Below are positions 1 through 64,000 of a stretch of DNA of 64,000 nt, piece by piece (the first letter of the stretch is position 1; each line of letters opens with the position of its first letter). The stretch lies in NCBI GenBank assembly GCA_003169695.1, contig PNAS01000034.1, positions 96,202 through 160,201 on the forward strand. The letters run 5' to 3'. Position numbers and translations under genes: made by a program. The notes under the pieces were generated by a model. It was not told the DNA's origin and did not search any database. It saw nothing but the letters and a program-made list of their open reading frames with translations. This stretch comes from Spartobacteria bacterium. Its GTDB lineage: Bacteria > Verrucomicrobiota > Verrucomicrobiia > Chthoniobacterales > UBA10450.

Positions 1-1
1 G

Positions 2-2146
2 AACTTCAATTTCACGAGCGGACCCGAGCCTGAACGCATCGAAGGAGCGCGCGCCTCCGCGAACATTTTTACACTCTTCGGTGTGAGGCCGAGTCTTGGG
101 ACGAGTTTTGATGCCGCCGCGACCGACCCGAGCAAAAGCCATGTGGTGGTGCTGAGCGATGCCTTTTTTAAAAATCATTTCGGCGGCGAGCGAACCGCTC
201 TCGGGCAGACGCTCACTTTGAATGACGTTGCCTACACAATTGTCGGCGTCCTCCCGCCTGAATTTCACCTGCCCGCCGCGCGCGAAGGACAGGACCAGCA
301 TTCGCCCAAACTCTGGGTGCCGTACGATTCTTCCGCGACGCAAAATCCGGTCGAAGCGAATCGGCGCAAGATGCAGGTCTACGGCCGGCTGCGCGGCAAC
401 GTCTCGCTGGAACAGGCCCGCGCGGAGATGGACGCAATCGGAAAGCGGCTGGCCGAACGGGACCCGACCCAGAATGCCGGCTTCGGCGTGAATGTCTTCT
501 CTGTCCATGTGGAAAACATGGGCACGGATCTGCGCCGTAACTTATTCGTCATGCTTGCCGCCGTCGGTTTCGTCTTGCTGATCGGCTGTGCGAACGTGGC
601 CAACTTGATGCTCACGCGCGCGACGGCGCGGCAAAAGGAGATGGCGATCCGCAAAGCGCTCGGCGCGGGACGCGGCCGGCTCGTCTCACAATTGCTCGCC
701 GAAAGTTTTTTGCTCAGTGGCGCGGGCGCGGTGCTCGGCCTCGGGCTTGCGCACTTCGGTATCAAACTGCTCGTGGCGCTCAAGCCGGCTGGGATCAACC
801 GGCCGGAAGACATCCAGCTGAATCCGTCCGTGTTTGTTTTTACGATGCTGGTATCAATCGCCGCAGGCATCCTTTTTGGAATTGTTCCGGCGCTGATCGC
901 CGCGCGCACAGATGTAAACGCGCTCCTTAACCAAACCCGCGGCGCGCACTCGGCCACCTCCTCGGGGCGGACGCGGCGCGTGCTCGTCGTCGCGGAAGTA
1001 GCGCTCGCGTGCGTGCTGCTCGTTGGCGCCGCGTTCATGATGAAGAGCCTGTTCGCCGTCTTGAACGTCGATCCCGGTTTTCGCGCGGATCATTTGCTCA
1101 CGATGAAGTTCAGCATGCCGGCCTCCCGCTATGCAAACGACACGCAGATCGCGGCGTTTTGCCGCCAGGCTTTCGAGAAAATATCGGCGCTCCCCGGCGT
1201 CAAGAGCGCCAGCTTTTCCGATGGGCTGCCACTCACACGCCTGCGCATGACCAAGTTCGCGGTCGAAGGACAACCGCCGCCAACACACGGCAGCGAACCG
1301 ACGGCTGACATGCGCGGCATTTTCACGGCTACATATTTCGACACGGTCGGGATGCGGCTGATCGCAGGCCGCGACTTTACCGCCGATGAGCTGGCGAATA
1401 AACAACCGGTCATGGTCATTAACCAAAGCCTGGCCAGACACCTTTGGCCTAACGACGATGCGATCGGCAAACATCTGCGCAACGTCACCTCGAAAGCCGA
1501 CACGCCGCCGGTTGTCTCGACCGTCATCGGTGTGGTCGCCGACACACATCAACAGTCACTGGAAAGCGCCGCGCGGCCGGAGATCACGAAACCGATGGTT
1601 GATTACACGCAGCTTACACTCGCGGTGCGGGGCAACGCGGATCCGGAGGCGCTGATCGCGAGTGTCAAAGGCCAGATTTGGTCGATCGACAAAAATCTTC
1701 CGGTCTTCGAAGTGCGAACAATGGAACAAGTGCTCGATGAAGATACAAGCCAGCGGCGCTTTGAGTCTTTTGTCATGAGCATTTTCGCCAGCCTCGCGTT
1801 GGTGCTCGCGTCGATCGGACTTTTTGGTGTGCTCTCGTCGCTGGTGAGTCAACGCACGCATGAGATCGGCATTCGCATGGCGCTCGGCGCCCAGACGCAA
1901 GACGTGCTGGGCATGGTGCTGGGCGAAGGTTTTCGAATGGTGGTTCTCGGCGTGATCATTGGCGTCGCCGGCGGTATCGCGCTGAGCCGGTATCTTTCCA
2001 GTTTGTTTTTCGGAGTCAGCCCGGCGAGTCCGGCTACGTATTTGCAGGTAGCGCTCTTGATGATTGGCATCGCGTTGGTGGCGTGTTTGCTGCCGGCCTG
2101 GCGTGCGATTCGCGTTAACCCGATGGTCGCGCTGCGCTATGAATGA
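2..2146 (+). CDS. ADOP/MacB-like ABC transporter permease, 5' end outside window
   Basis: The reading frame is open from base 2 and reads NFNFTSGPEPERIEGARAS before the first internal GTG at 83, so the true start lies upstream of the window. The visible part holds the end of the MacB-type periplasmic domain (FGVRPSLG...VVLSDAFFKNHFGG), a central FtsX-like membrane block (LLIGCANVANLMLTRATARQKEMAIRKALGAGRGR) and a second FtsX block at the C-terminus (SQRTHEIGIRMALGAQTQDV...PAWRAIRVNPMVALRYE). This duplicated layout is typical of the about 800-residue ADOP permeases of Acidobacteria and Verrucomicrobia. They resemble the MacB/LolC fold that couples ATP hydrolysis in a separate subunit to periplasmic movement. 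The substrate is unknown and no ATPase gene is visible downstream. Confidence 0.9.
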   Translation, partial: NFNFTSGPEPERIEGARASANIFTLFGVRPSLGTSFDAAATDPSKSHVVVLSDAFFKNHFGGERTALGQTLTLNDVAYTIVGVLPPEFHLPAAREGQDQHSPKLWVPYDSSATQNPVEANRRKMQVYGRLRGNVSLEQARAEMDAIGKRLAERDPTQNAGFGVNVFSVHVENMGTDLRRNLFVMLAAVGFVLLIGCANVANLMLTRATARQKEMAIRKALGAGRGRLVSQLLAESFLLSGAGAVLGLGLAHFGIKLLVALKPAGINRPEDIQLNPSVFVFTMLVSIAAGILFGIVPALIAARTDVNALLNQTRGAHSATSSGRTRRVLVVAEVALACVLLVGAAFMMKSLFAVLNVDPGFRADHLLTMKFSMPASRYANDTQIAAFCRQAFEKISALPGVKSASFSDGLPLTRLRMTKFAVEGQPPPTHGSEPTADMRGIFTATYFDTVGMRLIAGRDFTADELANKQPVMVINQSLARHLWPNDDAIGKHLRNVTSKADTPPVVSTVIGVVADTHQQSLESAARPEITKPMVDYTQLTLAVRGNADPEALIASVKGQIWSIDKNLPVFEVRTMEQVLDEDTSQRRFESFVMSIFASLALVLASIGLFGVLSSLVSQRTHEIGIRMALGAQTQDVLGMVLGEGFRMVVLGVIIGVAGGIALSRYLSSLFFGVSPASPATYLQVALLMIGIALVACLLPAWRAIRVNPMVALRYE

Positions 2147-2270
2147 TATGACAACCCGGGATACCGTTCACCGGAACCGATCGAGGGGAAATTCTTCGAA
2201 GGCGGGTGACGCGGCTGGCCGATCATTTTGATTGATCCGAAATGAGAAAAGCGGCACAGAAAATCGATAT

Positions 2271-2726
2271 ATGAAAAAGGCTTTATGCCTTGCGGTCATC
2301 CTGAGCTTCGCCGGCACGATGAGCGCTTTTTGCGGGCAGCCGTTCGATGCAGCGGCCTGGCGCGGCGTGCAGATCCATGACCTTCCCGCTTTGCAAAAGA
2401 TTGAAAGCTCGCTGGTCGGGAAGGTCGTCGGCGTCCGCATCAATTACAGGGGCGACCGCATCAGCCACCCGAAACCGAATTGGTACGAAAGTTCCATCTG
2501 GCGCTACCGCCTGGGAGAAAAGGATAAGTTCGCTTTTCTTCGTGTCGTGGTGGCGAAAAAAGACCTTCAGTCTTTCAAATCCATTCCGACCGACTTCAAA
2601 TCCCCGACTGAGATCGTCCTTTACGGCCAGGTGGGGCGAGAAACGGAAGCGAATTTTCTCTTCGTTCGATTGTTGGGCCGCAAAGTGACCCTCGACCCTT
2701 CCGGTAACGCCACCGTCGATTGGTAA
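2271..2726 (+). CDS. Exported hypothetical protein, 151 aa
   Basis: The start is set at the ATG at 2271 because it begins a clean signal peptide (MKKALCLAVILSFAGTMSAF); the open frame upstream has no such feature. The mature part is soluble, about 130 residues, with alternating short hydrophobic stretches (FAFLRVVVAKKDLQ, PTEIVLYGQVGRE, FLFVRLLGRKVTL) that suggest a small beta-rich fold. I do not recognise a family. It lies 124 bp after the ADOP permease and 108 bp before a secreted hydrolase, all on the plus strand, but a shared transcript is uncertain because a hairpin repeat lies before the next gene. Confidence 0.7.
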   Translation: MKKALCLAVILSFAGTMSAFCGQPFDAAAWRGVQIHDLPALQKIESSLVGKVVGVRINYRGDRISHPKPNWYESSIWRYRLGEKDKFAFLRVVVAKKDLQSFKSIPTDFKSPTEIVLYGQVGRETEANFLFVRLLGRKVTLDPSGNATVDW

Positions 2727-2768
2727 GATACGCGTAGCAGTATGGCGCCGCACCGTTCGTAAAATGGC

Positions 2769-2820
2769 AGCGCGAGCTTCCAGCTTGCGTCTTTTAGTTC
2801 ACAAGCTGGACGCTTGTGCT
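2769..2820. repeat. Inverted repeat, REP-like hairpin
   Basis: Two 19-base arms (2769-2787 and 2802-2820) are reverse complements apart from three mismatches, separated by a 14-base loop. The core is AGCTTCCAGCTTG on the left and CAAGCTGGACGCT on the right. It sits between two genes on the same strand, ends 14 bases before the next ATG, and has no T-run, so it is more like a dispersed REP palindrome than a simple terminator. Confidence 0.6.
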
Positions 2821-2834
2821 ACTTCAAGAGAACG

Positions 2835-3923
2835 ATGAAGAAGCCAAAGGCGGAATTCGCGCGCATTTTTGCGCTTACATTTTTCCTTGCCGCGATAGGC
2901 CAGTTGCACGCCGCCGATTATCCGGCGCCGGCGGAAGGCGATTACGTAATCCGCAATTTCAAGTTTGCGTCGGGCGAGGCGCTGCCGGAATTGCGCGTCC
3001 ATTATCGGACGATCGGAAAGCTTGCGAAGGATGAGAAGGGCGTCGCTCGGAACGCGGTCCTCATCACGCATGGGACCACGGGCAGCGGTGCGCAATTTAT
3101 TCGGCCGGAATTTGCGGGAGAACTTTTCGGCGCGGGTCAGCCGCTTGATGCCGCGAAATTCTTCATCGTGCTCCCGGATGGCATCGGGCACGGGAAATCG
3201 AGCAAGCCAAGCGATTCCCTGCACGCGAAGTTTCCGCGCTACGGCTACGTCGATATGGTGGAGGCGCAATTTCGATTGCTGACCGACGGCCTGGGCGTAA
3301 CCCATGCACGGCTCGTCATGGGGACGTCGATGGGCGGAATGCACACCTGGCTCTGGGGGGAGACGCACCCGGAGTTCATGGACGCGCTCATGCCGCTGGC
3401 GAGTTTGCCGACACAGATTTCCGGGCGCAACCGCGCGTGGCGCAGGATGATTATGGACGCGATCCGCCGCGATTCCGAATGGCGCGGAGGCGATTATTCC
3501 GCCCAGCCGCAAAGCCTCCGCACCGCCGCGCAAATGCTGTGGTTCATGAGCAGCAATCCGGTCCTGCGCCAGAAGGAATCGCCCACGCTCGCCAAAACCG
3601 ATGAGGCGCTCGATAAATTTGTCGCTGATTATCTAAAGAGCGGCGATGCGAACGACATGCTCTATGCGCTCGAGGCCTCGCGTGATTACGATCCCGGTCC
3701 GGGCCTGGAGAAAATCCGCGCGCCGCTCGTGGCGGTGAATTCGGCGGACGACCTGATCAATCCGCCGGAACTGGGCATTCTCGAGCGCGAAATCAAACGC
3801 GTGGCCAAGGGGCGCGCGGTCGTGATTCCATTGAGCGACAAAACGCGCGGTCACGGGAGCCACACGATCGCGACTCTATGGAAGGGCGAGCTCGAAGCGC
3901 TGTTGAAGCAATCGGAGAAATAG
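2835..3923 (+). CDS. Secreted alpha/beta hydrolase, homoserine O-acetyltransferase (MetX)-like
   Basis: The ATG at 2835 gives a signal peptide (MKKPKAEFARIFALTFFLAAIGQLHA), so the 362-residue protein is probably periplasmic. The fold is that of the MetX branch of alpha/beta hydrolases: LRVHYRTIGKL near the N-terminus, ITHGTTGSG, the nucleophile elbow GTSMGGMHTW (Ser about residue 167), an acid in NSADDLINP and the catalytic His in GHGSHT near the C-terminus. True MetX enzymes are cytoplasmic and acylate homoserine; an exported paralogue more likely hydrolyses or transfers an acyl group on another substrate. The next gene, a thioesterase-fold protein, follows after 28 bp on the same strand. 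Confidence 0.8.
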   Translation: MKKPKAEFARIFALTFFLAAIGQLHAADYPAPAEGDYVIRNFKFASGEALPELRVHYRTIGKLAKDEKGVARNAVLITHGTTGSGAQFIRPEFAGELFGAGQPLDAAKFFIVLPDGIGHGKSSKPSDSLHAKFPRYGYVDMVEAQFRLLTDGLGVTHARLVMGTSMGGMHTWLWGETHPEFMDALMPLASLPTQISGRNRAWRRMIMDAIRRDSEWRGGDYSAQPQSLRTAAQMLWFMSSNPVLRQKESPTLAKTDEALDKFVADYLKSGDANDMLYALEASRDYDPGPGLEKIRAPLVAVNSADDLINPPELGILEREIKRVAKGRAVVIPLSDKTRGHGSHTIATLWKGELEALLKQSEK

Positions 3924-3951
3924 TGCGATCGTTTGACCGCCGCGCTCAGAA

Positions 3952-4398
3952 ATGACCGAATTCGACGCGGAGAAATATCTCCATCAGCAGATTCCGATCA
4001 CCCGCGCGATGGGCGTGCGAGTGGTGGCGCAGGATGAACACCAATTCATCGTTGAAGCGCCGGTCGCGCTGAACTCCAATCATCTGCGCACTGCCTTCGG
4101 CGGAAGCATCAACGCGGTCGCCACTCTCGCCGGCTATGGATGGCTCTGGCTCGGACTGCGAGACCACGCTGTTCACGTCGTCGTCGCGGAAAGCTCGATT
4201 CGATTTCTGCGGCCGGTGCGTGAGACGATTCGCGCGACTTGTCTGCGGCCCAATCACGACGAGTGGACTGCGTTTCAGACTCGATTTGTGGAGAAGGGCA
4301 AAGCACACATTACCGTTCGCGTAAACGTCGTGGAAGAGGGCAAAACGGCGGCGGAATTCGAAGGGATCTTCGTCGCGCGACGCCATCGCGCTCTTTGA
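3952..4398 (+). CDS. Hot-dog thioesterase, YiiD C-terminal type
   Basis: This 148-residue protein has the hot-dog pattern of the YiiD_C putative thioesterases: an N-terminal helix (IPITRAMGVRVV), LNSNHLRTAFGGSINAVATLAGYGWLWL as the central helix region and VAESSIRFLRPVRETIRATC in the following strands. Family members are thought to hydrolyse acyl thioesters, but the physiological substrate is not known. It follows the MetX-like hydrolase by 28 bp on the same strand and is likely cotranscribed. No signal peptide is present, so it acts in the cytoplasm. Confidence 0.75.
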   Translation: MTEFDAEKYLHQQIPITRAMGVRVVAQDEHQFIVEAPVALNSNHLRTAFGGSINAVATLAGYGWLWLGLRDHAVHVVVAESSIRFLRPVRETIRATCLRPNHDEWTAFQTRFVEKGKAHITVRVNVVEEGKTAAEFEGIFVARRHRAL

Positions 4399-4497
4399 CG
4401 AGACTTCTCTGCTCCACCGCCAAAGCGGGGCCCCGCGGACTGAGATTGGGATTGTGGCGTTGGTCGAGTCGTGAAACGTTTCTGGAGGAGAAACACC

Positions 4498-4944
4498 ATG
4501 ATCATCGGAGCCCATTCAATCATTTACAGCAAGAATCCGGACGCCGACCGCGCTTTCCTGCGGGATGTGCTCCATTTGACGAACGTCGAGATTGGCGGCG
4601 GATGGCTGATCTTCGGATTGCCGCCCGCGGAAGTCGCTGTCCACCCATCCAGCAAGAACGATCTGCATGAGTTTTATCTGATGTGTGACGATGTGGAAGT
4701 ATTCGTCGCGCAGATGAAGAAGAAGCGCGTCGCCTGCGGACCGGTTCGGGATCTCCGCTGGGGGCTGCTCTCTGAGCTCACTCTCCCGGGCGGCGGGAAA
4801 CTCGGCGTCTATCAGCCTCGCCACGCGAGGCCGAAGGCGATGAGTGGAAAGAGAGCGGCGCGTAAGTCCGTGAAACGCGCCACGATGAAATCGACGAAAC
4901 CGACCACCGGAAAGCCACCGAGGAAGAAACCCGGAAGCCGGTAA
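4498..4944 (+). CDS. VOC (glyoxalase/bleomycin resistance fold) protein
   Basis: The ATG at 4498 is preceded by a good ribosome site (GGAGGAG at about 4482-4488). Residues 1-110 carry one beta-alpha-beta-beta-beta VOC module pair: AHSIIYSKNPDADRAFLRDVL, GGGWLIFGLPPAEVAVHP, HEFYLMCDDVEVFVAQMKKK and LPGGGKLGVYQPRH. The VOC fold binds a metal and acts in many different reactions, so no substrate can be named. The last 35 residues form a strongly basic tail rich in Lys, Arg, Thr and Pro, unusual for this family and possibly nucleic-acid binding or simply disordered. Confidence 0.75.
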   Translation: MIIGAHSIIYSKNPDADRAFLRDVLHLTNVEIGGGWLIFGLPPAEVAVHPSSKNDLHEFYLMCDDVEVFVAQMKKKRVACGPVRDLRWGLLSELTLPGGGKLGVYQPRHARPKAMSGKRAARKSVKRATMKSTKPTTGKPPRKKPGSR

Positions 4945-4994
4945 TTCTCTAACCGCTGCAGTGAATCTGGCCTGAACGTAACCCCGCGAAGCCG

Positions 4995-5393
4995 CTATTT
5001 TTCTTTCTCCAGCTTGAGCGCCGCGGAGTTCATGCAATAGCGGAGACCAGTCGGTTCGGGCCCGTCCGGGAAGACGTGGCCGAGATGACCGCCGCAGCTG
5101 GCGCACAACACTTCGGTGCGGGTCATCATAAATTTGCGGTCCGTCTCCGTGGCCACGGCTCCCTTCGCAAGCGGCTCGTAGAAACTCGGCCACCCGCTCC
5201 CGGATTCGAACTTCGCTTCCGAGCTAAACAACGGATTCCCGCAGCCCGCGCATTTGTAAACGCCCGAGTCATGCGTGCCGGCATACTCACCGGTAAACGC
5301 TCTCTCAGTCCCCTTCTCGCGCAGGACGTGATACTGCTCCGGCGTCAGCGTCTTTTTCCATTCCTCATCCTCTTTCTCGATTTTCTCGCTCAT
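4995..5393 (-). CDS. msrB: Peptide-methionine (R)-S-oxide reductase, cytoplasmic type
   Basis: The enzyme reduces the R-sulfoxide of oxidised methionine in proteins. The ATG at 5393 is chosen because the protein then begins like standard MsrB; the longer open frame adds only a Cys-rich leader. Two zinc CxxC motifs (CAGC and CASC) and the catalytic Cys in [11 protein letters not shown] are all present, as is the [10 protein letters not shown] substrate loop, giving a complete 132-residue domain. No signal peptide is seen. It lies 31 bp downstream of a DUF1223 gene, which itself follows a TSUP transporter, all on the minus strand. A second DUF1223-msrB pair occurs near 54-55 kb. Confidence 0.93.
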
Positions 5394-5424
5394 ATTTTGT
5401 CTTTGATCTTCCAAGCAACTGGCT

Positions 5425-6147
5425 TCACTGCAACCAGCCACCCACGGCCTGGATGGGCTCGATCTGACCCGCCTGCGTCACCCACGCGGCAATAGCGCTC
5501 CGCGAATCGGCGGCCGGCCTCGCTGATTCAGCGGGAAGCCGCAGTTCCTTCATGCCTGATTTCATTCCTTCGTTCATCAACCCAAGCACGACGAAATCGT
5601 GCACCAATTTCCGCCCGCTGTTTTCTCCCGCGGTCACATCCGCGCCGAGCGCAAAACCCAATCGCGCCAGATGGATCTCATAGTGCCGTCCGGCGCTGAT
5701 CGCGGGCCTGAAGGTGGCTGTGACACGCTCTCCATTGATCGTGATTTTCAATACGCCCGGCGTCTCTGTGGCCGCGGGCGGAAGTGCGGCACTACGCCAA
5801 GCCACGCCGTCGAGAACAAAAGCCGGCGTGTAGACGTTTTCGATTCTCCAGCGCGCGGAATAATCGGCCTGCCGCTCGGTCCACGTTTTCGACGCGAAGG
5901 GATCGCGCCAGCCGAGGTGGTCCCAGTAATCGACATGAAATGCGATCGGCACAAAATCCTGCCAGAGCCGCGGCTCGTTTTTCAAATTGCTCAACCATGC
6001 CTCCGCGGGCAGGCAACTGCTGCAACCTTCCGAGGTGAAGAGCTCGAGGAGATGGGTGCGGGCCGGTTTGCTTTCGAAAACGACGGCGCCGCCGTCTGCG
6101 GTCACGGTCCCGAGAAGGGACACGAGAAGCAGAGCGTGCCTGATCAT
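5425..6147 (-). CDS. DUF1223 thioredoxin-like exported protein
   Basis: A short signal peptide ([19 protein letters not shown]) precedes the DUF1223 core: [23 protein letters not shown] with a redox-type CxxC, then [19 protein letters not shown] and [17 protein letters not shown]1223 is regarded as a thioredoxin-fold family without a settled function. The gene is 9 bp after the TSUP transporter and 31 bp before msrB. Because the same DUF1223-msrB order recurs at about 55 kb, a role in supplying electrons or in oxidative repair is plausible, but this is inference. Confidence 0.85.
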
Positions 6148-6156
6148 ACTGAAAGG

Positions 6157-6918
6157 CTAAGGCGCGATGATGGACTGCGCGAGCTTCGCGATCAGCGCGC
6201 CCACAATGACGAGGAAAAAAATCCGCACGAACCGGCTCCCTTTCGCAATCGCGAGTCGCGTTCCAATCGTCGCGCCGACAACGCTACAGACCGCCATTGG
6301 TACGGCGTATTGGTAGATGATGTTTCCGCTCCAGCCAAAGTAAATGACCGAAGCGATGTTGGTGGCCCAATTGATCACTTTTGCGGAGGCCGACGCGGAG
6401 AGGAAATCGAATCCGAAAACTCCGACGAAAAGAAAGATGAGAAAGCTGCCGGTGCCCGGTCCGAAGAAGCCGTCGTAGAAACCAAGTCCGGCGCCGATCA
6501 CAACGCCGAGCCATTTCGCCTTTTTCGCCGCGTGCTTGGGCTGGTGAATGAGCCCGAGGTCTTTGACGAAGAAGACATAAATCGCGACCAGGACAAGCAG
6601 CACGAGGACGATTGGGCGCATAAACGCCGTATTGAGGAGCGTGACCGTGCGCGATCCGAGGAAGGAAAAGACGAACGCTGTAATCGAAGCCGGTAGAATG
6701 GTCGACCAATCAATCGCGACATGGCGCGCGTAGCGCTGCACCGCGATCGTTGTTCCGGCACAGGAAGCGAATTTGTTCGTGCCGAGGATCGTCGCGACCG
6801 GCGCGCCCGGCAGCAAAATGAGCATCGCGGGAATTTGGATCAAACCGCCGCCGCCCACGACGGCGTCGATGAAACCGGCCAGGAGTGAAGACCCACAGAG
6901 CAACAGGATCAAGGTCAT
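6157..6918 (-). CDS. TSUP family transporter (TauE/SafE)
   Basis: This 253-residue integral membrane protein has the two-repeat TSUP pattern: AGFIDAVVGGGGLIQIPAMLIL and GTNKFAS in the first half, and GLGFYDGFFGPGTGSFLIFLFV with AKVINWATNIASV in the second. About eight membrane segments are visible. Family members move sulfite, sulfonates or other small anions across the inner membrane. It heads a minus-strand operon with DUF1223 and msrB, so sulfur-related cargo is an attractive but unproven guess. Its promoter region is shared with divergent phoB. Confidence 0.87.
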   Translation of the reverse strand: MTLILLLCGSSLLAGFIDAVVGGGGLIQIPAMLILLPGAPVATILGTNKFASCAGTTIAVQRYARHVAIDWSTILPASITAFVFSFLGSRTVTLLNTAFMRPIVLVLLVLVAIYVFFVKDLGLIHQPKHAAKKAKWLGVVIGAGLGFYDGFFGPGTGSFLIFLFVGVFGFDFLSASASAKVINWATNIASVIYFGWSGNIIYQYAVPMAVCSVVGATIGTRLAIAKGSRFVRIFFLVIVGALIAKLAQSIIAP

Positions 6919-7012
6919 GGCAGATTTACGTCACCAGCCTTCGCTCGCACGCGCTGAAAGTCTAGAACGGGTTGATCGCCGCGGAACATTTCGTCGGCGC
7001 AGGCGGATTATT

Positions 7013-7028
7013 GTCACAATCAGGTGAC
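7013..7028. promoter_or_regulatory. Candidate PhoB site upstream of phoB
   Basis: GTCAC at 7013-7017 and its inverse GTGAC at 7024-7028 begin 11 bp apart, about 56 bp before the phoB ATG. Classical Pho boxes use TGTCA direct repeats with an 11-bp period; here the second half-site is inverted, as it also is upstream of pstS2. It would fit autoregulation of phoBR. Confidence 0.4.
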
Positions 7029-7083
7029 GTTCTTTGACAAGCGGCGTGCGGGTCGGCAAGCTCGGCGAAAGCGCCACGCCGCC

Positions 7084-7770
7084 ATGTCGAGCACAAGAAT
7101 CCTGATCATCGAGGACGAACAAGACGTGATCGATCTGCTTACGCTGAATCTACGGAAAGCCGGCGGGTTTGTGGTGAGCACCGCCACCGAGGGCGCGGCC
7201 GGGCTGCGCAAAGCCCGTGAAGAAATGCCGGCCTTGATCATTCTCGACCTGATGTTGCCCAAAATGCCTGGACTCGAAATTTGCAAAGTCCTGAAGACGG
7301 ATGCCGCCACGCGAAAGATCCCGATCATCATGCTGACCGCGAAAGCGGAGGAAATCGATCGCATCGTCGGTCTGGAATTTGGGGCGGACGATTACGTCAC
7401 GAAACCGTTCAGTCCGCGCGAGCTGATTCTTCGCGTGAACGCGATCTTGCGCCGCGGCAAAGGTGAGGTGGCGGAAGAGAAAATGTCGATCGGCGCGATC
7501 ACGCTCGACCCGGCGCGGCACCACGTTGCCGTCGGCGGAAAACCAGTGCGGCTGACCAGTGTCGAATTCAAACTCCTCAGCATGCTCATGCAGCGGCAGG
7601 GTCGTGTGCAGGCACGCGATCGCCTGCTGAATGAAGTTTGGGGTTACGAAAGTTTGATCGACACTCGCACCGTGGATACACACGTGCGCCGGTTGCGCAA
7701 AAAACTAGGTAAAGCCGCGGTAGCCATCGAGACCGTGCGCGGTTTCGGCTATCGCATCCGGGAAAGCTAA
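7084..7770 (+). CDS. phoB: Phosphate-type response regulator PhoB
   Basis: The OmpR-class regulator has a receiver domain (residues 1-115) with acidic pocket ED, phospho-acceptor Asp in LIILDLMLPKMPG, Thr in IMLTAKAEE and Lys in DDYVTKPFSPREL, and a C-terminal winged helix (residues about 135-225) ending VDTHVRRLRKKLG and TVRGFGYRIRES. The ATG at 7084 is chosen over an upstream frame start because it begins directly with the receiver (MSSTRILIIEDE). It overlaps no gene and is followed 6 bp later by phoR and then pstCAB-phoU. This context supports the phosphate assignment rather than another OmpR-type role. Confidence 0.92.
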   Translation: MSSTRILIIEDEQDVIDLLTLNLRKAGGFVVSTATEGAAGLRKAREEMPALIILDLMLPKMPGLEICKVLKTDAATRKIPIIMLTAKAEEIDRIVGLEFGADDYVTKPFSPRELILRVNAILRRGKGEVAEEKMSIGAITLDPARHHVAVGGKPVRLTSVEFKLLSMLMQRQGRVQARDRLLNEVWGYESLIDTRTVDTHVRRLRKKLGKAAVAIETVRGFGYRIRES

Positions 7771-7776
7771 ACGCTG

Positions 7777-9051
7777 ATGGGCTGGCTTGCGTTTTGCGGG
7801 CTTATCGCGGTCGTGTTTGCGACCGCACTCGCAGTTTGGCGACGATGGATTGCTCCTTGGAAGGATGTGGAAGAGTTGTCCCAGGCCATTGTCGACAGGC
7901 GTCCCCCGCGAAAATTTCTGATCAGCGCCAATCCGCAATCACGGAGCATCGGACTCGCGCTCGAGATGTTGGTCGATCGTCAACGCGAGCTCGAAGAACG
8001 CTTTCGCGAGGGCGAATCTAGCGTTCAAGCGGTCTTCGGCGCGATGCTCGATGGTCTCGTTGTCGTGGACGATCGGCGCCGGGTTCGCATGATGAATCGT
8101 GAATTTCGGCGTGCGTTTGGACTGGAGGAAGCGGAGCCGGGCGAGCCACTCCTCGAGATGATCCGGCACGCATCGGTCGATCGCCTCGTCCTGGAAGCGA
8201 TTCGCGTGCGGGAGCCTCGACGGGAATCAATCCAAATGTCACGCGGCCCGAGCGAGGGTCGCGAAATGGAGGTCAGCGCAGTGCCGCTCGGCGAGAATTC
8301 AGTGCAAACGGAAGGGGCGGTGGTTCTTTTCCATGATGTCACCCAATTGCGGCAGATGGAAGAAATAAGGCGCGATTTTGTCGCGAACGTTTCGCACGAA
8401 CTGCGCACGCCGTTGTCGATCTTCCGGGGTTATCTCGAGACTTTGCTGGACGATCCCCACCAGCCGCCCGGCGAATTGCTCCGCATTCTCGAAGTCATGG
8501 AACGCCACTCCGATCGTTTGTACGCGCTGGTGGAAGATGTGCTGAGTCTGGCACGACTCGAATCGCCGGCGGCCGAGCTTGATTTATCCGAGATCAGTTT
8601 GGCGGAGTTCTTGCAGGAGATCCTGCGCGATTGGGAAAAGCGGCTTGAGGTGAAGCAGCTCAAGTCACGTCTCGATGTCCCATTGGATTTGCCGAAGCTG
8701 GAAGCGGATGAGAGCCGACTTCAGGAAATCATTTACAATCTTCTCGATAACGCCGTGAAATACTCTCAACCGAGCGGCGTGATTACCTTGCGTGCTGCCC
8801 TCGAAGGCGACGGGGTGCGCATAAGTGTTTCCGATGAAGGCATTGGAATTCGCGAGAACGATCTGCCGCGCATCTTCGAGCGTTTCTATCGTGCCGACAA
8901 AGCGCGGAGCCGCGAACTGGGCGGAACGGGATTGGGCCTCTCGATCGTGAAGCACATTGCGCAACTGCATGGCGGCACTGCCCAAGCGCAAAGTGAGCCG
9001 GGTAAAGGCACGACGATCAGCGTGGTTCTTCCTCTAGAGCAGAATAGTTGA
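7777..9051 (+). CDS. phoR: Phosphate-type sensor histidine kinase PhoR
   Basis: One N-terminal membrane helix (GWLAFCGLIAVVFATALAVW) is followed by a linker and a PAS-like domain (residues about 85-190, MLDGLVVVDDRRRVRMMN). HisKA carries the phosphorylated His in FVANVSHELRTPLSIF, and the HATPase has N, G1 and G2 boxes: EIIYNLLDNAVKYS, DEGIGI and ELGGTGLGLSIVKH. There is no extracytoplasmic sensor domain, as in known PhoR, which senses phosphate through the Pst-PhoU complex. It starts 6 bp after phoB and precedes pstC by 91 bp. Confidence 0.92.
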   Translation: MGWLAFCGLIAVVFATALAVWRRWIAPWKDVEELSQAIVDRRPPRKFLISANPQSRSIGLALEMLVDRQRELEERFREGESSVQAVFGAMLDGLVVVDDRRRVRMMNREFRRAFGLEEAEPGEPLLEMIRHASVDRLVLEAIRVREPRRESIQMSRGPSEGREMEVSAVPLGENSVQTEGAVVLFHDVTQLRQMEEIRRDFVANVSHELRTPLSIFRGYLETLLDDPHQPPGELLRILEVMERHSDRLYALVEDVLSLARLESPAAELDLSEISLAEFLQEILRDWEKRLEVKQLKSRLDVPLDLPKLEADESRLQEIIYNLLDNAVKYSQPSGVITLRAALEGDGVRISVSDEGIGIRENDLPRIFERFYRADKARSRELGGTGLGLSIVKHIAQLHGGTAQAQSEPGKGTTISVVLPLEQNS

Positions 9052-9105
9052 GCCGGTTCTTCCGCTCGTCGCATCTTCTCGGATCGGAGGAGTCCGCGTC
9101 CGTCC

Positions 9106-9121
9106 GTCACAGAAACGTCAC
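9106..9121 (+). promoter_or_regulatory. Candidate Pho box upstream of pstC1
   Basis: GTCAC occurs at 9106-9110 and 9117-9121, a direct repeat with exactly the 11-bp period of the E. coli Pho box (TGTCA repeats). It lies 22 bp before the annotated pstC ATG, so the real transcript start or translation start may be slightly downstream. It suggests that pstCAB-phoU has its own PhoB-dependent promoter separate from phoBR. Confidence 0.55.
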
Positions 9122-9142
9122 ACAAAAGGAATTGCCGGGCGG

Positions 9143-10762
9143 ATGACGTTTCCGCGAATGTTGCCTCCCATGGAAGGCGTTGCCGATCCCCGCACACTCA
9201 TCCCGGCGCGCACCTCATCGCGGCGGGCGCAAGCGGCGCTCGAGCAAGGCATCAAAGCGTTCTTTGGCGGCAATGCGCTTGTCGCCGTCATCGTGCTCGC
9301 GTTGATCACGATTTTCCTTTTCCGTGAAGGTTTCGGATTCTTCGGTCAAAACCTGGCAAACCTTCGCCTCTATCGGCAAGCCGGTCTCGAATACGTCGAT
9401 ATCATTCGCGGCGTTTCGGCAAAACATGAGGCACTCTCGCGCAGTCTGAGCGAGATCCGGCTGCGCGAAGTGCGAACCATGGAAAAACGAAATGCGCCAG
9501 TCGAAGAGATCAACGCCGCGCTTGCGCCCTTCGATCAATTCGCGACCGCTTTCAGCGATACGGCCGAGAATCTGCACGGCATCGTCTCCGACTTGACCGA
9601 TCAGGCGAGCGCGTTGAAGGAAGCACTTTTCGCGCGCGCCGAATTATTGGCACAACGCAATCAACTGGAACACAGCGCCGCCCAGGCCGCCGCGGCAAAA
9701 ATCATCGTTCCCGAAGTCGATCGCACCGCCGCTCTGGCGAGCCTGCGGGAAGGCTCTGCGAATTTTGAGTCCGTCAGCGCCGAGATGACGGCGCAGCTTT
9801 ACAGTCTCCTGGCACAGGCCCCGCCGTTGCCGGACCCCGCGGCGCAGAAAGCCTTCGAACAATGGAAAACGCGGACGCGCGAATACCTCGCCGGATTGCC
9901 GGCGGCTTCGGAAAAACTGCGGACCTGGTCGCCCGACGCGCCGATCCCGTGGTATCGCTCGATCAGTTCTTTTCTTTTTGGTCGTGAATGGGTGACGGCA
10001 AGTTTCTGGCAGGATTGGTACGGGATTATTCCTTTGCTGGTGGGATCGATTCTCGTCTCAATCGTCGCGTTGATCATCGCGGTGCCGCTCGGAGTCGCCT
10101 CGGCGGTCTACGTGAGTGAAATCGCGTCGAGTCACGAGAAAAGGCTGATCAAGCCATACATCGAATTCATTTCCGCCATCCCGTCGGTGGTCCTCGGCTT
10201 TTTTGGAATCGCGGTCGTCGGGCAAGCGGTGCGGACCGCGTCGCAATCCTCGTTTTTCAAGTGGGTCTCATTTTTTCCAATCAGCGAGCGGCTGAATATT
10301 TTTACCGCGGGTTGTCTGCTCGCCCTCATGGCGGTGCCGACGATTTTCACCCTTTCGGAAGATGCCCTGCGCAATGTCCCACGCGGGTTCAAGGAGGCCT
10401 CCTACGCCTTGGGCGCGAACCGGCTGCAAACGATCGGGCGCGTTCTCGTGCCCGCTTCGTTGTCCGGCATCGTCTCGGCGGTGCTTCTCGGGCTGGGCCG
10501 CGTCATCGGCGAAACCATGGTCGTCCTGCTCTGCGCCGGAAACCGGATCGCGATTCCGGATTTCACTCAAGGGCTAGGCTCGATCTTTCAGCCCGTGCAC
10601 ACGATGACCGGAATTATCGCGCAGGAAATGGGCGAGGTAGTGCGGGGGAGTACGCATTACCGCGCGCTTTTTATGGTGGGCCTTGTGCTCTTCACCATCA
10701 CGCTCGGGATCAATTACCTCGCGCAAAAATTTGTCACCCGTTACCGGATGAGCATCGGATGA
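9143..10762 (+). CDS. pstC: Phosphate ABC permease PstC with large extracytoplasmic insertion
   Basis: At 539 residues this is far longer than a typical PstC of about 300-330. TM1 (residues about 43-65, [16 protein letters not shown]) is followed by some 200 residues of mainly helical sequence ([19 protein letters not shown]... [20 protein letters not shown]) before the permease core begins at [24 protein letters not shown]. The EAA-type loop is [23 protein letters not shown], and LGRVIGETM is the usual PstC signature. PstC pairs with PstA to form the phosphate channel in the inner membrane. A start at the internal ATG 9170 is equally possible. pstA begins 1 bp after its stop. Confidence 0.9.
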
Positions 10763-10763
10763 C

Positions 10764-11789
10764 ATGATCGCCATTGCTTCCAACTCTCGCCGGGTCCGCC
10801 GAATCGAGGGCGTCATTTTCTGGCTCCTCCGTCTGGCGACCTATTTCATCCTCGCCTGCGCGACCTACATCTTTCTCGACATCGGCATCAAAGGGAGCCG
10901 GACCGTTTTCACTTCCACGCCACCCTTCATCAACCTCCCGTTTCTGACCGAGCCGCCCCAAACGCTTTACGTCTTCGCCTACGAAGGAAAGAAGATGACG
11001 CTGAGCGACCGGCAATTCCGTCAGTGGAAAGTCGAGCACGCCGGAACTGAGGTGGAAGCGTCCAGCATCGCGTATTCCGCGGGCGGGATCTGGCCCTGCA
11101 TCGTCGGGACGGCGCTGCTCGTGATCGGATCGATGGCGCTCGCGCTCGGCATTGGGATCAGCAGCGCGATCTACCTGAGCGAATACAGCCGGAATGGCCG
11201 CTTGATTCGCCTCGTGCGCATCGCGATTCTTAATCTCGCGGGCGTACCCTCGATTGTCTTTGGGCTCTTCGGTTTCGGATTGTTCGTGATCTTCTTTGGC
11301 TGGAACGTCTCGCTCATCGCGGGCTGGTTCACGCTCGGATTGATGGTGCTGCCGGCGATCATCACCGCGAGCGAAGAATCATTGCGCGCCGTGCCCCAGG
11401 GATTGCGTGAGGGATCACTCGCCTTGGGCGCGAGCAAATGGCAGACGATCCGCAAGAACGTCCTGCCGTACGCGATGCCCGGAATTCTGACCTCGTCCAT
11501 TCTTGGCATCGCGCGCGTCGCGGGCGAGACCGCGCCGATCATGTTCACCGCGGCCTACGCCATGAAAGATGAAATGCCGTGGCAGGTCGCCCACTGGACC
11601 GATTTCTTTTTCCAGGGAGTGATGGCGCTGCCCTATCACATTTATGTTGTCAGTTCGAAGATCCCGCAGAACGAGTACACCGAGCGCGTCCAATATGGCA
11701 GCGCGTTTGTCTTCCTTTTCCTCGTGATGCTGATTGCACTCACGTCGATTGTCTTGCGAGAACGAAGCCGGAGCCGTCTATCATGGTAA
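10764..11789 (+). CDS. pstA: Phosphate ABC permease PstA
   Basis: This 341-residue permease has TM1 ([20 protein letters not shown]), then about 75 extracytoplasmic residues that include [17 protein letters not shown], then the BPD_transp_1 core with [20 protein letters not shown] as the coupling loop and [15 protein letters not shown] as the PstA signature. The extra segment after TM1 matches in position the larger insertion in the partner PstC. The start is 1 bp after pstC and the stop overlaps pstB by 7 bp, indicating translational coupling. Confidence 0.92.
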
Positions 11790-12622
11790 GCGTTGCCGAA
11801 ATGCCCGAAATAACCTCACCGATCATCGTCAACCAGCCAGAGCCGATTCCGAAATCGGAGATCGAGCGCGGCATGATCGAGATCGAGCAGCTCGATTTCA
11901 AGTACGGCGCGCATCAGGTCCTGCACGACGTTACTTTGAGCATTCCCGCGCGAGCGGTCACCGCTTTCATCGGACCTTCAGGATGCGGAAAAACCACGCT
12001 GCTGCGTTGCCTTAATCGCATGAACGATCTCATTGATAGCGCGCACATCACGCGAGGCTCGATCCGGATCGAAGGCATCGACATCAACGCGCCCGGCGTG
12101 GACGTCGTCGATCTCCGGCGGCGAGTCGGCATGGTCTTTCAGAAATCGAATCCATTTCCGAAATCGATTTTCGACAACGTCGCCTACGGCTTGCGCATCG
12201 CCGGAGTCACGAAGCGAACGCTGATCGACGAGGCGGTCGAGAAAAGTCTGCGTTCCTCGGCGCTCTGGGAAGAAGTGAAAGATCGGCTGCACGTGAGCGG
12301 CTACGGACTTTCGGGCGGCCAGCAGCAGCGTCTTTGCATCGCGCGCGCCCTGGCGGTCGAACCGGAGATCGTACTGATGGACGAACCGTGTTCCGCGCTC
12401 GATCCGATCGCGACGGCGAAGGTTGAGGAATTGATCCGTCAACTCAAGGAGCAATACACTATTGTGATCGTGACCCACAACATGCAGCAGGCTGGCCGCT
12501 GTTCCGATCACACTGCCTTCTTCTATCTTGGGCGCCTGATCGAGTTCGACGGCACCGCGAAAATATTTTCGAATCCTGCCCAGCGGCAAACGGAGGAATA
12601 CATCACCGGCCGTTTCGGTTGA
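11783..12622 (+). CDS. pstB: Phosphate ABC transporter ATPase PstB
   Basis: The 279-residue ATPase powers phosphate import. Walker A is GPSGCGKTT, the Q-loop lies in [14 protein letters not shown], the signature is [16 protein letters not shown], Walker B is EIVLMDEP and the switch His is in [11 protein letters not shown]. The sequence ends ITGRFG as PstB proteins usually do. The ATG at 11783 overlaps the end of pstA by 7 bp. phoU follows after 16 bp. Confidence 0.95.
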
Positions 12623-12638
12623 TGGATTGGAGCATTCC

Positions 12639-13331
12639 ATGATCGCACCCAGACACATTCTTGGAACTTTCGACGAAGCGCTGGCTACGCTGCGCAACAA
12701 CGTCCTCATGATGTCGAGCCTGACCGAACGCAGCCTCGACCGCGCGATCACCGGCTTGCTCCAGCGGGACGACGAGATCTGCGCGATCGCGATCGCCGAC
12801 GACGAGGAAATCGATCAACTCGAAAAGCAGGTCGACAAGGACGGCATCGATCTGCTGCTGCGTTTTCAACCGGTTGCGTCCGATCTGCGTCGCGTGGTTT
12901 CAGCAATGAAGCTCTCATCCAATCTCGAGCGCATGGCGGACCAGGGGACGAACATCGCGCGACGGGCGCGCAAACTGAATCAACATCCGGCGTTGCCCGA
13001 AACGGAATTGATCACGCCGATGTACACCCACGCGATGGCGATGTTTAAGGATTCCATCGATGCCTACGTGCGCGAGGACGTCCAGCTCGCTCGCGCGGTC
13101 GTTCCACGAGACCAGGCCCTAGATGAGATGAATGCATCGGCCGGCCGGCATCTCATCGAACGGATGGCGGAAGATCCTGCCCAACTGCGCGGCTACCTGA
13201 ACCTGATATTTATTTCGCGCTGCCTCGAACGCGTCGGCGATCACGCCACCAACATGGCGGAAGATGCCGTTTACGCGGCGGCGGCCGAGGACATTCGGCA
13301 TCAGCATTTGCCCGCCGTAGCAAACGAATAG
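12639..13331 (+). CDS. phoU: Phosphate signalling protein PhoU
   Basis: The protein has the two PhoU three-helix repeats with the metal-binding motif in each (MKLSSNLERMADQGTNIARR and IFISRCLERVGDHATNMAED). PhoU connects Pst activity with PhoR and prevents kinase activity when phosphate is plentiful. The ATG at 12639 has GGAG upstream at 12629-12632; a TTG at 12627 would add four residues. A second PhoU at about 38 kb shares the same motifs and belongs to the other pst operon. Confidence 0.93.
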   Translation: MIAPRHILGTFDEALATLRNNVLMMSSLTERSLDRAITGLLQRDDEICAIAIADDEEIDQLEKQVDKDGIDLLLRFQPVASDLRRVVSAMKLSSNLERMADQGTNIARRARKLNQHPALPETELITPMYTHAMAMFKDSIDAYVREDVQLARAVVPRDQALDEMNASAGRHLIERMAEDPAQLRGYLNLIFISRCLERVGDHATNMAEDAVYAAAAEDIRHQHLPAVANE

Positions 13332-13370
13332 AGGCAGACTGACGTCGCTGGATGGGGAAAGACGCGCTAG

Positions 13371-14303
13371 TTAATTCAAGAGCGCGACAGTCCGGTTCCT
13401 GGTCGAGGGACAACGAAGCTTCGTCAGCTCCCACTCGGAAAAATATTGGGAAATCCGCCGGGCAAATTGTGGGGGGCGCTCCGCGTAGAACCGCTCACCG
13501 AGCGCGATGGCCGTGTGCTCGAGTTCCTTCTCCCTGGAATCGACGAGCGCATTGAGAATGCGGTCTCCCTGTTTGCGGACGGATCCAATCGAGGAGAGGC
13601 GTTCGGCCACAAAGGCGAGGTCGTGGACCTGACCAAGATACTGGCCGATCGCTTTCAGTTCGTCGTTCAGTTCCCCAAAGACAGCAGGCGCCAATGGCCG
13701 CAAGATCCGGAGCTGGCACTCAAGCTCCTTCGCCCGCTTTCGAAATGTGTGAAGATTTTTCGTGCTCGTTTTTTCGATCGCGGCCTTGAGAGCGTTGCGG
13801 CCCCGCTTGTAAGTCTTCTGTACGCATTTGCGCATTTGCTTGCCGCACAGATCGTCCAACGGCCAGGACCGGATACGATCCAGGGTCTGGGTCAGCCTTT
13901 GTTTCGCTTCCTCGGGCCATTCCGAAAACGCCGCCAGAAAACTATCCAGCTCGAAGGCGAGAAGTTCCTCGGTCTCTCGAAAGCTGCGTTTCTTGCCCCG
14001 CGCGAATTCGCGGAGCTGCCGCACCGTCTGCAGACGAACCTCGGCATCGCGTACTTCGGAAATGAGCTGCCCGACTTTACGCAAACACCGGTCCTCGCGT
14101 TTCCAAACGTCAGGATCAATTTCGCCGGCGGCCAGGCGGAGCGCGGACCGCGCCTTCTTCAGATGCTTGCGGGTTTCGTGAACGGGCGAGCCTTTCCCGT
14201 TTTGTTCGGCGCTGCTCGCACGGATCGCGCCTTCTATCTGGTGGCAGACAATTCTCTGAATGCCATCTCCGACCGTTTCATCCTGCCGCAACTCGTAGCT
14301 CAT
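13371..14303 (-). CDS. CHAD domain protein
   Basis: This 310-residue all-helical protein shows the CHAD (conserved histidine alpha-helical domain) pattern: VHETRKHLKKARSALRL near the N-terminus, EVRDAEVRLQTVRQL, and the second repeat LHTFRKRAKELECQLRIL followed by GQYLGQVHDLAFVAERL. CHAD domains bind polyphosphate through conserved His, Arg and Lys residues. It follows the CYTH gene by 14 bp on the same strand. Placement between phoU and pstS suggests a role in polyphosphate handling under phosphate control. The 3' end converges on phoU with a 40-bp gap. Confidence 0.88.
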   Translation of the reverse strand: MSYELRQDETVGDGIQRIVCHQIEGAIRASSAEQNGKGSPVHETRKHLKKARSALRLAAGEIDPDVWKREDRCLRKVGQLISEVRDAEVRLQTVRQLREFARGKKRSFRETEELLAFELDSFLAAFSEWPEEAKQRLTQTLDRIRSWPLDDLCGKQMRKCVQKTYKRGRNALKAAIEKTSTKNLHTFRKRAKELECQLRILRPLAPAVFGELNDELKAIGQYLGQVHDLAFVAERLSSIGSVRKQGDRILNALVDSREKELEHTAIALGERFYAERPPQFARRISQYFSEWELTKLRCPSTRNRTVALLN

Positions 14304-14317
14304 AATTCCCGGCCGCG

Positions 14318-14830
14318 TCAGTGGAGGGCGAGCGCGACGTTACTGTATTTCGGCTTGCCGGTGACATCACGGCCAATCCAATCCGGCGGCTCGAAGGCCG
14401 CGCAGCTTCGTTGGCTATCGAATTCGACTTCGGCCACAACGAGGCCATCGTGCCGGCCGCGATAAATATCGATCTCGATCGTGTGTGTTTTCCAAGGCAC
14501 ATCGTAGCGGACCTTGGTCAATCTGCGACCGACCGTGGCTGGCCAGAGCGCATTAAATTGCTCCACGCTCAACCGAATCTCTCGCTCTTCGCGCGTGCCT
14601 TTCGTCCCTTGCTTGAAGGTGAGCGAGCGGACAGCGCCTTTCTTGCGCAGACGAACCTGAAGGCCGCCGCGTCCCACGGCGAGATAGCCCTGTTCGATGG
14701 TGTCGTGCGGAAAGTTTTTTAGGCCCGACGGAAACCGTTTCAGCAGGAATTTACGCTCGATCTCCCGTGCAGATGGCTTTTTCGACCCACGCATATTCGC
14801 CAACTTTATTTTGGTGAACGGAAAAAACAT
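14318..14830 (-). CDS. CYTH domain triphosphatase-like protein
   Basis: The signature EIERKFLLKRFP of the CYTH superfamily appears about residue 25, followed by IEQGYLAVGRGGLQVRLRKKG, SLTFKQGTKGTREEREI and VEVEFDSQ-type strands, as in inorganic triphosphatases and adenylate cyclase class IV. Many bacterial members hydrolyse tripolyphosphate or bind polyphosphate. The start at 14830 is chosen for the A/G-rich sequence before it; 14794 (MRGSKKPSAREIERK) is an equally reasonable start. Together with the CHAD gene it reproduces, as two proteins, the CYTH-CHAD fusion found in other bacteria. Confidence 0.85.
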   Translation of the reverse strand: MFFPFTKIKLANMRGSKKPSAREIERKFLLKRFPSGLKNFPHDTIEQGYLAVGRGGLQVRLRKKGAVRSLTFKQGTKGTREEREIRLSVEQFNALWPATVGRRLTKVRYDVPWKTHTIEIDIYRGRHDGLVVAEVEFDSQRSCAAFEPPDWIGRDVTGKPKYSNVALALH

Positions 14831-14902
14831 TGCGAGATCTTCTTTTTGTTTCGGATCATCTCCGGGACCCGTCAAAATCTTTCGTGTTACAATTTCATGG
14901 CA

Positions 14903-14991
14903 GGTGGATCGTGCGCTCCGCGCGCGATGCCAAAAAGTCTCCGGCGGGGCCGCACAATAGAAACATCGCGCGATGGAGGGCGCGATCCACC
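14903..14991. repeat. Imperfect inverted repeat with 55-bp spacer
   Basis: The 17-base arms at 14903-14919 (GGTGGATCGTGCGCTCC) and 14975-14991 (GGAGGGCGCGATCCACC) pair at 15 of 17 positions. The interior has no open frame of interest. This may be a small non-autonomous element or REP pair upstream of the CYTH gene. Confidence 0.45.
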
Positions 14992-15041
14992 GTTGCGAGT
15001 CGCAAGAGCAGGCAGCGCAGATCGGCGACACGCAAGGTTCT

Positions 15042-15254
15042 TTATCCGGGCAAGGCGGTCCAAGCCTCGACCAGCGCAAAAACCGGCCAGGCGGATATCA
15101 ATATGATGACGCCGAAGAGAAATAATTCGGCGCAGAAACCTTGGTGCGTTTCCTCCCTCAAGAATTCTCGGCTAATGTCCCGGAAGGATGGACGCCCCTC
15201 TGAGGGAGAGATACGATTCGGTGAACCTTCATCGCCGGGACGTTCCCCTATCAT
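15042..15254 (-). CDS. Possible small membrane protein, 70 aa
   Basis: The frame from ATG 15254 gives a hydrophilic, acidic and basic N-terminal half (GRPSFRDISREFLREETHQG) followed by one strongly hydrophobic helix (AELFLFGVIILISAWPVFAL) and a short tail. Sequence of this kind is unlikely by chance, but no homologous family is recognised and the ribosome site is weak. It lies on the minus strand upstream of the CYTH gene, with about 210 bp containing an inverted repeat in between. Confidence 0.4.
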   Translation of the reverse strand: MIGERPGDEGSPNRISPSEGRPSFRDISREFLREETHQGFCAELFLFGVIILISAWPVFALVEAWTALPG

Positions 15255-15459
15255 CGGCTGAAAATTGTAGTCGAGCCGAGGGGAGGGCAGCTTGCGTCGA
15301 AGACTCACCCGGTCCTGCCGGCAGCTTGTCGGAAGAGTGCTGATTCTAGGCGTTGGTTTCATGATTTGATTGCGGCGTGCTTTGGTTTTTAAGGAATTTT
15401 TCTGCCTGTCTGATAACGCACCCGAAGAGTTCAGTCAGGTTACGAAACGTGAAGATTCG

Positions 15460-15475
15460 GTGACACGAGCGTGAC
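15460..15475 (-). promoter_or_regulatory. Candidate Pho box, reverse orientation
   Basis: GTGAC at 15460-15464 and at 15471-15475 is a direct repeat with an 11-bp period; read on the minus strand the half-sites are GTCAC. It is about 170 bp upstream of pstS1 and could serve either pstS1 or the small minus-strand frame at 15254. Confidence 0.4.
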
Positions 15476-15564
15476 ACAGTCCCGCACTCGTTAGGCCGGA
15501 ATCTCTGCTCGCCGCCACCCGCTCCAATCCGGCGGAAACGCCAGCCCATCCGGGCAGACGATTC

Positions 15565-15591
15565 GTCACGCGATTGTCACTTGGCCGTCGC
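15565..15591 (+). promoter_or_regulatory. Candidate Pho box upstream of pstS1, three half-sites
   Basis: GTCAC at 15565, GTCAC at 15576 and GTCGC at 15587 follow each other with an exact 11-bp period, 52 to 78 bp before the pstS ATG. This is the best plus-strand match in the window to the TGTCA direct-repeat architecture bound by PhoB. Confidence 0.6.
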
Positions 15592-15642
15592 CGCAATGTG
15601 ACGGATGGGATATGGAGAAAAACCATTCGGAATCCATCTCAT

Positions 15643-16461
15643 ATGAAAACGATATTCGTCACTCTCCTGTCCGCCTTCGGGCTCATCTTCACTTCCACCG
15701 CAGTGCACGCGGACCGTCTGGTCATCAAAGGATCGGACACTTTGGGCGCGAAATTGGTGCCGCAATTAGCTGAGCAATTCAAAACACAAAGCCCCGACGC
15801 GACATTCGATATCGCGGCGGAAGGCTCGACCACCGGATTCGCGGCCCTGATTGATGGCACTGCGCAGATTGGGATGGCTAGCCGCCCGGCAAAGCCGGCG
15901 GAGATCGCCGCGGCGAATGCGAAAGGCGTCGCACTGAAGGAGACGATCGTGGCCTATGACGGCGTGGCTGTGATTGTGAATGCCGCGAACCCAATCAAGA
16001 GCCTGACGAAGAAACAGGTCGAACAAATCTTCACCGGCGAAGTGTCTGATTGGAGCGGCGTCGGTGGTTCCGGGGGCGCGATCTCGATCTATACGCGTAA
16101 CACTTCTTCGGGGACTTATTCGGAGTTCAAGGAGCTCGCGATGAAGAAGCGGGATTATGCTCCCGCCGCGCAAAAGATGGCGGGCAACGAACAGATCGCG
16201 GCCGAAGTAGGAAAAAACGCGAACGGCGTTGGTTACGTTGGCCTCGCTTACGTCAAGGCCGAGGGAATCAAAGTCGTCCCGATTGATGGCCAAGTGCCGT
16301 CAGTCGAGAGCGTGCAAAAGAAAACTTATCCGTACGCACGGCCAACGTTTTTCTATACAAACGGCGAACCGACGGGCCTGGCGAAGGCATTCGTTGAATT
16401 CACGCTCAGCGCGGCTGGTCAGAAGATTGTGGCCGGCGCAGGCTTCGTCCCAATTCAGTGA
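15643..16461 (+). CDS. pstS: Phosphate-binding protein PstS (short type)
   Basis: The periplasmic receptor for the Pst importer. A signal peptide ([23 protein letters not shown]) is followed by the PBP-like fold: [59 protein letters not shown] (Ser/Thr phosphate loop) and [10 protein letters not shown]. At 272 residues it is the short SphX/PstS type, unlike the longer PstS at 41-42 kb. Pst permease genes lie upstream across the CYTH-CHAD insertion. Its 3' end overlaps the end of arsC on the other strand by 56 bp. Confidence 0.9.
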
Positions 16462-16894
16462 GCCGGGTACAATTCTCCGCGCAGAATTGCTCGACGCGCG
16501 CCTGAATCGCGTTGCGGATCTGCCGGATTTTCTCCAGCTTTTCCTCGCGCGTGCCCTCCACTCTTGAAGGGTCGGGGAAAGGCCAATGCAAACGCTGGGT
16601 GGGTCCGGGGAAAATCGGGCAACCGCTCGCCTCAGCCTCGCTGCAAACGGTGACGACGTAGGCAAAAAGCTGGCCCGATTTGAAAATATCGAAGACGGCC
16701 TGTGTCTTGTTTTTGGAAATGTCGAAGCCGGCTTCGCGCATCACTTCCACCACGAGCGGATTCAGCGTTCCAGGTTCCAGGCCGGCGCTCTGCGCTTCGA
16801 ACTCAGCGCCGCAGATATCGTTCAGGAACGCTTCGGCCATTTGGCTGCGCGCGCTGTTGTGGACACAGATAAAGAGGATTTTTGGGTTGCTCAT
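16406..16894 (-). CDS. arsC: Arsenate reductase, low-molecular-weight phosphatase type
   Basis: The P-loop [14 protein letters not shown] (CX5R) begins at about residue 10, and the redox pair Cys expected for thioredoxin-linked ArsC appears in [18 protein letters not shown]. The enzyme reduces arsenate to arsenite. The ATG at 16894 lies just beyond the stop of the aqpS-like gene, giving tight coupling. The last 20 residues ([15 protein letters not shown]) run past the family core and overlap the 3' end of pstS on the other strand. No ArsR regulator or ArsB pump is nearby, so arsenite would leave through the adjacent channel. Confidence 0.92.
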
Positions 16895-16896
16895 AT

Positions 16897-17604
16897 TCAC
16901 ATTTCATCGCTTCCGTTCTGATCACGTGCGTCCGGCACGGAAGACGCCAGTCCGCAGCATGCTTCTTCCCGGCAAATCAGCCGGCAAACCGGGACTGCGA
17001 TCAACGCGCCAAGGACTGGCGCTACCAGGTAAATCCAAAGATTTTGGAAGTGCATCGAGACCAGCGCAGGTGCGAACGAGCGGGCAGGATTCATCGACGC
17101 GCCGCAAATCGGCCCGGCAAACATTGCTTCCAACCCGATGACCGATCCGACGGCGATGCCGGCCGTGATCCCTTTCTCCTTCGCGCCGGTCGAGACACTC
17201 AGGATGACCCACATCAGAATGAAAGTGAGAACGGCTTCGAGGATGAACGATTGCATCACGCTTCCGGCAGGAAGTGTGATCCCCAACGTTTCGTTTTGAG
17301 GAAAAAGAAAACGCAAGAGCAGGCTCGCCGCAGTTGCGCCGAGGAACTGGCTCGCGATGTAACTAAGAACGGTCATCAACCCGCACCGTCTGGCCGCGAA
17401 AAATCCGATCGTGACCGCCGGATTCAAATGCGCCCCGGATACGTCGCCGACCGTGTAGATCATCGCGAGGACGACGAGTCCAAAAGTCAACGCGATACCT
17501 GCGTGTGTGACCGAGCCGCCGGTCACGTCGTTGATCACGATCGCGCCCGTGCCCGCGAAGACGAGAGCGAACGTTCCGAAAAATTCAGCAGCGAGCTTGT
17601 TCAC
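16897..17604 (-). CDS. aqpS: MIP-family channel, AqpS-like, probable arsenite efflux
   Basis: Six membrane segments with both half-helix motifs are present: [15 protein letters not shown] and [14 protein letters not shown], plus the [15 protein letters not shown] start of MIP proteins. The GTG at 17604 is chosen because the fold starts there and it follows the L,D-transpeptidase stop by 2 bp; a much longer open frame upstream overlaps that gene. In Sinorhizobium an aquaglyceroporin AqpS adjacent to arsC lets arsenite flow out; the same arrangement is seen here, so this role is inferred by context. Confidence 0.85.
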
Positions 17605-17606
17605 CG

Positions 17607-18209
17607 CTAATCCGCTCGCGCGAGAAGGCTGGGCTCTTCGGGCGGGAGAAAATCGTGGAGCGGTTTCGCGGAAATCCGGACGTGGGTTCCGATATGCACC
17701 AAATTGTATAGCACGATCACGTCCTTCGAGCGCATGCGAATGCAACCAAAGCTGGCACGGCGCCCGATGCACTGCTCTTCGGCGGTGCCATGAATGTAAA
17801 TGCAGCGGTCGCGCGTGTTCACCGTGGTGCCATCCATCCCCCGCAGCGAAATCACGCGCGAGACCATCGCGTCGCGACCAGGCGCATTGGCTCTTACGAT
17901 GTCGCCGGTCGCATTCCGGTTCTTGATCACCCCGCCGATGGGTAATCCATCGCCGACTTTCGCGCTCACGAATGTTTCGCCCAGCAGCGTGCGGTAACTG
18001 CCGAGCGCGTCGCCGGTGCCGAACTTCGAAGTCGAAACCGGGAATCGCTTTACGCCTTTCCCCCTCGCAATCAAGGCGAGTTCCTGGTCCGCGACGCTCA
18101 CCACAATTTCAGGCGCAAAACCAGCGGAGCGACAGTTCGTGGCCGCGCTCTTGCCACAGAAGAGCACGACCGCAAAGCCGGCGATAAAAAAGCCTTTCGG
18201 AGAAATCAC
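17607..18209 (-). CDS. L,D-transpeptidase (YkuD domain), exported
   Basis: A hydrophobic N-terminal helix (KGFFIAGFAVVLFCG) leads to a YkuD domain starting at IVVSVADQELALIARG and ending with the catalytic motif IYIHGTAEEQCIGRRASFGCIRM, in which the His and Cys of the HXX14-17[S/T]HGChN-type site are present (SFGCIRM replaces SHGC). These enzymes make 3-3 cross-links in peptidoglycan or attach lipoproteins to it in the periplasm. It is the third gene of the lpxH-like to arsC operon, 3 bp after the coiled-coil gene and 2 bp before aqpS. Confidence 0.87.
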   Translation of the reverse strand: MISPKGFFIAGFAVVLFCGKSAATNCRSAGFAPEIVVSVADQELALIARGKGVKRFPVSTSKFGTGDALGSYRTLLGETFVSAKVGDGLPIGGVIKNRNATGDIVRANAPGRDAMVSRVISLRGMDGTTVNTRDRCIYIHGTAEEQCIGRRASFGCIRMRSKDVIVLYNLVHIGTHVRISAKPLHDFLPPEEPSLLARAD

Positions 18210-18212
18210 TCT

Positions 18213-18557
18213 CTAACCTTGGGCCTTGTTCGGAACGAGAAGCTGAAGGTCCTCGATGAGGGAATCGATCTTGCGCAGATCTTTGCGCCGGCCCTTCTCT
18301 GGCTTCAACTTGCGTTTGCGCACGAGGATTGTCAGATCGCGAAGCTGATGCAACCGCTCGCGCGATAACTCTTCGGCGGGCTTGCTTGATTCGAGCGCCG
18401 CCCGGCTCTCGGCCAGACCAATCTCCAGGCGGGCGGCGTAGGCGCGGACCGTGGCCCGCAGATCGCGACGAAGTTTTTCCAATTCCGATTCCAGCAGTCT
18501 CGCCGGAGAGGTCTCCCTAGATTTGGCGCGTGCGCGCTTATATTTGATCGTTGTCAT
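18213..18557 (-). CDS. Small coiled-coil hypothetical protein
   Basis: This 114-residue protein is highly charged and predicted helical throughout, with heptad-like runs such as LESELEKLRRDLRATVRAYAARLE and LHQLRDLTILVRKRKLKPEKG. It has no membrane segment or signal. Its ATG overlaps the stop of the LpxH-like gene (ATGA) and the L,D-transpeptidase gene follows after 3 bp, so it is surely translated with its neighbours. No family is recognised. Confidence 0.75.
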   Translation of the reverse strand: MTTIKYKRARAKSRETSPARLLESELEKLRRDLRATVRAYAARLEIGLAESRAALESSKPAEELSRERLHQLRDLTILVRKRKLKPEKGRRKDLRKIDSLIEDLQLLVPNKAQG

Positions 18558-19399
18558 AATGAGGCTTCAGCTAACTCCGGTTTTTCCATGTCCGCGGCGG
18601 ACGGCGATTGGAATGGATTGAAATTCAGCAGTTCAATCGTGCCGTCGAAATTCTCGACGAGAGCCGAGCAGGTCTCGACCCAATCGCCGCAGTTATAGTA
18701 GGTGACCGCGCCGACTTGCCGGATTCCGGCGCTGTGAATGTGGCCGCACAGGACGGCGTCGACCGCGTATCTCTCCGCGTATCGCACGATCGCTTTTTCA
18801 AATTCGCCGATGAAATTGACGGCGTCTTTGACGCGCTTCTTCGCATACGCGCTGAGCGACCAATAGCCGAGGCCGAAGCGGCGGCGCACGAAATTGATGA
18901 GTGGATTCAGCGAAAGCAAAAACTGGTAACCAAGGTCGCCGGCGAACGCGAGCCAGCGCGCATTTTGCACGACGGCATCCAGCTCATGGCCGTGAATAAT
19001 CAGAATGCGTCGCCCATCGGCGGTGGTGTGGACGAAATGTTTTGCGATCGCGATATGGCCGTAGTAACCGCAAAAGCCTCCGAGGAATTCGTCGTGATTG
19101 CCGGGGATGTAAACGATGCGCGTGCCTTTGCGCGATTTGCGCAGGAGTTTTTGGATGACGTCGTTGTGCTGCTGCGGCCAAAAAATTCCACGCCGCATCT
19201 GCCAGACATCGATCAGATCGCCGACGATGTAGAGCGTCTCGAAATCGTGATCGCGCAGGAATTCCAGGAACGCTCCGGCGTTGCTGCTACGCGTCCCAAG
19301 GTGCAGGTCGGAAATCCAAGCCGTGCGCAGGCTGCGGAGCGCCGGCGCCCTAACGACGCGGAGGTTCCGGATGCGGGTTGGTGGATCGAGCGTCTGCAT
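18554..19399 (-). CDS. UDP-2,3-diacylglucosamine pyrophosphatase-like metallophosphoesterase
   Basis: The calcineurin-type motifs are in order: SDLHLG (D-x-H), VGDLIDVW (GD-x-x-D), GNHDEFLG (GNHD), IHGHELD and CGHIHSAG. The family resembles LpxH/LpxG, which cleave UDP-2,3-diacylglucosamine in lipid A synthesis; many paralogues of about 280 residues exist whose substrate has not been shown. It is the first gene of a five-gene minus-strand operon ending with arsC. The link between lipid A, peptidoglycan and arsenic genes is odd and may only reflect a shared promoter. Confidence 0.85.
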   Translation of the reverse strand: MQTLDPPTRIRNLRVVRAPALRSLRTAWISDLHLGTRSSNAGAFLEFLRDHDFETLYIVGDLIDVWQMRRGIFWPQQHNDVIQKLLRKSRKGTRIVYIPGNHDEFLGGFCGYYGHIAIAKHFVHTTADGRRILIIHGHELDAVVQNARWLAFAGDLGYQFLLSLNPLINFVRRRFGLGYWSLSAYAKKRVKDAVNFIGEFEKAIVRYAERYAVDAVLCGHIHSAGIRQVGAVTYYNCGDWVETCSALVENFDGTIELLNFNPFQSPSAADMEKPELAEASL

Positions 19400-19625
19400 T
19401 TTTCCCCTCCGAAAAATAGCAGGCGCGGCATCCTTCCGACAAAGTGAGTTTTGTTACGTTTCTGTGTCGAAAATGGTTGGAATTCTTGCGGGACGCGACT
19501 GCTCCGAAGAATCCAGGAACCACCATAACGGACTTGACGCGCCGATTAGGGCTCTCGTTGATGCCCGAGCGATCCGAATTCAGGTGAGGCATTGACGATA
19601 AGCTTGGGCTCATTAACGTTAGATC

Positions 19626-19727
19626 AGGGCAATGGAGTTTGCCTTCCCGGGTGCCGGGAAAACCGCCTGACCGGTTCAGAGCTAATGACTCCTGTTTAGC
19701 GCAGCGATGCGCGGCAGGAGTTTTATT
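19626..19727 (+). ncRNA. Fluoride riboswitch (crcB RNA) with overlapping terminator
   Basis: The aptamer runs from about 19626 to 19693: GGGCAATGGAGTTTGCC, a GC hairpin around CCCGGGTGCCGGG, AAAACCGCC, and the pseudoknot segment AGCTAATGACTCCTG. All conserved crcB-motif parts are in place. The tail ACTCCTG (19688-19694) can instead pair with CAGGAGT (19715-19721), giving a hairpin followed by TTTTATT, a plausible terminator. The same 3' arm contains the crcB ribosome site GGCAGGAG, so folding may also block translation. Fluoride binding would free the aptamer and allow expression. Confidence 0.93.
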
Positions 19728-20116
19728 ATGCTCAGTTATCTTCGGGTCGGCAAAGGTGGTGCAATCGGAAGCGCCGCGCGTTTCTGGATCTCGGGCGTGG
19801 TAGCGCAGCGCTACGGGCAGACTTTTCCGTACGGGACTCTCACGGTGAACGTCACCGGTTCGTTCATTATCGGCTTCTTCGCTGCGCTGACTGATCCGGA
19901 AGGACGGTGGCTTGTGAGCCCTTCATTTCGTGAATTCTTCATGATCGGCGTTTGCGGAGGTTACACGACATTTTCGTCGTTTAGCCTGCAAACACTCTCG
20001 TTCGCTCAGGAGGGCGAGTGGTTGCGCGCGGCACCAACGCCATCGCGTCTTTTGCTTTTTGTCTGCTTGCCGTCTGGCTCGGACACTTCTCTGTCTCGAT
20101 GATTAACAAACCGTAA
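19728..20116 (+). pseudogene. crcB: Fluoride exporter CrcB/Fluc, frameshifted near the C-terminus
   Basis: Residues 1-105 are standard CrcB: GGAIGSAARFWISG, FPYGTLTVNVTGSFIIGFFAAL and GVCGGYTTFSSFSLQTL. The open frame then ends at 20102 with a sequence unlike CrcB (APTPSRLLLFVCL). Adding one base at the GG near 20031 restores GTNAIASFAFCLLAVWLGHF, the expected fourth membrane helix, and gives a stop at 20116, 9 bp before the next ATG. So a one-base loss has occurred, either in the genome or in the assembly. The start at 19728 is set by GGAG at 19717-19720. It is the first gene under the fluoride riboswitch. Confidence 0.87.
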
Positions 20117-20125
20117 GGAGAAACT

Positions 20126-20473
20126 ATGCAAATTCCCAAAGACGCAATGTTGTTGCGGATCTTCATCGGCGAAAGCGACCGCTGGAAACATGGCCCGTTG
20201 TACGAAGCGATCGTTCTGAAAGCGCGCGAGCGCCATCTCGCGGGCGCGACCGTCTTGCGCGGACCGATGGGCTTTGGCGCCGCGAGCCGGATTCACACCG
20301 CCAAGATTCTGCGGCTCTCTATGGACCTGCCGATTGTGATCGAGATCGTCGACAGTGAGGAAAAGGTGAACGGCTTTCTGCCGGACCTCGAAGAGATGAT
20401 TGGCGGCGGTCTCGTCACGCTGGAGAAAATCAAAGTCATTCATTACCGCCACGAACGACCAGAGTCGGAATAA
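20126..20473 (+). CDS. DUF190 (PII-like fold) protein of the fluoride operon
   Basis: This 115-residue protein matches DUF190: MLLRIFIGESDRWKHGPLYEAIVLKARERHLAGATVLRGPMGFGAASRIHT followed by LPIVIEIVDSEEKVNGFL and GLVTLEKIKVIHYR. The fold is like the PII signal proteins. DUF190 genes often accompany or fuse with crcB, so a role in fluoride response is likely, but how it acts is not known. The ribosome site AAGGAG overlaps the restored crcB stop, and the antiporter gene begins 6 bp after its end. Confidence 0.88.
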   Translation: MQIPKDAMLLRIFIGESDRWKHGPLYEAIVLKARERHLAGATVLRGPMGFGAASRIHTAKILRLSMDLPIVIEIVDSEEKVNGFLPDLEEMIGGGLVTLEKIKVIHYRHERPESE

Positions 20474-20479
20474 CGAGGC

Positions 20480-21670
20480 ATGTTTCAAAACATCTGGTTT
20501 GTCGCCGCCGTTTGGATGGGCCTCGCCCTGGTCGCGAGTCTCGTCTCGATCTGGGCCGGAATTTCTGTCGCGCTGATCGAGATATTCGTCGGTGTCCTCG
20601 CCGGAAATCTTTTCCATCTTCAGGCGAACAATGAGTGGATCGGCTTTCTGGCGATGCTGGGCAGCGGCGTATTGACGTTTCTCGCCGGAGCCGAAATCGA
20701 CCCGCGCTCGCTCAAGGAGAATCTGCGCGCGAGCGCACTTATCGGCTTCATCTCGTTCGCGGTGCCTTTTGCGGTGGTGTGGCTTTTCGCCCAATTTGTC
20801 CTCGGCTGGTCGCTTCATCAGGCGCAGATCGCGGGCATCGCGCTTTCGACGACTTCGGTAGCGGTCGTTTATGCTGTAATGATTGAAGGCGGATACAGCG
20901 ACACGGCGATGGGGAAAATGATTCTCGCCGCGTGTTTCATTACCGATTTTGGGACTGTGCTCGCGCTCGGCGGACTCTTCGCAAACTTCAACGTGTGGCT
21001 GCTTGTCTTCGTCGCCGTCATGTGCGTCGTGCTTTGGTTTATGCCGACGTGGACGAAATCGATCATCGACCGCCTCGGAGCGTCGCGCGTGAGCGAACCG
21101 GAGGTGAAGTTCATCTTTTTTGTCTTGTTCTTTCTCGGCGGCCTTGCCACTGCCGCGAAGAGTGAAGCGGTTCTTCCCGCGTATCTCGTGGGACTGGTGG
21201 TGGCGGGTGTGTTCTTGCGTGACAAAACCCTGGTCCATCGCATGCGCAGCATCGCGTTCGCAATGTTTACTCCTTTCTATTTTATTCGCGCTGGCCTCTA
21301 CGTCTCTCTTCCCGCTCTCTGGCCTGCATTCGCGATTGTCGCCGGTCTGCTGTTACTCAAAATGGTGACGAAGGTCGTCGGGGTCTGGCCGCTTGCGCGA
21401 ATGCACTTCATGAGTAAGCGCGAAGCTACCTACACAACGCTTCTCATGGCGACCGGGCTGACCTTCGGCACGATTTCCGCGCTCTTTGGATTCCAGAATA
21501 AGATCATCGACCAGCGACAGTACACCATCCTCGTGACTGTAGTTATCCTGAGCGCGTTTGTGCCCACACTTTTCGCGCAGAAATTTTTCCAGCCGACGAA
21601 AGATGCCATGCACGCCTGGGGCCGCCTTTATCGCCGCAGGCTCGCGATTCAATCAGTCGAAGACACGTGA
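20480..21670 (+). CDS. CPA2-family cation:proton antiporter
   Basis: This 396-residue protein has about 12 membrane helices and the Na/H exchanger core pattern: GVLAGNLFHL, FLAGAEIDPRSLKENLRAS (conserved acidic pair region), SLHQAQIAGIALSTTSVAVVYAVM and AACFITDFGTVLALGGLF. The regulatory TrkA domains of KefB/KefC are absent. It is the third gene in the fluoride-switched operon; such antiporters could exchange protons or sodium to counter acidification as HF enters. That role is inferred from position. Its stop overlaps the next GTG start (GTGA). Confidence 0.88.
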   Translation: MFQNIWFVAAVWMGLALVASLVSIWAGISVALIEIFVGVLAGNLFHLQANNEWIGFLAMLGSGVLTFLAGAEIDPRSLKENLRASALIGFISFAVPFAVVWLFAQFVLGWSLHQAQIAGIALSTTSVAVVYAVMIEGGYSDTAMGKMILAACFITDFGTVLALGGLFANFNVWLLVFVAVMCVVLWFMPTWTKSIIDRLGASRVSEPEVKFIFFVLFFLGGLATAAKSEAVLPAYLVGLVVAGVFLRDKTLVHRMRSIAFAMFTPFYFIRAGLYVSLPALWPAFAIVAGLLLLKMVTKVVGVWPLARMHFMSKREATYTTLLMATGLTFGTISALFGFQNKIIDQRQYTILVTVVILSAFVPTLFAQKFFQPTKDAMHAWGRLYRRRLAIQSVEDT

Positions 21671-22128
21671 AGAGATCAACGAGCCGATCGATCGAACTGA
21701 GCGACAATCATCGCCGCAGCATCTCGATTGTCTTGCAACTGGTCGATAAGGCGCTTTGCGAATGGGATGCCTGGATCGATCGGCCGCAGCCGGCCGGCGT
21801 AATGTATCAACAACAGGATACGTTTTCATCAACGCAGAAGAAAAAGCTCCGCCAGAAAAGCTCGATAGTGCGCCAACACATCCTGCGCTTGCGCGACGAT
21901 CTTCGACTCGAGCCCAGCAGGCCGGCTAGCTCGCAGATGGTTGTCGGCCAGGCCACCATCCTTTGGGAAATGCTGGCCGAGCTCAACAGCCGTTCTCTGG
22001 AGGGATACGGGCGGGTTCCGGAAGAACTGGCGCATTATCTCGATCCAATCGGAGAACAGCTCGCGGCGGAAATGAATGAAATATCGTTTTTGTTTTCCCG
22101 ACCGAGTGTCACCACTGCCGATGAATGA
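21667..22128 (+). CDS. Hypothetical protein at the end of the fluoride operon
   Basis: The protein is 153 residues, soluble and probably helical, with LSDNHRRSISIVLQLVDKALCEWDAWID near the N-terminus and QATILWEMLAELNSRSLEGYG further on. I recognise no family. The GTG start overlaps the antiporter stop by 4 bases, so it is translationally coupled to an operon controlled by the fluoride riboswitch. That makes a fluoride or ion stress role possible, without other evidence. Confidence 0.65.
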   Translation: MKRSTSRSIELSDNHRRSISIVLQLVDKALCEWDAWIDRPQPAGVMYQQQDTFSSTQKKKLRQKSSIVRQHILRLRDDLRLEPSRPASSQMVVGQATILWEMLAELNSRSLEGYGRVPEELAHYLDPIGEQLAAEMNEISFLFSRPSVTTADE

Positions 22129-22228
22129 TCCCGGCGACCGACGTACTCGAGAACGGCAGAGCTCGTTTCGCTCTCTCTGAACGATCGGTTGCGGCTGCAC
22201 TCCGCCGGCCTGGCGCTATGGTTGCGGT

Positions 22229-22576
22229 GTGAAATCGGCCATCCTGTTCCGCACCGCGCTCCTTCTCATCCTCTCCAACACGTTCATGACCTTCGCCTGG
22301 TATGCACACCTGCGAAACTGGAACGACAAAAAGTGGTATATCGCAGCGCTCCTGAGCTGGGGCATCGCCCTCTTTGAATACCTGTTTCAAGTTCCTGCCA
22401 ACCGGCTCGGCTATACGACGCTGAGCCTGGCCCAGCTGAAGGTCTTGCAGGAAATCATCACGCTATCGGTCTTTGCTCCGTTTGCCGTTCTCTACATGAA
22501 TCAGCCCATTAAGCTCGACTACCTTTGGTCAGGACTCTGCCTGGCCGGGGCCGCCTACTTCATGTTTCGCTCCTGA
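22229..22576 (+). CDS. DMT-family small membrane protein (DUF486)
   Basis: The 115-residue protein has four membrane helices: ILFRTALLLILSNTFMTFAWYAHL, WYIAALLSWGIALFEYLFQVPANRLGY, LSLAQLKVLQEIITLSVFAPFAVLYM and YLWSGLCLAGAAYFMFRS. This is the DUF486 subgroup of the drug/metabolite transporter superfamily, half-size members that probably dimerise. No substrate is known. It starts with GTG and stands 100 bp after the fluoride operon. Confidence 0.83.
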   Translation: MKSAILFRTALLLILSNTFMTFAWYAHLRNWNDKKWYIAALLSWGIALFEYLFQVPANRLGYTTLSLAQLKVLQEIITLSVFAPFAVLYMNQPIKLDYLWSGLCLAGAAYFMFRS

Positions 22577-22676
22577 ATCACGGAGCGCAGCGACCCGAAC
22601 ACGTTCGGAAACACGACGAAGGACCGGCGAGAAAATTTCTTGCGTTGGGTAAGCAATCCGCAGAATCTAGGAACCG

Positions 22677-23009
22677 ATGCAACGCCAGTTGATGCAGCCT
22701 TTGGCGACCTCGGTGATTCGCGGCGCAATCGCGAGCTGGGTATGCGCCGCGTTTCTGTTGGCGCTTGCACTCAGCGTCTCGCCGCGCTGGCACGAACTGG
22801 TTCACCCCGACGCGAAGTTCGCTCAGCATGAATGCGCGGTCACGCTCATCGGTTCCGGCACTTATCAGCAAACGACCCCTGCGCCCCTTTTTGTAGCCCC
22901 TGTCCCCGCCCTTCAGTTTTGTTTCATCCCGGCGTTGCGCCCAGTTTGGGTCGCCTCGCCCTTTCTCGGCGCGCGCATTTTCGAACACGCGCCGCCGGCG
23001 CTCGCCTAA
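22677..23009 (+). CDS. Small exported His/Cys-containing protein, DUF2946-like
   Basis: A long N-terminal hydrophobic segment (AIASWVCAAFLLALALSVSP) precedes RWHELVHPDAKFAQHEC, a His/Cys cluster seen in small proteins that come with metal-related TonB receptors, then a Pro/Ala-rich tail. 110 residues. DUF2946-like proteins are often near copper or other metal transport genes; whether this one binds metal is unproven. It lies 158 bp before a TonB-dependent receptor on the same strand. Confidence 0.6.
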   Translation: MQRQLMQPLATSVIRGAIASWVCAAFLLALALSVSPRWHELVHPDAKFAQHECAVTLIGSGTYQQTTPAPLFVAPVPALQFCFIPALRPVWVASPFLGARIFEHAPPALA

Positions 23010-23167
23010 GCACGGGCTCTAGCCGCGTTCTCGCGCGGAGTATCGGCGTCTCGGTTCCTCGCGCGTCTTGCGGCACGAATTTCGTGCACGCCCACCCACC
23101 ATTGCGGCCTCGCCTTGCGAACGCCGCATCAACCGCACTCACAAAATGATCTTCCAAAACTTTATCC

Positions 23168-25285
23168 ATGAAAAAATTTGTTATTACAGCAGCAGCACTG
23201 CTCGCCGTTGCGAGCTTTGCTGCGGCCCAGGATGCCGTTCAACCAGCGGCTTCTCCCACATCGGTCGCCACCGCCGAGACTGAACGCGTCGTCGTCCAAA
23301 GCGAGGCGCTCGACGTTTCACGCGAGCAGATTGTCCCGAGCCTCGGCGCCACGCGTTACACGGTCGGGCCCGACCGGCTGGATTCGCAGGCCCAAGGGGA
23401 AAACGCGTCTTTCAACCAAACCATTCTGCGCTTCCCCGGCGTGGCGCAGGATTCATTTGGACAACTGCACGTCCGCGGCGAGCACGCCAACCTGCAATAC
23501 CGCATCGACGACGTGCTCTTGCCCGAAAGCATTCCTGGTTTTGGCCAGGAGCTCGAGACGCGTTTCGCCGACAATATCTCGCTCATCACGGGCGCGCTGC
23601 CGGCGCAGTTCGGTTTTCGCACGACCGGCGTAATCGACATCCACACCAAAAGCGGAGCCGCCTTTCAACAAAGCGAAGCGTCCGTTTACGTCGGAAGTTT
23701 CGACACGATCAAGCCGAGCTTCGAGTCCGGAAGCGTCATCGGGAAACTCAGTTCCTACGTTTCGACCAGCTATTTGCACAGCGGCATCGGCATTGAGAAT
23801 CCGACCGGCAGCAGCAATCCGATCCACGACAACACCGATCAGGACAAACTGTTCGGCTATTTCTCCTACATCTTTGATGAGACGAGCCGCCTGACGCTTC
23901 TCCTGAGCGGCAATCACAGCGACTTCCAGATCCCGAATAATCCGGGGCAAACGGGCGCATTCACCGATATGGGAAGATCGACTTTCGATTCGTCGAAACT
24001 CGACGAAAACCAGACCGAACAATCGTCCTACGCGATCCTCACCTATCAGAAGACAGTGGACGATTTCAGCATGCAGGCGTCCATCTTCACACGTTACAGT
24101 TCAGTGTTGTTCCGGCCGGACGACGTTGGCGATCTGATTTTCAACGGCGTTGCTTCGCGCGTCGATCGTGACATTCTTTCAAACGGCGTCGAGTTGGACG
24201 CGAGCTACAAGCTCAACGACCAGCACACGCTTCGCGGCGGTCTTCTTTTCAGCGAACAGCACGCCACCGTCGGGACGGCCACGCTCGTGTTTCCCGTCGA
24301 TGCAAACGGCAATCAGACGAGCGACGTACCGCTCAACATCGTCGATAACAGCGACAAATATGGCTACTTCTACGGCTTCTATGTGCAGGACGAATGGAAA
24401 CCGTTCGAGCAGCTCACAATCAATTTCGGAGGCCGCCTCGACTTCGTGAATGCGTTCGTCAGCGAAAACCAACTCAGCCCGCGACTTAACATTGTTTACG
24501 AACCGTTCAAGGGCACCGTCATTCACGGCGGCTATGCACGCTACTTCACCCCGCCCCCTTTGGAGAATGTCGATCAAAGCACGATTGCTAAATTCGCTGG
24601 CACGACGAACGAATCGGCCATTACCAACGATTCGCCGGTTACGTCCGAGCGAGCGCACTATTTCGATGTCGGCGTGACGCAAAAAATCGCCGAAGGATTC
24701 AACGTCGGACTGGACGGTTTCTATAAGAGTTCGCACTCGACGCTCGACGAAGGCCAGTTCGGCCAGGCGCTCATCCTTTCGTCCTTTAACTACAAGCGCG
24801 GCGAAATCTACGGCGGCGAAATTACTTCCAGTTACGATCACGGCCCGTTCTCCGCCTACTTGAACGCCGGCTACGAATGGGCGCGGGGAACGCAGGTCAG
24901 CTCCGCACAATTTCTCTTCGATCCCGCTGAACTCGCCTACATCAACAACCATTGGGTTTTTCTCGACCACGACCAGCGTTTCACCGCGTCTACCGGAGTT
25001 TCCTACACCTGGAACGATTGGAAGGCGGCGGTTGACGGCCTTTACGGCAACGGGCTTCGGCGTGGTTTCGCCAATACTCAGAAGAATCCTCCTTATGAGA
25101 CGTTCAATCTCAGCCTGCAACGCCGGTTCAAGCTCACCGAAAAAACTTCCGTCGTCGTGCGCTTCGATGTCGTGAATTTATTGGATAAAATTTACGAACT
25201 GCGTGACGGCAGTGGCATCGGTGTCGGCGCGCCGCAGTTCGGCCAGCGTCGCGGGTTCTACGGCTCGGTCGCCTTCGACTTCTAG
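23168..25285 (+). CDS. TonB-dependent receptor, 705 aa
   Basis: A signal peptide (MKKFVITAAALLAVASFAAA) leads to a plug domain (residues about 60-170) with FNQTILRFPGVAQDSFGQLHVRG, YRIDDVLLPESIPG and GALPAQFGFRTTGVIDIHTKSG, then a 22-strand barrel that ends with the aromatic terminus FYGSVAFDF. Such receptors import iron complexes, cobalamin, metals or oligosaccharides through the outer membrane using TonB energy. The substrate is not evident; the nearby DmeF-like exporter and the His/Cys protein suggest metal. No ExbBD genes are nearby. Confidence 0.9.
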   Translation: MKKFVITAAALLAVASFAAAQDAVQPAASPTSVATAETERVVVQSEALDVSREQIVPSLGATRYTVGPDRLDSQAQGENASFNQTILRFPGVAQDSFGQLHVRGEHANLQYRIDDVLLPESIPGFGQELETRFADNISLITGALPAQFGFRTTGVIDIHTKSGAAFQQSEASVYVGSFDTIKPSFESGSVIGKLSSYVSTSYLHSGIGIENPTGSSNPIHDNTDQDKLFGYFSYIFDETSRLTLLLSGNHSDFQIPNNPGQTGAFTDMGRSTFDSSKLDENQTEQSSYAILTYQKTVDDFSMQASIFTRYSSVLFRPDDVGDLIFNGVASRVDRDILSNGVELDASYKLNDQHTLRGGLLFSEQHATVGTATLVFPVDANGNQTSDVPLNIVDNSDKYGYFYGFYVQDEWKPFEQLTINFGGRLDFVNAFVSENQLSPRLNIVYEPFKGTVIHGGYARYFTPPPLENVDQSTIAKFAGTTNESAITNDSPVTSERAHYFDVGVTQKIAEGFNVGLDGFYKSSHSTLDEGQFGQALILSSFNYKRGEIYGGEITSSYDHGPFSAYLNAGYEWARGTQVSSAQFLFDPAELAYINNHWVFLDHDQRFTASTGVSYTWNDWKAAVDGLYGNGLRRGFANTQKNPPYETFNLSLQRRFKLTEKTSVVVRFDVVNLLDKIYELRDGSGIGVGAPQFGQRRGFYGSVAFDF

Positions 25286-25373
25286 AACTTCATTCGGCCT
25301 TTATTCGTCAGCCGCTGGAGCCAGGGTCCAATCCCCTTCTCTAGTTCTCTTCGGCGGCGACGGATGAGCCACA

Positions 25374-25754
25374 ATGAAAACGCCAGCGGAAATCGCCAAT
25401 CATCCGAAGGCGCGCCTTCACCGGGAGCTTGTCGAGACACTCCGCGCATCCGGAAGCATGAAAGGAGCGGAGCAGACCTGGATTCGTCTGAGGCTGAATG
25501 CGCGTCTCTGGAAGCGGATTGTCACCTATGGGCTCGGCCTGCGTGAGCGGCAGCTGCAGTTGAACAAAATTGCGTTCCCAGATGCCAACGCCGCGGAGGT
25601 CGATGCTGCGCTGCAAGCTGGAAATAATCTAAACAGGCTGCATGAGCTTGCCTGTGGGCGCGCTTCAATTGCCAGCGATTCGGCCGGTCATTACAACATA
25701 GGAAGCAGAGGGCTGAAAATCATAAGGCACGCGACTGCAATCAAGACCAACTAG
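25374..25754 (+). CDS. Hypothetical protein, 126 aa
   Basis: A hydrophilic protein with LVETLRASGSMKGAEQTWIRLRLNARLWKRIV and AGNNLNRLHELACGRA. The GNNLNRL segment faintly recalls MobC-type relaxosome proteins but there is no other mobilisation gene nearby, so this is not claimed. It overlaps the 3' end of the convergent CDF exporter by 4 bp. It is probably real because the frame is clean and the composition protein-like, but without a recognised family. Confidence 0.45.
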   Translation: MKTPAEIANHPKARLHRELVETLRASGSMKGAEQTWIRLRLNARLWKRIVTYGLGLRERQLQLNKIAFPDANAAEVDAALQAGNNLNRLHELACGRASIASDSAGHYNIGSRGLKIIRHATAIKTN

Positions 25755-26704
25755 CCAATCGCGTGAGACGACTCGTGGTCGTGGCATTGTTGGGTCTCGA
25801 TCGTGACGTGGACGAGCTCATCGTGCTCGCGAAGAAGAGAGCGATAGCTCTCGCACGTCCTCGGCTCGTGCGCGACGATGGAAACGATCGCTGCGAATTT
25901 GCCGCTGCCGACCTGCCAGACATGCAGATCGGTCACGATCGAATCGTTATCGCTTTCGATCGCGCGACGAATTTCGTCCGGCAAATCTGAAGTTGGTGGC
26001 GTGACATCGAGCAGGATCACCCCGGTATCGCGCAAAAGCGTGTAGGCCCACGAAAAGACAACACCGCTCCCTACGATTCCAACGACAGGATCCAGCCACG
26101 ACCAGCCGAAGAATTTACCCGAAGTCAAAGCGGTGATCGCGAGGACGCTCGTGAACGCGTCCGCCAACACGTGCAAGTAGGCGGCGCGCAGGTTGAGATC
26201 GTGATGATGATCCTGGGCGGACCCGTGCGCGTGGCCATGGTGATGGTGCGGATCCCCTTTGAGAAGGAAAGCGCAAACAAGATTTACGCAAAGACCGAGG
26301 GAGGCGATCCCGATGGCTTCGTTAAAATGAATCGATAACGGCGAAAAAAGTCGATGAACCGATTCACCGGCCATGAGCAGAGCGATGACTGACAGGACGA
26401 TGGCGCTGGCGAAGCCGCCGAGCACACCGACCTTACCCGTGCCGAAGCTGAAGCGGATGTCGGCGGAATGCCGGCGCGTGAAGTGGTACGCAACCGCAGC
26501 CATAATGAATGCGATGGCGTGCGTGCTCATGTGCCAGCCATCTGCCAGCAACGCCATTGAATGCGACATGACGCCGGCCGTGATCTCCAGAAGCATCATC
26601 GCAACCGTGATGACAATCACCGCCCGAGTGCGTCGCTCTGCCTGTGAAAAATCGTGCGTAAAATCGTGGGAGTGCCGGAATTGAGACTGATCGGACCGAT
26701 GCAT
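25751..26704 (-). CDS. dmeF: Cation diffusion facilitator, DmeF-like metal exporter
   Basis: The 317-residue transporter has six membrane helices with the metal-site residues in ALLADGWHMSTHAIAFIMAAVAYHF and LNLRAAYLHVLADAFTSVLAIT. A His-rich loop (DPHHHHGHAHGSAQDHHHD) separates TM4 and TM5 and the cytoplasmic C-terminal domain ends ETQQCHDHESSHAIG. CDF proteins exchange Zn, Co, Ni, Cd or Fe for protons. The WH-TH and HADA arrangement resembles DmeF (cobalt/nickel) more than ZitB, so the symbol is tentative. It is the only gene of its strand here and faces the Tat-hemerythrin genes across a 256-bp gap. Confidence 0.83.
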   Translation of the reverse strand: MHRSDQSQFRHSHDFTHDFSQAERRTRAVIVITVAMMLLEITAGVMSHSMALLADGWHMSTHAIAFIMAAVAYHFTRRHSADIRFSFGTGKVGVLGGFASAIVLSVIALLMAGESVHRLFSPLSIHFNEAIGIASLGLCVNLVCAFLLKGDPHHHHGHAHGSAQDHHHDLNLRAAYLHVLADAFTSVLAITALTSGKFFGWSWLDPVVGIVGSGVVFSWAYTLLRDTGVILLDVTPPTSDLPDEIRRAIESDNDSIVTDLHVWQVGSGKFAAIVSIVAHEPRTCESYRSLLREHDELVHVTIETQQCHDHESSHAIG

Positions 26705-26783
26705 GCCTTACTTTACTACAAGGCTGCCGCCGGCAAGAGCCGAGCACGTTCAATTCATCGTGTTTGCGTGCCGTTTCTCCAGG

Positions 26784-26850
26784 GCAAAACAAGAGCGCCC
26801 GGCCGAATTTCTCCAGCCAGGCTTCGTTTTAACTATCAGCCGCGCCTATT
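26784..26850. repeat. Diverged copy of the terminator-like repeat found at 28994
   Basis: The segment from AAAACAAGAGC (26785) to CGTTTTAACTATCAGCCGCG aligns with 28994-29056 over about 60 bases at roughly four matches in five. In this copy the central hairpin is degraded. It lies between the divergent starts of the CDF exporter and the Tat-signal gene. Confidence 0.5.
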
Positions 26851-26960
26851 TGTGTCCTTGTGTAATCCGATGCATGCTTCGCGACAGGTGTCAGTTGCGG
26901 CCAGAAAAGCCGCCGGAGGCGATTTTTGAGCGACAGAGTGATTGGAGGACTCTAACGACC

Positions 26961-27666
26961 ATGGAACTACTCGATCAATCCAGCCGCAGAAAGTTCATCA
27001 AAGCCGGTGGCATCGTGATCGCCTCGTCCATGATCACGAGCGCGCGCACTCCGCTCGCGAAGGAAGATGAAAAGAAAAACAATTGAAGTGTCGCCGCCCG
27101 AGGATCTGATGCGCGAGCATGGCGTGCTTAGGCGCATCCTGCTGGTTTACGGCGAAGCGCTGCGGCGCATGGAAGCGAATCAAGATTTGCCGCCGGAGCC
27201 GATCCAGGAATCGGCCAAAATCATCCGCAGTTTTGTCGAGGATTATCACGAAAAACTTGAAGAGAACTTCCTCTTTCCGCGCTTCAAAAAGGCGAACAAA
27301 CTGACCGATCTGGTCGATGTGCTTCTGCGGCAGCATCAGGGCGGGCGCCGGCTAACGGACATCACCATCCAGTTCGCCAACAATCAGTCGTTAAGAAATC
27401 CCGACGACCGGCACAAGCTCGCCGACTCGATGCGCCAGTTCATCCGCATGTACAATCCGCATGAGGCGCGCGAGGACACCGTTTTGTTCCCCGCCTTTCG
27501 CGGCATCGTCAGCGCGCACGAGTTCGATTCGTTAGGCGAAGATTTCGAAAAGAAAGAAGACGAACTCTTTGGAGACGATGGCTTTGAAAAGATGGTCGAT
27601 AAGGTCGCGGAGATCGAGAAGAAGCTCGGCATTTACGACCTCGCGCAGTTCACGCCGAAGGTCTGA
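26961..27666 (+). pseudogene. Tat-exported hemerythrin-domain protein split by a frameshift
   Basis: The first part (ATG 26961, stop 27086) is a typical Tat leader: SSRRKFIKAGGIVIASSMIT with the twin Arg. The second open frame (ATG 27067, stop 27666) is a hemerythrin-like four-helix protein without a leader: LMREHGVLRRILLVY, VEDYHEKLEENFLFPRF, LLRQHQGGRR and YNPHEAREDTVLFPAF, all with the expected His and Glu ligands. Related proteins usually join both in one chain of about 235 residues. Removing one A from the run at 27075-27079 gives a continuous reading KKTIEVSPPEDLMREHG. Alternatively, the 27067 ATG is used and the domain stays in the cytoplasm. Confidence 0.78.
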
Positions 27667-27668
27667 CG

Positions 27669-28157
27669 ATGCGTCGACTGCTGAAGACAAATGCGCCTGC
27701 GGCGACAGTTATCATCCGCCTGATGGTGGGCGGCGTGTTCCTCGTCGAAGGGATTCTAAAGTTCCTCTATCCGGGAGAACTCGGGGCCGGCCGGTTCGCG
27801 AAGATCGGCATCCTGTCGCCCGAAGTGATGGGGCCGTTTGTCGGTGGAATCGAAATCGTGTGCGGCGCTTTGGTGATTATTGGTCTGCTTACGCGCTTCG
27901 CCGCCATTCCGCTGCTGATCGACATCAGCGTTGCGCTCGTTTCAACCAAGATGCCCATTCTGTTCGGCCAAGGTTTTTGGGGATTTTCTCTCACGAAGTT
28001 GCCGCGCTACGGATTGCTGAGCATGCTCCACGAAGCGCGCACTGACCTGTGCATGTGGCTGGGGTTGGTCTTTCTGCTCATGGTCGGGGCGGGAAGAAAA
28101 TGGTCGCTGGACGCAAGGCTCCCCGCGCCAACTCAGAATTCGGCTCTGATCCGATAA
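27669..28157 (+). CDS. DoxX family membrane protein
   Basis: The 162-residue protein has four membrane helices: TVIIRLMVGGVFLVEGILKFL, GPFVGGIEIVCGALVIIGLLTR, AAIPLLIDISVALVST and DLCMWLGLVFLLMVGAG. DoxX proteins belong to a broad family associated with redox stress and quinone or thiosulfate chemistry; this one cannot be given a specific role. It begins 2 bp after the hemerythrin stop and is therefore in the same operon. Confidence 0.87.
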   Translation: MRRLLKTNAPAATVIIRLMVGGVFLVEGILKFLYPGELGAGRFAKIGILSPEVMGPFVGGIEIVCGALVIIGLLTRFAAIPLLIDISVALVSTKMPILFGQGFWGFSLTKLPRYGLLSMLHEARTDLCMWLGLVFLLMVGAGRKWSLDARLPAPTQNSALIR

Positions 28158-28177
28158 TTCTTGCGATCTCTGTTCTG

Positions 28178-28969
28178 ATGTTGTCGCGCTCTATTCTCTG
28201 TCTTTGCTTCTTGGCGAGCGTCGCCTATGCACAGAGTGCAGATTCGCAATCGCCGCGTGACGCTTCACAGCGGCCTGGACCAGCGGCGACCCCATCGCCT
28301 TCCGCGAGTGCTAAGGTCACTTACAGTTCTGTTCACGTCGATGGACCCTACATCGCGATGACATTTGACGATGGCCCGCACGCGACCCTTACACCGAAGC
28401 TCCTGGACCTGCTGGCACAGAAAAAAATCAAAGCGACCTTTTTCGTGCTGGGCGAGAACGTACAGCGGCATCCTGAGATCCTGAAACGCGCCGCCGCTGA
28501 GGGACACGAGATCGGCAACCATTCGTGGTCGCATCCGAATCTCGCCAAGCTTTCGAACGAGGCCGTGCGCAGCCAGCTCCAACGCACCGACGACGTCATT
28601 GCGCAGGCGATCGGTTCGCATCCGAAGATCATGCGTCCTCCTTATGGCGAGCTGACGCCGAAACAGCGCCAATGGGTGAACAGTGAATTCGGTTACAAAG
28701 TGATCTTGTGGGACGTCGATCCGCTCGATTGGAAAGAACCTGGGCCGTCGATTGTCGCGCAGCGGATCATCCACGAAACGAAGCCCGGATCGATCATGCT
28801 TTCGCACGACATCCACGCGCAGACCATCACCGCGATGCCCGCAACCTTCGATGCGCTGCTGGCGAAAGGGTTCAGATTTGTCACAGTCTCCGAGCTTCTG
28901 TCGCTGGCCGTGAGTTCACCGCCGCCCCAAATCACGCCGGTTCCGGCATTCAGGACGCAGGCGCCGTAA
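28178..28969 (+). CDS. Polysaccharide deacetylase (NodB domain), exported
   Basis: The ATG at 28178 starts a signal peptide (MLSRSILCLCFLASVAYA); the longer open frame overlaps doxX. After a Pro/Ser-rich linker the NodB domain (residues about 60-245) shows MTFDDGPHATLTPKLLDLL (catalytic Asp and metal Asp), GNHSWSHPNL (metal His pair), RPPYGELT and LSHDIHAQT (catalytic His). The enzyme removes acetyl groups from peptidoglycan or another GlcNAc polymer in the periplasm or at the surface. It follows doxX after 20 bp and ends near a strong hairpin. Confidence 0.9.
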   Translation: MLSRSILCLCFLASVAYAQSADSQSPRDASQRPGPAATPSPSASAKVTYSSVHVDGPYIAMTFDDGPHATLTPKLLDLLAQKKIKATFFVLGENVQRHPEILKRAAAEGHEIGNHSWSHPNLAKLSNEAVRSQLQRTDDVIAQAIGSHPKIMRPPYGELTPKQRQWVNSEFGYKVILWDVDPLDWKEPGPSIVAQRIIHETKPGSIMLSHDIHAQTITAMPATFDALLAKGFRFVTVSELLSLAVSSPPPQITPVPAFRTQAP

Positions 28970-28993
28970 CTGTCACCTTCCCGGAGGTCCGCC

Positions 28994-29040
28994 GAAAACA
29001 AGAGCCCCCGCCGGATTTCTCCAGCGGGGGCTCCGTTTAA
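28994..29040 (+). terminator. Hairpin terminator after deacetylase (repeat copy 1)
   Basis: GAGCCCCCGC (29002-29011) pairs perfectly with GCGGGGGCTC (29024-29033), 10 bp with a 12-base loop, followed by CGTTTAA. It stands between the end of the plus-strand operon and the 3' end of the minus-strand Cys-rich peptide, and may serve both. A diverged copy of the whole segment lies at 26784-26850. Confidence 0.65.
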
Positions 29041-29053
29041 CTATCAGCCGCGG

Positions 29054-29182
29054 CTACTTTGCGCAGCAGCTTGATTTGAGCAGGCAGCAAGCACCGCCGC
29101 CGCAGCAATCAGCGGAACGCGAAGTTGCGTTCGCTGTGCCGACTAGCGCGAGAGCTGCCACGATCATCAATAGGTATTTCAT
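29054..29182 (-). CDS. Cys-rich exported mini-protein, 42 aa
   Basis: The ATG at 29182 has a strong ribosome site, AGGAGG, 6 bases upstream. A signal peptide (MKYLLMIVAALALVGTANA) is followed by a mature peptide of about 22 residues that contains three CC pairs: ADCCGGGACCLLKSSCCAK. Such a peptide could bind soft metals or be disulfide-linked. It is downstream of another Cys-rich exported protein (29250-29585) which contains SCCAK as well, suggesting related function or a duplicated motif. Confidence 0.65.
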   Translation of the reverse strand: MKYLLMIVAALALVGTANATSRSADCCGGGACCLLKSSCCAK

Positions 29183-29249
29183 AGAATCCTCCTGTTGAGT
29201 TTCCTTCTCCCTCACCCGAATTTCCGAGCGAGCCAACGCCGTAAACCGA

Positions 29250-29585
29250 TCAGGCGCGCGGCGGAGGAACGGGTGGACGGTCCGAGCGGAGGTGCTCGTG
29301 AATGGAGAGCGTGGCAAAAGATTCCTCGCCGGATGGCAAATAGACGAACGGCGTCACCGAAGTTAAAAAGAGGCCAAGGCCGAAAGCGCAAGCCGCACAA
29401 CACTGCTTCTCCTGGTCCGATTTCGGCGCATGATGGCCGCAATCGTTTGGCGGCGCGTCCATCTTCATTTTCGCGCAGCAGCTTGCTTTCTCGATTTGCG
29501 GAACTGCCGATTGCGCCGGGATTACGGCAAAAGCGATCGAAGCAGAGATCGCCAGGCAAATCAGAAGTCGCAACGTCGCTCGCAT
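29250..29585 (-). CDS. Exported Cys/His-rich small protein, 111 aa
   Basis: A signal peptide (MRATLRLLICLAISASIAFA) precedes KASCCAKMKMDAPPNDCGHHAPKS and KQCCAACAFGLGLFLTS, two clusters of Cys, Met and His typical of copper- or mercury-binding exported proteins, then a hydrophobic helix and a Pro-rich tail. No precise family is recognised. It is on the same strand as the downstream 42-residue Cys-rich peptide and the upstream propeller/DUF1080-like/DUF1259 operon, 152 bp away. Confidence 0.6.
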   Translation of the reverse strand: MRATLRLLICLAISASIAFAVIPAQSAVPQIEKASCCAKMKMDAPPNDCGHHAPKSDQEKQCCAACAFGLGLFLTSVTPFVYLPSGEESFATLSIHEHLRSDRPPVPPPRA

Positions 29586-29737
29586 CCCGCGTCAAACTAC
29601 AGCTCCAGCCGTGCCGATTCAACATCCATTCCGAACACGCGGAATGCAACAGCTTCCGATAAAAATCGGCTCAATTGATGGAGCATTCAGCGCGCGTGGC
29701 TGGAAAGAACATGCTGACGATTCGCCGTGCCCGCACT

Positions 29738-30727
29738 TCACTGAATCTGATATCGCCGAATCTCCGCCACCTGCGTGCCGCGATGGGGCACCGCAATGAA
29801 TAAGGCGTCTCGTTCCGGTACGAAAAGACCGGTGCGGGCGCCACTTGCCGTAGGAATTATCGCAGCCGGCTTGTAATGATCCGAATCTGCTTGCTCGATG
29901 AAGTCGACGTAGCCCTCTCCACAGATCGCGTAAAGGCGTCGTCGTTTTGCGTCGTAGAAAACTTCGTCAGCGTCGCTGGAAATATCGAGCGTCGTGACTG
30001 TGTCTCCTGAGTCGGTGTTAAGGACGACAAGTTTCGCGGGATTACGGCACGCGATGAACAGCCGGTGGTTGGCTTCATCAAGCGCCATCGGAAAGTTTGC
30101 AGAGGCTCTATCGGGCTTCCACGTCGAGATCACTTCGCCTTTGTCGCGGTCGATCACCGCCACCTGACCGGCGTTTGGCACATTTACGAAAATTCGCCGC
30201 CCGTGTTTCTCCAGTTCAAAAGCTTCTGGATGCGCTGCGAGTTTGATCGCGCCGACGCGTTTGCCGTCCGTTGCGTTGATTACTCCAATTCCGCCGCCGC
30301 CAAAGCCGACGTAAATTTGTTTCGCGGCGCTGTCGTAACGCATGTTGTCCGCGTCATCCTGGAAATCCACCTTGCCGATAAGCTGCCAGGATTTGACGTC
30401 ATAAATGTTGCACAGCCCGCCTTTATCGTTCGCAATGAAGAGCCGGTTTAGTTCTGAGACATAAACGAGACTCTGCGGCGCTCCGAGGCCGCTGATCGAG
30501 TGGACGCGCTCGCCTTTGCGTAAGTCGAGCACTTCGGCAGTATTGTTGCCGAGCGCACAAACGAACAACCTTTCGCCCGCGACGTCCAAATCGAGGTGAT
30601 CGATCCGACCTTCCACTCCAGGCAGCGGGATCGTCTGCTTTAGTTGAAGCGCCGCGCCGCCCGGTTCGGCGACGGCGAGATGATTGCCGGCTATGGCAAT
30701 GATAATACTGAGCGCTAAATGCTTCAC
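29738..30727 (-). CDS. YncE-type beta-propeller protein, exported
   Basis: A signal peptide (MKHLALSIIIAIAGNHLAVA) is followed by seven blade-like repeats, each with a short V/I-x-D-rich strand: RIDHLDLDVAGERLFVCALGN, SLVYVSELNRLFIANDKG, NMRYDSAAKQIYVGFG and so on. Such 40-residue-repeat propellers bind ligands or proteins in the periplasm; their function is mostly unknown. Its ATG overlaps the stop of the DUF1080-like gene (ATGA). A C-terminal remnant of a second copy is present at 32307-32486. Confidence 0.83.
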   Translation of the reverse strand: MKHLALSIIIAIAGNHLAVAEPGGAALQLKQTIPLPGVEGRIDHLDLDVAGERLFVCALGNNTAEVLDLRKGERVHSISGLGAPQSLVYVSELNRLFIANDKGGLCNIYDVKSWQLIGKVDFQDDADNMRYDSAAKQIYVGFGGGGIGVINATDGKRVGAIKLAAHPEAFELEKHGRRIFVNVPNAGQVAVIDRDKGEVISTWKPDRASANFPMALDEANHRLFIACRNPAKLVVLNTDSGDTVTTLDISSDADEVFYDAKRRRLYAICGEGYVDFIEQADSDHYKPAAIIPTASGARTGLFVPERDALFIAVPHRGTQVAEIRRYQIQ

Positions 30728-31344
30728 CTGGCTCCGTAGGTGAAATTGTCGAACAGAGTCACGCTATCGGCCTTCGTCCATACCCCCACTTTGCCCGCCT
30801 CCTTGAAACTTTCGTCGTTCGCTTCGATCACCTTTTTCCCATCGAAGCTGACGGTGAACTTATTGCCCTCGAAATCCACGCGAAGCGTATGCCAGACACC
30901 GGAGGTGACTTTCGCGTTGATGTTTTTGAACCCAACGCGCTTGCCGTTGATCGTGTGATAGATCGTGACGTTATCCTCCAGTGCGTTCGCGCGCGCGATG
31001 TAGTAATTGTTCGAGTCCTGCACCCGCCAGATAACGCCGCCAGCTTGATCTTCCTTTCCTGCAATCGGTTTGAACTTCACCTCGACGAAACCATCCTGGA
31101 GACTGGCGTCGTTCTTGATGCAAACGGGAAAGGTCGCTTCGCCCGATTGCTTTAACACGTTCGGCTGGCTCGGGGCTGAATCGTCCTTCTCCACGGACCA
31201 TTTCGCGGAGCCGCTGCCGGTTTGCGTCGCCGTCCATCCAGGAGGCGCTGCTCCAGTCTTAAGATGATCGAAGTTCACGGTATCGGCTGATGACACTGCT
31301 GCAACTAAGGTCGCGGCGAGAGATGCAATGAGTAATGTTCTCAT
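30724..31344 (-). CDS. DUF1080-like (concanavalin-fold) exported protein
   Basis: After a signal peptide (MRTLLIASLAATLVAAVSSA) the 180-residue mature protein shows the jelly-roll pattern of the DUF1080 / 3-keto-disaccharide hydrolase superfamily: KWSVEKDDSAPSQPNVLKQSG, DGFVEVKFKPIAGKEDQAGGVIWRVQDSNNYYIARANAL, NGKRVGFKN and GVWHTLRVDFEGNKFTVSFDGK. A carbohydrate role is known only for some members. It is the middle gene of a three-gene operon and overlaps the propeller gene by 4 bp. Confidence 0.78.
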   Translation of the reverse strand: MRTLLIASLAATLVAAVSSADTVNFDHLKTGAAPPGWTATQTGSGSAKWSVEKDDSAPSQPNVLKQSGEATFPVCIKNDASLQDGFVEVKFKPIAGKEDQAGGVIWRVQDSNNYYIARANALEDNVTIYHTINGKRVGFKNINAKVTSGVWHTLRVDFEGNKFTVSFDGKKVIEANDESFKEAGKVGVWTKADSVTLFDNFTYGAR

Positions 31345-31365
31345 TTGGAAATGTGCGCATGCGTT

Positions 31366-32310
31366 TCAATTCGAAACTGTCGTGGTGACGCCCGACAACC
31401 CTGTCACGAGCAGGGCGCCTTTGACTGCGTTAGCCAGATCTTTGGCCGAGCCTCTGCCCCAGTAATGCAGAAATAGGATCCGCGGGTTTTCGTGCGTCAT
31501 GTGTGAATGAATGGCGACGATGTTGATGCCGGCCTGACGAAGCGTCTTGAGCGCAGGTTGCAATTCATCTTCGGTTACGGCGAAATCGCCGTCGACGATC
31601 GCATTGTCGTCTGTGCCGGCGAACGCCGCCCACGTATTCACGCCTATCTCTTTGCCGATCGGCATGCCGCCCATCGTCGATTTCTTCCCGATGGTGAACT
31701 TGAGCATCCCATCTTTCGCATCGCCTTGCATCGCGAAGATCTCGTTCAGCGCTGCGGGGGTGATGGAACTCTTCGCGGGTAATGGACTTTTCTCGAGCGC
31801 ACGTTGACCAAACGTGCTCCCCGGTTGCGCGTTCGGCCCGCGGATCGTTTTGATGGTGTCGTAAACCTTTCTCACAGCACCGGCCAGTTTCTCGACGCTG
31901 CCTTCGCCGCCGATGTGCATGAAGTAGACTTTGGGCTCGTCGAAGAAGAAATGGTTGTGCAGCGCGGTTACGCTCAGCCCGTTGTCGAGCGCGGCTGACA
32001 TCACCGGATTGACTTCGTCTTCGAACAAAACGGTGTCGCCCATCATCATGGCTTTATCGTTCGTGCCTTGGAACGCGGCCCACGTTCCGAGCCCCATGAA
32101 AGGCGGCATCTGCCACCCTGCGACCGTGACTTTCACGTCATCGCGCGGCAAACTGACTTTGTAGACGCCCTCCTTCTCGTTGAGTTTGCCTTTGAGCCCC
32201 GTGATCTGATCGATCTTCGCACCGTCGACTCCAGCGGCTGCGGCAAATAAATTCGCGCCGGTAAATCCGCTCGCGGCCAGGATAATGATCAATGATTTTC
32301 GTATTTTCAT
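31366..32310 (-). CDS. Tandem DUF1259 (LppY/LpqO-like) exported protein
   Basis: A signal peptide (KSLIIILAASGFTGANLFA) is followed by two DUF1259 modules. Each ends with the same kind of motif: TALHNHFFFDEPKVYFMHIGGEGS in the first and VAIHSHMTHENPRILFLHYWGRGS in the second, both with His residues placed like a metal site. The family was named after mycobacterial lipoproteins LppY and LpqO and has no proven activity. It heads the operon with the DUF1080-like protein (21-bp gap) and the propeller. Confidence 0.83.
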   Translation of the reverse strand: MKIRKSLIIILAASGFTGANLFAAAAGVDGAKIDQITGLKGKLNEKEGVYKVSLPRDDVKVTVAGWQMPPFMGLGTWAAFQGTNDKAMMMGDTVLFEDEVNPVMSAALDNGLSVTALHNHFFFDEPKVYFMHIGGEGSVEKLAGAVRKVYDTIKTIRGPNAQPGSTFGQRALEKSPLPAKSSITPAALNEIFAMQGDAKDGMLKFTIGKKSTMGGMPIGKEIGVNTWAAFAGTDDNAIVDGDFAVTEDELQPALKTLRQAGINIVAIHSHMTHENPRILFLHYWGRGSAKDLANAVKGALLVTGLSGVTTTVSN

Positions 32311-32486
32311 AAGTCTTCCTTTTTCATTCGATAGCGTACCCCGTAGCCCGGCGTTCTGATTCCGGGATGCGTAGTGGCCTCAAACAGACTGTTAAGTTCT
32401 GGGACCAACAATCCAGTGCGCGCACCGGGAACGGTGGGAATTTTCGTCGATCCTTTACACCTGTCGATCCGCTCGATCATGTCCAC
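32307..32486 (-). pseudogene. C-terminal remnant of a YncE-type propeller gene
   Basis: The frame reads VDMIERIDR, KIPTVPGARTGLLVPELNSLF and ATTHPGIRTP, which lines up with the last blade of the intact propeller at 29738 (VDFIEQADS, IIPTASGARTGLFVPERDALF). Only about 55 residues remain, fused to an unrelated start. It sits directly between the deleted ADOP permease and the DUF1259 gene, marking a deletion join. Confidence 0.6.
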
Positions 32487-32516
32487 AGGCGTCGCCGCCG
32501 GCTTTCCGGTCATAAA

Positions 32517-33059
32517 TCAGGAACCTCGCAACGCCGCCACTGGGTTGACTCTCGTGGCTTTTCGCGCCGGGATGTAACTGGCCAGAATCGCGACGAGTCC
32601 CAGGAGGAACGAAGTCGCAATGAAAGTCAGTGGATCAATCGCACTGACTCCGAAAAGCAAACTAGACACGATCCGCGTAGAAAAAACTGCTGCGACAATT
32701 CCGGTGCCCACCCCAATCAGGACAAGCTTCGTTCCGTGACCAAGCACGAGTTTGAGAATATCGCGCGCTTGCGCGCCGAGCGCGATACGGATGCCAATCT
32801 CCTGTTGTCGCTTCATCACGGAATATGAAATCACGGCGGAGACGCCGCTGATCGCCAGAAGCACCGCGGCGACGGAAAAGATTCCGGTGAGAAAAAGATT
32901 AAATCGCCGCGCGGCTGCAGCGGCCCGCAAGAGAATCGCGTTGACTATGCTAAAAATCGCCGTGTTTGCGCCGATGCCGATCGTGAGGGCGAGCAGACAC
33001 GCCCAAGTGAATCCGGGATTCTTGCGCAAGAGGCGAATTGAAAGGCGAAGATCGTGCAT
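32517..33059 (-). pseudogene. ADOP permease with large internal deletion
   Basis: The first 47 residues (MHDLRLSIRLLRKNPGFTWACLLALTIGIGANTAIFSIVNAILL) are the standard N-terminus of an ADOP permease, and residues about 52-180 (SVAAVLLAISGVSAVISYSV...PARKATRVNPVAALRGS) are the C-terminal FtsX block. Between them roughly 600 residues of periplasmic and membrane sequence are missing, with AAAAARR at the junction near 32915. The frame is intact, so a short membrane protein could still be made, but it is more likely a decayed gene. It is divergent from chrB. Confidence 0.75.
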
Positions 33060-33171
33060 CGGATCTCTTTCTTAATTGATAGAGTGGATTGGACCTTTAA
33101 TGTAATCCAGAAGCTGATATGAAAGACGTATTTCATTTCAAGTCAACAAAAATATGAGAAGTTTGTCCCAC

Positions 33172-34098
33172 ATGTCCGCGCACTCTTGGCTATTGTTGCT
33201 TTACAGCTTGCCGGCCACACACAAGACGGAGCGGGTAGCCGTCTGGCGAAAATTGAAAAAGTCCGGCGCGATCCAGATCAAGACGTCCACTTACCTGCTC
33301 CCGGACACCGCTGCGCAGTATGAACTGTTTCAGTGGCTGGCGAAGCAAGTGAAGGATTACGGCGGCGAATCAACCCTGGTCCGGGCGCAAGAAATCGAGG
33401 GACTTTCAGACGAAAAACTCATTGGCCTCTTTAATGCGGCTCGCGACTCTCAATATGCGGAGCTCGCCAACTCATTGCGCAGTTTAAATCGAAGGGGAAC
33501 CAAGAGGCGCGACGCACAGTTCGCCGGGGAGATGGAGACACTGAAGAAAGAGTTTCGCAGAATTCGCGAGGTCGATTTCTTTAACGCCCCTCGGGCTCAT
33601 GATGCCGAAGTTTTGCTGCAACGGATTCAAAGCTCGGCGCGGCCGAAAAGCACGGCCGCCCCAAAACTCGATCCCAAAAACTTTCAGAGCAAAACGTGGA
33701 TGACACGTCCGCGACCGGAGATTGATCGTGTGGCTTCGGCCTGGCTAATTCGGCGCTTTATCGACTCGACCGCTACCTTTGTTTTTGCGCCTGCCGCCGA
33801 CTTGGTGCCCAACGCGCTTCCATTCGATTTTCCGGACGTGGAATTTTCTCACCACGACGAAGACTGCACTTTCGAAACTTTGCTTCGGCGTTTCTCTATC
33901 GTCGACAAAGCTCTGCGGAAAATCGGCGAGATGGTCCACGACGCCGACCTCGACGATGAAAAGTTCCAGCGCGACGAATGCATTGGCATAGACCGCGTGC
34001 TCAAAGGATGGGCGAAGCTTGGAATATCAGACGACGAACTTCTGCGGCGGGGCGGAGCGTGCTTCGACGGCCTGTATTCGTTCCTCCAGCGCTTATGA
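33172..34098 (+). CDS. chrB: Chromate resistance protein ChrB
   Basis: The N-terminal half (residues about 1-135) matches the ChrB N domain: [46 protein letters not shown]. The C-terminal half is the second ChrB domain: [47 protein letters not shown] and [11 protein letters not shown]. ChrB is reported as a chromate-responsive regulator needed for full ChrA-mediated resistance. The ATG at 33154 would add six residues. It overlaps the start of the chrA remnant (ATGA). Confidence 0.88.
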
Positions 34099-34331
34099 CC
34101 AAAGCTTCCGGAAAAGCCGATTCGGTTTCACATCCCTCCTTTGCCCAAGCCTTCCGCTTCTGGGTGAAACTCGGTTTCATCAGTTTCGGCGGCCCGGCCG
34201 GTCAGAGCGCGATTATGCAGACCGGTGAGCAAAGCTTTCTCGGCAATTCGCACACGCGCGGCGTAAATCGACCGGTCGCTTTCCAACGACCAAATGCACT
34301 TTACAAGCGAAGTGAGAGCGGGTGGGATTAA
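34095..34331 (+). pseudogene. chrA: Truncated chromate transporter chrA
   Basis: The ATG overlaps the chrB stop and the first 45 residues end in the ChrA N-terminus: [26 protein letters not shown]. After about 34218 the homology stops and an unrelated short frame continues to 34331. The missing part would contain about 340 residues and nearly all the membrane helices. No shifted frame continues the homology, so it is a deletion or rearrangement rather than a single-base error. Confidence 0.8.
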
Positions 34332-34429
34332 ATATTCACGGTAGCGCGTCTCACCCAGTGCATTGTCGATCTTATCTCGTTCGCATCTTCGGACTCAAGC
34401 AGAGTCGCCGAAGTGCGGCAGGCGGCTGA

Positions 34430-35032
34430 TCAGATCAGCTCCCATTCGTTCCAGCGCTCACTGTCGGCGAACATTGGTAGTGAGTCCGAAACGGACAAGG
34501 TCTTCGCCAATGAAAACTTTTCCTTAAACAATTCGCGCGCCTTCTCCGGACTTAACGGATAGGGCGGTGGTTCGACTTGATCGCCATAGAGAAAAATACC
34601 CACGAGTTTTCCACCTGGGCGGAGCAGCTGTGTCATGCGGTTGACGTAAGTCGGCCATAAAACTGGCGGCAGCGCGCATAGAAACGTCCGTTCGTAGATC
34701 ACATCGAAACGTCGAGCACTGAAATCGTACGAAAAAAAGTCGCCTTGTACGACGCGACTCGCGAGCGCTCCGAGTTCAGATCGTGCCCGTTCCACCGCGG
34801 CCGGCGAGAAATCAATCGCGGTTACCTTCCAACCGGCCTCGTGAAATGCGCGGACTTCATAAGCCAGCCCACATCCTGGAATCAGGGCCCTTCCAGCCGG
34901 CGAAGTCGTGAGGAATGCTTTCAACGCCATGGGCACGCCGTGAAAATCCCACGGTGTCTCACTCGCTGCGTAACGGGCATCCCAAAATTCAGGACGGCTG
35001 CTGTCGTCGGATTCCGTTTCCCGTAAGCGCAT
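34430..35032 (-). CDS. TPMT-family SAM-dependent methyltransferase
   Basis: The 200-residue enzyme shows FWDARYAASETPWDF at the start (TPMT family entry motif), the SAM loop ALIPGCGLAYEVRAFHEAGWKVTAIDFSP, then FDVIYERTFLCALPP and LRPGGKLVGIFLYGD. Members methylate thiols, thiopurines, halides or metalloids such as selenium and tellurium. The presence of chromate and mercury-related genes on either side makes a metalloid substrate plausible but unproved. It stands alone on the minus strand. Confidence 0.85.
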   Translation of the reverse strand: MRLRETESDDSSRPEFWDARYAASETPWDFHGVPMALKAFLTTSPAGRALIPGCGLAYEVRAFHEAGWKVTAIDFSPAAVERARSELGALASRVVQGDFFSYDFSARRFDVIYERTFLCALPPVLWPTYVNRMTQLLRPGGKLVGIFLYGDQVEPPPYPLSPEKARELFKEKFSLAKTLSVSDSLPMFADSERWNEWELI

Positions 35033-35141
35033 GTGTTAATGATTTTCCACTCGATGTGAACACCTGGCGGGATAATTGTCCACACGGTCCAAAACCTAAA
35101 CAGCGGCTGCGCTCACTCCCAATTGCGGCCCGGGCAGTGCC

Positions 35142-35705
35142 TTAATTTGATTTGGGGGATGAAGTCATTGGTTCGACACCGCGTTTGCTTCGCCACTTGC
35201 GCTCAAGCCAATCGAGGGGGGAGAAGATGAGACACGCCAGTTCGGTGTGCTTCCCAACGAGAAGACCGGGGATCGCCATCAGCTCGCACCCGGGAGCGGC
35301 GCGGACGCCAGCAACCACCAACGAGATGCCGAGGAAGGTGACTGCTGCCAGCTCACCCACTCCGCGACCAAGGATCGGTGACCCGGGGGCGCTGGCAAGA
35401 CACGGCGCGGCTAGTAATCCCCACGCCGCGACGGCTCCGAGGCGCGGGCCAAAGGCGCTGATTCGTCGCGATATAACGATATGGATGAGGCTGTAGACGC
35501 CGATCAACCCAAGCATCACCAGCAACACCTCCACGGAAACTCGCGCCGGAACTTGGAAGTAAACAGGCGTCACGTAAACCATCAGCGCGAGGCCGAGCAG
35601 GATGCGGAGCACACGCCCCACCGGCGGGGCGTGCCGAGGTTGCTGGAGCAACGGCTGAGAATCGAGGGCGCCCTTAGTCACATTTTGTGTAGCCTTGTCC
35701 TTCAT
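35142..35705 (-). CDS. Hypothetical membrane protein, 187 aa
   Basis: Hydrophobic helices are seen at VLRILLGLALMVYVTPVYF, VEVLLVMLGLIGVYSLIHIVI, LGAVAAWGLLAAPCLASA and AAVTFLGISLVVAGVRAAPG. The charged N-terminus is about 30 residues. A later segment (GCELMAIPGLLVGKHTELACLIFSPLDWLERK) is notable but I do not recognise the family. It is monocistronic, followed by the start of the methyltransferase region on the same strand after about 110 bp. Confidence 0.62.
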   Translation of the reverse strand: MKDKATQNVTKGALDSQPLLQQPRHAPPVGRVLRILLGLALMVYVTPVYFQVPARVSVEVLLVMLGLIGVYSLIHIVISRRISAFGPRLGAVAAWGLLAAPCLASAPGSPILGRGVGELAAVTFLGISLVVAGVRAAPGCELMAIPGLLVGKHTELACLIFSPLDWLERKWRSKRGVEPMTSSPKSN

Positions 35706-36095
35706 AGGTCAAACATGAGCTGGAAATCCAGCTCTTATTTCTTAACTTCGGATGCTATGGCAGCGCGCACGGCCGTATTTGGAGAATCCACGGGCGGGAT
35801 TTCCAGGACGACGGTGAACCGCGCATCCGGGCCGTGGCCGGTCTGTCAGCCGTAACCCCGCTTCGCTTTCACATGCCCCTTATGCTGCGGGAAGAAACCC
35901 GTTTTGTTCAGGACGTATAATATCGAACAGGCGGACGCACCGGAGGCCGATGGGTGTTTTTTTGCTCAAAGTCCACTTCCCCCTTGCAAATCCACGCAAT
36001 ACCATCGAGCACCGAAACTGCAGCGACTCCGAATGTGGATGGATATCCAAAATACGTTGGCCCCGGCCAAAACGGGCCGGGCAATCTAAGGAAGT
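35706..36095. other. Intergenic region without recognised gene
   Basis: About 390 bp with only short frames on either strand. It contains a perfect palindrome, GAGCTGGA then TCCAGCTC at 35717-35734 with a 2-base loop, just upstream of the membrane protein start. Nothing else is recognised. Confidence 0.4.
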
Positions 36096-36656
36096 TTAGG
36101 CGCAGTGTGATTCGCCGGTCTGAATGGGCGGACAGGGAACTGAGCCGTAACTGCAAAACACGCAGCAATCTCCAGCGCGGGGTTTAAGGCGGATGTTACA
36201 TGCGGGGCAGTCGTAGAAGAAGACACAAGCATTGGTGGGCATTGTTTCTTCTGATTTGTGGCCGCAATGCGGACAAGTCACGGTTGATTGCAGAACCGGC
36301 TGATGGCCGCGCCTTGTGCTGACATAATTCCAGAGCGCAGCCGCAATTAAACCCAATAGGCCGCCGTAAAGGGCGGGGAGAGAAAACTCAAAATAGAAGT
36401 GATATGCGAGATTGGCGCAGCCAAGCGTGCCGACGATCAGTGGCGCGGGGTCGCGGTGTCGCCGATACGAAAGCGCCAGCCCTGCCAGAGTCAGGACCGC
36501 GAAGCCTTGGAAAAGGTAGAGGATGACACCTTCGTAGTGTCCGAGCGCACCCAATCCCGCGGCCGTCCCAACGGCAGCGAACAGCGGGAAACAACACGGA
36601 GCCGCGATCGCCGCAATAAGAGCGCCAACCGAACCAATGCGGTCGAGAGACACCAT
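36096..36656 (-). CDS. MerC-like transporter with C-terminal GDCCVxC domain
   Basis: The N-terminal half has four membrane helices with the MerC-type entry SLDRIGSVGALIAAIAAPCCFPLF (Cys pair in TM1). A Cys-rich tail follows: TCPHCGHKSEE, FFYDCPACNIRLKP, and the GDCCVFCSYGSVPCPPIQ signature near the end, a domain often fused to MerC-like proteins and sometimes containing selenocysteine. It probably carries Hg(II) or another soft metal across the inner membrane. The start at 36656 (MVSLDRIG) fits best; 36671 is an alternative. It is divergent from the PiT gene. Confidence 0.82.
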   Translation of the reverse strand: MVSLDRIGSVGALIAAIAAPCCFPLFAAVGTAAGLGALGHYEGVILYLFQGFAVLTLAGLALSYRRHRDPAPLIVGTLGCANLAYHFYFEFSLPALYGGLLGLIAAALWNYVSTRRGHQPVLQSTVTCPHCGHKSEETMPTNACVFFYDCPACNIRLKPRAGDCCVFCSYGSVPCPPIQTGESHCA

Positions 36657-36757
36657 ACGGACACTATGCATTAATCCAGTAGTGCGATCACCTCGTCGAT
36701 CTCTACCGCATTCTTTTCTCGCCTCGCGCTGCGCGGAGAGGCAAATAGGACGAGGCA

Positions 36758-37840
36758 ATGATTTTCCTGCTGATCGTCATTCTCTCGGTTTACGTCTTCG
36801 AATACATCAACGGGTTTCATGACGCGGCGAATGCGATTGCGACCGTCGTCTCCACCAAGGTGATGACACCACGCGTCGCCGTGATCATGGCGGCGGCGCT
36901 GAATCTCCTCGGCGCGCTCTCCGGCACAGCCGTGGCAAAGACCGTCGGCGCCGGTCTCGTCGATACGAATTACGTCACTTCCATGACGATTCTGGCCGCG
37001 ATGCTAGGGGGGATTTGTTGGAATCTCTTCACGTGGTGGTCCGGCTTGCCGACCAGTTCCAGTCATGCGCTCATCGGCGGGCTCTGCGGCGCCGCGTTCG
37101 CCTCGGCCAGCAACAATTGGAATGTGATCAAATGGTCGGTAACGAAAATAGATTCACATGCCGGCAAAACCGCCTGGGACGGGCTTCTCCCGAAAGTTAT
37201 CGTGCCGATGATTGCTTCGCCAATCGCCGGGTTCGTCGGCGGGTTCATTGTCATGACCCTGCTTTTGATTGTCGTGCACAAATGGACTCCGTGGGCGGTC
37301 AACAAAACTTTTGGCAAACTGCAAATATTCAGCGCGGGCTACATGGCGTGGGGACACGGGTTCGCGGATGCGCAGAAGACCATGGGGATCATCGCGCTGG
37401 CGACGTTCACGGCGACGAAGACCGGACAGCTCGAACATCTCCCGCCATTTCTCAGCTTTCTCCACACGCCCAAGTTCGAGATCCATCTCTGGATCAAAGT
37501 CTCGTGCGCGGTAGTCATGGGACTGGGGACGTGGGCTGGCGGCTGGCGCATCATTCGCACGTTGGGACACAAGCTCGTGCAAATGAAGCCGATTCACGGC
37601 TTCGCCGCCGAAGCGACCGGGGCGACGATCCTGCTCGTGGCCGGCAATCTTGGGATGCCCGTTTCAACCACGCACGCAATCACCACCTCGATCATGGGAG
37701 TCGGAGCAGCCAAACCTCATGGCGGCGTGGATAAGGTAGTCGCCGAGCGAATCATTTGGGCATGGATCTTAACCATTCCTTGCGCCGGCGGACTCGCCTA
37801 CGTTTTTCTCCGACTACTGCACCTTGTGATTCCGACGTGA
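36758..37840 (+). CDS. pit: PiT-type inorganic phosphate transporter
   Basis: The 360-residue carrier has about ten membrane helices and the two PiT signatures: NGFHDAANAIATVVSTKVMTPR near the N-terminus and the repeated element PVSTTHAITTSIMGVGAAKPHGGV near the C-terminus. SSHALIGGLCGAAFAS lies in between. PiT proteins import metal-phosphate with protons at low affinity, complementing the Pst systems. It converges on phoU2, with a bidirectional terminator in the 159-bp gap. No Pho box is seen upstream, as expected for a low-affinity system. Confidence 0.93.
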   Translation: MIFLLIVILSVYVFEYINGFHDAANAIATVVSTKVMTPRVAVIMAAALNLLGALSGTAVAKTVGAGLVDTNYVTSMTILAAMLGGICWNLFTWWSGLPTSSSHALIGGLCGAAFASASNNWNVIKWSVTKIDSHAGKTAWDGLLPKVIVPMIASPIAGFVGGFIVMTLLLIVVHKWTPWAVNKTFGKLQIFSAGYMAWGHGFADAQKTMGIIALATFTATKTGQLEHLPPFLSFLHTPKFEIHLWIKVSCAVVMGLGTWAGGWRIIRTLGHKLVQMKPIHGFAAEATGATILLVAGNLGMPVSTTHAITTSIMGVGAAKPHGGVDKVVAERIIWAWILTIPCAGGLAYVFLRLLHLVIPT

Positions 37841-37872
37841 TAGCGATGAGCGGAGCGTCACCCCAATAACGG

Positions 37873-37907
37873 AAAGCCCGCCGAGGAGAGCCAGCGGGCT
37901 TTCGTGT
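37873..37907. terminator. Bidirectional terminator between pit and phoU2
   Basis: AAAGCCCGC (37873-37881) pairs perfectly with GCGGGCTTT (37894-37902), leaving a 12-base loop. The T-run is short in the plus direction (TTTCGTGTT), while the minus direction has TTTCC. It separates two convergent operons. Confidence 0.65.
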
Positions 37908-37999
37908 TAACCTAACCCAATAACCGGTGACCGTCGGAGGACGGTAGGAAGCACGACGCGAATTATGTCGGCGCTCTCTCAGCGCAATCGGCTGGGAGA

Positions 38000-38680
38000 T
38001 CAGAAGGAACTGCCGGCGTGTCGAATGTCTTCTGCCGCTGTGGCGTAAACGGCCTCTTCACCGATGTTCTTGGCGTGATCGCCGACGCGTTCGAGATGGC
38101 GCGCGATAAACAGCAAGTTCAGATAATCGCGGATTCGGTCCGGCTGCTTCGCCATGCTGATGGTGAGGTTATCCGCTATATCAAGGTTCATTTGATCAAT
38201 CTCGCTGTCGCGGACTCTAAGTGATCGGGCGAGCGCGACATCCCCATCGGCGTAGGCACGGACGCTATCCCGAAAGAGGCCGGTCGCTTCCATAAACATC
38301 GGACCGAGCGCGCCTGCTTCATCGAGTTCCGGTTCCATACTCAGGTTGCGCGAGCGGCGCGCAATCTTGACGGCTTGATCGCCGATCCGTTCCAAATTGC
38401 TGCTCAGCTTCATGGCCGACACCACCTGGCGCAGATCAGACGCCACCGGCTGATAACGCAGGAGAAGGTCAATACCATTTTGATCGACGGTTTTTTCGAG
38501 CGAATTGATCTCTTGTTCGTCCGAGATGGTGATAGCGCACAATTGCGGATCGCGATCGAAGAGAGAGGTCATGGCGTTCTGGAGATTGCGGTCGGTCAGG
38601 CTCGCCATCATCAAGACATCGGCGCGGAGCGAATCCAAGGCTGCGTCGAAATCGTGAAGGATGTGCCGGGATTTGACCAT
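38000..38680 (-). CDS. phoU: Second phosphate signalling protein PhoU
   Basis: The ATG at 38680 starts MVKSRHILHDFDAALDSL, like PhoU1. The two metal-binding motifs are MKLSSNLERIGDQAVKIARR and LFIARHLERVGDHAKNIGEE. It closely resembles PhoU1 throughout, including LLLRxQPVASDLRxVVSAMKLSSNLER. It is the last gene of the second pst operon, 4 bp after pstB2. The longer open frame overlaps pstB and is not used. Confidence 0.92.
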   Translation of the reverse strand: MVKSRHILHDFDAALDSLRADVLMMASLTDRNLQNAMTSLFDRDPQLCAITISDEQEINSLEKTVDQNGIDLLLRYQPVASDLRQVVSAMKLSSNLERIGDQAVKIARRSRNLSMEPELDEAGALGPMFMEATGLFRDSVRAYADGDVALARSLRVRDSEIDQMNLDIADNLTISMAKQPDRIRDYLNLLFIARHLERVGDHAKNIGEEAVYATAAEDIRHAGSSF

Positions 38681-38684
38681 GCGC

Positions 38685-39530
38685 TCAACCGAATCGTCCG
38701 GTGATGTAATCCTCGGTCTTCTTTTCCTTCGGTTGACTGAAAAGTGTTTTCGTATCGTTGAACTCAATCAACTTGCCCACATAAAAAAAGGCGGTCTTGT
38801 CCGAAACCCGGCTCGCCTGCTGCATGTTGTGGGTGACAATCACAATCGTGTAATTGGATTTCAGCACACCGATCAGTTCCTCGATCTTCATCGTCGCGAT
38901 TGGATCCAACGCGGACGCCGGTTCGTCCATTAGCACGACTTCCGGCTCAACCGCGATCGCACGAGCGATGCAAAGGCGTTGCTGTTGACCCCCTGAGAGG
39001 CTCATGCCCGGCTTCTTGAGGTCGTCCTTTACTTCGTCCCAAAGCGCAGCCATCCGCAGCGACTTTTCCAATCGCTCGTCAAGCAAGCTGCGCTTGCGCA
39101 GTCCGTTGAGTTTGAGACCAACCGTAACATTCTCAGCGATGGACATGGTCGGGAAAGGGTTCGATTTCTGGAAAACCATTCCGACGCGGCGACGCACCGC
39201 TGCAGGATCAACACCTGCCCCGTAGAGGTCCTCCCCTTGGAATAGGACTTTCCCTTCAACGCGCGTGTGCGGCATAAGCTCGTGCATTCGATTCAGGCAG
39301 CGCAAAAACGTGGATTTGCCACATCCACTGGGACCGATAATCGCCGTAATCGTCTTCGAGGGAATATCAATTGTGACGTCGTTGATCGCCTGCTTCTGTC
39401 CGTACCAAATCGACAAGTTCTGCACTTTGAACGCGGGGACTTCCGTCGGCGCGACGGTCGGTAAGTGCGTCCCTTGATCAGTGACCTGCTGTGACATGGA
39501 GTTTGGTGATTGCACGGCTGTTTCGATCAT
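38685..39530 (-). CDS. pstB: Phosphate ABC transporter ATPase PstB (second copy)
   Basis: Walker [11 protein letters not shown]-loop [14 protein letters not shown], signature [15 protein letters not shown], Walker [13 protein letters not shown] and switch His [10 protein letters not shown] are complete; the end ITGRFG is shared with PstB1. The ATG at 39530 has AAAGAGG about 7 bases upstream and overlaps no Pst protein; another ATG at 39554 would overlap pstA2. It belongs to the second operon. Confidence 0.94.
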
Positions 39531-39543
39531 GCAGCAGCCTCTT

Positions 39544-40404
39544 TCATAGAACACGAAATGCTGGGTTACGAGTGAGAAGGCGGACCACTATGTTGATAAA
39601 AAAGATCCCGACGATAAGCACCAGCGCACCGGCCCAGGCCTGCCGGTGCCAATCTTCGTAAGGCGAGATGGCGTAGGTGAAGATTTGTAGCGGCAGGGCT
39701 GCGATCGGTTCGCGAAGGCTGTGATTCCAGAAGCGGTTCCCGAATGCGGTGAAGAGTAGCGGTGCCGTTTCACCGGCGACACGCGCGAGCGCCAGGAGGA
39801 TGCCGGTGACGATTCCTTTGGAAGCAGTCTTCATCACTATGTGCACAATTGTTTTCCAACGGCTGATGCCGAGGGCGAGCGCAGCCTCTCGATAGCCGTT
39901 GGGCACGAGCAGGAGCACTTCCTCCGTCGTACGCATGATCAGCGGAATCATAATCAGACCGAGCGAGAGTCCCCCGGCGTAGGCCGAGAAGCTTTTGAAT
40001 CTCAGAACGACGAGGCCGTAGACGACCACGCCCCAAATGATGGATGGGACGCCGTTCAATACGTCCGCGATAAAACGCAGCATCCTGTTGGAGCGTGCCG
40101 ACCCGTATTCGGCAAGATACACCCCGCCAAGCACGCCCACCGGCACTCCGATCAAAGCAGCGATCCCGAGCAACTCCGCGGTGCCAACGATTGCGTTTAC
40201 CATACCGCCGCCAGCTTCACCCACCGGCTTCGGCAATTGAGTGAAAAAGCTAAGATTGACCGCACCCGCACCGCTACGCACCAGATGAAAGAAGACGAAC
40301 CCGAGCGGCGCAACTACGAGGATAGCGGCGATAAAACTCAGCGCCGACACGATCGCACTTTTGATCGTGCGCCACCTCCGATTATTGCCGGGCGTCGATT
40401 GCAT
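39544..40404 (-). CDS. pstA: Phosphate ABC permease PstA (second copy)
   Basis: This 286-residue PstA has the usual size: TM1 [23 protein letters not shown], a short periplasmic loop, then the permease core with [23 protein letters not shown] and [21 protein letters not shown]. It lacks the extra domain seen in PstA1, so the two systems differ in build. It begins 2 bp after pstC2. Confidence 0.93.
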
Positions 40405-40406
40405 TC

Positions 40407-41402
40407 TTATTGGACCGCACGCGTAGTCGTCGCGCCGGCCATGGTCTTAATGAGAACCTGGGCGATCAGGTTCGCGAGAATCGTGATGCCAAAAAGCACC
40501 AGCCCCACTTCGAACAAGGCCTGCAGGTACAGGTCAGTAGTCGCTTCCGTAAATTCATTGGCGATCACACTGGCCAGCGTGTAGCCAGGCGCGAAAAGCG
40601 ATGCTTTGATTTGCGGGGTATTACCGATCACCATCGTGACGGCCATCGTTTCGCCCAGGGCGCGCCCAAGGCCGAGGATAACCGCGCCCGCAAGCCCTTT
40701 CTTTGCATAACTCAGAACCGCAATGCGCGTCACTTCCCAGCGGGTTGCGCCCAGCGCATACGCTGCTTCGCGCTGCAAGTTGGGGACGCTGCGGAGAATC
40801 TCACGCGACACCGAGGTGATTATTGGCAGAATCATGATTGCGATGATTATGCCGCCCGCCAACATGCTGATGCCGTAGATCGGTCCCTCGAAAAAAGGCG
40901 TCCATCCGAAGAGCGTCTTGAGCAGAGGGAACGGATGAGCTTTCAGCCATGGGATCATTACGAAAATACCCCAGAGGCCGAGAATGACGCTCGGAATCGC
41001 TGCCAGCATTTCGATCAGCGAAACGAGCGGTTGGCGAACCCAAAGCGGTGCGAGCTCGGTAAGATAAACGGCAGTGGCGATGCTTAACGGGACGGCAATG
41101 ATCAAGGCGATGAGCGACGAAACGATGGTGCCATAAATAAACGGCAGCGCGCCGTACTGCTCGGCGACCGGATCCCAAGTCGAGGTTGTGAGGAAATGAA
41201 AACCGAACTTCGCTATTGCCAGCTGTGAGCCTCGCGCGAGCTGCCAACCCACCAAGAAAACCAGAGCGATTACCGCCAGCGCCATCGCTAGCGTGAGCCA
41301 CTCGAATGCGCGGTCGCCAAAACGCGAGGGTCGCGACATTTGCGTCGCGAGGCTCGGTTGCTCGGTTTCGCCGGGAATACTGGGGCGTGTGACCACATTC
41401 AT
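40407..41402 (-). CDS. pstC: Phosphate ABC permease PstC (second copy)
   Basis: A normal-size PstC of 331 residues: TM1 LTLAMALAVIALVFLVGWQL, then [64 protein letters not shown] and LGLGRALGETMAVTMVIGN. It contains no large insertion, in contrast to PstC1. It lies 35 bp downstream of pstS2 and 2 bp upstream of pstA2. Confidence 0.94.
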   Translation of the reverse strand: MNVVTRPSIPGETEQPSLATQMSRPSRFGDRAFEWLTLAMALAVIALVFLVGWQLARGSQLAIAKFGFHFLTTSTWDPVAEQYGALPFIYGTIVSSLIALIIAVPLSIATAVYLTELAPLWVRQPLVSLIEMLAAIPSVILGLWGIFVMIPWLKAHPFPLLKTLFGWTPFFEGPIYGISMLAGGIIIAIMILPIITSVSREILRSVPNLQREAAYALGATRWEVTRIAVLSYAKKGLAGAVILGLGRALGETMAVTMVIGNTPQIKASLFAPGYTLASVIANEFTEATTDLYLQALFEVGLVLFGITILANLIAQVLIKTMAGATTTRAVQ

Positions 41403-41437
41403 AACCAGCTAGCTCCGGGCCGGAGATTCCGAAGCGG

Positions 41438-42457
41438 TCACATCTTGATTTCGTCAATTCGCTGCAAGACGCGCTTCTGCAGGTTTTCTGGGAGCGGCGC
41501 ATATTGGAGATCCTGCGCCATCTTCTCGCCGTCCTTGGCTGCCCACTTCAAGAATTCCACGAGCTTCTTGCCTTTCGCTGGGTCTTTCTGCTTCTCGTAA
41601 ACGAGTAACCATGTCGCGCCGGCGATCGGGTAAGCATCTTTGCCTGGAGCGTTCGTGATCGAGAAACGAAAGTCGTCTGGAATTTGAGCAGTTGCCATCG
41701 CAGCGGTGATTGAGGCCAGCGATGCTTTCACGAATTCGCCGTCGGCATTCTTCACGTCCGCGTACGGCATCTTGTTTTGCACAGCATAAATCAGCTCGAC
41801 GTAGCCGAGCGCCCCCGACGTTTGTTTGATTTGACCCGCCACACCCTCGTTGCCTTTACCGCCAATGCCGGTGGGCCAGTTTACCGAGGTATTGGTTCCG
41901 ACTTTCTGTTTCCACTCCGGACTGACCTTGCTCAGGTAATCAGTCCAAATGTAGGTCGTGCCGCTGCCATCGGAACGATGCACAACAATGATTTCCTGGT
42001 CGGGAAGTTTCACGCCGGGATTCAAGGCGCCAATCTTCGGATCACTCCATTTCTTGATCTGCCCGAGAAAGATTCCGGCGATCGTTTCACCGTCGAACTT
42101 AAGCGCGGGATCCCCTGGCAGGTTGTAAGTAACAACGTCGGCACCCGCGACGGTTGGGATGTGCAGAAGTTTGCTGGGCGCTTTTGAAAGATTGTCGTCA
42201 CTCATCGGCCCGTCGGAGGCGCCGAAATCAACGGTTTGCTCGAGGATTTGCTTTTGCCCTCCACCGGAGCCGATCGATTGATAATTGAAGCGAACTGACT
42301 GATCGACCTTTGCGTATTCGTCGAACCACTTTGAGTAGATCGGATACGGGAAAGTAGCGCCCGCTCCGTTGATCATCATCTGGGCCGAGACACTTCTTGC
42401 GCAGGCGACCAACAGGCCGAACGCTAAAAGTTTGCCAAGGATTTTCTGGAATTTCAT
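41438..42457 (-). CDS. pstS: Phosphate-binding protein PstS (long type)
   Basis: The ATG at 42457 begins a signal peptide (KILGKLLAFGLLVACARSVSA). The 339-residue protein then shows classical PstS motifs: INGAGATFPYPIYSKWFDEY, FNYQSIGSGGGQKQI, VDFGASDGPMSDD, VVHRSDGSGTTYIWTDYLS and GALGYVELIYA. This is the E. coli-like type and belongs to a different subgroup from the short PstS at 15.6 kb. A candidate PhoB site lies about 170 bp upstream, after the porin. Confidence 0.94.
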   Translation of the reverse strand: MKFQKILGKLLAFGLLVACARSVSAQMMINGAGATFPYPIYSKWFDEYAKVDQSVRFNYQSIGSGGGQKQILEQTVDFGASDGPMSDDNLSKAPSKLLHIPTVAGADVVTYNLPGDPALKFDGETIAGIFLGQIKKWSDPKIGALNPGVKLPDQEIIVVHRSDGSGTTYIWTDYLSKVSPEWKQKVGTNTSVNWPTGIGGKGNEGVAGQIKQTSGALGYVELIYAVQNKMPYADVKNADGEFVKASLASITAAMATAQIPDDFRFSITNAPGKDAYPIAGATWLLVYEKQKDPAKGKKLVEFLKWAAKDGEKMAQDLQYAPLPENLQKRVLQRIDEIKM

Positions 42458-42753
42458 AGGTGTTTGATTATTGCGCGTAGCGAGAATTGGGGGGACAAAG
42501 ATTAACGTTTCGGAGTTTGGATTGTTCATATGGTTGTGTGGGATTCCCGACCGCCGGTGGGTGCTTTTGATCTGCTGATTTCTTCCTCAGAGTGCACGGG
42601 TGCCCGGGACGGAGTCAAAAATTTTAGTGTCACGTTTCCGTGACGGAAAATTGCACGAGTTACAGCCGGCCGCTTTAGAGAGGGAAGGCGTCCGCAGACG
42701 GTTCGGACATCTGCGGAATGCATTTCTTAACCTAACCTGCGGCTGTAATTTAT
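42458..42753. other. Control region between porin and pstS2
   Basis: No gene is recognised in these 296 bp. It contains the inverted GTCAC/GTGAC site described separately and separates the porin from pstS2, so pstSCAB-phoU2 probably has its own promoter here. Confidence 0.45.
42629..42644. promoter_or_regulatory. Candidate PhoB site upstream of pstS2
   Basis: GTCAC at 42629-42633 and GTGAC at 42640-42644 start 11 bp apart, forming an inverted pair, the same geometry as at phoB. It is about 170 bp before the pstS2 ATG, farther than the other sites. Confidence 0.4.
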
Positions 42754-44235
42754 TCAGAATTTGAAATTCAGATCGGCCTGAAATAGTTGGTACTTGTCGA
42801 GGGCGTTAATCCCGATGTCGCCGACGCCGCCAGTGCCTAGGTTGCGGTCTGCGCGATGTCCGTATCCATAGGTGAGGTTGGCCGTAACCGCGTCCGAAAC
42901 CGCATACCCCAACGTGACTGCTACGCCTTCGATATTGACCCGACTATCAAAGAGGTCGGAGTCCACCAAATTGGGATCAAGCGCATATTGCTCGGTATGC
43001 TGCCAGAAAGCGCTGAGAGCCCAGTCGTTCTTGGCCTTAATCTTACCGATCCCGAAGCCGATTTGATAGGCATAGCGCTGGTCTCCTTCGTCGGGATGGC
43101 CCGCGGCGGCTGCGCGCTCGTCTCCATCCAGGTTGACGGCAAAATCGCCGAAGATTCGCATCGGTATCTTCCCAATCTTCCACCCGAACTCCGCCGGCAT
43201 CTCGAATACCAGAAGATTGTTCACTCCGGTTTGGTTCGGCACGACGGTCGTTGTACCTCTCCTAAATGCCGGATCGCCGACGAATGTCGTGTTAAATGTG
43301 TCGCCTGCTCCAGTGTAGTTATAAACAGTCGGCGCAAACTGGAAATACATGTCCTTGGTGAAGTTGAACTTCGCGCCCACCTGCCAACCGAGTAGGAATG
43401 CATCGGTGTTAGGAACCCCTTGCGGCGATGGCCCGATCGGATTCTCCGGGTTTGCATCGTCGTAGACGAACTGCCCAAAGTTGACGAAAACATCGATCGT
43501 CATGCCCGAAGGGGCGGCCGCGATGACTTCCTTGCCATCTTTCGACTCCACCGATTGCGAAGGCCCGCTACCGCCCAGCGCGAAGGTATGCTTCCATTGT
43601 TCGGATAGACCTTCGGGATTGATGTCGGCGTCCCACACCATGGACGTGGTGACGAACGGATTTTGCAGCTTCCCCGCTATAAGTGTGATGTCCTTGAAGC
43701 CTTTGTACCCCAGGTAGACTTGACCGACGTTGATACCGTCACTTCCTTTTGCGAAAGGCCCGCCGCCGCCTGGTGAACTGGACGACGTGTCATCTCCGAA
43801 GGTAACGTTCGTACTGCGCGGACTTTGACTTGTTTCCAACCGGATGTTAAAAAACCAATCGTCGGCCAGCGTGCCGCGCAACCCTAGGCGCAGACGGTAT
43901 CGTTCACGGTTTCGCTGTTGAGTGTCATGCGGTCCGTTGATTAGGTCGTTGTTACCGGTTTCCCCGTTACGAACCTCATAACGGACGCGCGCATCTCCGT
44001 AGAGCTCGAGCTCGGTGAGAGGTGTCGAAAGCTTCAATTTTGATGCGCTGCTTGTAGTTGGGGGCGGATTTGTCTTTGCCAAGTCAACTCGAACTTCAGC
44101 CGCATCTTTTTCGGTGATGATGTGTTTGCGCACGAGTAGATCAAGCAAGGCGCTTGAGTCTTCGCCGTGTGCAGGCGGTGTGCTCAACACAAGGCTCGCC
44201 GCGAGCCCGACGAACATTAGTTTCCTACCGAACAT
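42754..44235 (-). CDS. Outer-membrane porin, putative phosphate-regulated
   Basis: A signal peptide (KLMFVGLAASLVLSTPPAHG) is followed by a short helix (LLDLLVRKHIITEKDAAEVRVDLAK) typical of the putative-porin family, then a beta-barrel with LYGDARVRYEVRNGE, RYRLRLGLRGTLADDWFFNIRLETSQSP and a closing strand KYQLFQADLNFKF that ends in Phe. The 493-residue protein is not closely like OprP, so the phosphate role rests on its place at the head of the pst operon and three Pho half-sites in front. The ribosome site AGGAG is 9 bases before the ATG. Confidence 0.85.
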   Translation of the reverse strand: MFGRKLMFVGLAASLVLSTPPAHGEDSSALLDLLVRKHIITEKDAAEVRVDLAKTNPPPTTSSASKLKLSTPLTELELYGDARVRYEVRNGETGNNDLINGPHDTQQRNRERYRLRLGLRGTLADDWFFNIRLETSQSPRSTNVTFGDDTSSSSPGGGGPFAKGSDGINVGQVYLGYKGFKDITLIAGKLQNPFVTTSMVWDADINPEGLSEQWKHTFALGGSGPSQSVESKDGKEVIAAAPSGMTIDVFVNFGQFVYDDANPENPIGPSPQGVPNTDAFLLGWQVGAKFNFTKDMYFQFAPTVYNYTGAGDTFNTTFVGDPAFRRGTTTVVPNQTGVNNLLVFEMPAEFGWKIGKIPMRIFGDFAVNLDGDERAAAAGHPDEGDQRYAYQIGFGIGKIKAKNDWALSAFWQHTEQYALDPNLVDSDLFDSRVNIEGVAVTLGYAVSDAVTANLTYGYGHRADRNLGTGGVGDIGINALDKYQLFQADLNFKF

Positions 44236-44346
44236 TATTTTATTTCTCCTGGTTTGTGGTTTGGCCGCGATGGGTTAAGCACGGCGAAATCATTTCGATT
44301 CGTCGCGGTCGTATTCTGACGACGGCTCGGAGGCTGACAGGCGATT

Positions 44347-44373
44347 GTTACAACCGTATGACGGCCAGGTGAC
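44347..44373 (-). promoter_or_regulatory. Candidate Pho box upstream of porin, three half-sites
   Basis: Read on the minus strand, GTCA starts at 44373, GTCA at 44362 and GTAAC at 44351, a perfect 11-bp period over three repeats, ending about 112 bp before the porin ATG. This is the same architecture as at pstS1 and supports control of the porin by PhoB. Confidence 0.55.
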
Positions 44374-44379
44374 AGTTGC

Positions 44380-44574
44380 GTGAATTCGAGGCAACCCGGT
44401 CGGACTGTGCGTCGCCTCGAGAAAACGCATCCAATCCGCGTCGGGAAGTTCTCATTCGAAAACCCGCGCCTGGACTACCATGACGGCTTCAATAGTCTTG
44501 GCTCCGCCATGCTCAAAGACTTCATTGTCACGCTCGATTCGAAGAATCGGCGGCTTGAACTAAAACGCGACTAA
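44380..44574 (+). pseudogene. C-terminal remnant of a retropepsin-like aspartyl protease
   Basis: The 64-residue frame contains VGKFSFENPRLDYHDGFNSLGSAMLKDFIVTLDSKNRRLELKR, which resembles the end of exported aspartic-protease-like proteins (G-x-LG-x-x-x-L-x-DF-x-VT-x-D-x-x-x-RL). The upstream half, including the DTG sites, is absent and the region before it is the porin control area. It looks like the residue of a deleted gene. Confidence 0.4.
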
Positions 44575-45078
44575 AGACTAACGATGAGATAAACCCAATC
44601 GAAAACCGAGACCACGTGGCATCCAGTAGCCACTCCCGCCTGGATGGCTCTCAACCGTTATGTTCCGGCTTTTCTTAAGTAGGTGCTGCGCAGATTTGCC
44701 GATCTTCATCCGGGCGAGAAGAAGCCAACGGCCATAACAGCGACATTGAGAGGCAGCAGATACCGCGCATCTTTCCCGGCAACTGAGCCGGTTGTCGCAA
44801 AGCTCGGCGATCGCTAGTCCCACACGTCTTGCTCGTGCACCAAGACTGAACTGCTCTCAGGTTGCCGAGTATGTCGTTAGTAATTGCGAGCGCACTGGAG
44901 AAGCAACTCGTGGACAAAAAGCCCAATTTCGTAGGCCAACAGTAAACTTGCCGACCCGCCAAAGGGAAGCAATCCACTGCGTCATGCTTTCTGTTGGAGC
45001 AGCTTGCCGTTCTCGTAGGTAACCAAATTGTCAATTTCGGATTGATGTTACAATCGAGGGTTTGTCCTCGGGGAAAGC
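44575..45078. other. Gene-poor region
   Basis: Only overlapping frames with atypical composition occur in these 500 bp. No family, terminator or repeat is recognised. Together with 45565-45983 it may be remains of deleted genes. Confidence 0.35.
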
Positions 45079-45564
45079 TCACGTCCTACCGCTGACCCCA
45101 TCGCGTCGCCAGTTGGAGCAATGCGCCTTCTTACGAACGCTTGAAAAGGTCAAGTTTCGATTCCCTCCGGTCCCGGCGCGCTGCACTGCAATTCGCGACG
45201 AGCCATTCAGGGGCTTTTTCGAGGCGCCTAGCTTTGCAGTCGGTCGCGCTCCCGCGGAAAACCTCCGAGCGGAGGCTGACGTCTTACTTCCCGACTTCCT
45301 TTCAACGGGACCCAAACACCTGACGCGCCCTTCAAGATCGGTCGCCAATACTTTGGGCGGCCAGCAGCATCGACAAACGGTGAAACCGAGTTCGCCAGCC
45401 AGCGTCGCCGTCGCAATTCTTAGATCAAGCTCCAGTTCATTGAGAAATTGTCCGAAGTCAGATCGAGTCCTTTCAGTCGCTGGGAGCTTCTCGCGCGCGA
45501 AGCGAAGCTTTTCAAACAGGAGGGTAAATGAGAGGAGGGCCGAGTGCAGAGCGTCAATATCCAT
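45079..45564 (-). CDS. Hypothetical protein, 161 aa
   Basis: The first 90 residues look protein-like: LHSALLSFTLLFEKLRFAREKLPATERTRSDFGQFLNELELDLRIATATLAGELGFTVCRCCWPPKVLATD, a helical part and a Cys-containing turn. The C-terminal part is low in hydrophobic residues (FSAGARPTAKLGASKKPLNG) and could be a shifted tail. No family is recognised and the setting is gene-poor, so it may be a decayed gene. Confidence 0.35.
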   Translation of the reverse strand: MDIDALHSALLSFTLLFEKLRFAREKLPATERTRSDFGQFLNELELDLRIATATLAGELGFTVCRCCWPPKVLATDLEGRVRCLGPVERKSGSKTSASARRFSAGARPTAKLGASKKPLNGSSRIAVQRAGTGGNRNLTFSSVRKKAHCSNWRRDGVSGRT

Positions 45565-45983
45565 GCGAGCACCCTCTAGCGCTTTTATGACGATGCGGTG
45601 ACCGTCGCGTAGCGATTGTGTAAAATAAACCAGCCGGTGCGGGCTGCGGAAGCTGTTGGCTTACCCAAGCGATCGATGCGCCCAGGAGAATTACGCTTTG
45701 CCAAAAAAGAGCTGAAAATTGCGATGCCGCAATGCCGTAACCATCAGGCTAAAGCGGGCACTCATTCCATGCATGTTTGGTTAGTGAAAATCAGCCGCGG
45801 ATAAGGCTTGCTGACTACCCGGCGTCATATCCGACCGAAAGACATTAAGCAGGTTCTCTCCCGGCGCACGCAGCAATCCGACGGATTCGGGTAGTTCAAG
45901 CCACAATACGAAAAGGAAAGAATAGCTCATATTGTCGTTTCGAATGTCCTATCGGCAGCGGTAACACGGCTCATACTTCTTCA
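45565..45983. other. Gene-poor region upstream of the first GlxA regulator
   Basis: Only short frames are present in these 420 bp. The last 100 bp, rather A-rich (AAAAGGAAAGAATAGC), may carry the promoter of the following regulator gene. Confidence 0.35.
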
Positions 45984-46988
45984 GTGGTTGCAAACCTGGC
46001 GCCAAAGTGCATCGGCCTTCTTGGATTTGAGAACATTACCGCGTCGCACCTCGCGGGGCCAGCTGATGCCTTCGCCGCCGCGGCGTTAGACGACGGCTAT
46101 GGTGGCCGCATCCCTTGCTATGAAGTTTGGACGGTCGGTTTGACCGCCGCGCCTTTCAAAGCCGAATCAGGCACGATATTCAAACCCCAGAAAACTCTTC
46201 GGACGGCACCTGAGTTCGATACGATCATCATCCCTGGCGGCAGCGGACTGCGCCAACCGGAGGTGAACCGTGCCGTCTCAGAGTGGATCCGGAGCCGTGC
46301 CGAACAAACCCGCCGCATCGCCTCGGTCTGCACCGGCATTTACGGATTGGCGCCGACCGGTTTGCTCGATGGACGCGATGTAACTACACACTGGCGCTTT
46401 GCCCGAGATGTAGCCGAACGCTTTCCCAAATTACGGGTTGATCACAAGAAACAGCTGATAAGAGACGGATCTTTCTATACGTCGGCGGGCTTGACTGCCG
46501 GCCTTGACCTTTCCTTGATGTTGATCGAGGAAGATTACGGACGACAGGTTGCCTCTTCGTTGGGACGAGAGCTAGTCATGTATCTGGCCCAGCGTAATGT
46601 AGAAGAGCAACCTATCGAACCATTGTATTTTCAAAATCAATCGATGGATCGTTTCGCACAACTTGTCGCATGGATCGTTCGCAACCTGGATGAGGATCTC
46701 TCGGTTGACGCGCTGGCGCGAAGAGCCTGCATGTGTCCACGGGGGTTTAGCCGAGCCTTCAAAAGTGTCTTTGGCAGCCTGCCTGGCACTTTTGTGGAGA
46801 ACTTACGTCTGAACGAGGCAAGGCGGCGGCTTTCGACGAATCGAAAAACGCTTCAAAGCGTTGCCGAGTCCGTTGGTTTTAGGGATACCGGCACGTTCCG
46901 TCGCGCCTTTGAACGTCGGTTCGGGGTAAGAGCATCAGCCCTTCAAACAGTTCACGGTCGACCTAACGAACGGATAGCCAAAGTTTGA
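45984..46988 (+). CDS. GlxA-family transcriptional regulator (DJ-1/PfpI plus AraC HTH)
   Basis: The N-terminal domain (residues about 8-190) is DJ-1/PfpI-like: IGLLGFENITASHLAGPADAF, TIIIPGGSGLRQPEV and the nucleophile elbow ASVCTGIYGLAPTGLLDGRDVTTHW with Cys. The C-terminal domain (about 225-320) is an AraC HTH: LSVDALARRACMCPRGFSRAFKSVFGSLPGTFVENLRLNEARRRL and SVAESVGFRDTGTFRRAFERRFG. Such regulators respond to small amines or other metabolites. A paralogue on the minus strand lies at 52-53 kb. The start may be a few residues downstream. Confidence 0.87.
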   Translation: MVANLAPKCIGLLGFENITASHLAGPADAFAAAALDDGYGGRIPCYEVWTVGLTAAPFKAESGTIFKPQKTLRTAPEFDTIIIPGGSGLRQPEVNRAVSEWIRSRAEQTRRIASVCTGIYGLAPTGLLDGRDVTTHWRFARDVAERFPKLRVDHKKQLIRDGSFYTSAGLTAGLDLSLMLIEEDYGRQVASSLGRELVMYLAQRNVEEQPIEPLYFQNQSMDRFAQLVAWIVRNLDEDLSVDALARRACMCPRGFSRAFKSVFGSLPGTFVENLRLNEARRRLSTNRKTLQSVAESVGFRDTGTFRRAFERRFGVRASALQTVHGRPNERIAKV

Positions 46989-47098
46989 ACGTGGGCAGAT
47001 CGGCGCGGCAGGTCCTCCGCATCCAAACGGCGCTTCCCTTCATCTAACACGTGAAAAGCGTGGATTTGTCGTGAAAAGACTATACATCAAGGGGTGCC

Positions 47099-47770
47099 AT
47101 GAAAGCGACGCAATCCAACACGCGCCGCATTCAGATACTGATCGGTCTGCTGCTGGCATTGGGCCTGCCCTTCTGCCACCTGGGTGATCTCGGAAGGAGC
47201 TATAGCGGCCTCGGGCCTCTCTTCGGTGGGGACGTGCTTTGGTGGATTCTCTTCGGCGCCATTGTTCTTTACGTCCTGTTTGTAGAACACAAGTCGCTTT
47301 CTTCAATCGGGTTCCGCAAGCCCGGCATATGGGATATCGTGCTCGGCATTCTCGCCGCCGTCTTGATGTTCATTGGGGTCGGGATGATCTACAAGTTCGT
47401 GTTGCCGGCGCTTCACATGAGCGTTGACCAGCAATTGAAATCTATAATTCAAGCACCATTATGGTTCCGCCTGCTTAACGTCACGCGAGCGGCCGTAGTG
47501 GAAGAAACCGCGTTCCGGGGCTATGGGTTTGAGCGCATCGGCGAATTGACGGGAAGCAAATTTTTGGGGGCGGTGACCACATGGCTCCTGTTCACTATTG
47601 CCCACTTGACCTCATGGGGTTGGGCACAGGTCATCATCGCTGCGTTCGGCAGTCTGGTGCTGACCTTGCTCTATGTCTGGCGCGGAAATCTTTGGGCAAA
47701 CATCATTGCCCACTGGCTGACCGATGGCGCGGCGTTTATCCTGCTCCCGCTGCTTGCAGCGCATCACTAG
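47099..47770 (+). CDS. CPBP-family intramembrane metalloprotease
   Basis: The 223-residue protein has about six membrane helices and the CPBP (Abi) motifs: VVEETAFRGYGFERI (EExxxR), FTIAHLTSWGWAQV (FxxxH) and the last NLWANIIAHWLTD (HxxxD/N). These membrane proteases process prenylated or other substrates, and many are immunity proteins for bacteriocins; no bacteriocin gene is seen here. It is 110 bp after the GlxA regulator on the same strand. Confidence 0.88.
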   Translation: MKATQSNTRRIQILIGLLLALGLPFCHLGDLGRSYSGLGPLFGGDVLWWILFGAIVLYVLFVEHKSLSSIGFRKPGIWDIVLGILAAVLMFIGVGMIYKFVLPALHMSVDQQLKSIIQAPLWFRLLNVTRAAVVEETAFRGYGFERIGELTGSKFLGAVTTWLLFTIAHLTSWGWAQVIIAAFGSLVLTLLYVWRGNLWANIIAHWLTDGAAFILLPLLAAHH

Positions 47771-48044
47771 TGGCCGACGGCGGTCATGCCGCTGAACGGA
47801 AGCGCGAGATGCTGGAGATGTTTGCCGATCGCCGAGAACGGCAGTTTACCCTGGAAGCTGGCAAAAGAAGGATCGAGTGTAACAGCTCGGCCTCCTTCAC
47901 TGGCATCACAAAACGAAAGCGGCCGGCATTTCTGCCGCCCGCCGTAATGTCAAGATCGCGTTAACCACGCTCCGGCCTATTTCCGTTGCCATCGTAGTTC
48001 CCAGCCACACATTGCGGTCGCAACCTGCTCCACAAATGAGAGAA
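47771..48044. other. Intergenic region between CPBP gene and TonB-like gene
   Basis: The gap of 274 bp between the convergent CPBP and TonB-like genes holds an imperfect hairpin, GCGGCCGGCA then TGCCGCCCGC at about 47918-47943, without a T-run. It may act as a weak terminator. No gene is seen. Confidence 0.35.
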
Positions 48045-48455
48045 CTATCCTCTTAGCTGCGCCCAGTACGGTTCCGCACCAGGAAGGATTGCCTTCGGCG
48101 GATTTGGGTTCCGGAAGGTAACCAGCTCGACTCGCCCCTGCGCGAAATCGGAAGGCAACACTGAATCCGGGTTAAGCCGCCAGTTAACTGCAGCGTTCCG
48201 GGCTAATTCATCCAAGGCGGCATATCCGCTGCTTCTCAGCACTTGAGTGCCTGTTACTCGGCCGCTCTTATCCAGAGTCAAGGAAAGGACTACTGAGCCC
48301 TCCAATCCCTGAAAGTAGACACCGAACGGCAATCTAGGACTTCCCTTCTCGAGCCATTTGGCATTCGCCGCGGTGAACGGCGAAGCGACTAGCAGAGCAA
48401 TAACGGTTCCGCAAATAGCGGAACGAAACGTCGATCTACGAGTGTTAGTATGCAT
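48045..48455 (-). CDS. TonB C-terminal domain protein, short form
   Basis: A signal-like helix (SAICGTVIALLVASPFTAANA) is followed immediately by a TonB C-terminal domain: LEGSVVLSLTLDKSGRVTGTQVLRSSGYAALDELARNAAVNWRLNP. The long Pro-rich linker that lets TonB span the periplasm is absent, and the total is only 136 residues. It follows the giant TonB receptor on the same strand, across a strong terminator. It may be a soluble partner or a degenerate TonB. Confidence 0.8.
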   Translation of the reverse strand: MHTNTRRSTFRSAICGTVIALLVASPFTAANAKWLEKGSPRLPFGVYFQGLEGSVVLSLTLDKSGRVTGTQVLRSSGYAALDELARNAAVNWRLNPDSVLPSDFAQGRVELVTFRNPNPPKAILPGAEPYWAQLRG

Positions 48456-48557
48456 AATAAAATTATCCAGCTTTGTTCGAGGCTATGCAAGCTTTTTCAA
48501 CACATCTTTGTGAGGACGATTCGGGCACCGTACCCCTTTAACCTGCTTTTTACAAAA

Positions 48558-48595
48558 CAAAAGGCGGGTGGCATTTCTGCCACCCGCCTGATGCA
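48558..48595 (-). terminator. Rho-independent terminator of the large TonB receptor
   Basis: AGGCGGGTGGC (48562-48572) and GCCACCCGCCT (48579-48589) form a perfect 11-bp stem with a 6-base loop. On the minus strand it is followed by TTTTGTTTTG, giving the classic terminator for the receptor gene, whose stop is 24 bp before it. Confidence 0.85.
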
Positions 48596-48613
48596 ATGTT
48601 ATTCGACTCGAGC

Positions 48614-51600
48614 TTAGAACTTCTTGTCCAGGCTCACATACCAGAAACGGTTACGGATCGAGTAATTCGACGTATCGTAGTTGTCGTTAAACGCGCCGAG
48701 CACAATTGGCGGACTCCGATCAAATGCATCGTTCACGCCCACTGTGAGCTTGGTGCCCCAGAGCATCCGCTGCCAGATCGATGAGCTGTCCGCCACTGTC
48801 TGCATCACGTTCTTACTGTCCTTCGCGTCCTTCGCATAGGTAGGCGGTGCCTCCGCTGCCGGCTTCACAAACTCGTAGCTCAACTGCATATCAAGCGTCA
48901 TGTAGCTGTCGACGTAGCGATGGAGCTGGAAGTTCGGCTCCTGCAGCGTTCCCGGATCACCAACAACCAAACCATTGCCAAGGATGAAGTTGGGATCATC
49001 AAAGTAATCGCCAATGTAGTTACCCGTAGCTATAAAGTCGAACCCTCTCCATTGCCACTCGCCGCGGAGGAATGCCTTGTTGAATGGAATGCCACCAGGA
49101 GCCAGCGGAAGTGTGGCGCTAAAGTCGCCCAGGAAGTTGTGCGTCCCCAAGCCAGCGCCCGGCTCTGCCTTCCAGATAAAGATGTGGTTATAACCCCCCG
49201 AGATCGTGAACTTGCCGAAGCGTTCGGTTGGAATCTCGTAAACCGCCGTGACATCTATTCCTTCGACCAGACGTTTGCCTGCGTTGGCGTTATTAGCGTC
49301 AATACAATCCAGCGTCCCGTCTGCAAGGCGGGTTATGCCAACGCCCGTGCCTCCGGGGATGCCTGACGCTCCGGAGTTTCCAGATCCACCGCCGCAGCCG
49401 TCTGGATCTATCACGCCTTGCGAGAGTAATACTTGCGCAACGTTCGCCGCAGGCAGTAACAGATTCGTTGTAAACAGCTGATATCCGTCCGCCGTCATCG
49501 TGAAGCCCGGAAGGAATTTCGGCGTCCAAACGACACCGGCTGTATAGCTGTCCGTCGTTTCAGGCGTCAGAGCTGTGTTCCCACCTTGGAAAACACCGCT
49601 CGGCGGCTGAAGCGTAACTCTGTTAACCGGGTCAAAAACCACTGGGAAGTTTTGTGTGACCGGGTTAAACAATGCGGTCGGGGACGGGGACAAGAATGAC
49701 TGACCCCATGAAGCGCGCAACGTTAAGTCGGCGATTGGTTGATAGCGCAAGGTGACACGTGGCGTGCCACCGAAATCTTCGTTGTGATTCACGTTGTCAA
49801 AACTTGCGGTGCTGTTTGCCGGGTCCAGCGGTTCCTGATCTGTGTCATTGAATTTCTCGTAGCGCCACGCCACTGAGAAATCCAAGGAACGCACGAAAGG
49901 AACGTTCATCGTTGACGTGACCAGCGGAACGCTCAGTTCAACAAAGACTGAGTTGACCGCCTGCTGGGTCTTGGTATTGGGCGAGGCGTTAAATCCAAGT
50001 TGATCTCCATTTGCCTGCACGGGATCGGGCACTGAATGCGCGGCCTGCTCGCGATGTTCGTAGCCAGCGGCCAAATCGACACCACCATTCCATAGATTGG
50101 GAAAGAGGTGCGCATTTGCCTTGAAGTCCGCCAGCCAGTCACGCTCGTAGAACTCTGAATGACCGAGATACGAAGCGCGTAGCGCCGCAGCCCTGTTATC
50201 GTAGGGCGCCGTGCCGATTTGGACTCCGGCTGCGTTGTAAATCGGAGCAACACCGGCCGTGGCCGCGGCCTGACCGATGAACGGATCGAAGTTTCCCGCA
50301 GCGATTTCGGCCGCAAGCGGAGTAAACTGCGCGTCACCGGCGTCTATGCGTAGATTGTCGTAGCGCTCGTAAACAAAGCCCGAGTCGTAGCCAAAGCGGC
50401 TGATAAACCCGTTGTCCTTGAAGTTGAAATCCCCATTGACTCCAGCGGTGTATCGATAGTAGTCGCTATCGAAGAAGGATTTGCGGAGACCCAGTTCGTT
50501 GACGAGCCGATATCTTACCTGAGTGACATCCGTCCCAAAGGGATTAAACTGTGAGGATTGCGCAACCGAAGCCGGGAGAGCGAAGGGAGAGGCCGCGAGA
50601 CCGTTGTCTTGCTTCGTCTTCGAATACATGACGTCTCCGTAGAGCTGAAGGGCATCGCCAAACACCTTGTATCGGCCAGTCACGTAGTAATTTGCTTTTT
50701 CCACCGCCGGGATAGCCGGGGTGAAATCACGGAAGTTGAATCGGCTCGGATCCGTTCCAGCCGGCCGGTCAAATAGCCGGTAAGAGGCGCCCGGCGTGCC
50801 GGGTGCCAAAGCGTTCGGCGCATTGTTTGTGGGATCTATAAGAACAAGCTGTCCGAAATTGTCGGTGCCCACGCGACCGGCGAAGGTAGGACTGTTGTTA
50901 TTGATGCCGCCTTGCTGTAGCCCGGTAGGATTATTGCTCAGATCTCCAGTCGTTGCGATGGAACGATCCCGTGAAAACAGGTTCGCCCGGGAATAATATT
51001 CGCCGGCCGCCGCAATGGAGACTTTACCGTCCAAACCTGTCACGCCACCGCGGACGTAAACCTGGCGGACGTGTGCATCGCTGTCGGTGGTGTTTCCGTA
51101 GAGGGCGAACAGTTCCGCTCCTTCGTAAGGTTTCTCTCCCGGTCCATTGAGCATGATGAAGTTGACGACACCCGAAACCGCATCCGAGCCATAAATAGCC
51201 GAGGCGCCATCCTTCAGAACTTCAGTGCGGCTGAGACCGCCAATCGAAATGGCGTTGATGTCAGGACCCAGCCCCTGATTGGTCTCTCCGAGAAACGCTC
51301 GGCGGCCGTTAATGAGGACCAATACGTTCTGTGAACCAATTCCGCGAAGGTTAATAGCCGCCTGGCCGTTGCCGCCGTTCGAATCATTTTCCGTCATAGT
51401 ATTGCCGACGAAGGAAGGCAGTTGGCGCAATCCTTCCACCGGGGTATTGGCGCCCCCCTTTTGCAGGACTTCCGCCGTGTACACGGTCACCGGCAAAGCC
51501 GATTCCGTCTCCGCGGTGGGGATGTAGGAACCGGTCACGATGACTCGTTCGGTTGTCGCTTCGGGCGCGGGAGCCTGCGCGTAGGCGCTGGCAGCCACGA

Positions 51601-51673
51601 GGAAAGGAAGTCCGACGCCGACTGCGAGAGCCGAGCGGAAGGATCCTAATGTGTTCAGTACGTATCTTATCAT
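48614..51673 (-). CDS. Large TonB-dependent receptor, 1019 aa
   Basis: The ATG at 51673 follows GGAG by 7 bases and starts a signal peptide (GVGLPFLVAASAYAQ). The plug has ERVIVTGSYIPTAE (TonB-box-like start), GLRQLPSFVGN, LRGIGSQNVLVLINGRR and GASAIYGSDAVSGVVNFIM. The barrel has long loops with Gly/Asn-rich sequence and ends IRNRFWYVSLDKKF. This type is common in Verrucomicrobia and usually transports large organic substrates. The longer open frame upstream is rejected for lack of a leader. A TonB-like protein follows it. Confidence 0.9.
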   Translation of the reverse strand: MIRYVLNTLGSFRSALAVGVGLPFLVAASAYAQAPAPEATTERVIVTGSYIPTAETESALPVTVYTAEVLQKGGANTPVEGLRQLPSFVGNTMTENDSNGGNGQAAINLRGIGSQNVLVLINGRRAFLGETNQGLGPDINAISIGGLSRTEVLKDGASAIYGSDAVSGVVNFIMLNGPGEKPYEGAELFALYGNTTDSDAHVRQVYVRGGVTGLDGKVSIAAAGEYYSRANLFSRDRSIATTGDLSNNPTGLQQGGINNNSPTFAGRVGTDNFGQLVLIDPTNNAPNALAPGTPGASYRLFDRPAGTDPSRFNFRDFTPAIPAVEKANYYVTGRYKVFGDALQLYGDVMYSKTKQDNGLAASPFALPASVAQSSQFNPFGTDVTQVRYRLVNELGLRKSFFDSDYYRYTAGVNGDFNFKDNGFISRFGYDSGFVYERYDNLRIDAGDAQFTPLAAEIAAGNFDPFIGQAAATAGVAPIYNAAGVQIGTAPYDNRAAALRASYLGHSEFYERDWLADFKANAHLFPNLWNGGVDLAAGYEHREQAAHSVPDPVQANGDQLGFNASPNTKTQQAVNSVFVELSVPLVTSTMNVPFVRSLDFSVAWRYEKFNDTDQEPLDPANSTASFDNVNHNEDFGGTPRVTLRYQPIADLTLRASWGQSFLSPSPTALFNPVTQNFPVVFDPVNRVTLQPPSGVFQGGNTALTPETTDSYTAGVVWTPKFLPGFTMTADGYQLFTTNLLLPAANVAQVLLSQGVIDPDGCGGGSGNSGASGIPGGTGVGITRLADGTLDCIDANNANAGKRLVEGIDVTAVYEIPTERFGKFTISGGYNHIFIWKAEPGAGLGTHNFLGDFSATLPLAPGGIPFNKAFLRGEWQWRGFDFIATGNYIGDYFDDPNFILGNGLVVGDPGTLQEPNFQLHRYVDSYMTLDMQLSYEFVKPAAEAPPTYAKDAKDSKNVMQTVADSSSIWQRMLWGTKLTVGVNDAFDRSPPIVLGAFNDNYDTSNYSIRNRFWYVSLDKKF

Positions 51674-52076
51674 TAGTTTCTCCATTGGTTTGGTTAGGTT
51701 TGGCGGAAGGCCTGATGAACTTCCCTGTATTTGCTTCTCGTTTTGTTCATCATTGTCTTTTCCGGTTATCAGCATCGAATTCGGTTGTGACCTCTTCGCG
51801 CTGGACCAACCGTATATCGCAGACCGAAGCGAGACGGTTAGGACGTAAATAACGACACTTTCGGACGCCTGTTCCTCGTCAGTTGCCACGGACGGCTCGC
51901 CCGGTGCGGCGCGCGACGGACTTGCGTGTGGTTGCGGCGGGTTTTTCGGGCGACGGCGCTCTCCGCCCCGACGCAACCATCGAAGCAGCTTAAGTGTTGT
52001 CTCGATTACGTTGAACGCAGCGGCGAATCGGATGTCTCATGCCGCGGAAACACGCAACGATGGCGACGGCGATCCG
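51674..52076. other. Intergenic region upstream of the large TonB receptor
   Basis: These 403 bp hold only short frames. It lies upstream of the TonB receptor and downstream of the second GlxA gene, both minus strand, and so should contain the receptor promoter. No clear operator was found. Confidence 0.35.
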
Positions 52077-53153
52077 TCATTGCGATGCGGTTGGCCGCCG
52101 CATTCTGTGGGAGACTGCTGAGCGTCGCGGCGCACGCCCCCGGCCGATTTCCATATCCGGAGTAAAGCGTGTGCGGAAGTCACTAGGCGCAACTCCTAGT
52201 TGACGCTCAAAGGCTCGGCGAAACGCATCTGCGCTCTTGAACCCAACTGACGCAGCCACGCTCTTGATTGTAGTGCGCGGCATCATCAAATGCCGTCGCG
52301 CTTCGCCTAGACGCAACTGCTCAACGAACTCGGCAGGCGTGGTCTTGAAAACACGTTTGAAAAGTCGGCTGAAATGGCGGGGACAAAGACAAGCTCTCTC
52401 AGCAAGCATTTCCACAGAAAGGTCGTCATCCAGATGAGCGAGAATCCAGGCGGGAAGATCCGCCAGCCTTTCAGGCGACTCCCGTTCATCCTTCGGAGGA
52501 TCGATCAGCGACTTGTCACCTCCCGGTGGCCGGAGACGCATGACAAATTCACGCGCTACGTCGAGCGCGACTCGCGAGCCATAATCTTCATTAATCAAAG
52601 CGAGCGTCATCTCAATTCCAGCTGTTCCACCACCACAACTATAGAAGGGGCCATCCTTCAAAAATGAAGCCGTGTGATTGACTTTCAATTTCGGAAATCG
52701 CCGAGCAACATCTTGAGAAACTCTCCAATGAGTAGCAACATGGCGACCGTCAACCAAACCGCTTTGCGCGAGAGCATAGATTCCACTCCGGACGGCGGCG
52801 ACACGCCGGACGCGACCTTCCTGTCGTCGTAGCCAGGTCGATACGCTCCGGCCGATTTCAGGAATTTGAGATCCGCTTCCACCCGGGATAATAACCGTGT
52901 CCAGCAATGAAGCTGCCTGGATTGTCTGGTCAGCTTTAAAGACGACACCAGACTCAGAAACGAAGGTCCTGGCCGTAAGACCCAGGATTATTACTTCATA
53001 GCAGGCGTGTGTGCGATGGTAGTTATCATAGGTCCGCGCCGCCTTAAATGCTTCGAGCGGACCGATAAAATCCAGCGTTGCTACACCATCAAACCCGAGA
53101 ATGCCAACCACTCGAGGAACGATATCGCCGGGAAGTCTCGATGCGCCAGTCAT
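52077..53153 (-). CDS. GlxA-family regulator lacking the DJ-1 cysteine
   Basis: Same two-domain layout as the gene at 45984: DJ-1/PfpI domain (VVGILGFDGVATLDFIGPLEAFKAA, TVIIPGGSGSQIPEI) and AraC HTH (LSVEMLAERACLCPRHFSRLFKRVFKTTPAEFVEQLRLGEARRHL, SVAASVGFKSADAFRRAFERQLG). The elbow is AAVRSGIYALAQSGLVDGRHVATHW, where Arg replaces the Cys. Loss of that Cys is frequent in regulators and suggests ligand binding rather than catalysis. It stands upstream of the giant TonB receptor on the same strand and may control it. Confidence 0.86.
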   Translation of the reverse strand: MTGASRLPGDIVPRVVGILGFDGVATLDFIGPLEAFKAARTYDNYHRTHACYEVIILGLTARTFVSESGVVFKADQTIQAASLLDTVIIPGGSGSQIPEIGRSVSTWLRRQEGRVRRVAAVRSGIYALAQSGLVDGRHVATHWRVSQDVARRFPKLKVNHTASFLKDGPFYSCGGGTAGIEMTLALINEDYGSRVALDVAREFVMRLRPPGGDKSLIDPPKDERESPERLADLPAWILAHLDDDLSVEMLAERACLCPRHFSRLFKRVFKTTPAEFVEQLRLGEARRHLMMPRTTIKSVAASVGFKSADAFRRAFERQLGVAPSDFRTRFTPDMEIGRGRAPRRSAVSHRMRRPTASQ

Positions 53154-53438
53154 CCATCCCGGTCATCGAAGTGAAATGAGGTGACCACAAGACCCGCTTA
53201 GGCCAACGTGGCAAGACCACTTTGCGGCGGCGTGGTCTCGCAGTCAACCCTAACCGCGGTCCGGCAGTGTTCTAATTTGCTCCGATCTTTTTCTTGAGAT
53301 ACTCGGAGAAGTTGTTTGAGGCACCGTTCGAGGAGCAGCTGACGCGCCCGCGTTCGACTCCTAAGACGTACTCGCCGCGGACCCTCAACGCGTCCTCGCC
53401 GCTGTCAGACGTGGGAACCAAGCTTTAGGGTCGCTCCA

Positions 53439-54203
53439 CTAGCGCCTCGGCCGCGCCAGCGAATCCGCCACGACCCAGGCGGCGCCGAGCACGGCGAGAT
53501 TCAAGGCGTTCTCGCTCCAGTTCATATGGCTGGAGGGATCGGCCAGGAGCATCGGCACGTGCACCAGCACGGTGAAGGACGCGAACATGGCGGTCAGCAG
53601 GATCGCGGCAAGGCGGGCCTGCACGCTCGTCAGGATCGCAACGCCCGCTGCGATGAAGCCAACCCCGGTCGCATAAGCCCAGAACTCTTGCGTAGGCGGC
53701 AGCCATTTGGGGACCAGCGGGGCGGTGAGGTTCATATAGAAAAAATGCGCTCCCCCGAATAACAGCGCACAAACCCCGAACGCCAGTTGGCCCAGGCGCG
53801 TGAGGCGTGCGGCCAGGGCCGCATCGATCTTGGCGTTGGTGGCGTAGACGATCAGCCCGCCCGCCGCGATCGCGAGTTGCTCGGCGACGCCGCTGTAGGT
53901 GCCGAACTCGGCGTAATGGGCGAGCACCACGCGGCCGTTCATCAGGATGACGACAATGAGCGCGTAGTAGGCGGTGAGCGCCGCGGCGCCCCAGGCCGCG
54001 GTCCGACGCCACTCGACGGCCGCGCCCGCGACAAGCATGAACGCAGCGGCGGCATAGGCCAGGGCGGTGCGGTCGGGAAAGTCCTTGGGCACCGGCTGCC
54101 CCGGGTCGAAGCCCCCCCACGCCAGGCAGACCATGCCCAACGCCATTACGCCCAGGCCGTAGACGCGCCAGCCGAAGACGATCGTCGTTTTTTCCGCGGT
54201 CAT
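53439..54203 (-). CDS. DoxX-like membrane protein in a high-GC segment
   Basis: The ATG at 54203 opens a 254-residue protein with about seven membrane helices: VYGLGVMALGMVCLAWGGFDPG, TALAYAAAAFMLVAGAAVEW, AAWGAAALTAYYALIVVIL, QLAIAAGGLIVYATNA, LAFGVCALLFGGAHFFYMNL, FWAYATGVGFIAAGVAIL and LAAILLTAMFASFTVLVHVP. The pattern is of the DoxX-like superfamily. Base composition is clearly higher in G and C than in the flanking genes, with GCC, GCG and CTG preferred, suggesting recent transfer from a high-GC bacterium. The function is unknown. Confidence 0.78.
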   Translation of the reverse strand: MTAEKTTIVFGWRVYGLGVMALGMVCLAWGGFDPGQPVPKDFPDRTALAYAAAAFMLVAGAAVEWRRTAAWGAAALTAYYALIVVILMNGRVVLAHYAEFGTYSGVAEQLAIAAGGLIVYATNAKIDAALAARLTRLGQLAFGVCALLFGGAHFFYMNLTAPLVPKWLPPTQEFWAYATGVGFIAAGVAILTSVQARLAAILLTAMFASFTVLVHVPMLLADPSSHMNWSENALNLAVLGAAWVVADSLARPRR

Positions 54204-54318
54204 GACTTTTCCAGCGTTAAACCAGCCCCCGAATAAGTCCCAGTCATATCTTTTTCCTTCGCAATCTCGTCCGCGCCGGGATTTGTGAACAAGCACGTTC
54301 CGACTCAAAGCACGCCTG

Positions 54319-54834
54319 TCAATCCTTGCTCTTCTTCAATTTCAGGGAAACTGAATTCAAACAATAACGAAGATGCGTCGGAGGTGGACCATCATGGAAG
54401 ACGTGCCCAAGATGTGACCGGCATCGAGCGCACATAACCTCTTGACGCGAAAGGCCCGTCGTCCTATCTGCGGCTAGAGCTATCTTGTCTTGTGCGAGCG
54501 GCGCGTAGAAGCTGGGCCAGCCGGTTCCGGACTCGAACTTCGTCTTAGAATCGAAGAGTTCATTTCCGCACGCGGCGCAAAGGTAGATCCCGCTTTGATG
54601 AGTGTTCGCATACTCATTTGTAAATGGCGGCTCTGTCGCCCGCTCACGCAGAACAAGAAATTGGGCGGGCGTCAGAATCTTACGCCAGTCTTCTTCGGAG
54701 AGCTTCACTGGTTGGCTCATCCTAAGTTGCCGCCGGATCCGCCCAGCTTCTGCATCGTTTGATCTTGCCGCGGTAATCCCACAAACGAGCAGCAGAAAAG
54801 TAAGGAAAAAACGAGCGGCTCTTCGTTCATGCAT
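54319..54834 (-). CDS. msrB: Exported peptide-methionine (R)-S-oxide reductase
   Basis: The ATG at 54834 starts a signal peptide (RRAARFFLTFLLLVCGITAA), so unlike the first MsrB this 171-residue copy should act in the periplasm. Zinc motifs CAAC and CARC, GTGWPSFYAP and the catalytic HLRYCLNSVSLKL are complete. It lies 22 bp after the DUF1223 gene in an operon with msrA. An alternative ATG at 54720 would omit the leader but is less likely because the ribosome site is poor. Confidence 0.9.
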   Translation of the reverse strand: MHERRAARFFLTFLLLVCGITAARSNDAEAGRIRRQLRMSQPVKLSEEDWRKILTPAQFLVLRERATEPPFTNEYANTHQSGIYLCAACGNELFDSKTKFESGTGWPSFYAPLAQDKIALAADRTTGLSRQEVMCARCRSHLGHVFHDGPPPTHLRYCLNSVSLKLKKSKD

Positions 54835-54856
54835 ATTCGCGCCCTTACCCCCTTCT

Positions 54857-55633
54857 TTAGGGCAACCAGCCACCAGTAGCTTGCAGGGGAATCATCTGAT
54901 CGCGGATCGTTACCCAAGCTGCAAACGCGCCGCGGGATGCCCCTTCTGCTCGGGATAAAGCGGTCTCGGCGCGAACGACGCCAGCATTGCTGATCATTCG
55001 TAGTCGATCGTATTTCAGAACCACGAAGTCGTGTCGAAGCTGGCGTCCGGCGTTCTCGCCGCTTGCAACTTTCGAAACGATTCCACTACCGAGTAACGCG
55101 ACATGCAAATCCCACTGTGACTCGGTTTTGGAAGCCGGCGAATAAGTAAAGACAAATCGGTTACCGCCCGCGCGCGTGATCCGCAGCGTGCCCGCGCTCA
55201 CACCCGTTGCAGCAGGCAATCTCGGCGAGCGCGATTCGCGGCCGTTGACAGCAAAGGCGGGTGTGTAAGGGGAACCGCTGTTCCAGGCAGCCGTGTAAGC
55301 GCGCTGGCGTTGTGTGAACGCAGCAGACGCGAATCGATCTTTCCAGCCACGTCCATCCCAGTAATCGACGTGAAACGCCAGGGGGACGAAATCTTTCCAA
55401 AGGCCTGGTTGTGTCCCAAGTTTGCTAAGCCATTCCTCGGCGGGCGGGCAACTGCTACATCCTTCTGCAGTGTAAAGTTCTATGAGGTTTGTCTGTTTGT
55501 CGGAGCTTTGAAAGAGCGGTTCTTCGCCGGCGATTGCAAGTGCTGGGTAAGCCGCGGTAATTGTGATTACGATTAACAAACAGCGCACCAAACGAAATGC
55601 GGCGGGGCAGGTCCGGCTGGACATATTAGTCAT
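54857..55633 (-). CDS. DUF1223 thioredoxin-like exported protein, second copy
   Basis: After a signal peptide (LVRCLLIVITITAAYPALAIA) come LIELYTAEGCSSCPPAEEWLSKL with the Cxx[23 protein letters not shown] and YTPAFAVNGRESR, then a beta-rich C-terminal half and LQATGGWLP at the end, as in the first copy (AVGGWLQ). It lies between msrA (4-bp gap) and msrB (22-bp gap). The repeated linkage to msrB supports a role in methionine sulfoxide repair. Confidence 0.86.
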   Translation of the reverse strand: MTNMSSRTCPAAFRLVRCLLIVITITAAYPALAIAGEEPLFQSSDKQTNLIELYTAEGCSSCPPAEEWLSKLGTQPGLWKDFVPLAFHVDYWDGRGWKDRFASAAFTQRQRAYTAAWNSGSPYTPAFAVNGRESRSPRLPAATGVSAGTLRITRAGGNRFVFTYSPASKTESQWDLHVALLGSGIVSKVASGENAGRQLRHDFVVLKYDRLRMISNAGVVRAETALSRAEGASRGAFAAWVTIRDQMIPLQATGGWLP

Positions 55634-55637
55634 GACT

Positions 55638-56264
55638 TCAAGGGAGCTTTAGGCCGAGCTTTTTAAGCTTCGGCACGAGCGTTTGCTGGATGTAAGGATT
55701 GTTCGGGTTCTTGCGACAGAAATTCTGATGATGTTCGTCGGCGCGATCGAATCCACCTGCGCGGGTGATCTCGGTAGCTATAGGTTTCGGAAAGGTGTGG
55801 GTCACCTGCAGCTGCCTCTTGGACTTTTCAGCCGTTTCACGTTGCTGATCATTTGTGTAAAAGATGGCCGAGCGATATTGCCTCCCTGTGTCCGGACCCT
55901 GGCGATCGACCTCGGTCGGGTCGTGCGCCCGCCAAAATATTGTCAGCAATTTCTCGTAGCTCGTCTTGGCGGGATCGAAGGCGATTTCGATCGTTTCCGC
56001 ACCGAACATATAACCAGAAACAACCGAGGTAACCCCGGGCGCCTGTCGGAAAATTTCTTGCGTGCACCAGAAACAACCGCCGGCGAAGTAAGCTACCTTG
56101 GCAGAGTCAGATTTTGTCTCAATGTTTTGGGCAGATAACGGATAAGACAATGCCAAGCCGAGGGCGAAAGCACCGTAACAATATAACAGACGTCGAAGGG
56201 AATGGGGTTGGAGTCTTGCGGATTTCTCCGGCGAGCCATTCTGTTCGGGCGATGGCTGGGACAT
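55638..56264 (-). CDS. msrA: Peptide-methionine (S)-S-oxide reductase, shortened
   Basis: A membrane or signal helix (LLYCYGAFALGLALSYPLSA) precedes the MsrA domain: VAYFAGGCFWCTQEIFRQAPGVTSVVSGY with the catalytic GCFWC, RAHDPTEVDRQGPDTGRQYRSAIFY and HQNFCRKNPNNPYIQQTLVPKL. Between SGY and AETIEIAFDP about 20 residues usual in the family (the NPTYEEVCTGRTGH region) are missing, although the acid of the AE pair is present. Activity is therefore uncertain. A start at 56285 would add seven residues. It is the first gene of the Msr operon. Confidence 0.82.
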   Translation of the reverse strand: MSQPSPEQNGSPEKSARLQPHSLRRLLYCYGAFALGLALSYPLSAQNIETKSDSAKVAYFAGGCFWCTQEIFRQAPGVTSVVSGYMFGAETIEIAFDPAKTSYEKLLTIFWRAHDPTEVDRQGPDTGRQYRSAIFYTNDQQRETAEKSKRQLQVTHTFPKPIATEITRAGGFDRADEHHQNFCRKNPNNPYIQQTLVPKLKKLGLKLP

Positions 56265-56412
56265 GATCAACAATCGTTGTGGCATTGTAATAAAGTGGCA
56301 ATGTCCACTTTGAGCGAAAGGAGCATGCCAGTTCCACCGACAACTTCTAAAATCTAAAATGAAGAAATCGATAAGCGAGAGGCGCCGTCGGCGCTCGATC
56401 ATAGCTTTCGAG

Positions 56413-57900
56413 ATGATTCGACTGGACCGGACTGCAGTCGAACCGCTCTACCAGCAACTCTACCGTCAAATCCGCGATGAATTGGGATCGGGGAGCTTTA
56501 GCGACGGGTCTTCGCGGCTCCCGTCCTCTCGCGCTCTCGCCGCTGATCTCGGAATCTCGCGACTCACCGTAAACCTCGCCTTCTCGAAGCTTAACGCTGA
56601 GGGCTACCTGCGATCCAAGCTCGGATCCGGGACGTTCCTAGCAGAATCCCTTCCCGAAACTTTTTTGAGTGCGCGCAAGCCGAAAGGCAGGCCGGAAGTC
56701 GAGCGCCCCCCGCGCATTTCGGAACGTGTCAGGAAAATCCCCGATGACCGCAGGGGAAAACAATTTGATGTTGGGATTACCGGCGGGCCTAGCATCTCTC
56801 TCATCCCCGGCGTCCCAGCGGTCGACGAATTTCCGATCGCAGTTTGGGAACGGCTCAGAGCGGAAGTCCTCGCGAAAAAGGGAGCCCATTTATTGCGCTA
56901 CGCGTCGAATCGCGGCGACGCCGACCTGCGCAAGGCAATCGCCGCCTACTTGTGCGATTTTCGGGGAGCACGCTGCCATCCCGACCAGATCGTAGTCGTG
57001 GCCGCAATGCAGCAGGCGATGCTAATCAGCGCGATGGCGTTGATAAATCCAGGCGAGGCCGCGTGGATCGAAGATCCCGGATTTCATCAAGCGCGCAAGG
57101 CCTTTGTTTTTGCCGGCGCAACGCTCGTTCCGAGGCCAATCGACCGCGAAGGAATCGTGGTCGCTCCCTCGTCCAAACAGCCGTCCCCCAAAATCATCTT
57201 CGTGACGCCTTCTCACCAATTTCCCCTTGGGGTCACGATGAGTCTCGAGCGAAGAACTGCCCTGATCGATTTTGCTCGCAAGCGCAACGCTTATATTTTC
57301 GAGGACGACTATAACTCGGAATTCCGTTTCAATGGTCCACCTCTGCCATGTTTGCAGGGACTCGATAACTCCGCTCGAGTGATCTACGCGGGGACAATGA
57401 GCAAAATTCTCTATCCTTCTTTGCGCTTGGGATATCTCGTGGTCCCGGAGCCGTTGGTAGATTCGATGGTCAAAGTCCGGGCCGTGATGGATCAACACTC
57501 TTCCGCGATTGATCAGGCGACGCTGGCACGATTCCTGACGGAGGGGTTTTTCCTGAGCCACATCAAACGGATGCGGAGAATATATTCTGATCGAAGAGAT
57601 TTCTTCATTGAACAATTTAATAATTTGCTCGGCGACCACTTCAATCTACAGATTCCGGAAGCTGGGTTGCACTTCGTTGCCTGGCTGCGGCGCAAAGAAG
57701 ATTTGCCGCGAATTTTGCGTATTCGAGAAGAGATCGGGATCAGGCCCATATCGCTATCCTATTATTGCATTAAAGCGGAGTTAGATCCTGCGCTAATCTT
57801 CGGCTTCGCGGCCTGGTCGCGGGCGCAAATTCGAGAAGGGCTAGTCAAGCTCGCTTCGGCACTGAAAGAGAAGCGTCTGCACGAGAACCCGCGAAGGTAA
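56413..57900 (+). CDS. MocR-type GntR/aminotransferase regulator
   Basis: The N-terminal GntR winged helix (residues about 1-75) reads PLYQQLYRQIRDELGSG, RLPSSRALAADLGISRLTVNLAFSKLNAEGYL and GSGTFLAE. A fold-type I aminotransferase domain follows, with AAMQQAMLISAMALINPGEAAWIEDPGFHQ, FEDDYNSEFRFNG and the PLP lysine in YAGTMSKILYPSLRLGYLV. MocR proteins use PLP-bound ligands to control nearby genes. It is divergent from msrA. The ATG at 56359 would add 18 mostly basic residues; the start is therefore uncertain. Confidence 0.88.
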   Translation: MIRLDRTAVEPLYQQLYRQIRDELGSGSFSDGSSRLPSSRALAADLGISRLTVNLAFSKLNAEGYLRSKLGSGTFLAESLPETFLSARKPKGRPEVERPPRISERVRKIPDDRRGKQFDVGITGGPSISLIPGVPAVDEFPIAVWERLRAEVLAKKGAHLLRYASNRGDADLRKAIAAYLCDFRGARCHPDQIVVVAAMQQAMLISAMALINPGEAAWIEDPGFHQARKAFVFAGATLVPRPIDREGIVVAPSSKQPSPKIIFVTPSHQFPLGVTMSLERRTALIDFARKRNAYIFEDDYNSEFRFNGPPLPCLQGLDNSARVIYAGTMSKILYPSLRLGYLVVPEPLVDSMVKVRAVMDQHSSAIDQATLARFLTEGFFLSHIKRMRRIYSDRRDFFIEQFNNLLGDHFNLQIPEAGLHFVAWLRRKEDLPRILRIREEIGIRPISLSYYCIKAELDPALIFGFAAWSRAQIREGLVKLASALKEKRLHENPRR

Positions 57901-58402
57901 CCCGTTTATACGTCGGAGCGCGACGCGGCTTACGGCGATGCGAACAACATCGCCACTCCGCTCTAGTCTCTTGCGGAGCCAAGAACTCACATGGCGAAGC
58001 AATCGCGAGCACCGGCTTTGCCAAAGCGTAATTGAAACCAAGGTTTGCGGACAGATTCGTCGTCGATCGCGAGACGATGCGGCGACCCGGACCGGTTGCT
58101 GAGGTGGCGAAAGACGGGTGCGGCTCCTAGCCTCATCCGATGCGAGCTACGGAACGGGCCGGAATATAAAGCTGGACGGTGGCTTGACTCGCACGCTGTG
58201 ACTGGCTGAGGCTCCAACCTTTAGGTGTCAGATGTAAGGAAGGGAACTTTGCTGAATTGAAAAGCGCTCGCACATCCAAAGTCATGGGGCTATGCCAAGC
58301 ACGTAAACGGACAACCTGTTGCAACCGACGCGCAATCAGCATGTGTGTTATTTTTGCCGGCCTCAACTACCGGCTGAATAGCGACGGCAGGCCTCACTTC
58401 CT
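57901..58402. other. Intergenic region, no gene recognised
   Basis: About 500 bp with short frames only on both strands. It lies between the MocR regulator and the YagU-like gene, at the start of a decaying stretch. No repeat or hairpin stands out. Confidence 0.35.
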
Positions 58403-58875
58403 ATGACAAGCAAGATCGGATCTCTCGTGACGATTCTGTGGATCGGTTTGGTAGCCGGGACATTGGATATAACGGACAATCTTATTTTCAACCAGGCGCG
58501 CGAGATTATACCGAAGATGGTATTTCAGTACATCGCGAGCGGACTGATTGGCTTGACTGCATCCCGCGGCGGCGGTTTAGCCTCGGTTTCTCTGGGCGTA
58601 GCTATACACTACAGGATCGCACTCATCTGGACAGCTGTATCCTATGCGGCAAGCCGGAAGTTCGCGCTTTTAAACCGGCGACCTATTCTGAGCGGTTTAG
58701 TCTATGGTGCCGGCGCCTATTTGTTCATGAACTTTGTTGGGCTTCCGCTGTCTGCAGTCCCGCCCCGGTGCGAGCAGTTACGATCGCTTCAAGGATCAAC
58801 GGCGTGCTCGCTCTTCTGCTCTTCTTCGGGCTACCGATTGCGCTCCTGGTGCGCCGAAACCCAACGCGAACATGA
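58403..58875 (+). pseudogene. YagU-like (DUF1440-type) membrane protein, frameshifted
   Basis: The first 120 residues are a small membrane protein of the YagU type: WIGLVAGTLDITDNLIF, VFQYIASGLIGLTASRGGGL, SLGVAIHYRIALIWTAVSYAASR and LVYGAGAYLFMNFVGLPLSAVPP. The open frame then becomes Ser/Arg-rich. One more C in the CCCC run at 58763-58766 would restore VRAVTIASRINGVLALLLFFGLPIALLVRR, the expected last helix and end, with a stop at 58875. Without it the frame runs to 58900 as unrelated sequence. The function of the family is unknown. Confidence 0.72.
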
Positions 58876-58923
58876 GACTCGACCTGACATATCCGGCTGA
58901 AAACAAAAAACGAAAACAACACC

Positions 58924-59418
58924 ATGAGACTTACAATTATAGTTAAGACCGTGCTAGGAACGGCACTCATAGCAACCAGCAGTCTGAAAGCTACAGAGCC
59001 ACGCGATCCGGCGGCGGCTCTGAAAGAGGTAACTCCTTCTATTTCTGGAGGCGGAATAAACGAACCCAAGGCGCTGGCTAACCGCACCGCAATTTACCAT
59101 TGTATCCGGTACACGATCGATCCGCAGAAGGTGGCCGATTTCGAGATTTATGCTAGACGCTGGATGGAGGGTGGGATTATCAAACGCTGCGGAGGCGAGC
59201 CGCTGGGCTATTTTCTGCCCAAGAAGGGCTACGGCGGCGCCGATAACCTCGCGATGACATTGATCGGGTTTGAGAGCCTGGCGGCGTATGAGGAGTACCG
59301 AAAGAAGCTGGTAGCCGATCCGGAGGCGAAGGAAAACGTGGAGTTTGCCAGGAAGTCGGGTTGTATCTTGACAGAGGATCGATCCTATTTTTATCGGGTG
59401 GGCGACGAGGGGAAGTAG
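58924..59418 (+). CDS. NIPSNAP-domain exported protein
   Basis: A signal peptide (LTIIVKTVLGTALIATSSLKA) is followed by a NIPSNAP-like ferredoxin fold: TAIYHCIRYTIDPQKVADFEIYARRWMEGGIIKRCG, GYFLPKKGYGGADNLAMTLIGFESLAAYEEYRKKLVADPEA. The NIPSNAP family has a dimeric alpha/beta barrel fold without a clear single role. It ends right before the phoD remnant. Confidence 0.75.
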   Translation: MRLTIIVKTVLGTALIATSSLKATEPRDPAAALKEVTPSISGGGINEPKALANRTAIYHCIRYTIDPQKVADFEIYARRWMEGGIIKRCGGEPLGYFLPKKGYGGADNLAMTLIGFESLAAYEEYRKKLVADPEAKENVEFARKSGCILTEDRSYFYRVGDEGK

Positions 59419-59419
59419 A

Positions 59420-60375
59420 TTTGCGTGGTGGGATGTGGTCGAAGTATTGGATGCCGGGCTTGCCTACAACAATGGCCGTCCGCCCGAGACAATTCGATTT
59501 GACGGCGAGGAGCTGCCTAATCCGCGCGAGCACGCACCACCACAGTCGATGCTGGGGGCCGAGCAGAAGGCATGGTTTCTAGCCCGGTTGCGAGAATCGA
59601 CCGCACCATGGAAACTGTGGGCAATTCGGTAGCAATGCTTGATTGGCGCATCGACTTTCAAAATCTGCCACCCGATCTAGGACCGCGCTGGCCCACTACT
59701 GGTTACGCCCAGATCGGCGACGACGATTGGTCCGGTTATCGCTCGGAACGCGGCGAGATTCTCGATTTCGCGCGTCGTGAAACAATCGGCGGATTGGTGA
59801 CGCTAGCGGGTGATCGACACGCGTTTTCAGCAGGTGTGTTATCATCCCATCTACCGCCACAGGTCTTTGACCCTGTAGCTGTGGAATTCGTTACCGGGTC
59901 AATCTCTGCTCCCGGTCTATTTGAGGCGGCGGAATACACTTTGCCGAAAGATCACCCGCTCCGAGCTATCTACCTCACCAAGTTGTCAGCCGACGCCTCC
60001 TTCGAGCCCGCCATCAATCTTTCGATCATGCACGGACTGCGAGCGAGCCTGGCTCTGCAACGAACCGGTGATATTCACCAAGCGTTAACAGAGGAAAACC
60101 CGGAAGCAGCGCCACACCTATCCTTTGTCGATGTTCGGGGACATGGTTATTCGGTGGTACGCGCCGGCATCGACGCTTTGGAGGTCGAGTTTGTGTGTAT
60201 TCCTCGCCCCATCGAGCGGAATGAAAGTGTCGACGGCGGCCCGCTCGCGTATCGCATTACGCATTTCGAGACGATTCTTAGCTTCATTCCGATGCGACGC
60301 TGGATTCTTAAGTTCGAGCGAGTTACCTTCAAACTGCAACCATGTGAATGCCACAGGACGACCCGTGAGAGTTGA
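59420..60375 (+). pseudogene. phoD: Truncated and frameshifted alkaline phosphatase PhoD
   Basis: The frame from about 59420 reads WWDVVEVLDAGLAYNNGRPPETI and GAEQKAWFLARLRESTAPWKLW, then stops at 59632. In the next frame GNSVAMLDWRIDFQNLPPDL, WSGYRSERGEILDFARR, GLVTLAGDRHAFSAGVL and EFVTGSISAPGLFEAAEY follow. Adding one G to the run at 59619-59621 joins the halves (WKLWGNSVAML). This is the C-terminal part of a PhoD-type alkaline phosphatase; the N-terminal half with the leader and the metal ligands before it is missing. Hence it is a real remnant regardless of the single-base change. Confidence 0.78.
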
Positions 60376-60778
60376 CTCGTCCGGCATCATAGTTACTCAT
60401 TCTAGCCTGAAGACGGAGGTTGCGAGGCAACTTATTCGTGAACTCTGCACGAAATTAAGTGCACGCCATGTTGTTCCTCCCGGTCCATTTTACTCCAACG
60501 CAGCGCGCACGCGCTGACACGCACCGCGAAGGTAGCCGTTCATCGTCGTTCCCATTCGGGCAAGGCGGCTCATGGAGATGAGAGCTATGGCTACCTCCGC
60601 ATGGATTCGAGCCATGAATAATCATCTCCAAAAGGCGCTGTGTTACCAAGGTAGATTGGATCTTTATGACGAATTGTTGACGAATGGAGCATCAGCAACA
60701 ACGTATCCAAGCTGGTCGGCAAAACGCCAGTGACCATTGCCCCGGGGTCTCATTTTCAACCATTTCTGACGAGACAAT
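60376..60778. other. Intergenic region after the phoD remnant
   Basis: About 400 bp. Frames here are short and mostly overlap the tail of the phoD remnant. No hairpin terminator or repeat was recognised. Confidence 0.35.
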
Positions 60779-62338
60779 TCAGCCAGGAGAGACTACGACG
60801 ATGGGCAGCGGCACCTTTTCGATTGGCTGCCTCGTTTTCATCTCCCTTCGAAGTGGTCCCGTCGTTTGCTTGCCGTGGTCGGGGCCACATACGGACACCT
60901 TGAAAGGGCGTGCCATGAGCCCTAAATAGGCCGCGGAAGCACCCAGAAAGATCACCGCGCCGAGAGCTTCTTTGGTATTGAGAAAGGCTATGAGGCCGAG
61001 TGTCGGCGGGAGCTTCTTGTCCAAGAGCATGACGTGGCCAATCATCACGGTACTGAGTGCCGTGAATAATACATGGAGCAGCGTCGTGCGGAGGCTAATC
61101 GCAACAGCAACCGCAGTCACTGCTCCACCCCAGATCAAATACCGCTCGTGCATCTGACCGAGCAACCCAAACATCAGCAGCCAGGGTGCGCCGAGTGCAA
61201 GAAGCACTCGTGCGTCACTTCTTTGCGAGCGATGCGCAGCGAACCGGGCACATGCCGCGAGACCGCCGAAATAGAGGAGTCGCAACGCCCATTGGACCGT
61301 TAAGGAGACGGATAACCATCCAACGTCAACGTTGACAAGCGCATCTTTCAATGACCAACCTGATCTCGCCAGTAACGCGGGTAGGTTATAGCACGAACTA
61401 ATAAACAATTGAGGGTAGTGCTCCGTGCCGTAAAGAAAACCGACCTGCAGCCAGTCGAAGTTATTGTGAAGCAGCCAGGGCGATACGAGCCCTGCGGCCG
61501 TTGCGGCAAATCCCAACAGCACATGGAAAGCCGCTTTCCAGCGGCAGAGCCAGATCGGCCATAGCACAAAAAACGGAGCGACGAGCAGGAGTTGCCCTTT
61601 CAACATCCCGCCCAGAGCTAGTATGCAGCCACAGCACAGCCATCGATCCAACGAAGCGGTCAGCGCCGCGAATAGAAAGAACGGAAGCACCCAGACATCC
61701 CACTGAGGCCAGCCGTACGCTTCAAGGATTACTGAGGGATTGAGCCAGACAAGGGATGCGGCGAGCAGGCCCGCCACCCACCCGCGATCTTCTTGTGAGA
61801 CACGTCGCAACAAGAAAGGTGGCGCACGGTTCGAATCCCGTCGGATCCAAATTCGCACAAGCAAAAACATCGCCACGGTCCCGCCGGCTTCGCAGAACAA
61901 GTTACAGCCTAACATCGGCATCACCGCTTCGGGATGCACCACGACATTCGCGTCAGGATGCAGTCGACGGGTGTGCTTTGCCCAGAGCGCCATCACGAGC
62001 AGGCGCAATGGAGGATAATCCAGATGGTAATCGCCTCCATACGCCTCTCGTTTGACTTGGTCATAGAGTGCGAAGTAGCCGGTGAAGAACACCTTCCACG
62101 AATCAAACCCATCAGCCGGCATTTGCCTGCCTGTAAGCGTTTCGCCTTCCTCGATCACCCGATTGCCCCAGTAGAGACCGTTATCGATGTCGTGCTGGAA
62201 GCGGATCTGTTCGGTTTTAGCCCACGTCCACCGACGCAACTGAAGGCCCGCGGCCGCGATGACGATTACAATCACGCAGCCAATGAAGCAGCGCCGTATG
62301 ATCGCGCGTTGCGCGGTTTTGGGACGGAAGCGCAGCAT
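60779..62338 (-). CDS. GT-C fold membrane glycosyltransferase-like protein
   Basis: The 519-residue protein has about 11 membrane helices. A first large periplasmic loop contains YGGDYHLDYPPLRLLVMALW, the DYPPL motif seen in ALG6/ALG8-like and related GT-C enzymes; GLLGQMHERYLIWGGAV near residue 400 has the HERY motif typical of the same superfamily. Such enzymes move sugars from a polyprenyl-phosphate donor to an acceptor outside the inner membrane. The substrate is unknown. It is alone on the minus strand between the phoD remnant and the XRE gene. Confidence 0.78.
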   Translation of the reverse strand: MLRFRPKTAQRAIIRRCFIGCVIVIVIAAAGLQLRRWTWAKTEQIRFQHDIDNGLYWGNRVIEEGETLTGRQMPADGFDSWKVFFTGYFALYDQVKREAYGGDYHLDYPPLRLLVMALWAKHTRRLHPDANVVVHPEAVMPMLGCNLFCEAGGTVAMFLLVRIWIRRDSNRAPPFLLRRVSQEDRGWVAGLLAASLVWLNPSVILEAYGWPQWDVWVLPFFLFAALTASLDRWLCCGCILALGGMLKGQLLLVAPFFVLWPIWLCRWKAAFHVLLGFAATAAGLVSPWLLHNNFDWLQVGFLYGTEHYPQLFISSCYNLPALLARSGWSLKDALVNVDVGWLSVSLTVQWALRLLYFGGLAACARFAAHRSQRSDARVLLALGAPWLLMFGLLGQMHERYLIWGGAVTAVAVAISLRTTLLHVLFTALSTVMIGHVMLLDKKLPPTLGLIAFLNTKEALGAVIFLGASAAYLGLMARPFKVSVCGPDHGKQTTGPLRREMKTRQPIEKVPLPIVVVSPG

Positions 62339-62443
62339 TGTTCGCCGAAGAGACGGAACACCTAAGGAGCCGGACGTTCCATCTGCGCTGCGATTACCTT
62401 AGGGCGGTTTTGCATCCGAACTCCGGAGGGTTGAATCGCGTCC

Positions 62444-62686
62444 CTAGAGGAGCTTTTTTGCCGAGCAACCGATCGCCCGCTGGATTCGCTCGATGGTTTC
62501 GCTGCGAAGATTAAGCTCGCCGGCCTCGATGCGAGCGATCGTCCGAACGTTCAGGGCCGCCAATGCTGCCAGTTTTTCCTGCGAAATCAGGCGAAACACA
62601 CGCTCACGTCTGACGTTTGCACCGAAGATTCTCAACGCGTATTTTCTACGCTCGGCTCCACTCCTCGGCAGCGATGGCTTGCGCAT
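62444..62686 (-). CDS. XRE-family small HTH regulator
   Basis: The ATG at 62686 gives an 80-residue protein with a Cro/C1 helix-turn-helix: FGANVRRERVFRLISQEKLAALAALNVRTIARIEAGELNLRSETIERIQRAIGCSAKKLL. It binds DNA, but the targets are unknown. It is upstream of the GT-C gene on the same strand (105-bp gap), which may be its target. The longer open frame upstream is not used because its composition is atypical. Confidence 0.8.
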   Translation of the reverse strand: MRKPSLPRSGAERRKYALRIFGANVRRERVFRLISQEKLAALAALNVRTIARIEAGELNLRSETIERIQRAIGCSAKKLL

Positions 62687-62882
62687 CTCTCCGATAATGA
62701 CAGCCGATAGGCCACGATGGTTACAAATTGTTATGACGATCGACCAAATGCGGTTGCAGCAGAAGAGATCAGTCGCGTTTGGCGCGGCAGCACCAACAGT
62801 TTGTCGCAAATGTGTAACCGAGCCAGGCTCCTGGCTGTCATATAAGACAGGAGCCGGTGCATCACCGGAGCAAGGTTCTTTT

Positions 62883-63692
62883 ATGACGTGTCACCCTCGC
62901 AGCGCCCGCGTGCCCTCTACCGCCGGATCAGCCAGAATGCTGGCCTGCGCCGGCGTGCTGCTGCTGGTCGCGATGGATTGCTGGGCGAAGAAGCCACCAC
63001 ACGCCGAAGATCGCTACGAGACAATCAATCAGACCCTTGCTCCGCTTTTCGCGCTGCTGACGCGAAATGGCAGTGCCGGGAATCATTCATTGAATCTCGA
63101 GGCGTCTGTCATAGACGTCGCCGGCCTACCTGAACAAATGAAGGGGGCGCACCTCCGCATCGCATACGAATTTCCCGACAAACTGCTCGTGCAATTCCCC
63201 TCACTCGGCAGCACCGCCACCGTGTGCCGCAACGGACAGAGCGTATGGGCCTCTCCAACCACAATGTTTATTCCGCTCGTCGAGCGCATCGCCCAGCCGC
63301 TATCCACCCAGCCGCTGCCACCGATGGAGATCGAAGCAACGAAGGCCGTGTTCCTGCCGGCGCTGCTGAATGTCCGCGACGGTGGAAACGTACGGATCGC
63401 GGACCACGACTATCGCGTTCTTGATGTGCGGCCAATTGCGCTCACGCGCAATCACCAAGCGAACGACTGGCCGGGTCGCCTCTGGATTAGCCCGGAGGAT
63501 CATCGGCTGGCGCAGCTAGAGGTCCGTTTCGCAGCCTGGAGCATCACTTTGCTGATCGACAAGTTGGAACTGTCGCCCGCCTTACCGCCCGAAACGTGGA
63601 ATCCTACCTCAGAGCAACGCGATCAGGTCGCAGCAGTGCCCGGTGAAAAGCTCTTTACGCTGATCGATCTCGCCCTAAAACAAACCAGATGA
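62883..63692 (+). CDS. Exported LolA-like protein
   Basis: The ATG at 62883 precedes a leader (ARMLACAGVLLLVAMDCWA). The mature 235 residues show alternating strands like the LolA/outer-membrane lipoprotein sorting fold: LRIAYEFPDKLLVQFPSLGSTATVCRNGQSVWA, NVRIADHDYRVLDVRPIALTRN, WPGRLWISPEDHRLAQLEVRFAAWSITLLIDK. The strand order (chain of half-barrel hairpins with a W-x-x-P-D-R-like link) fits, but the similarity is moderate and no function can be assigned. Confidence 0.6.
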   Translation: MTCHPRSARVPSTAGSARMLACAGVLLLVAMDCWAKKPPHAEDRYETINQTLAPLFALLTRNGSAGNHSLNLEASVIDVAGLPEQMKGAHLRIAYEFPDKLLVQFPSLGSTATVCRNGQSVWASPTTMFIPLVERIAQPLSTQPLPPMEIEATKAVFLPALLNVRDGGNVRIADHDYRVLDVRPIALTRNHQANDWPGRLWISPEDHRLAQLEVRFAAWSITLLIDKLELSPALPPETWNPTSEQRDQVAAVPGEKLFTLIDLALKQTR

Positions 63693-63808
63693 GGGGCGGC
63701 AAAATTGACGCTTCTTCATGTGCCAAACGAGAACACAATATCAGCTGCGGCGAGCGGCGTTGCGGCCAGACTTGACGGCGAGATCTTCGACGCGCACGCT
63801 CGCGCTTG

Positions 63809-64000
63809 ATGTTGGCACACCGGATTCGGGCGGCCTCGCCGATGCTGTCGCGGCATGTGGAGCATCTCTGGATGGCTCGCGGTCATTTGCCCGGACGCTG
63901 GCGCAACATGATTCTACCAGACGGGGCGATTGAGCTGATCATCAACCTGGGAGATCCGCAGAAGCTTTGCCGGCGCGACAATCACGCGCAGGCCACGGTT
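63809..64000 (+). CDS. AraC-family regulator N-terminal part, runs off window
   Basis: An open frame from ATG 63809 reads MLAHRIRAASPMLSRHVEHLWMA, then GRWRNMILPDGAIELIINLGDPQKL to the window end. The sequence PDGAIELIINLGDP is a hallmark of the N-terminal ligand domain of a large group of AraC regulators. The HTH part is outside the window. The start could lie further upstream, but no other clear ATG is present. Confidence 0.65.
   Translation, partial: MLAHRIRAASPMLSRHVEHLWMARGHLPGRWRNMILPDGAIELIINLGDPQKLCRRDNHAQATV

Follow-up and report, generated by a model that had tools for sequence, protein, structure and literature searches.

Predicted PhoB operators of tandem 11-bp units at phosphate genes of a Spartobacteria bacterium

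What are the short repeats with an 11-bp period that recur before phosphate genes in this Spartobacteria genome, how are their units arranged, and which genes do they serve? The window, that is, the whole 64-kb stretch of DNA that was analysed, covers positions 96202-160201 of one contig of a draft genome (4.14 Mb, 85 contigs). It carries phoB-phoR-pstC1-pstA1-pstB1-phoU1, pstS1, a second set led by pstS2 and including phoU2, a porin gene, CYTH and CHAD genes and a gene for an LpxH-like metallophosphoesterase (Table 1), and thus a single phoB-phoR-pst cluster shares the window with the repeats. A sequence-only reading of the same DNA had described them as GTCAC half-sites with an exact 11-bp period; all of its coordinates are correct, but several units deviate from GTCAC. 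In our view the repeats are very probably PhoB operators (Pho boxes), predicted to consist of tandem 11-bp units, with two units per site at pstC1, pstS2, the metallophosphoesterase gene, CYTH and between tauE and phoB, and four at the porin gene, pstS1 and the gene of an unannotated 106-aa protein. This assignment is based directly on sequence, statistics, conservation, gene context and the conserved contact residues of PhoB. Three properties expected of a Pho box are found: first, tandem 11-bp units with a conserved 7-bp part, whose register is maintained in orthologs; second, a match, above background, to a matrix of PhoB-bound sites; third, a position before phosphate genes.

Table 1. Genes and predicted Pho boxes in the window (positions count from the first letter of the window; matrix scores refer to the E. 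coli PhoB matrix).
Feature	Position	Strand	Remarks
tauE	6157..6918	-	divergent from phoB
tauE/phoB box	7012..7029	- (listed)	GTCAC/GTGAC; two units, between divergent tauE and phoB
phoB	7084..7770	+	ATG 7084 preferred; alternative GTG 7024 inside box
phoR/pnpS-type sensor kinase	7777..9051	+	
pstC1 box	9105..9122	+	CGTCACAGAAACGTCACA; GTCAC/GTCAC; 15.45, highest matrix score in window
pstC1, pstA1, pstB1, phoU1	9143..13331	+	
CHAD gene	13371..14303	-	
CYTH gene	14318..~14830	-	PF01928 match just below cut-off
CYTH-CHAD box	14885..14902	-	TGCCATGAAATTGTAACA; score 12.45; ~55 bp before likely CYTH start
Unannotated 106-aa protein	15042..15362	-	one C-terminal stretch, hydrophobic on visual inspection
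Four-unit array	15438..15476	-	TGTCAC-GCTCG-TGTCAC-CGAATC-TTCAC-GTTTC-GTAACC; ~75 bp before ATG of 106-aa protein
pstS1 box	15564..15604	+	four units GTCAC/GTCAC/GTCGC/GTGAC, 11-bp register; fourth at 15598
pstS1	15643..16461	+	
LpxH-like calcineurin-type metallophosphoesterase	18554..19399	-	below NCBIfam cut-off
Metallophosphoesterase box	19452..19469	-	CGACACAGAAACGTAACA; score 11.08
pstS2 (41438-42529), then two permease genes, ATPase gene, phoU gene (pstC2, pstA2, pstB2, phoU2)	38000..42529	-	
pstS2 box	42628..42645	-	CGTCACGGAAACGTGACA (gene-strand reading); units GTCAC/GTGAC
Outer-membrane porin	42754..44235	-	Porin_5; weak Porin_O_P
Porin box	44346..44385	-	TTCAC-GCAACT-GTCAC-CTGGCC-GTCAT-ACGGTT-GTAAC, four units

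The window contains five pairs of the form GTSAC-N6-GTSAC; 100 shuffled versions averaged 0.21, and none had as many as five. The whole genome contains 12 such pairs (reversed control, 5), five of which are thus concentrated in 1.5% of its length. Among the seven pairs elsewhere, four (L003, L005, L006, L012) are located inside long open frames, and two (L001, L002) lie between frames, L002 preceding the gene of a Crp-type regulator. Strict GT-N-AC pairs were dropped as a general motif; they missed the porin gene and many relatives, and therefore an E. coli matrix was used instead. Because circularity was to be avoided, this matrix was derived solely from 59 E. coli PhoB ChIP-seq sites (table in PMC10294691) and applied with a score cut-off of 11; the matrix was consequently blind, whereas the promoter set was that of the sequence-only reading and hence not blind.

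Seventeen positions in the window score at least 11, and nine of them fall within the 1563 bp of the promoters named earlier, where 0.42 would be expected. Dinucleotide shuffles of the window (n=100) gave a mean of 2.77 and a maximum of 8 such positions, and the reversed matrix gave none. Besides the pstC1 box, these positions include the porin (14.99 and 14.96), the site at 15459 (13.57), pstS2 (12.10), pstS1 (11.59) and the phoB site (11.18). Two of the eight positions outside these promoters are the metallophosphoesterase (19452) and CYTH (14885) boxes; the other six (536, 45018, 45586, 53161, 56286 and 60665) are without explanation. The site at 45586, with a score of 14.05, precedes an ORF of 161 aa that belongs to no known family.

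A genome scan with a weight matrix made from the sites themselves had been proposed along with the shared operator. The scan with the E. coli-derived matrix agrees with a shared operator: the density of matches at 11 or more is 5.76 per kb at the named promoters and 0.055 per kb in a 400-kb background from two other contigs of this genome, a difference of about 100-fold; about a tenth of the genome was matrix-scanned. The top score of this sample, 17.49 at contig C1, position 114113, exceeds every score in the window; no phosphate gene is near, and no credible gene was found adjoining the site (C1:114114). Equal scores elsewhere in the genome are what an explanation by chance matches could appeal to, but shuffles, reversed-matrix control, genomic background and conservation all contradict it, making it an extremely improbable account of the repeats.

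The conservation is seen in the upstream regions of orthologs, where the box has a family consensus of about YGTCAC-N5-YGTAACA. With our own genome included, a score of at least 11 is reached by 10 of 14 pstC regions, 13 of 19 porin regions, 24 of 52 for pstS2, 10 of 29 for the metallophosphoesterase, 5 of 17 for pstS1, 7 of 30 for phoB and 4 of 30 for CYTH, the last an unfair count because the CYTH starts used in the ortholog test were wrong. Control tiles, which were cut from the DNA that begins 20 bp into the gene and are mostly coding, reach it in 22 of 1110 cases (ortholog scores were rounded to 0.1). For pstS2 the signal is concentrated within the order (21 of 24 loci, L013-L036); outside the order, 3 of the 28 loci L290-L317 reach the cut-off. 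The counts exclude pstS1 L121-L132, porin L153-L162 and pstC L250-L259 (weak or partial matches), loci missing the gene start or upstream DNA, and pstS2 L037-L038, where no GT-N-AC unit is present in the 330 bp examined; the loci used were 14 of 16 for pstC, 29 of 30 for the metallophosphoesterase, 17 of 18 for pstS1 and 19 of 20 for the porin. Examples of ortholog boxes are TGTCACACAAACGTAACA (pstS2), CGTCACACAAACGTAACA (pstC) and TGCCACACAAACGTAACA (metallophosphoesterase), and upstream of the porin gene of one relative (G007) stands a four-unit TTCAC-GCAACT-GTCAC-TTGGCC-GCCAT-ACGTCC-GTAAC.

When 58 genomes were scanned with two patterns, the first gave 54 matches (21 for the reversed pattern) and the second 48 (13 for the reversed pattern). 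Both patterns were drawn from the same promoters, and therefore only the controls and the locations of the matches carry weight. In each scan 29 matches lie on the same strand at most 500 bp upstream of a query gene, a further 5 and 8 lie within 10 kb of one, and 20 of 54 and 11 of 48 have no query gene within 10 kb, as judged from gene lists that are partial for CYTH and the 106-aa protein gene. In our own genome the first pattern matches at four places (106-aa protein gene, pstS1, porin and C1:114114), and no exact match to the second, the strict family consensus, exists there.

The sites at phoB and pstS2 had been read as inverted and therefore as departing from the classical layout. A single base separates GTCAC from its reverse complement, GTGAC, and an inverted pair in the same register is therefore indistinguishable from a tandem pair with one change. 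If the inversion were real, a symmetrical dimer of PhoB or of another regulator would occupy these two sites, and our own genome taken alone does lean that way: an inverted layout with a 4-bp gap exceeds the tandem one for phoB (16.1 vs 10.7) and pstS2 (14.9 vs 9.3) and, over six regions, is just first of 36 (summed log10 fractions -25.9 vs -25.4 for tandem), although in the remaining four regions, two of them overlapping, tandem has the higher score. The pstS2 box, for its own sequence, also scores higher with the E. coli matrix on the non-gene strand (12.1 vs 8.98), and the phoB box of one relative (G002) likewise has GTGAC. The orthologs, however, favour the tandem layout. In 31 ortholog boxes of pstS2, pstC and the metallophosphoesterase, the deciding base is A in 23, C in 3, T in 5 (one of them, L245, a spurious match) and G in none, so that 26 of 31 have A or C; these boxes were found in 48 non-own loci, 17 of which had none by the expression used, and the loci are related rather than independent. 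For the 13 pstS2 orthologs within the family that score at least 11, it is always the gene strand that gives this score, and another relative (G003) has a tandem phoB box, CGTCACCAAATTGTAACA, with a score of 17.0. Moreover, GTGAC occurs as the fourth unit of the pstS1 array in exact 11-bp register, a GTGAC variant is present in the tandem site at amn, one of 59 PhoB sites in E. coli (from the site table of PMC10294691), and the DNA-binding domain of PhoB binds head to tail according to the parts of the literature available. True inverted operators are therefore unlikely; the seemingly inverted sites are probably tandem repeats in which one base has changed, best read as YGTCAC-N5-YGTAACA with A changed to G.

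The box next to phoB does lie before phoB, as had been stated, but it could also serve the divergent tauE. Its minus reading, CGTCACCTGATTGTGACA, is one base off the family consensus, which points to the tauE side, while with the E. coli matrix the plus reading scores higher (11.18 vs 9.35); the matrix direction is the phoB side in our own genome and in G002, and the tauE side in G003. Eight phoB loci of the same genus were compared. Two, our own (G000) and G002, have tauE within 1500 bp upstream, and both are boxed; in G003 the box is present and the contig ends 269 bp upstream; G006 reaches at least 11 through another alignment, which uses TTTGACA of the presumed -35; and the remaining four lack both tauE and a score of 11. 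In most of the relatives the region upstream of phoB is without a box.

Two further boxes point to candidate members of the regulon. The CYTH-CHAD pair may be an added member: similar boxes are located at -49, -68 and -62 in three relatives of the same genus, with scores of 13.0, 9.4 and 13.6, and both domain types are tied to tri- and polyphosphate in the portions of the literature available. The metallophosphoesterase gene, judged by its box and the orthologous promoters, is a candidate for a new member.

The reversed units at 15460/15471 (GTGAC/GTGAC) had been assigned to pstS1, but they belong to the array at 15438-15476 before the 106-aa protein gene. CYTH had also been considered as the target of this array and was dropped, as in relatives CYTH starts near 14830 with a box of its own and the small gene lies between. 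A dispersed repeat is located between the CYTH box and the array. Relatives of the 106-aa protein were found at 15 other loci among those compared, and its profile matches proteins in 67 of the 197 order genomes, which all belong to the same family, with four matches in our own genome; many of the weaker matches are probable paralogs. No Pfam match was found in five members (one weak, E 0.23), and no NCBIfam match in four. Counted manually, the array GTNAC-N6-GTNAC-N6-TTSAC-N5-GTAA, or a form near it, stands 70-120 bp before the match start in 20 of the 30 best-match loci, and in 7 of 16 loci whose proteins stayed outside the 106-aa profile; this looser pattern was written after the arrays had been seen and is hence not blind. 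The E. coli matrix reaches 11 on the gene strand in 3 of 16 loci of the 106-aa protein. Tentatively, the 106-aa protein might be a single-helix protein of a lineage-restricted family whose best-scoring members stand mostly under a conserved four-unit Pho box, and a new component of phosphate starvation, acting, for instance, as a small membrane protein to tune a Pst transporter or the PhoR kinase.

The protein expected to bind these sites has the receiver and winged-helix domains of a response regulator, and phoR adjoins its gene. Against the NCBIfam PhoB equivalog it scores 258.5 bits, below the cut-off of 296.2 and the best of 98 models, and the name phoB rests on this best match and on gene context. 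Among solved structures the best sequence match of its DNA-binding domain is E. coli PhoB, 1gxp (E 3.6e-21), and the recognition helix reads RTVDTHVRRLRK here and RTVDVHIRRLRK in E. coli PhoB. In an alignment with E. coli numbering placed by hand, Thr194, Arg201, Arg219 and Trp184-Gly185 are kept, and Asp occupies the acidic positions 177 and 191. Three of the four base-contact residues (Thr194, Val197, Arg201 and Arg219) are thus retained, position 197 being Thr and not Val; residue 197 contacts a thymine in E. coli PhoB, according to the part of the structural literature available. From the conserved residues we infer head-to-tail recognition and sigma contact as in E. coli.

Binding of the boxes by another regulator of the OmpR/PhoB family was also considered, as the family has many members (between 16 and 89 candidates at a loose first look in 56 of the 58 genomes) and PmrA, in the part of the literature available, likewise uses tandem repeats. 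Against this, in our own genome a single match has an E of 1e-60 or better, and it lies beside the boxes; the boxed genes are mostly phosphate genes; and a matrix of E. coli PhoB sites detects the boxes. Another binder is thus very unlikely, and PhoB remains the preferred one. Under phosphate limitation, PhoR/PnpS would phosphorylate PhoB, which would bind head to tail on adjacent 11-bp units and recruit RNA polymerase; bound PhoB would then switch on phosphate uptake (two Pst systems and the porin), phosphoester turnover and polyphosphate handling. PhoB binding, activation and the phosphate response of the boxed genes are what these features would lead us to expect.

The sequence-only reading had suggested a shared regulon behind five phosphate promoters, and on this point the independent matrix, the 400-kb same-genome background, the orthologous promoters and the conserved PhoB contact residues agree, so that a common PhoB-type regulon is well supported. 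In kind this is an ordinary Pho regulon, in a host lineage that has been little studied. The porin fits this lineage: 18 of its 21 named relatives come from Verrucomicrobia, Chthoniobacterales, Spartobacteria or Opitutae kin, and Opitutae and Lacunisphaera are taken by us to be Verrucomicrobia kin. The operator consensus makes the phosphate regulon of a little-cultured lineage readable from genomes. In addition, the boxes point to candidate regulon genes of no known function, the 106-aa protein and the metallophosphoesterase, and these are the parts worth following.

In the open-licence literature searched, one paper, PMC4796936, brings together Pho box, PhoB and Verrucomicrobia, and an earlier description of the present regulon elsewhere is possible. 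The accessible text of that paper deals with Pho boxes at gene clusters containing plcP and with a PlcP homologue from a verrucomicrobium, which differ from the regulon here. PlcP, which acts in Pho-regulated lipid remodelling, may resemble the metallophosphoesterase in role, a Pho box preceding a phosphoesterase gene in both cases; the protein in the window, in contrast, is only LpxH-like and below the NCBIfam cut-off, and is likened to PlcP by role, not by sequence. The PhoP box of Streptomyces, as far as described in the available part of PMC4415409, is likewise built of 11-nucleotide direct repeat units in simple and complex operators, with GTTCACC units there and YGTCACA here. A close comparison is with the E. 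coli Pho box, to which the spacing had already been likened; the 11-bp tandem register is indeed common to both. In the available part of PMC10294691, sites at phoB and pstS are present as here, and the unit variants TGTCAC, TTCAC and GTAAC are found there too. Measured against the same source, the system described here differs in that the second unit is mostly GTAAC in the relatives, in its gene set, and in the four-unit arrays at the porin gene, pstS1 and the 106-aa protein gene.

The small protein encoded before the CYTH gene belongs to a family that a genome search detected in 67 of the 197 genomes of the order, all 67 from the same bacterial family as the source, and multiple matches per genome are common. 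Among the best 30 loci of the protein family, an array of four Pho-box-type units is located 5' of the gene in 20. The dispersed repeat has more copies elsewhere in this genome, at L216, L228 and L232 within a sample of 400 kb.

Features of the window (E. coli matrix, weight matrix from 59 PhoB ChIP-seq sites)
Feature	Position	Strand	Remarks
Dispersed repeat, ~92 bp	14899-14994		between four-unit array and CYTH
Small protein	15042-15362	-	single hydrophobic stretch, C-terminal
161-aa ORF	45079-45564	-	no known family; upstream of porin
E. coli-matrix match	45586-45603	-	score 14.05; directly 5' of 161-aa ORF

The top E. coli-matrix score in the 400-kb sample (17.49) belongs to G000:C1:114113 (L219:14113), a site between frames where a third unit is present; neither an adjoining phosphate gene nor a credible ORF was found there.

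In three pstS2 loci of more distant families (L029, L035 and L036), the best box score falls on the strand opposite the gene, and therefore the direction of the candidate operator relative to pstS2 may be flipped.

By eye, TTTGACA-N15-KGCAA is seen upstream of phoB (7033-7065), a core common to relatives L044-L050, and several pstS2 orthologs carry TTTTGAC-N16-CGGCA. These upstream cores perhaps represent a promoter typical of the lineage.
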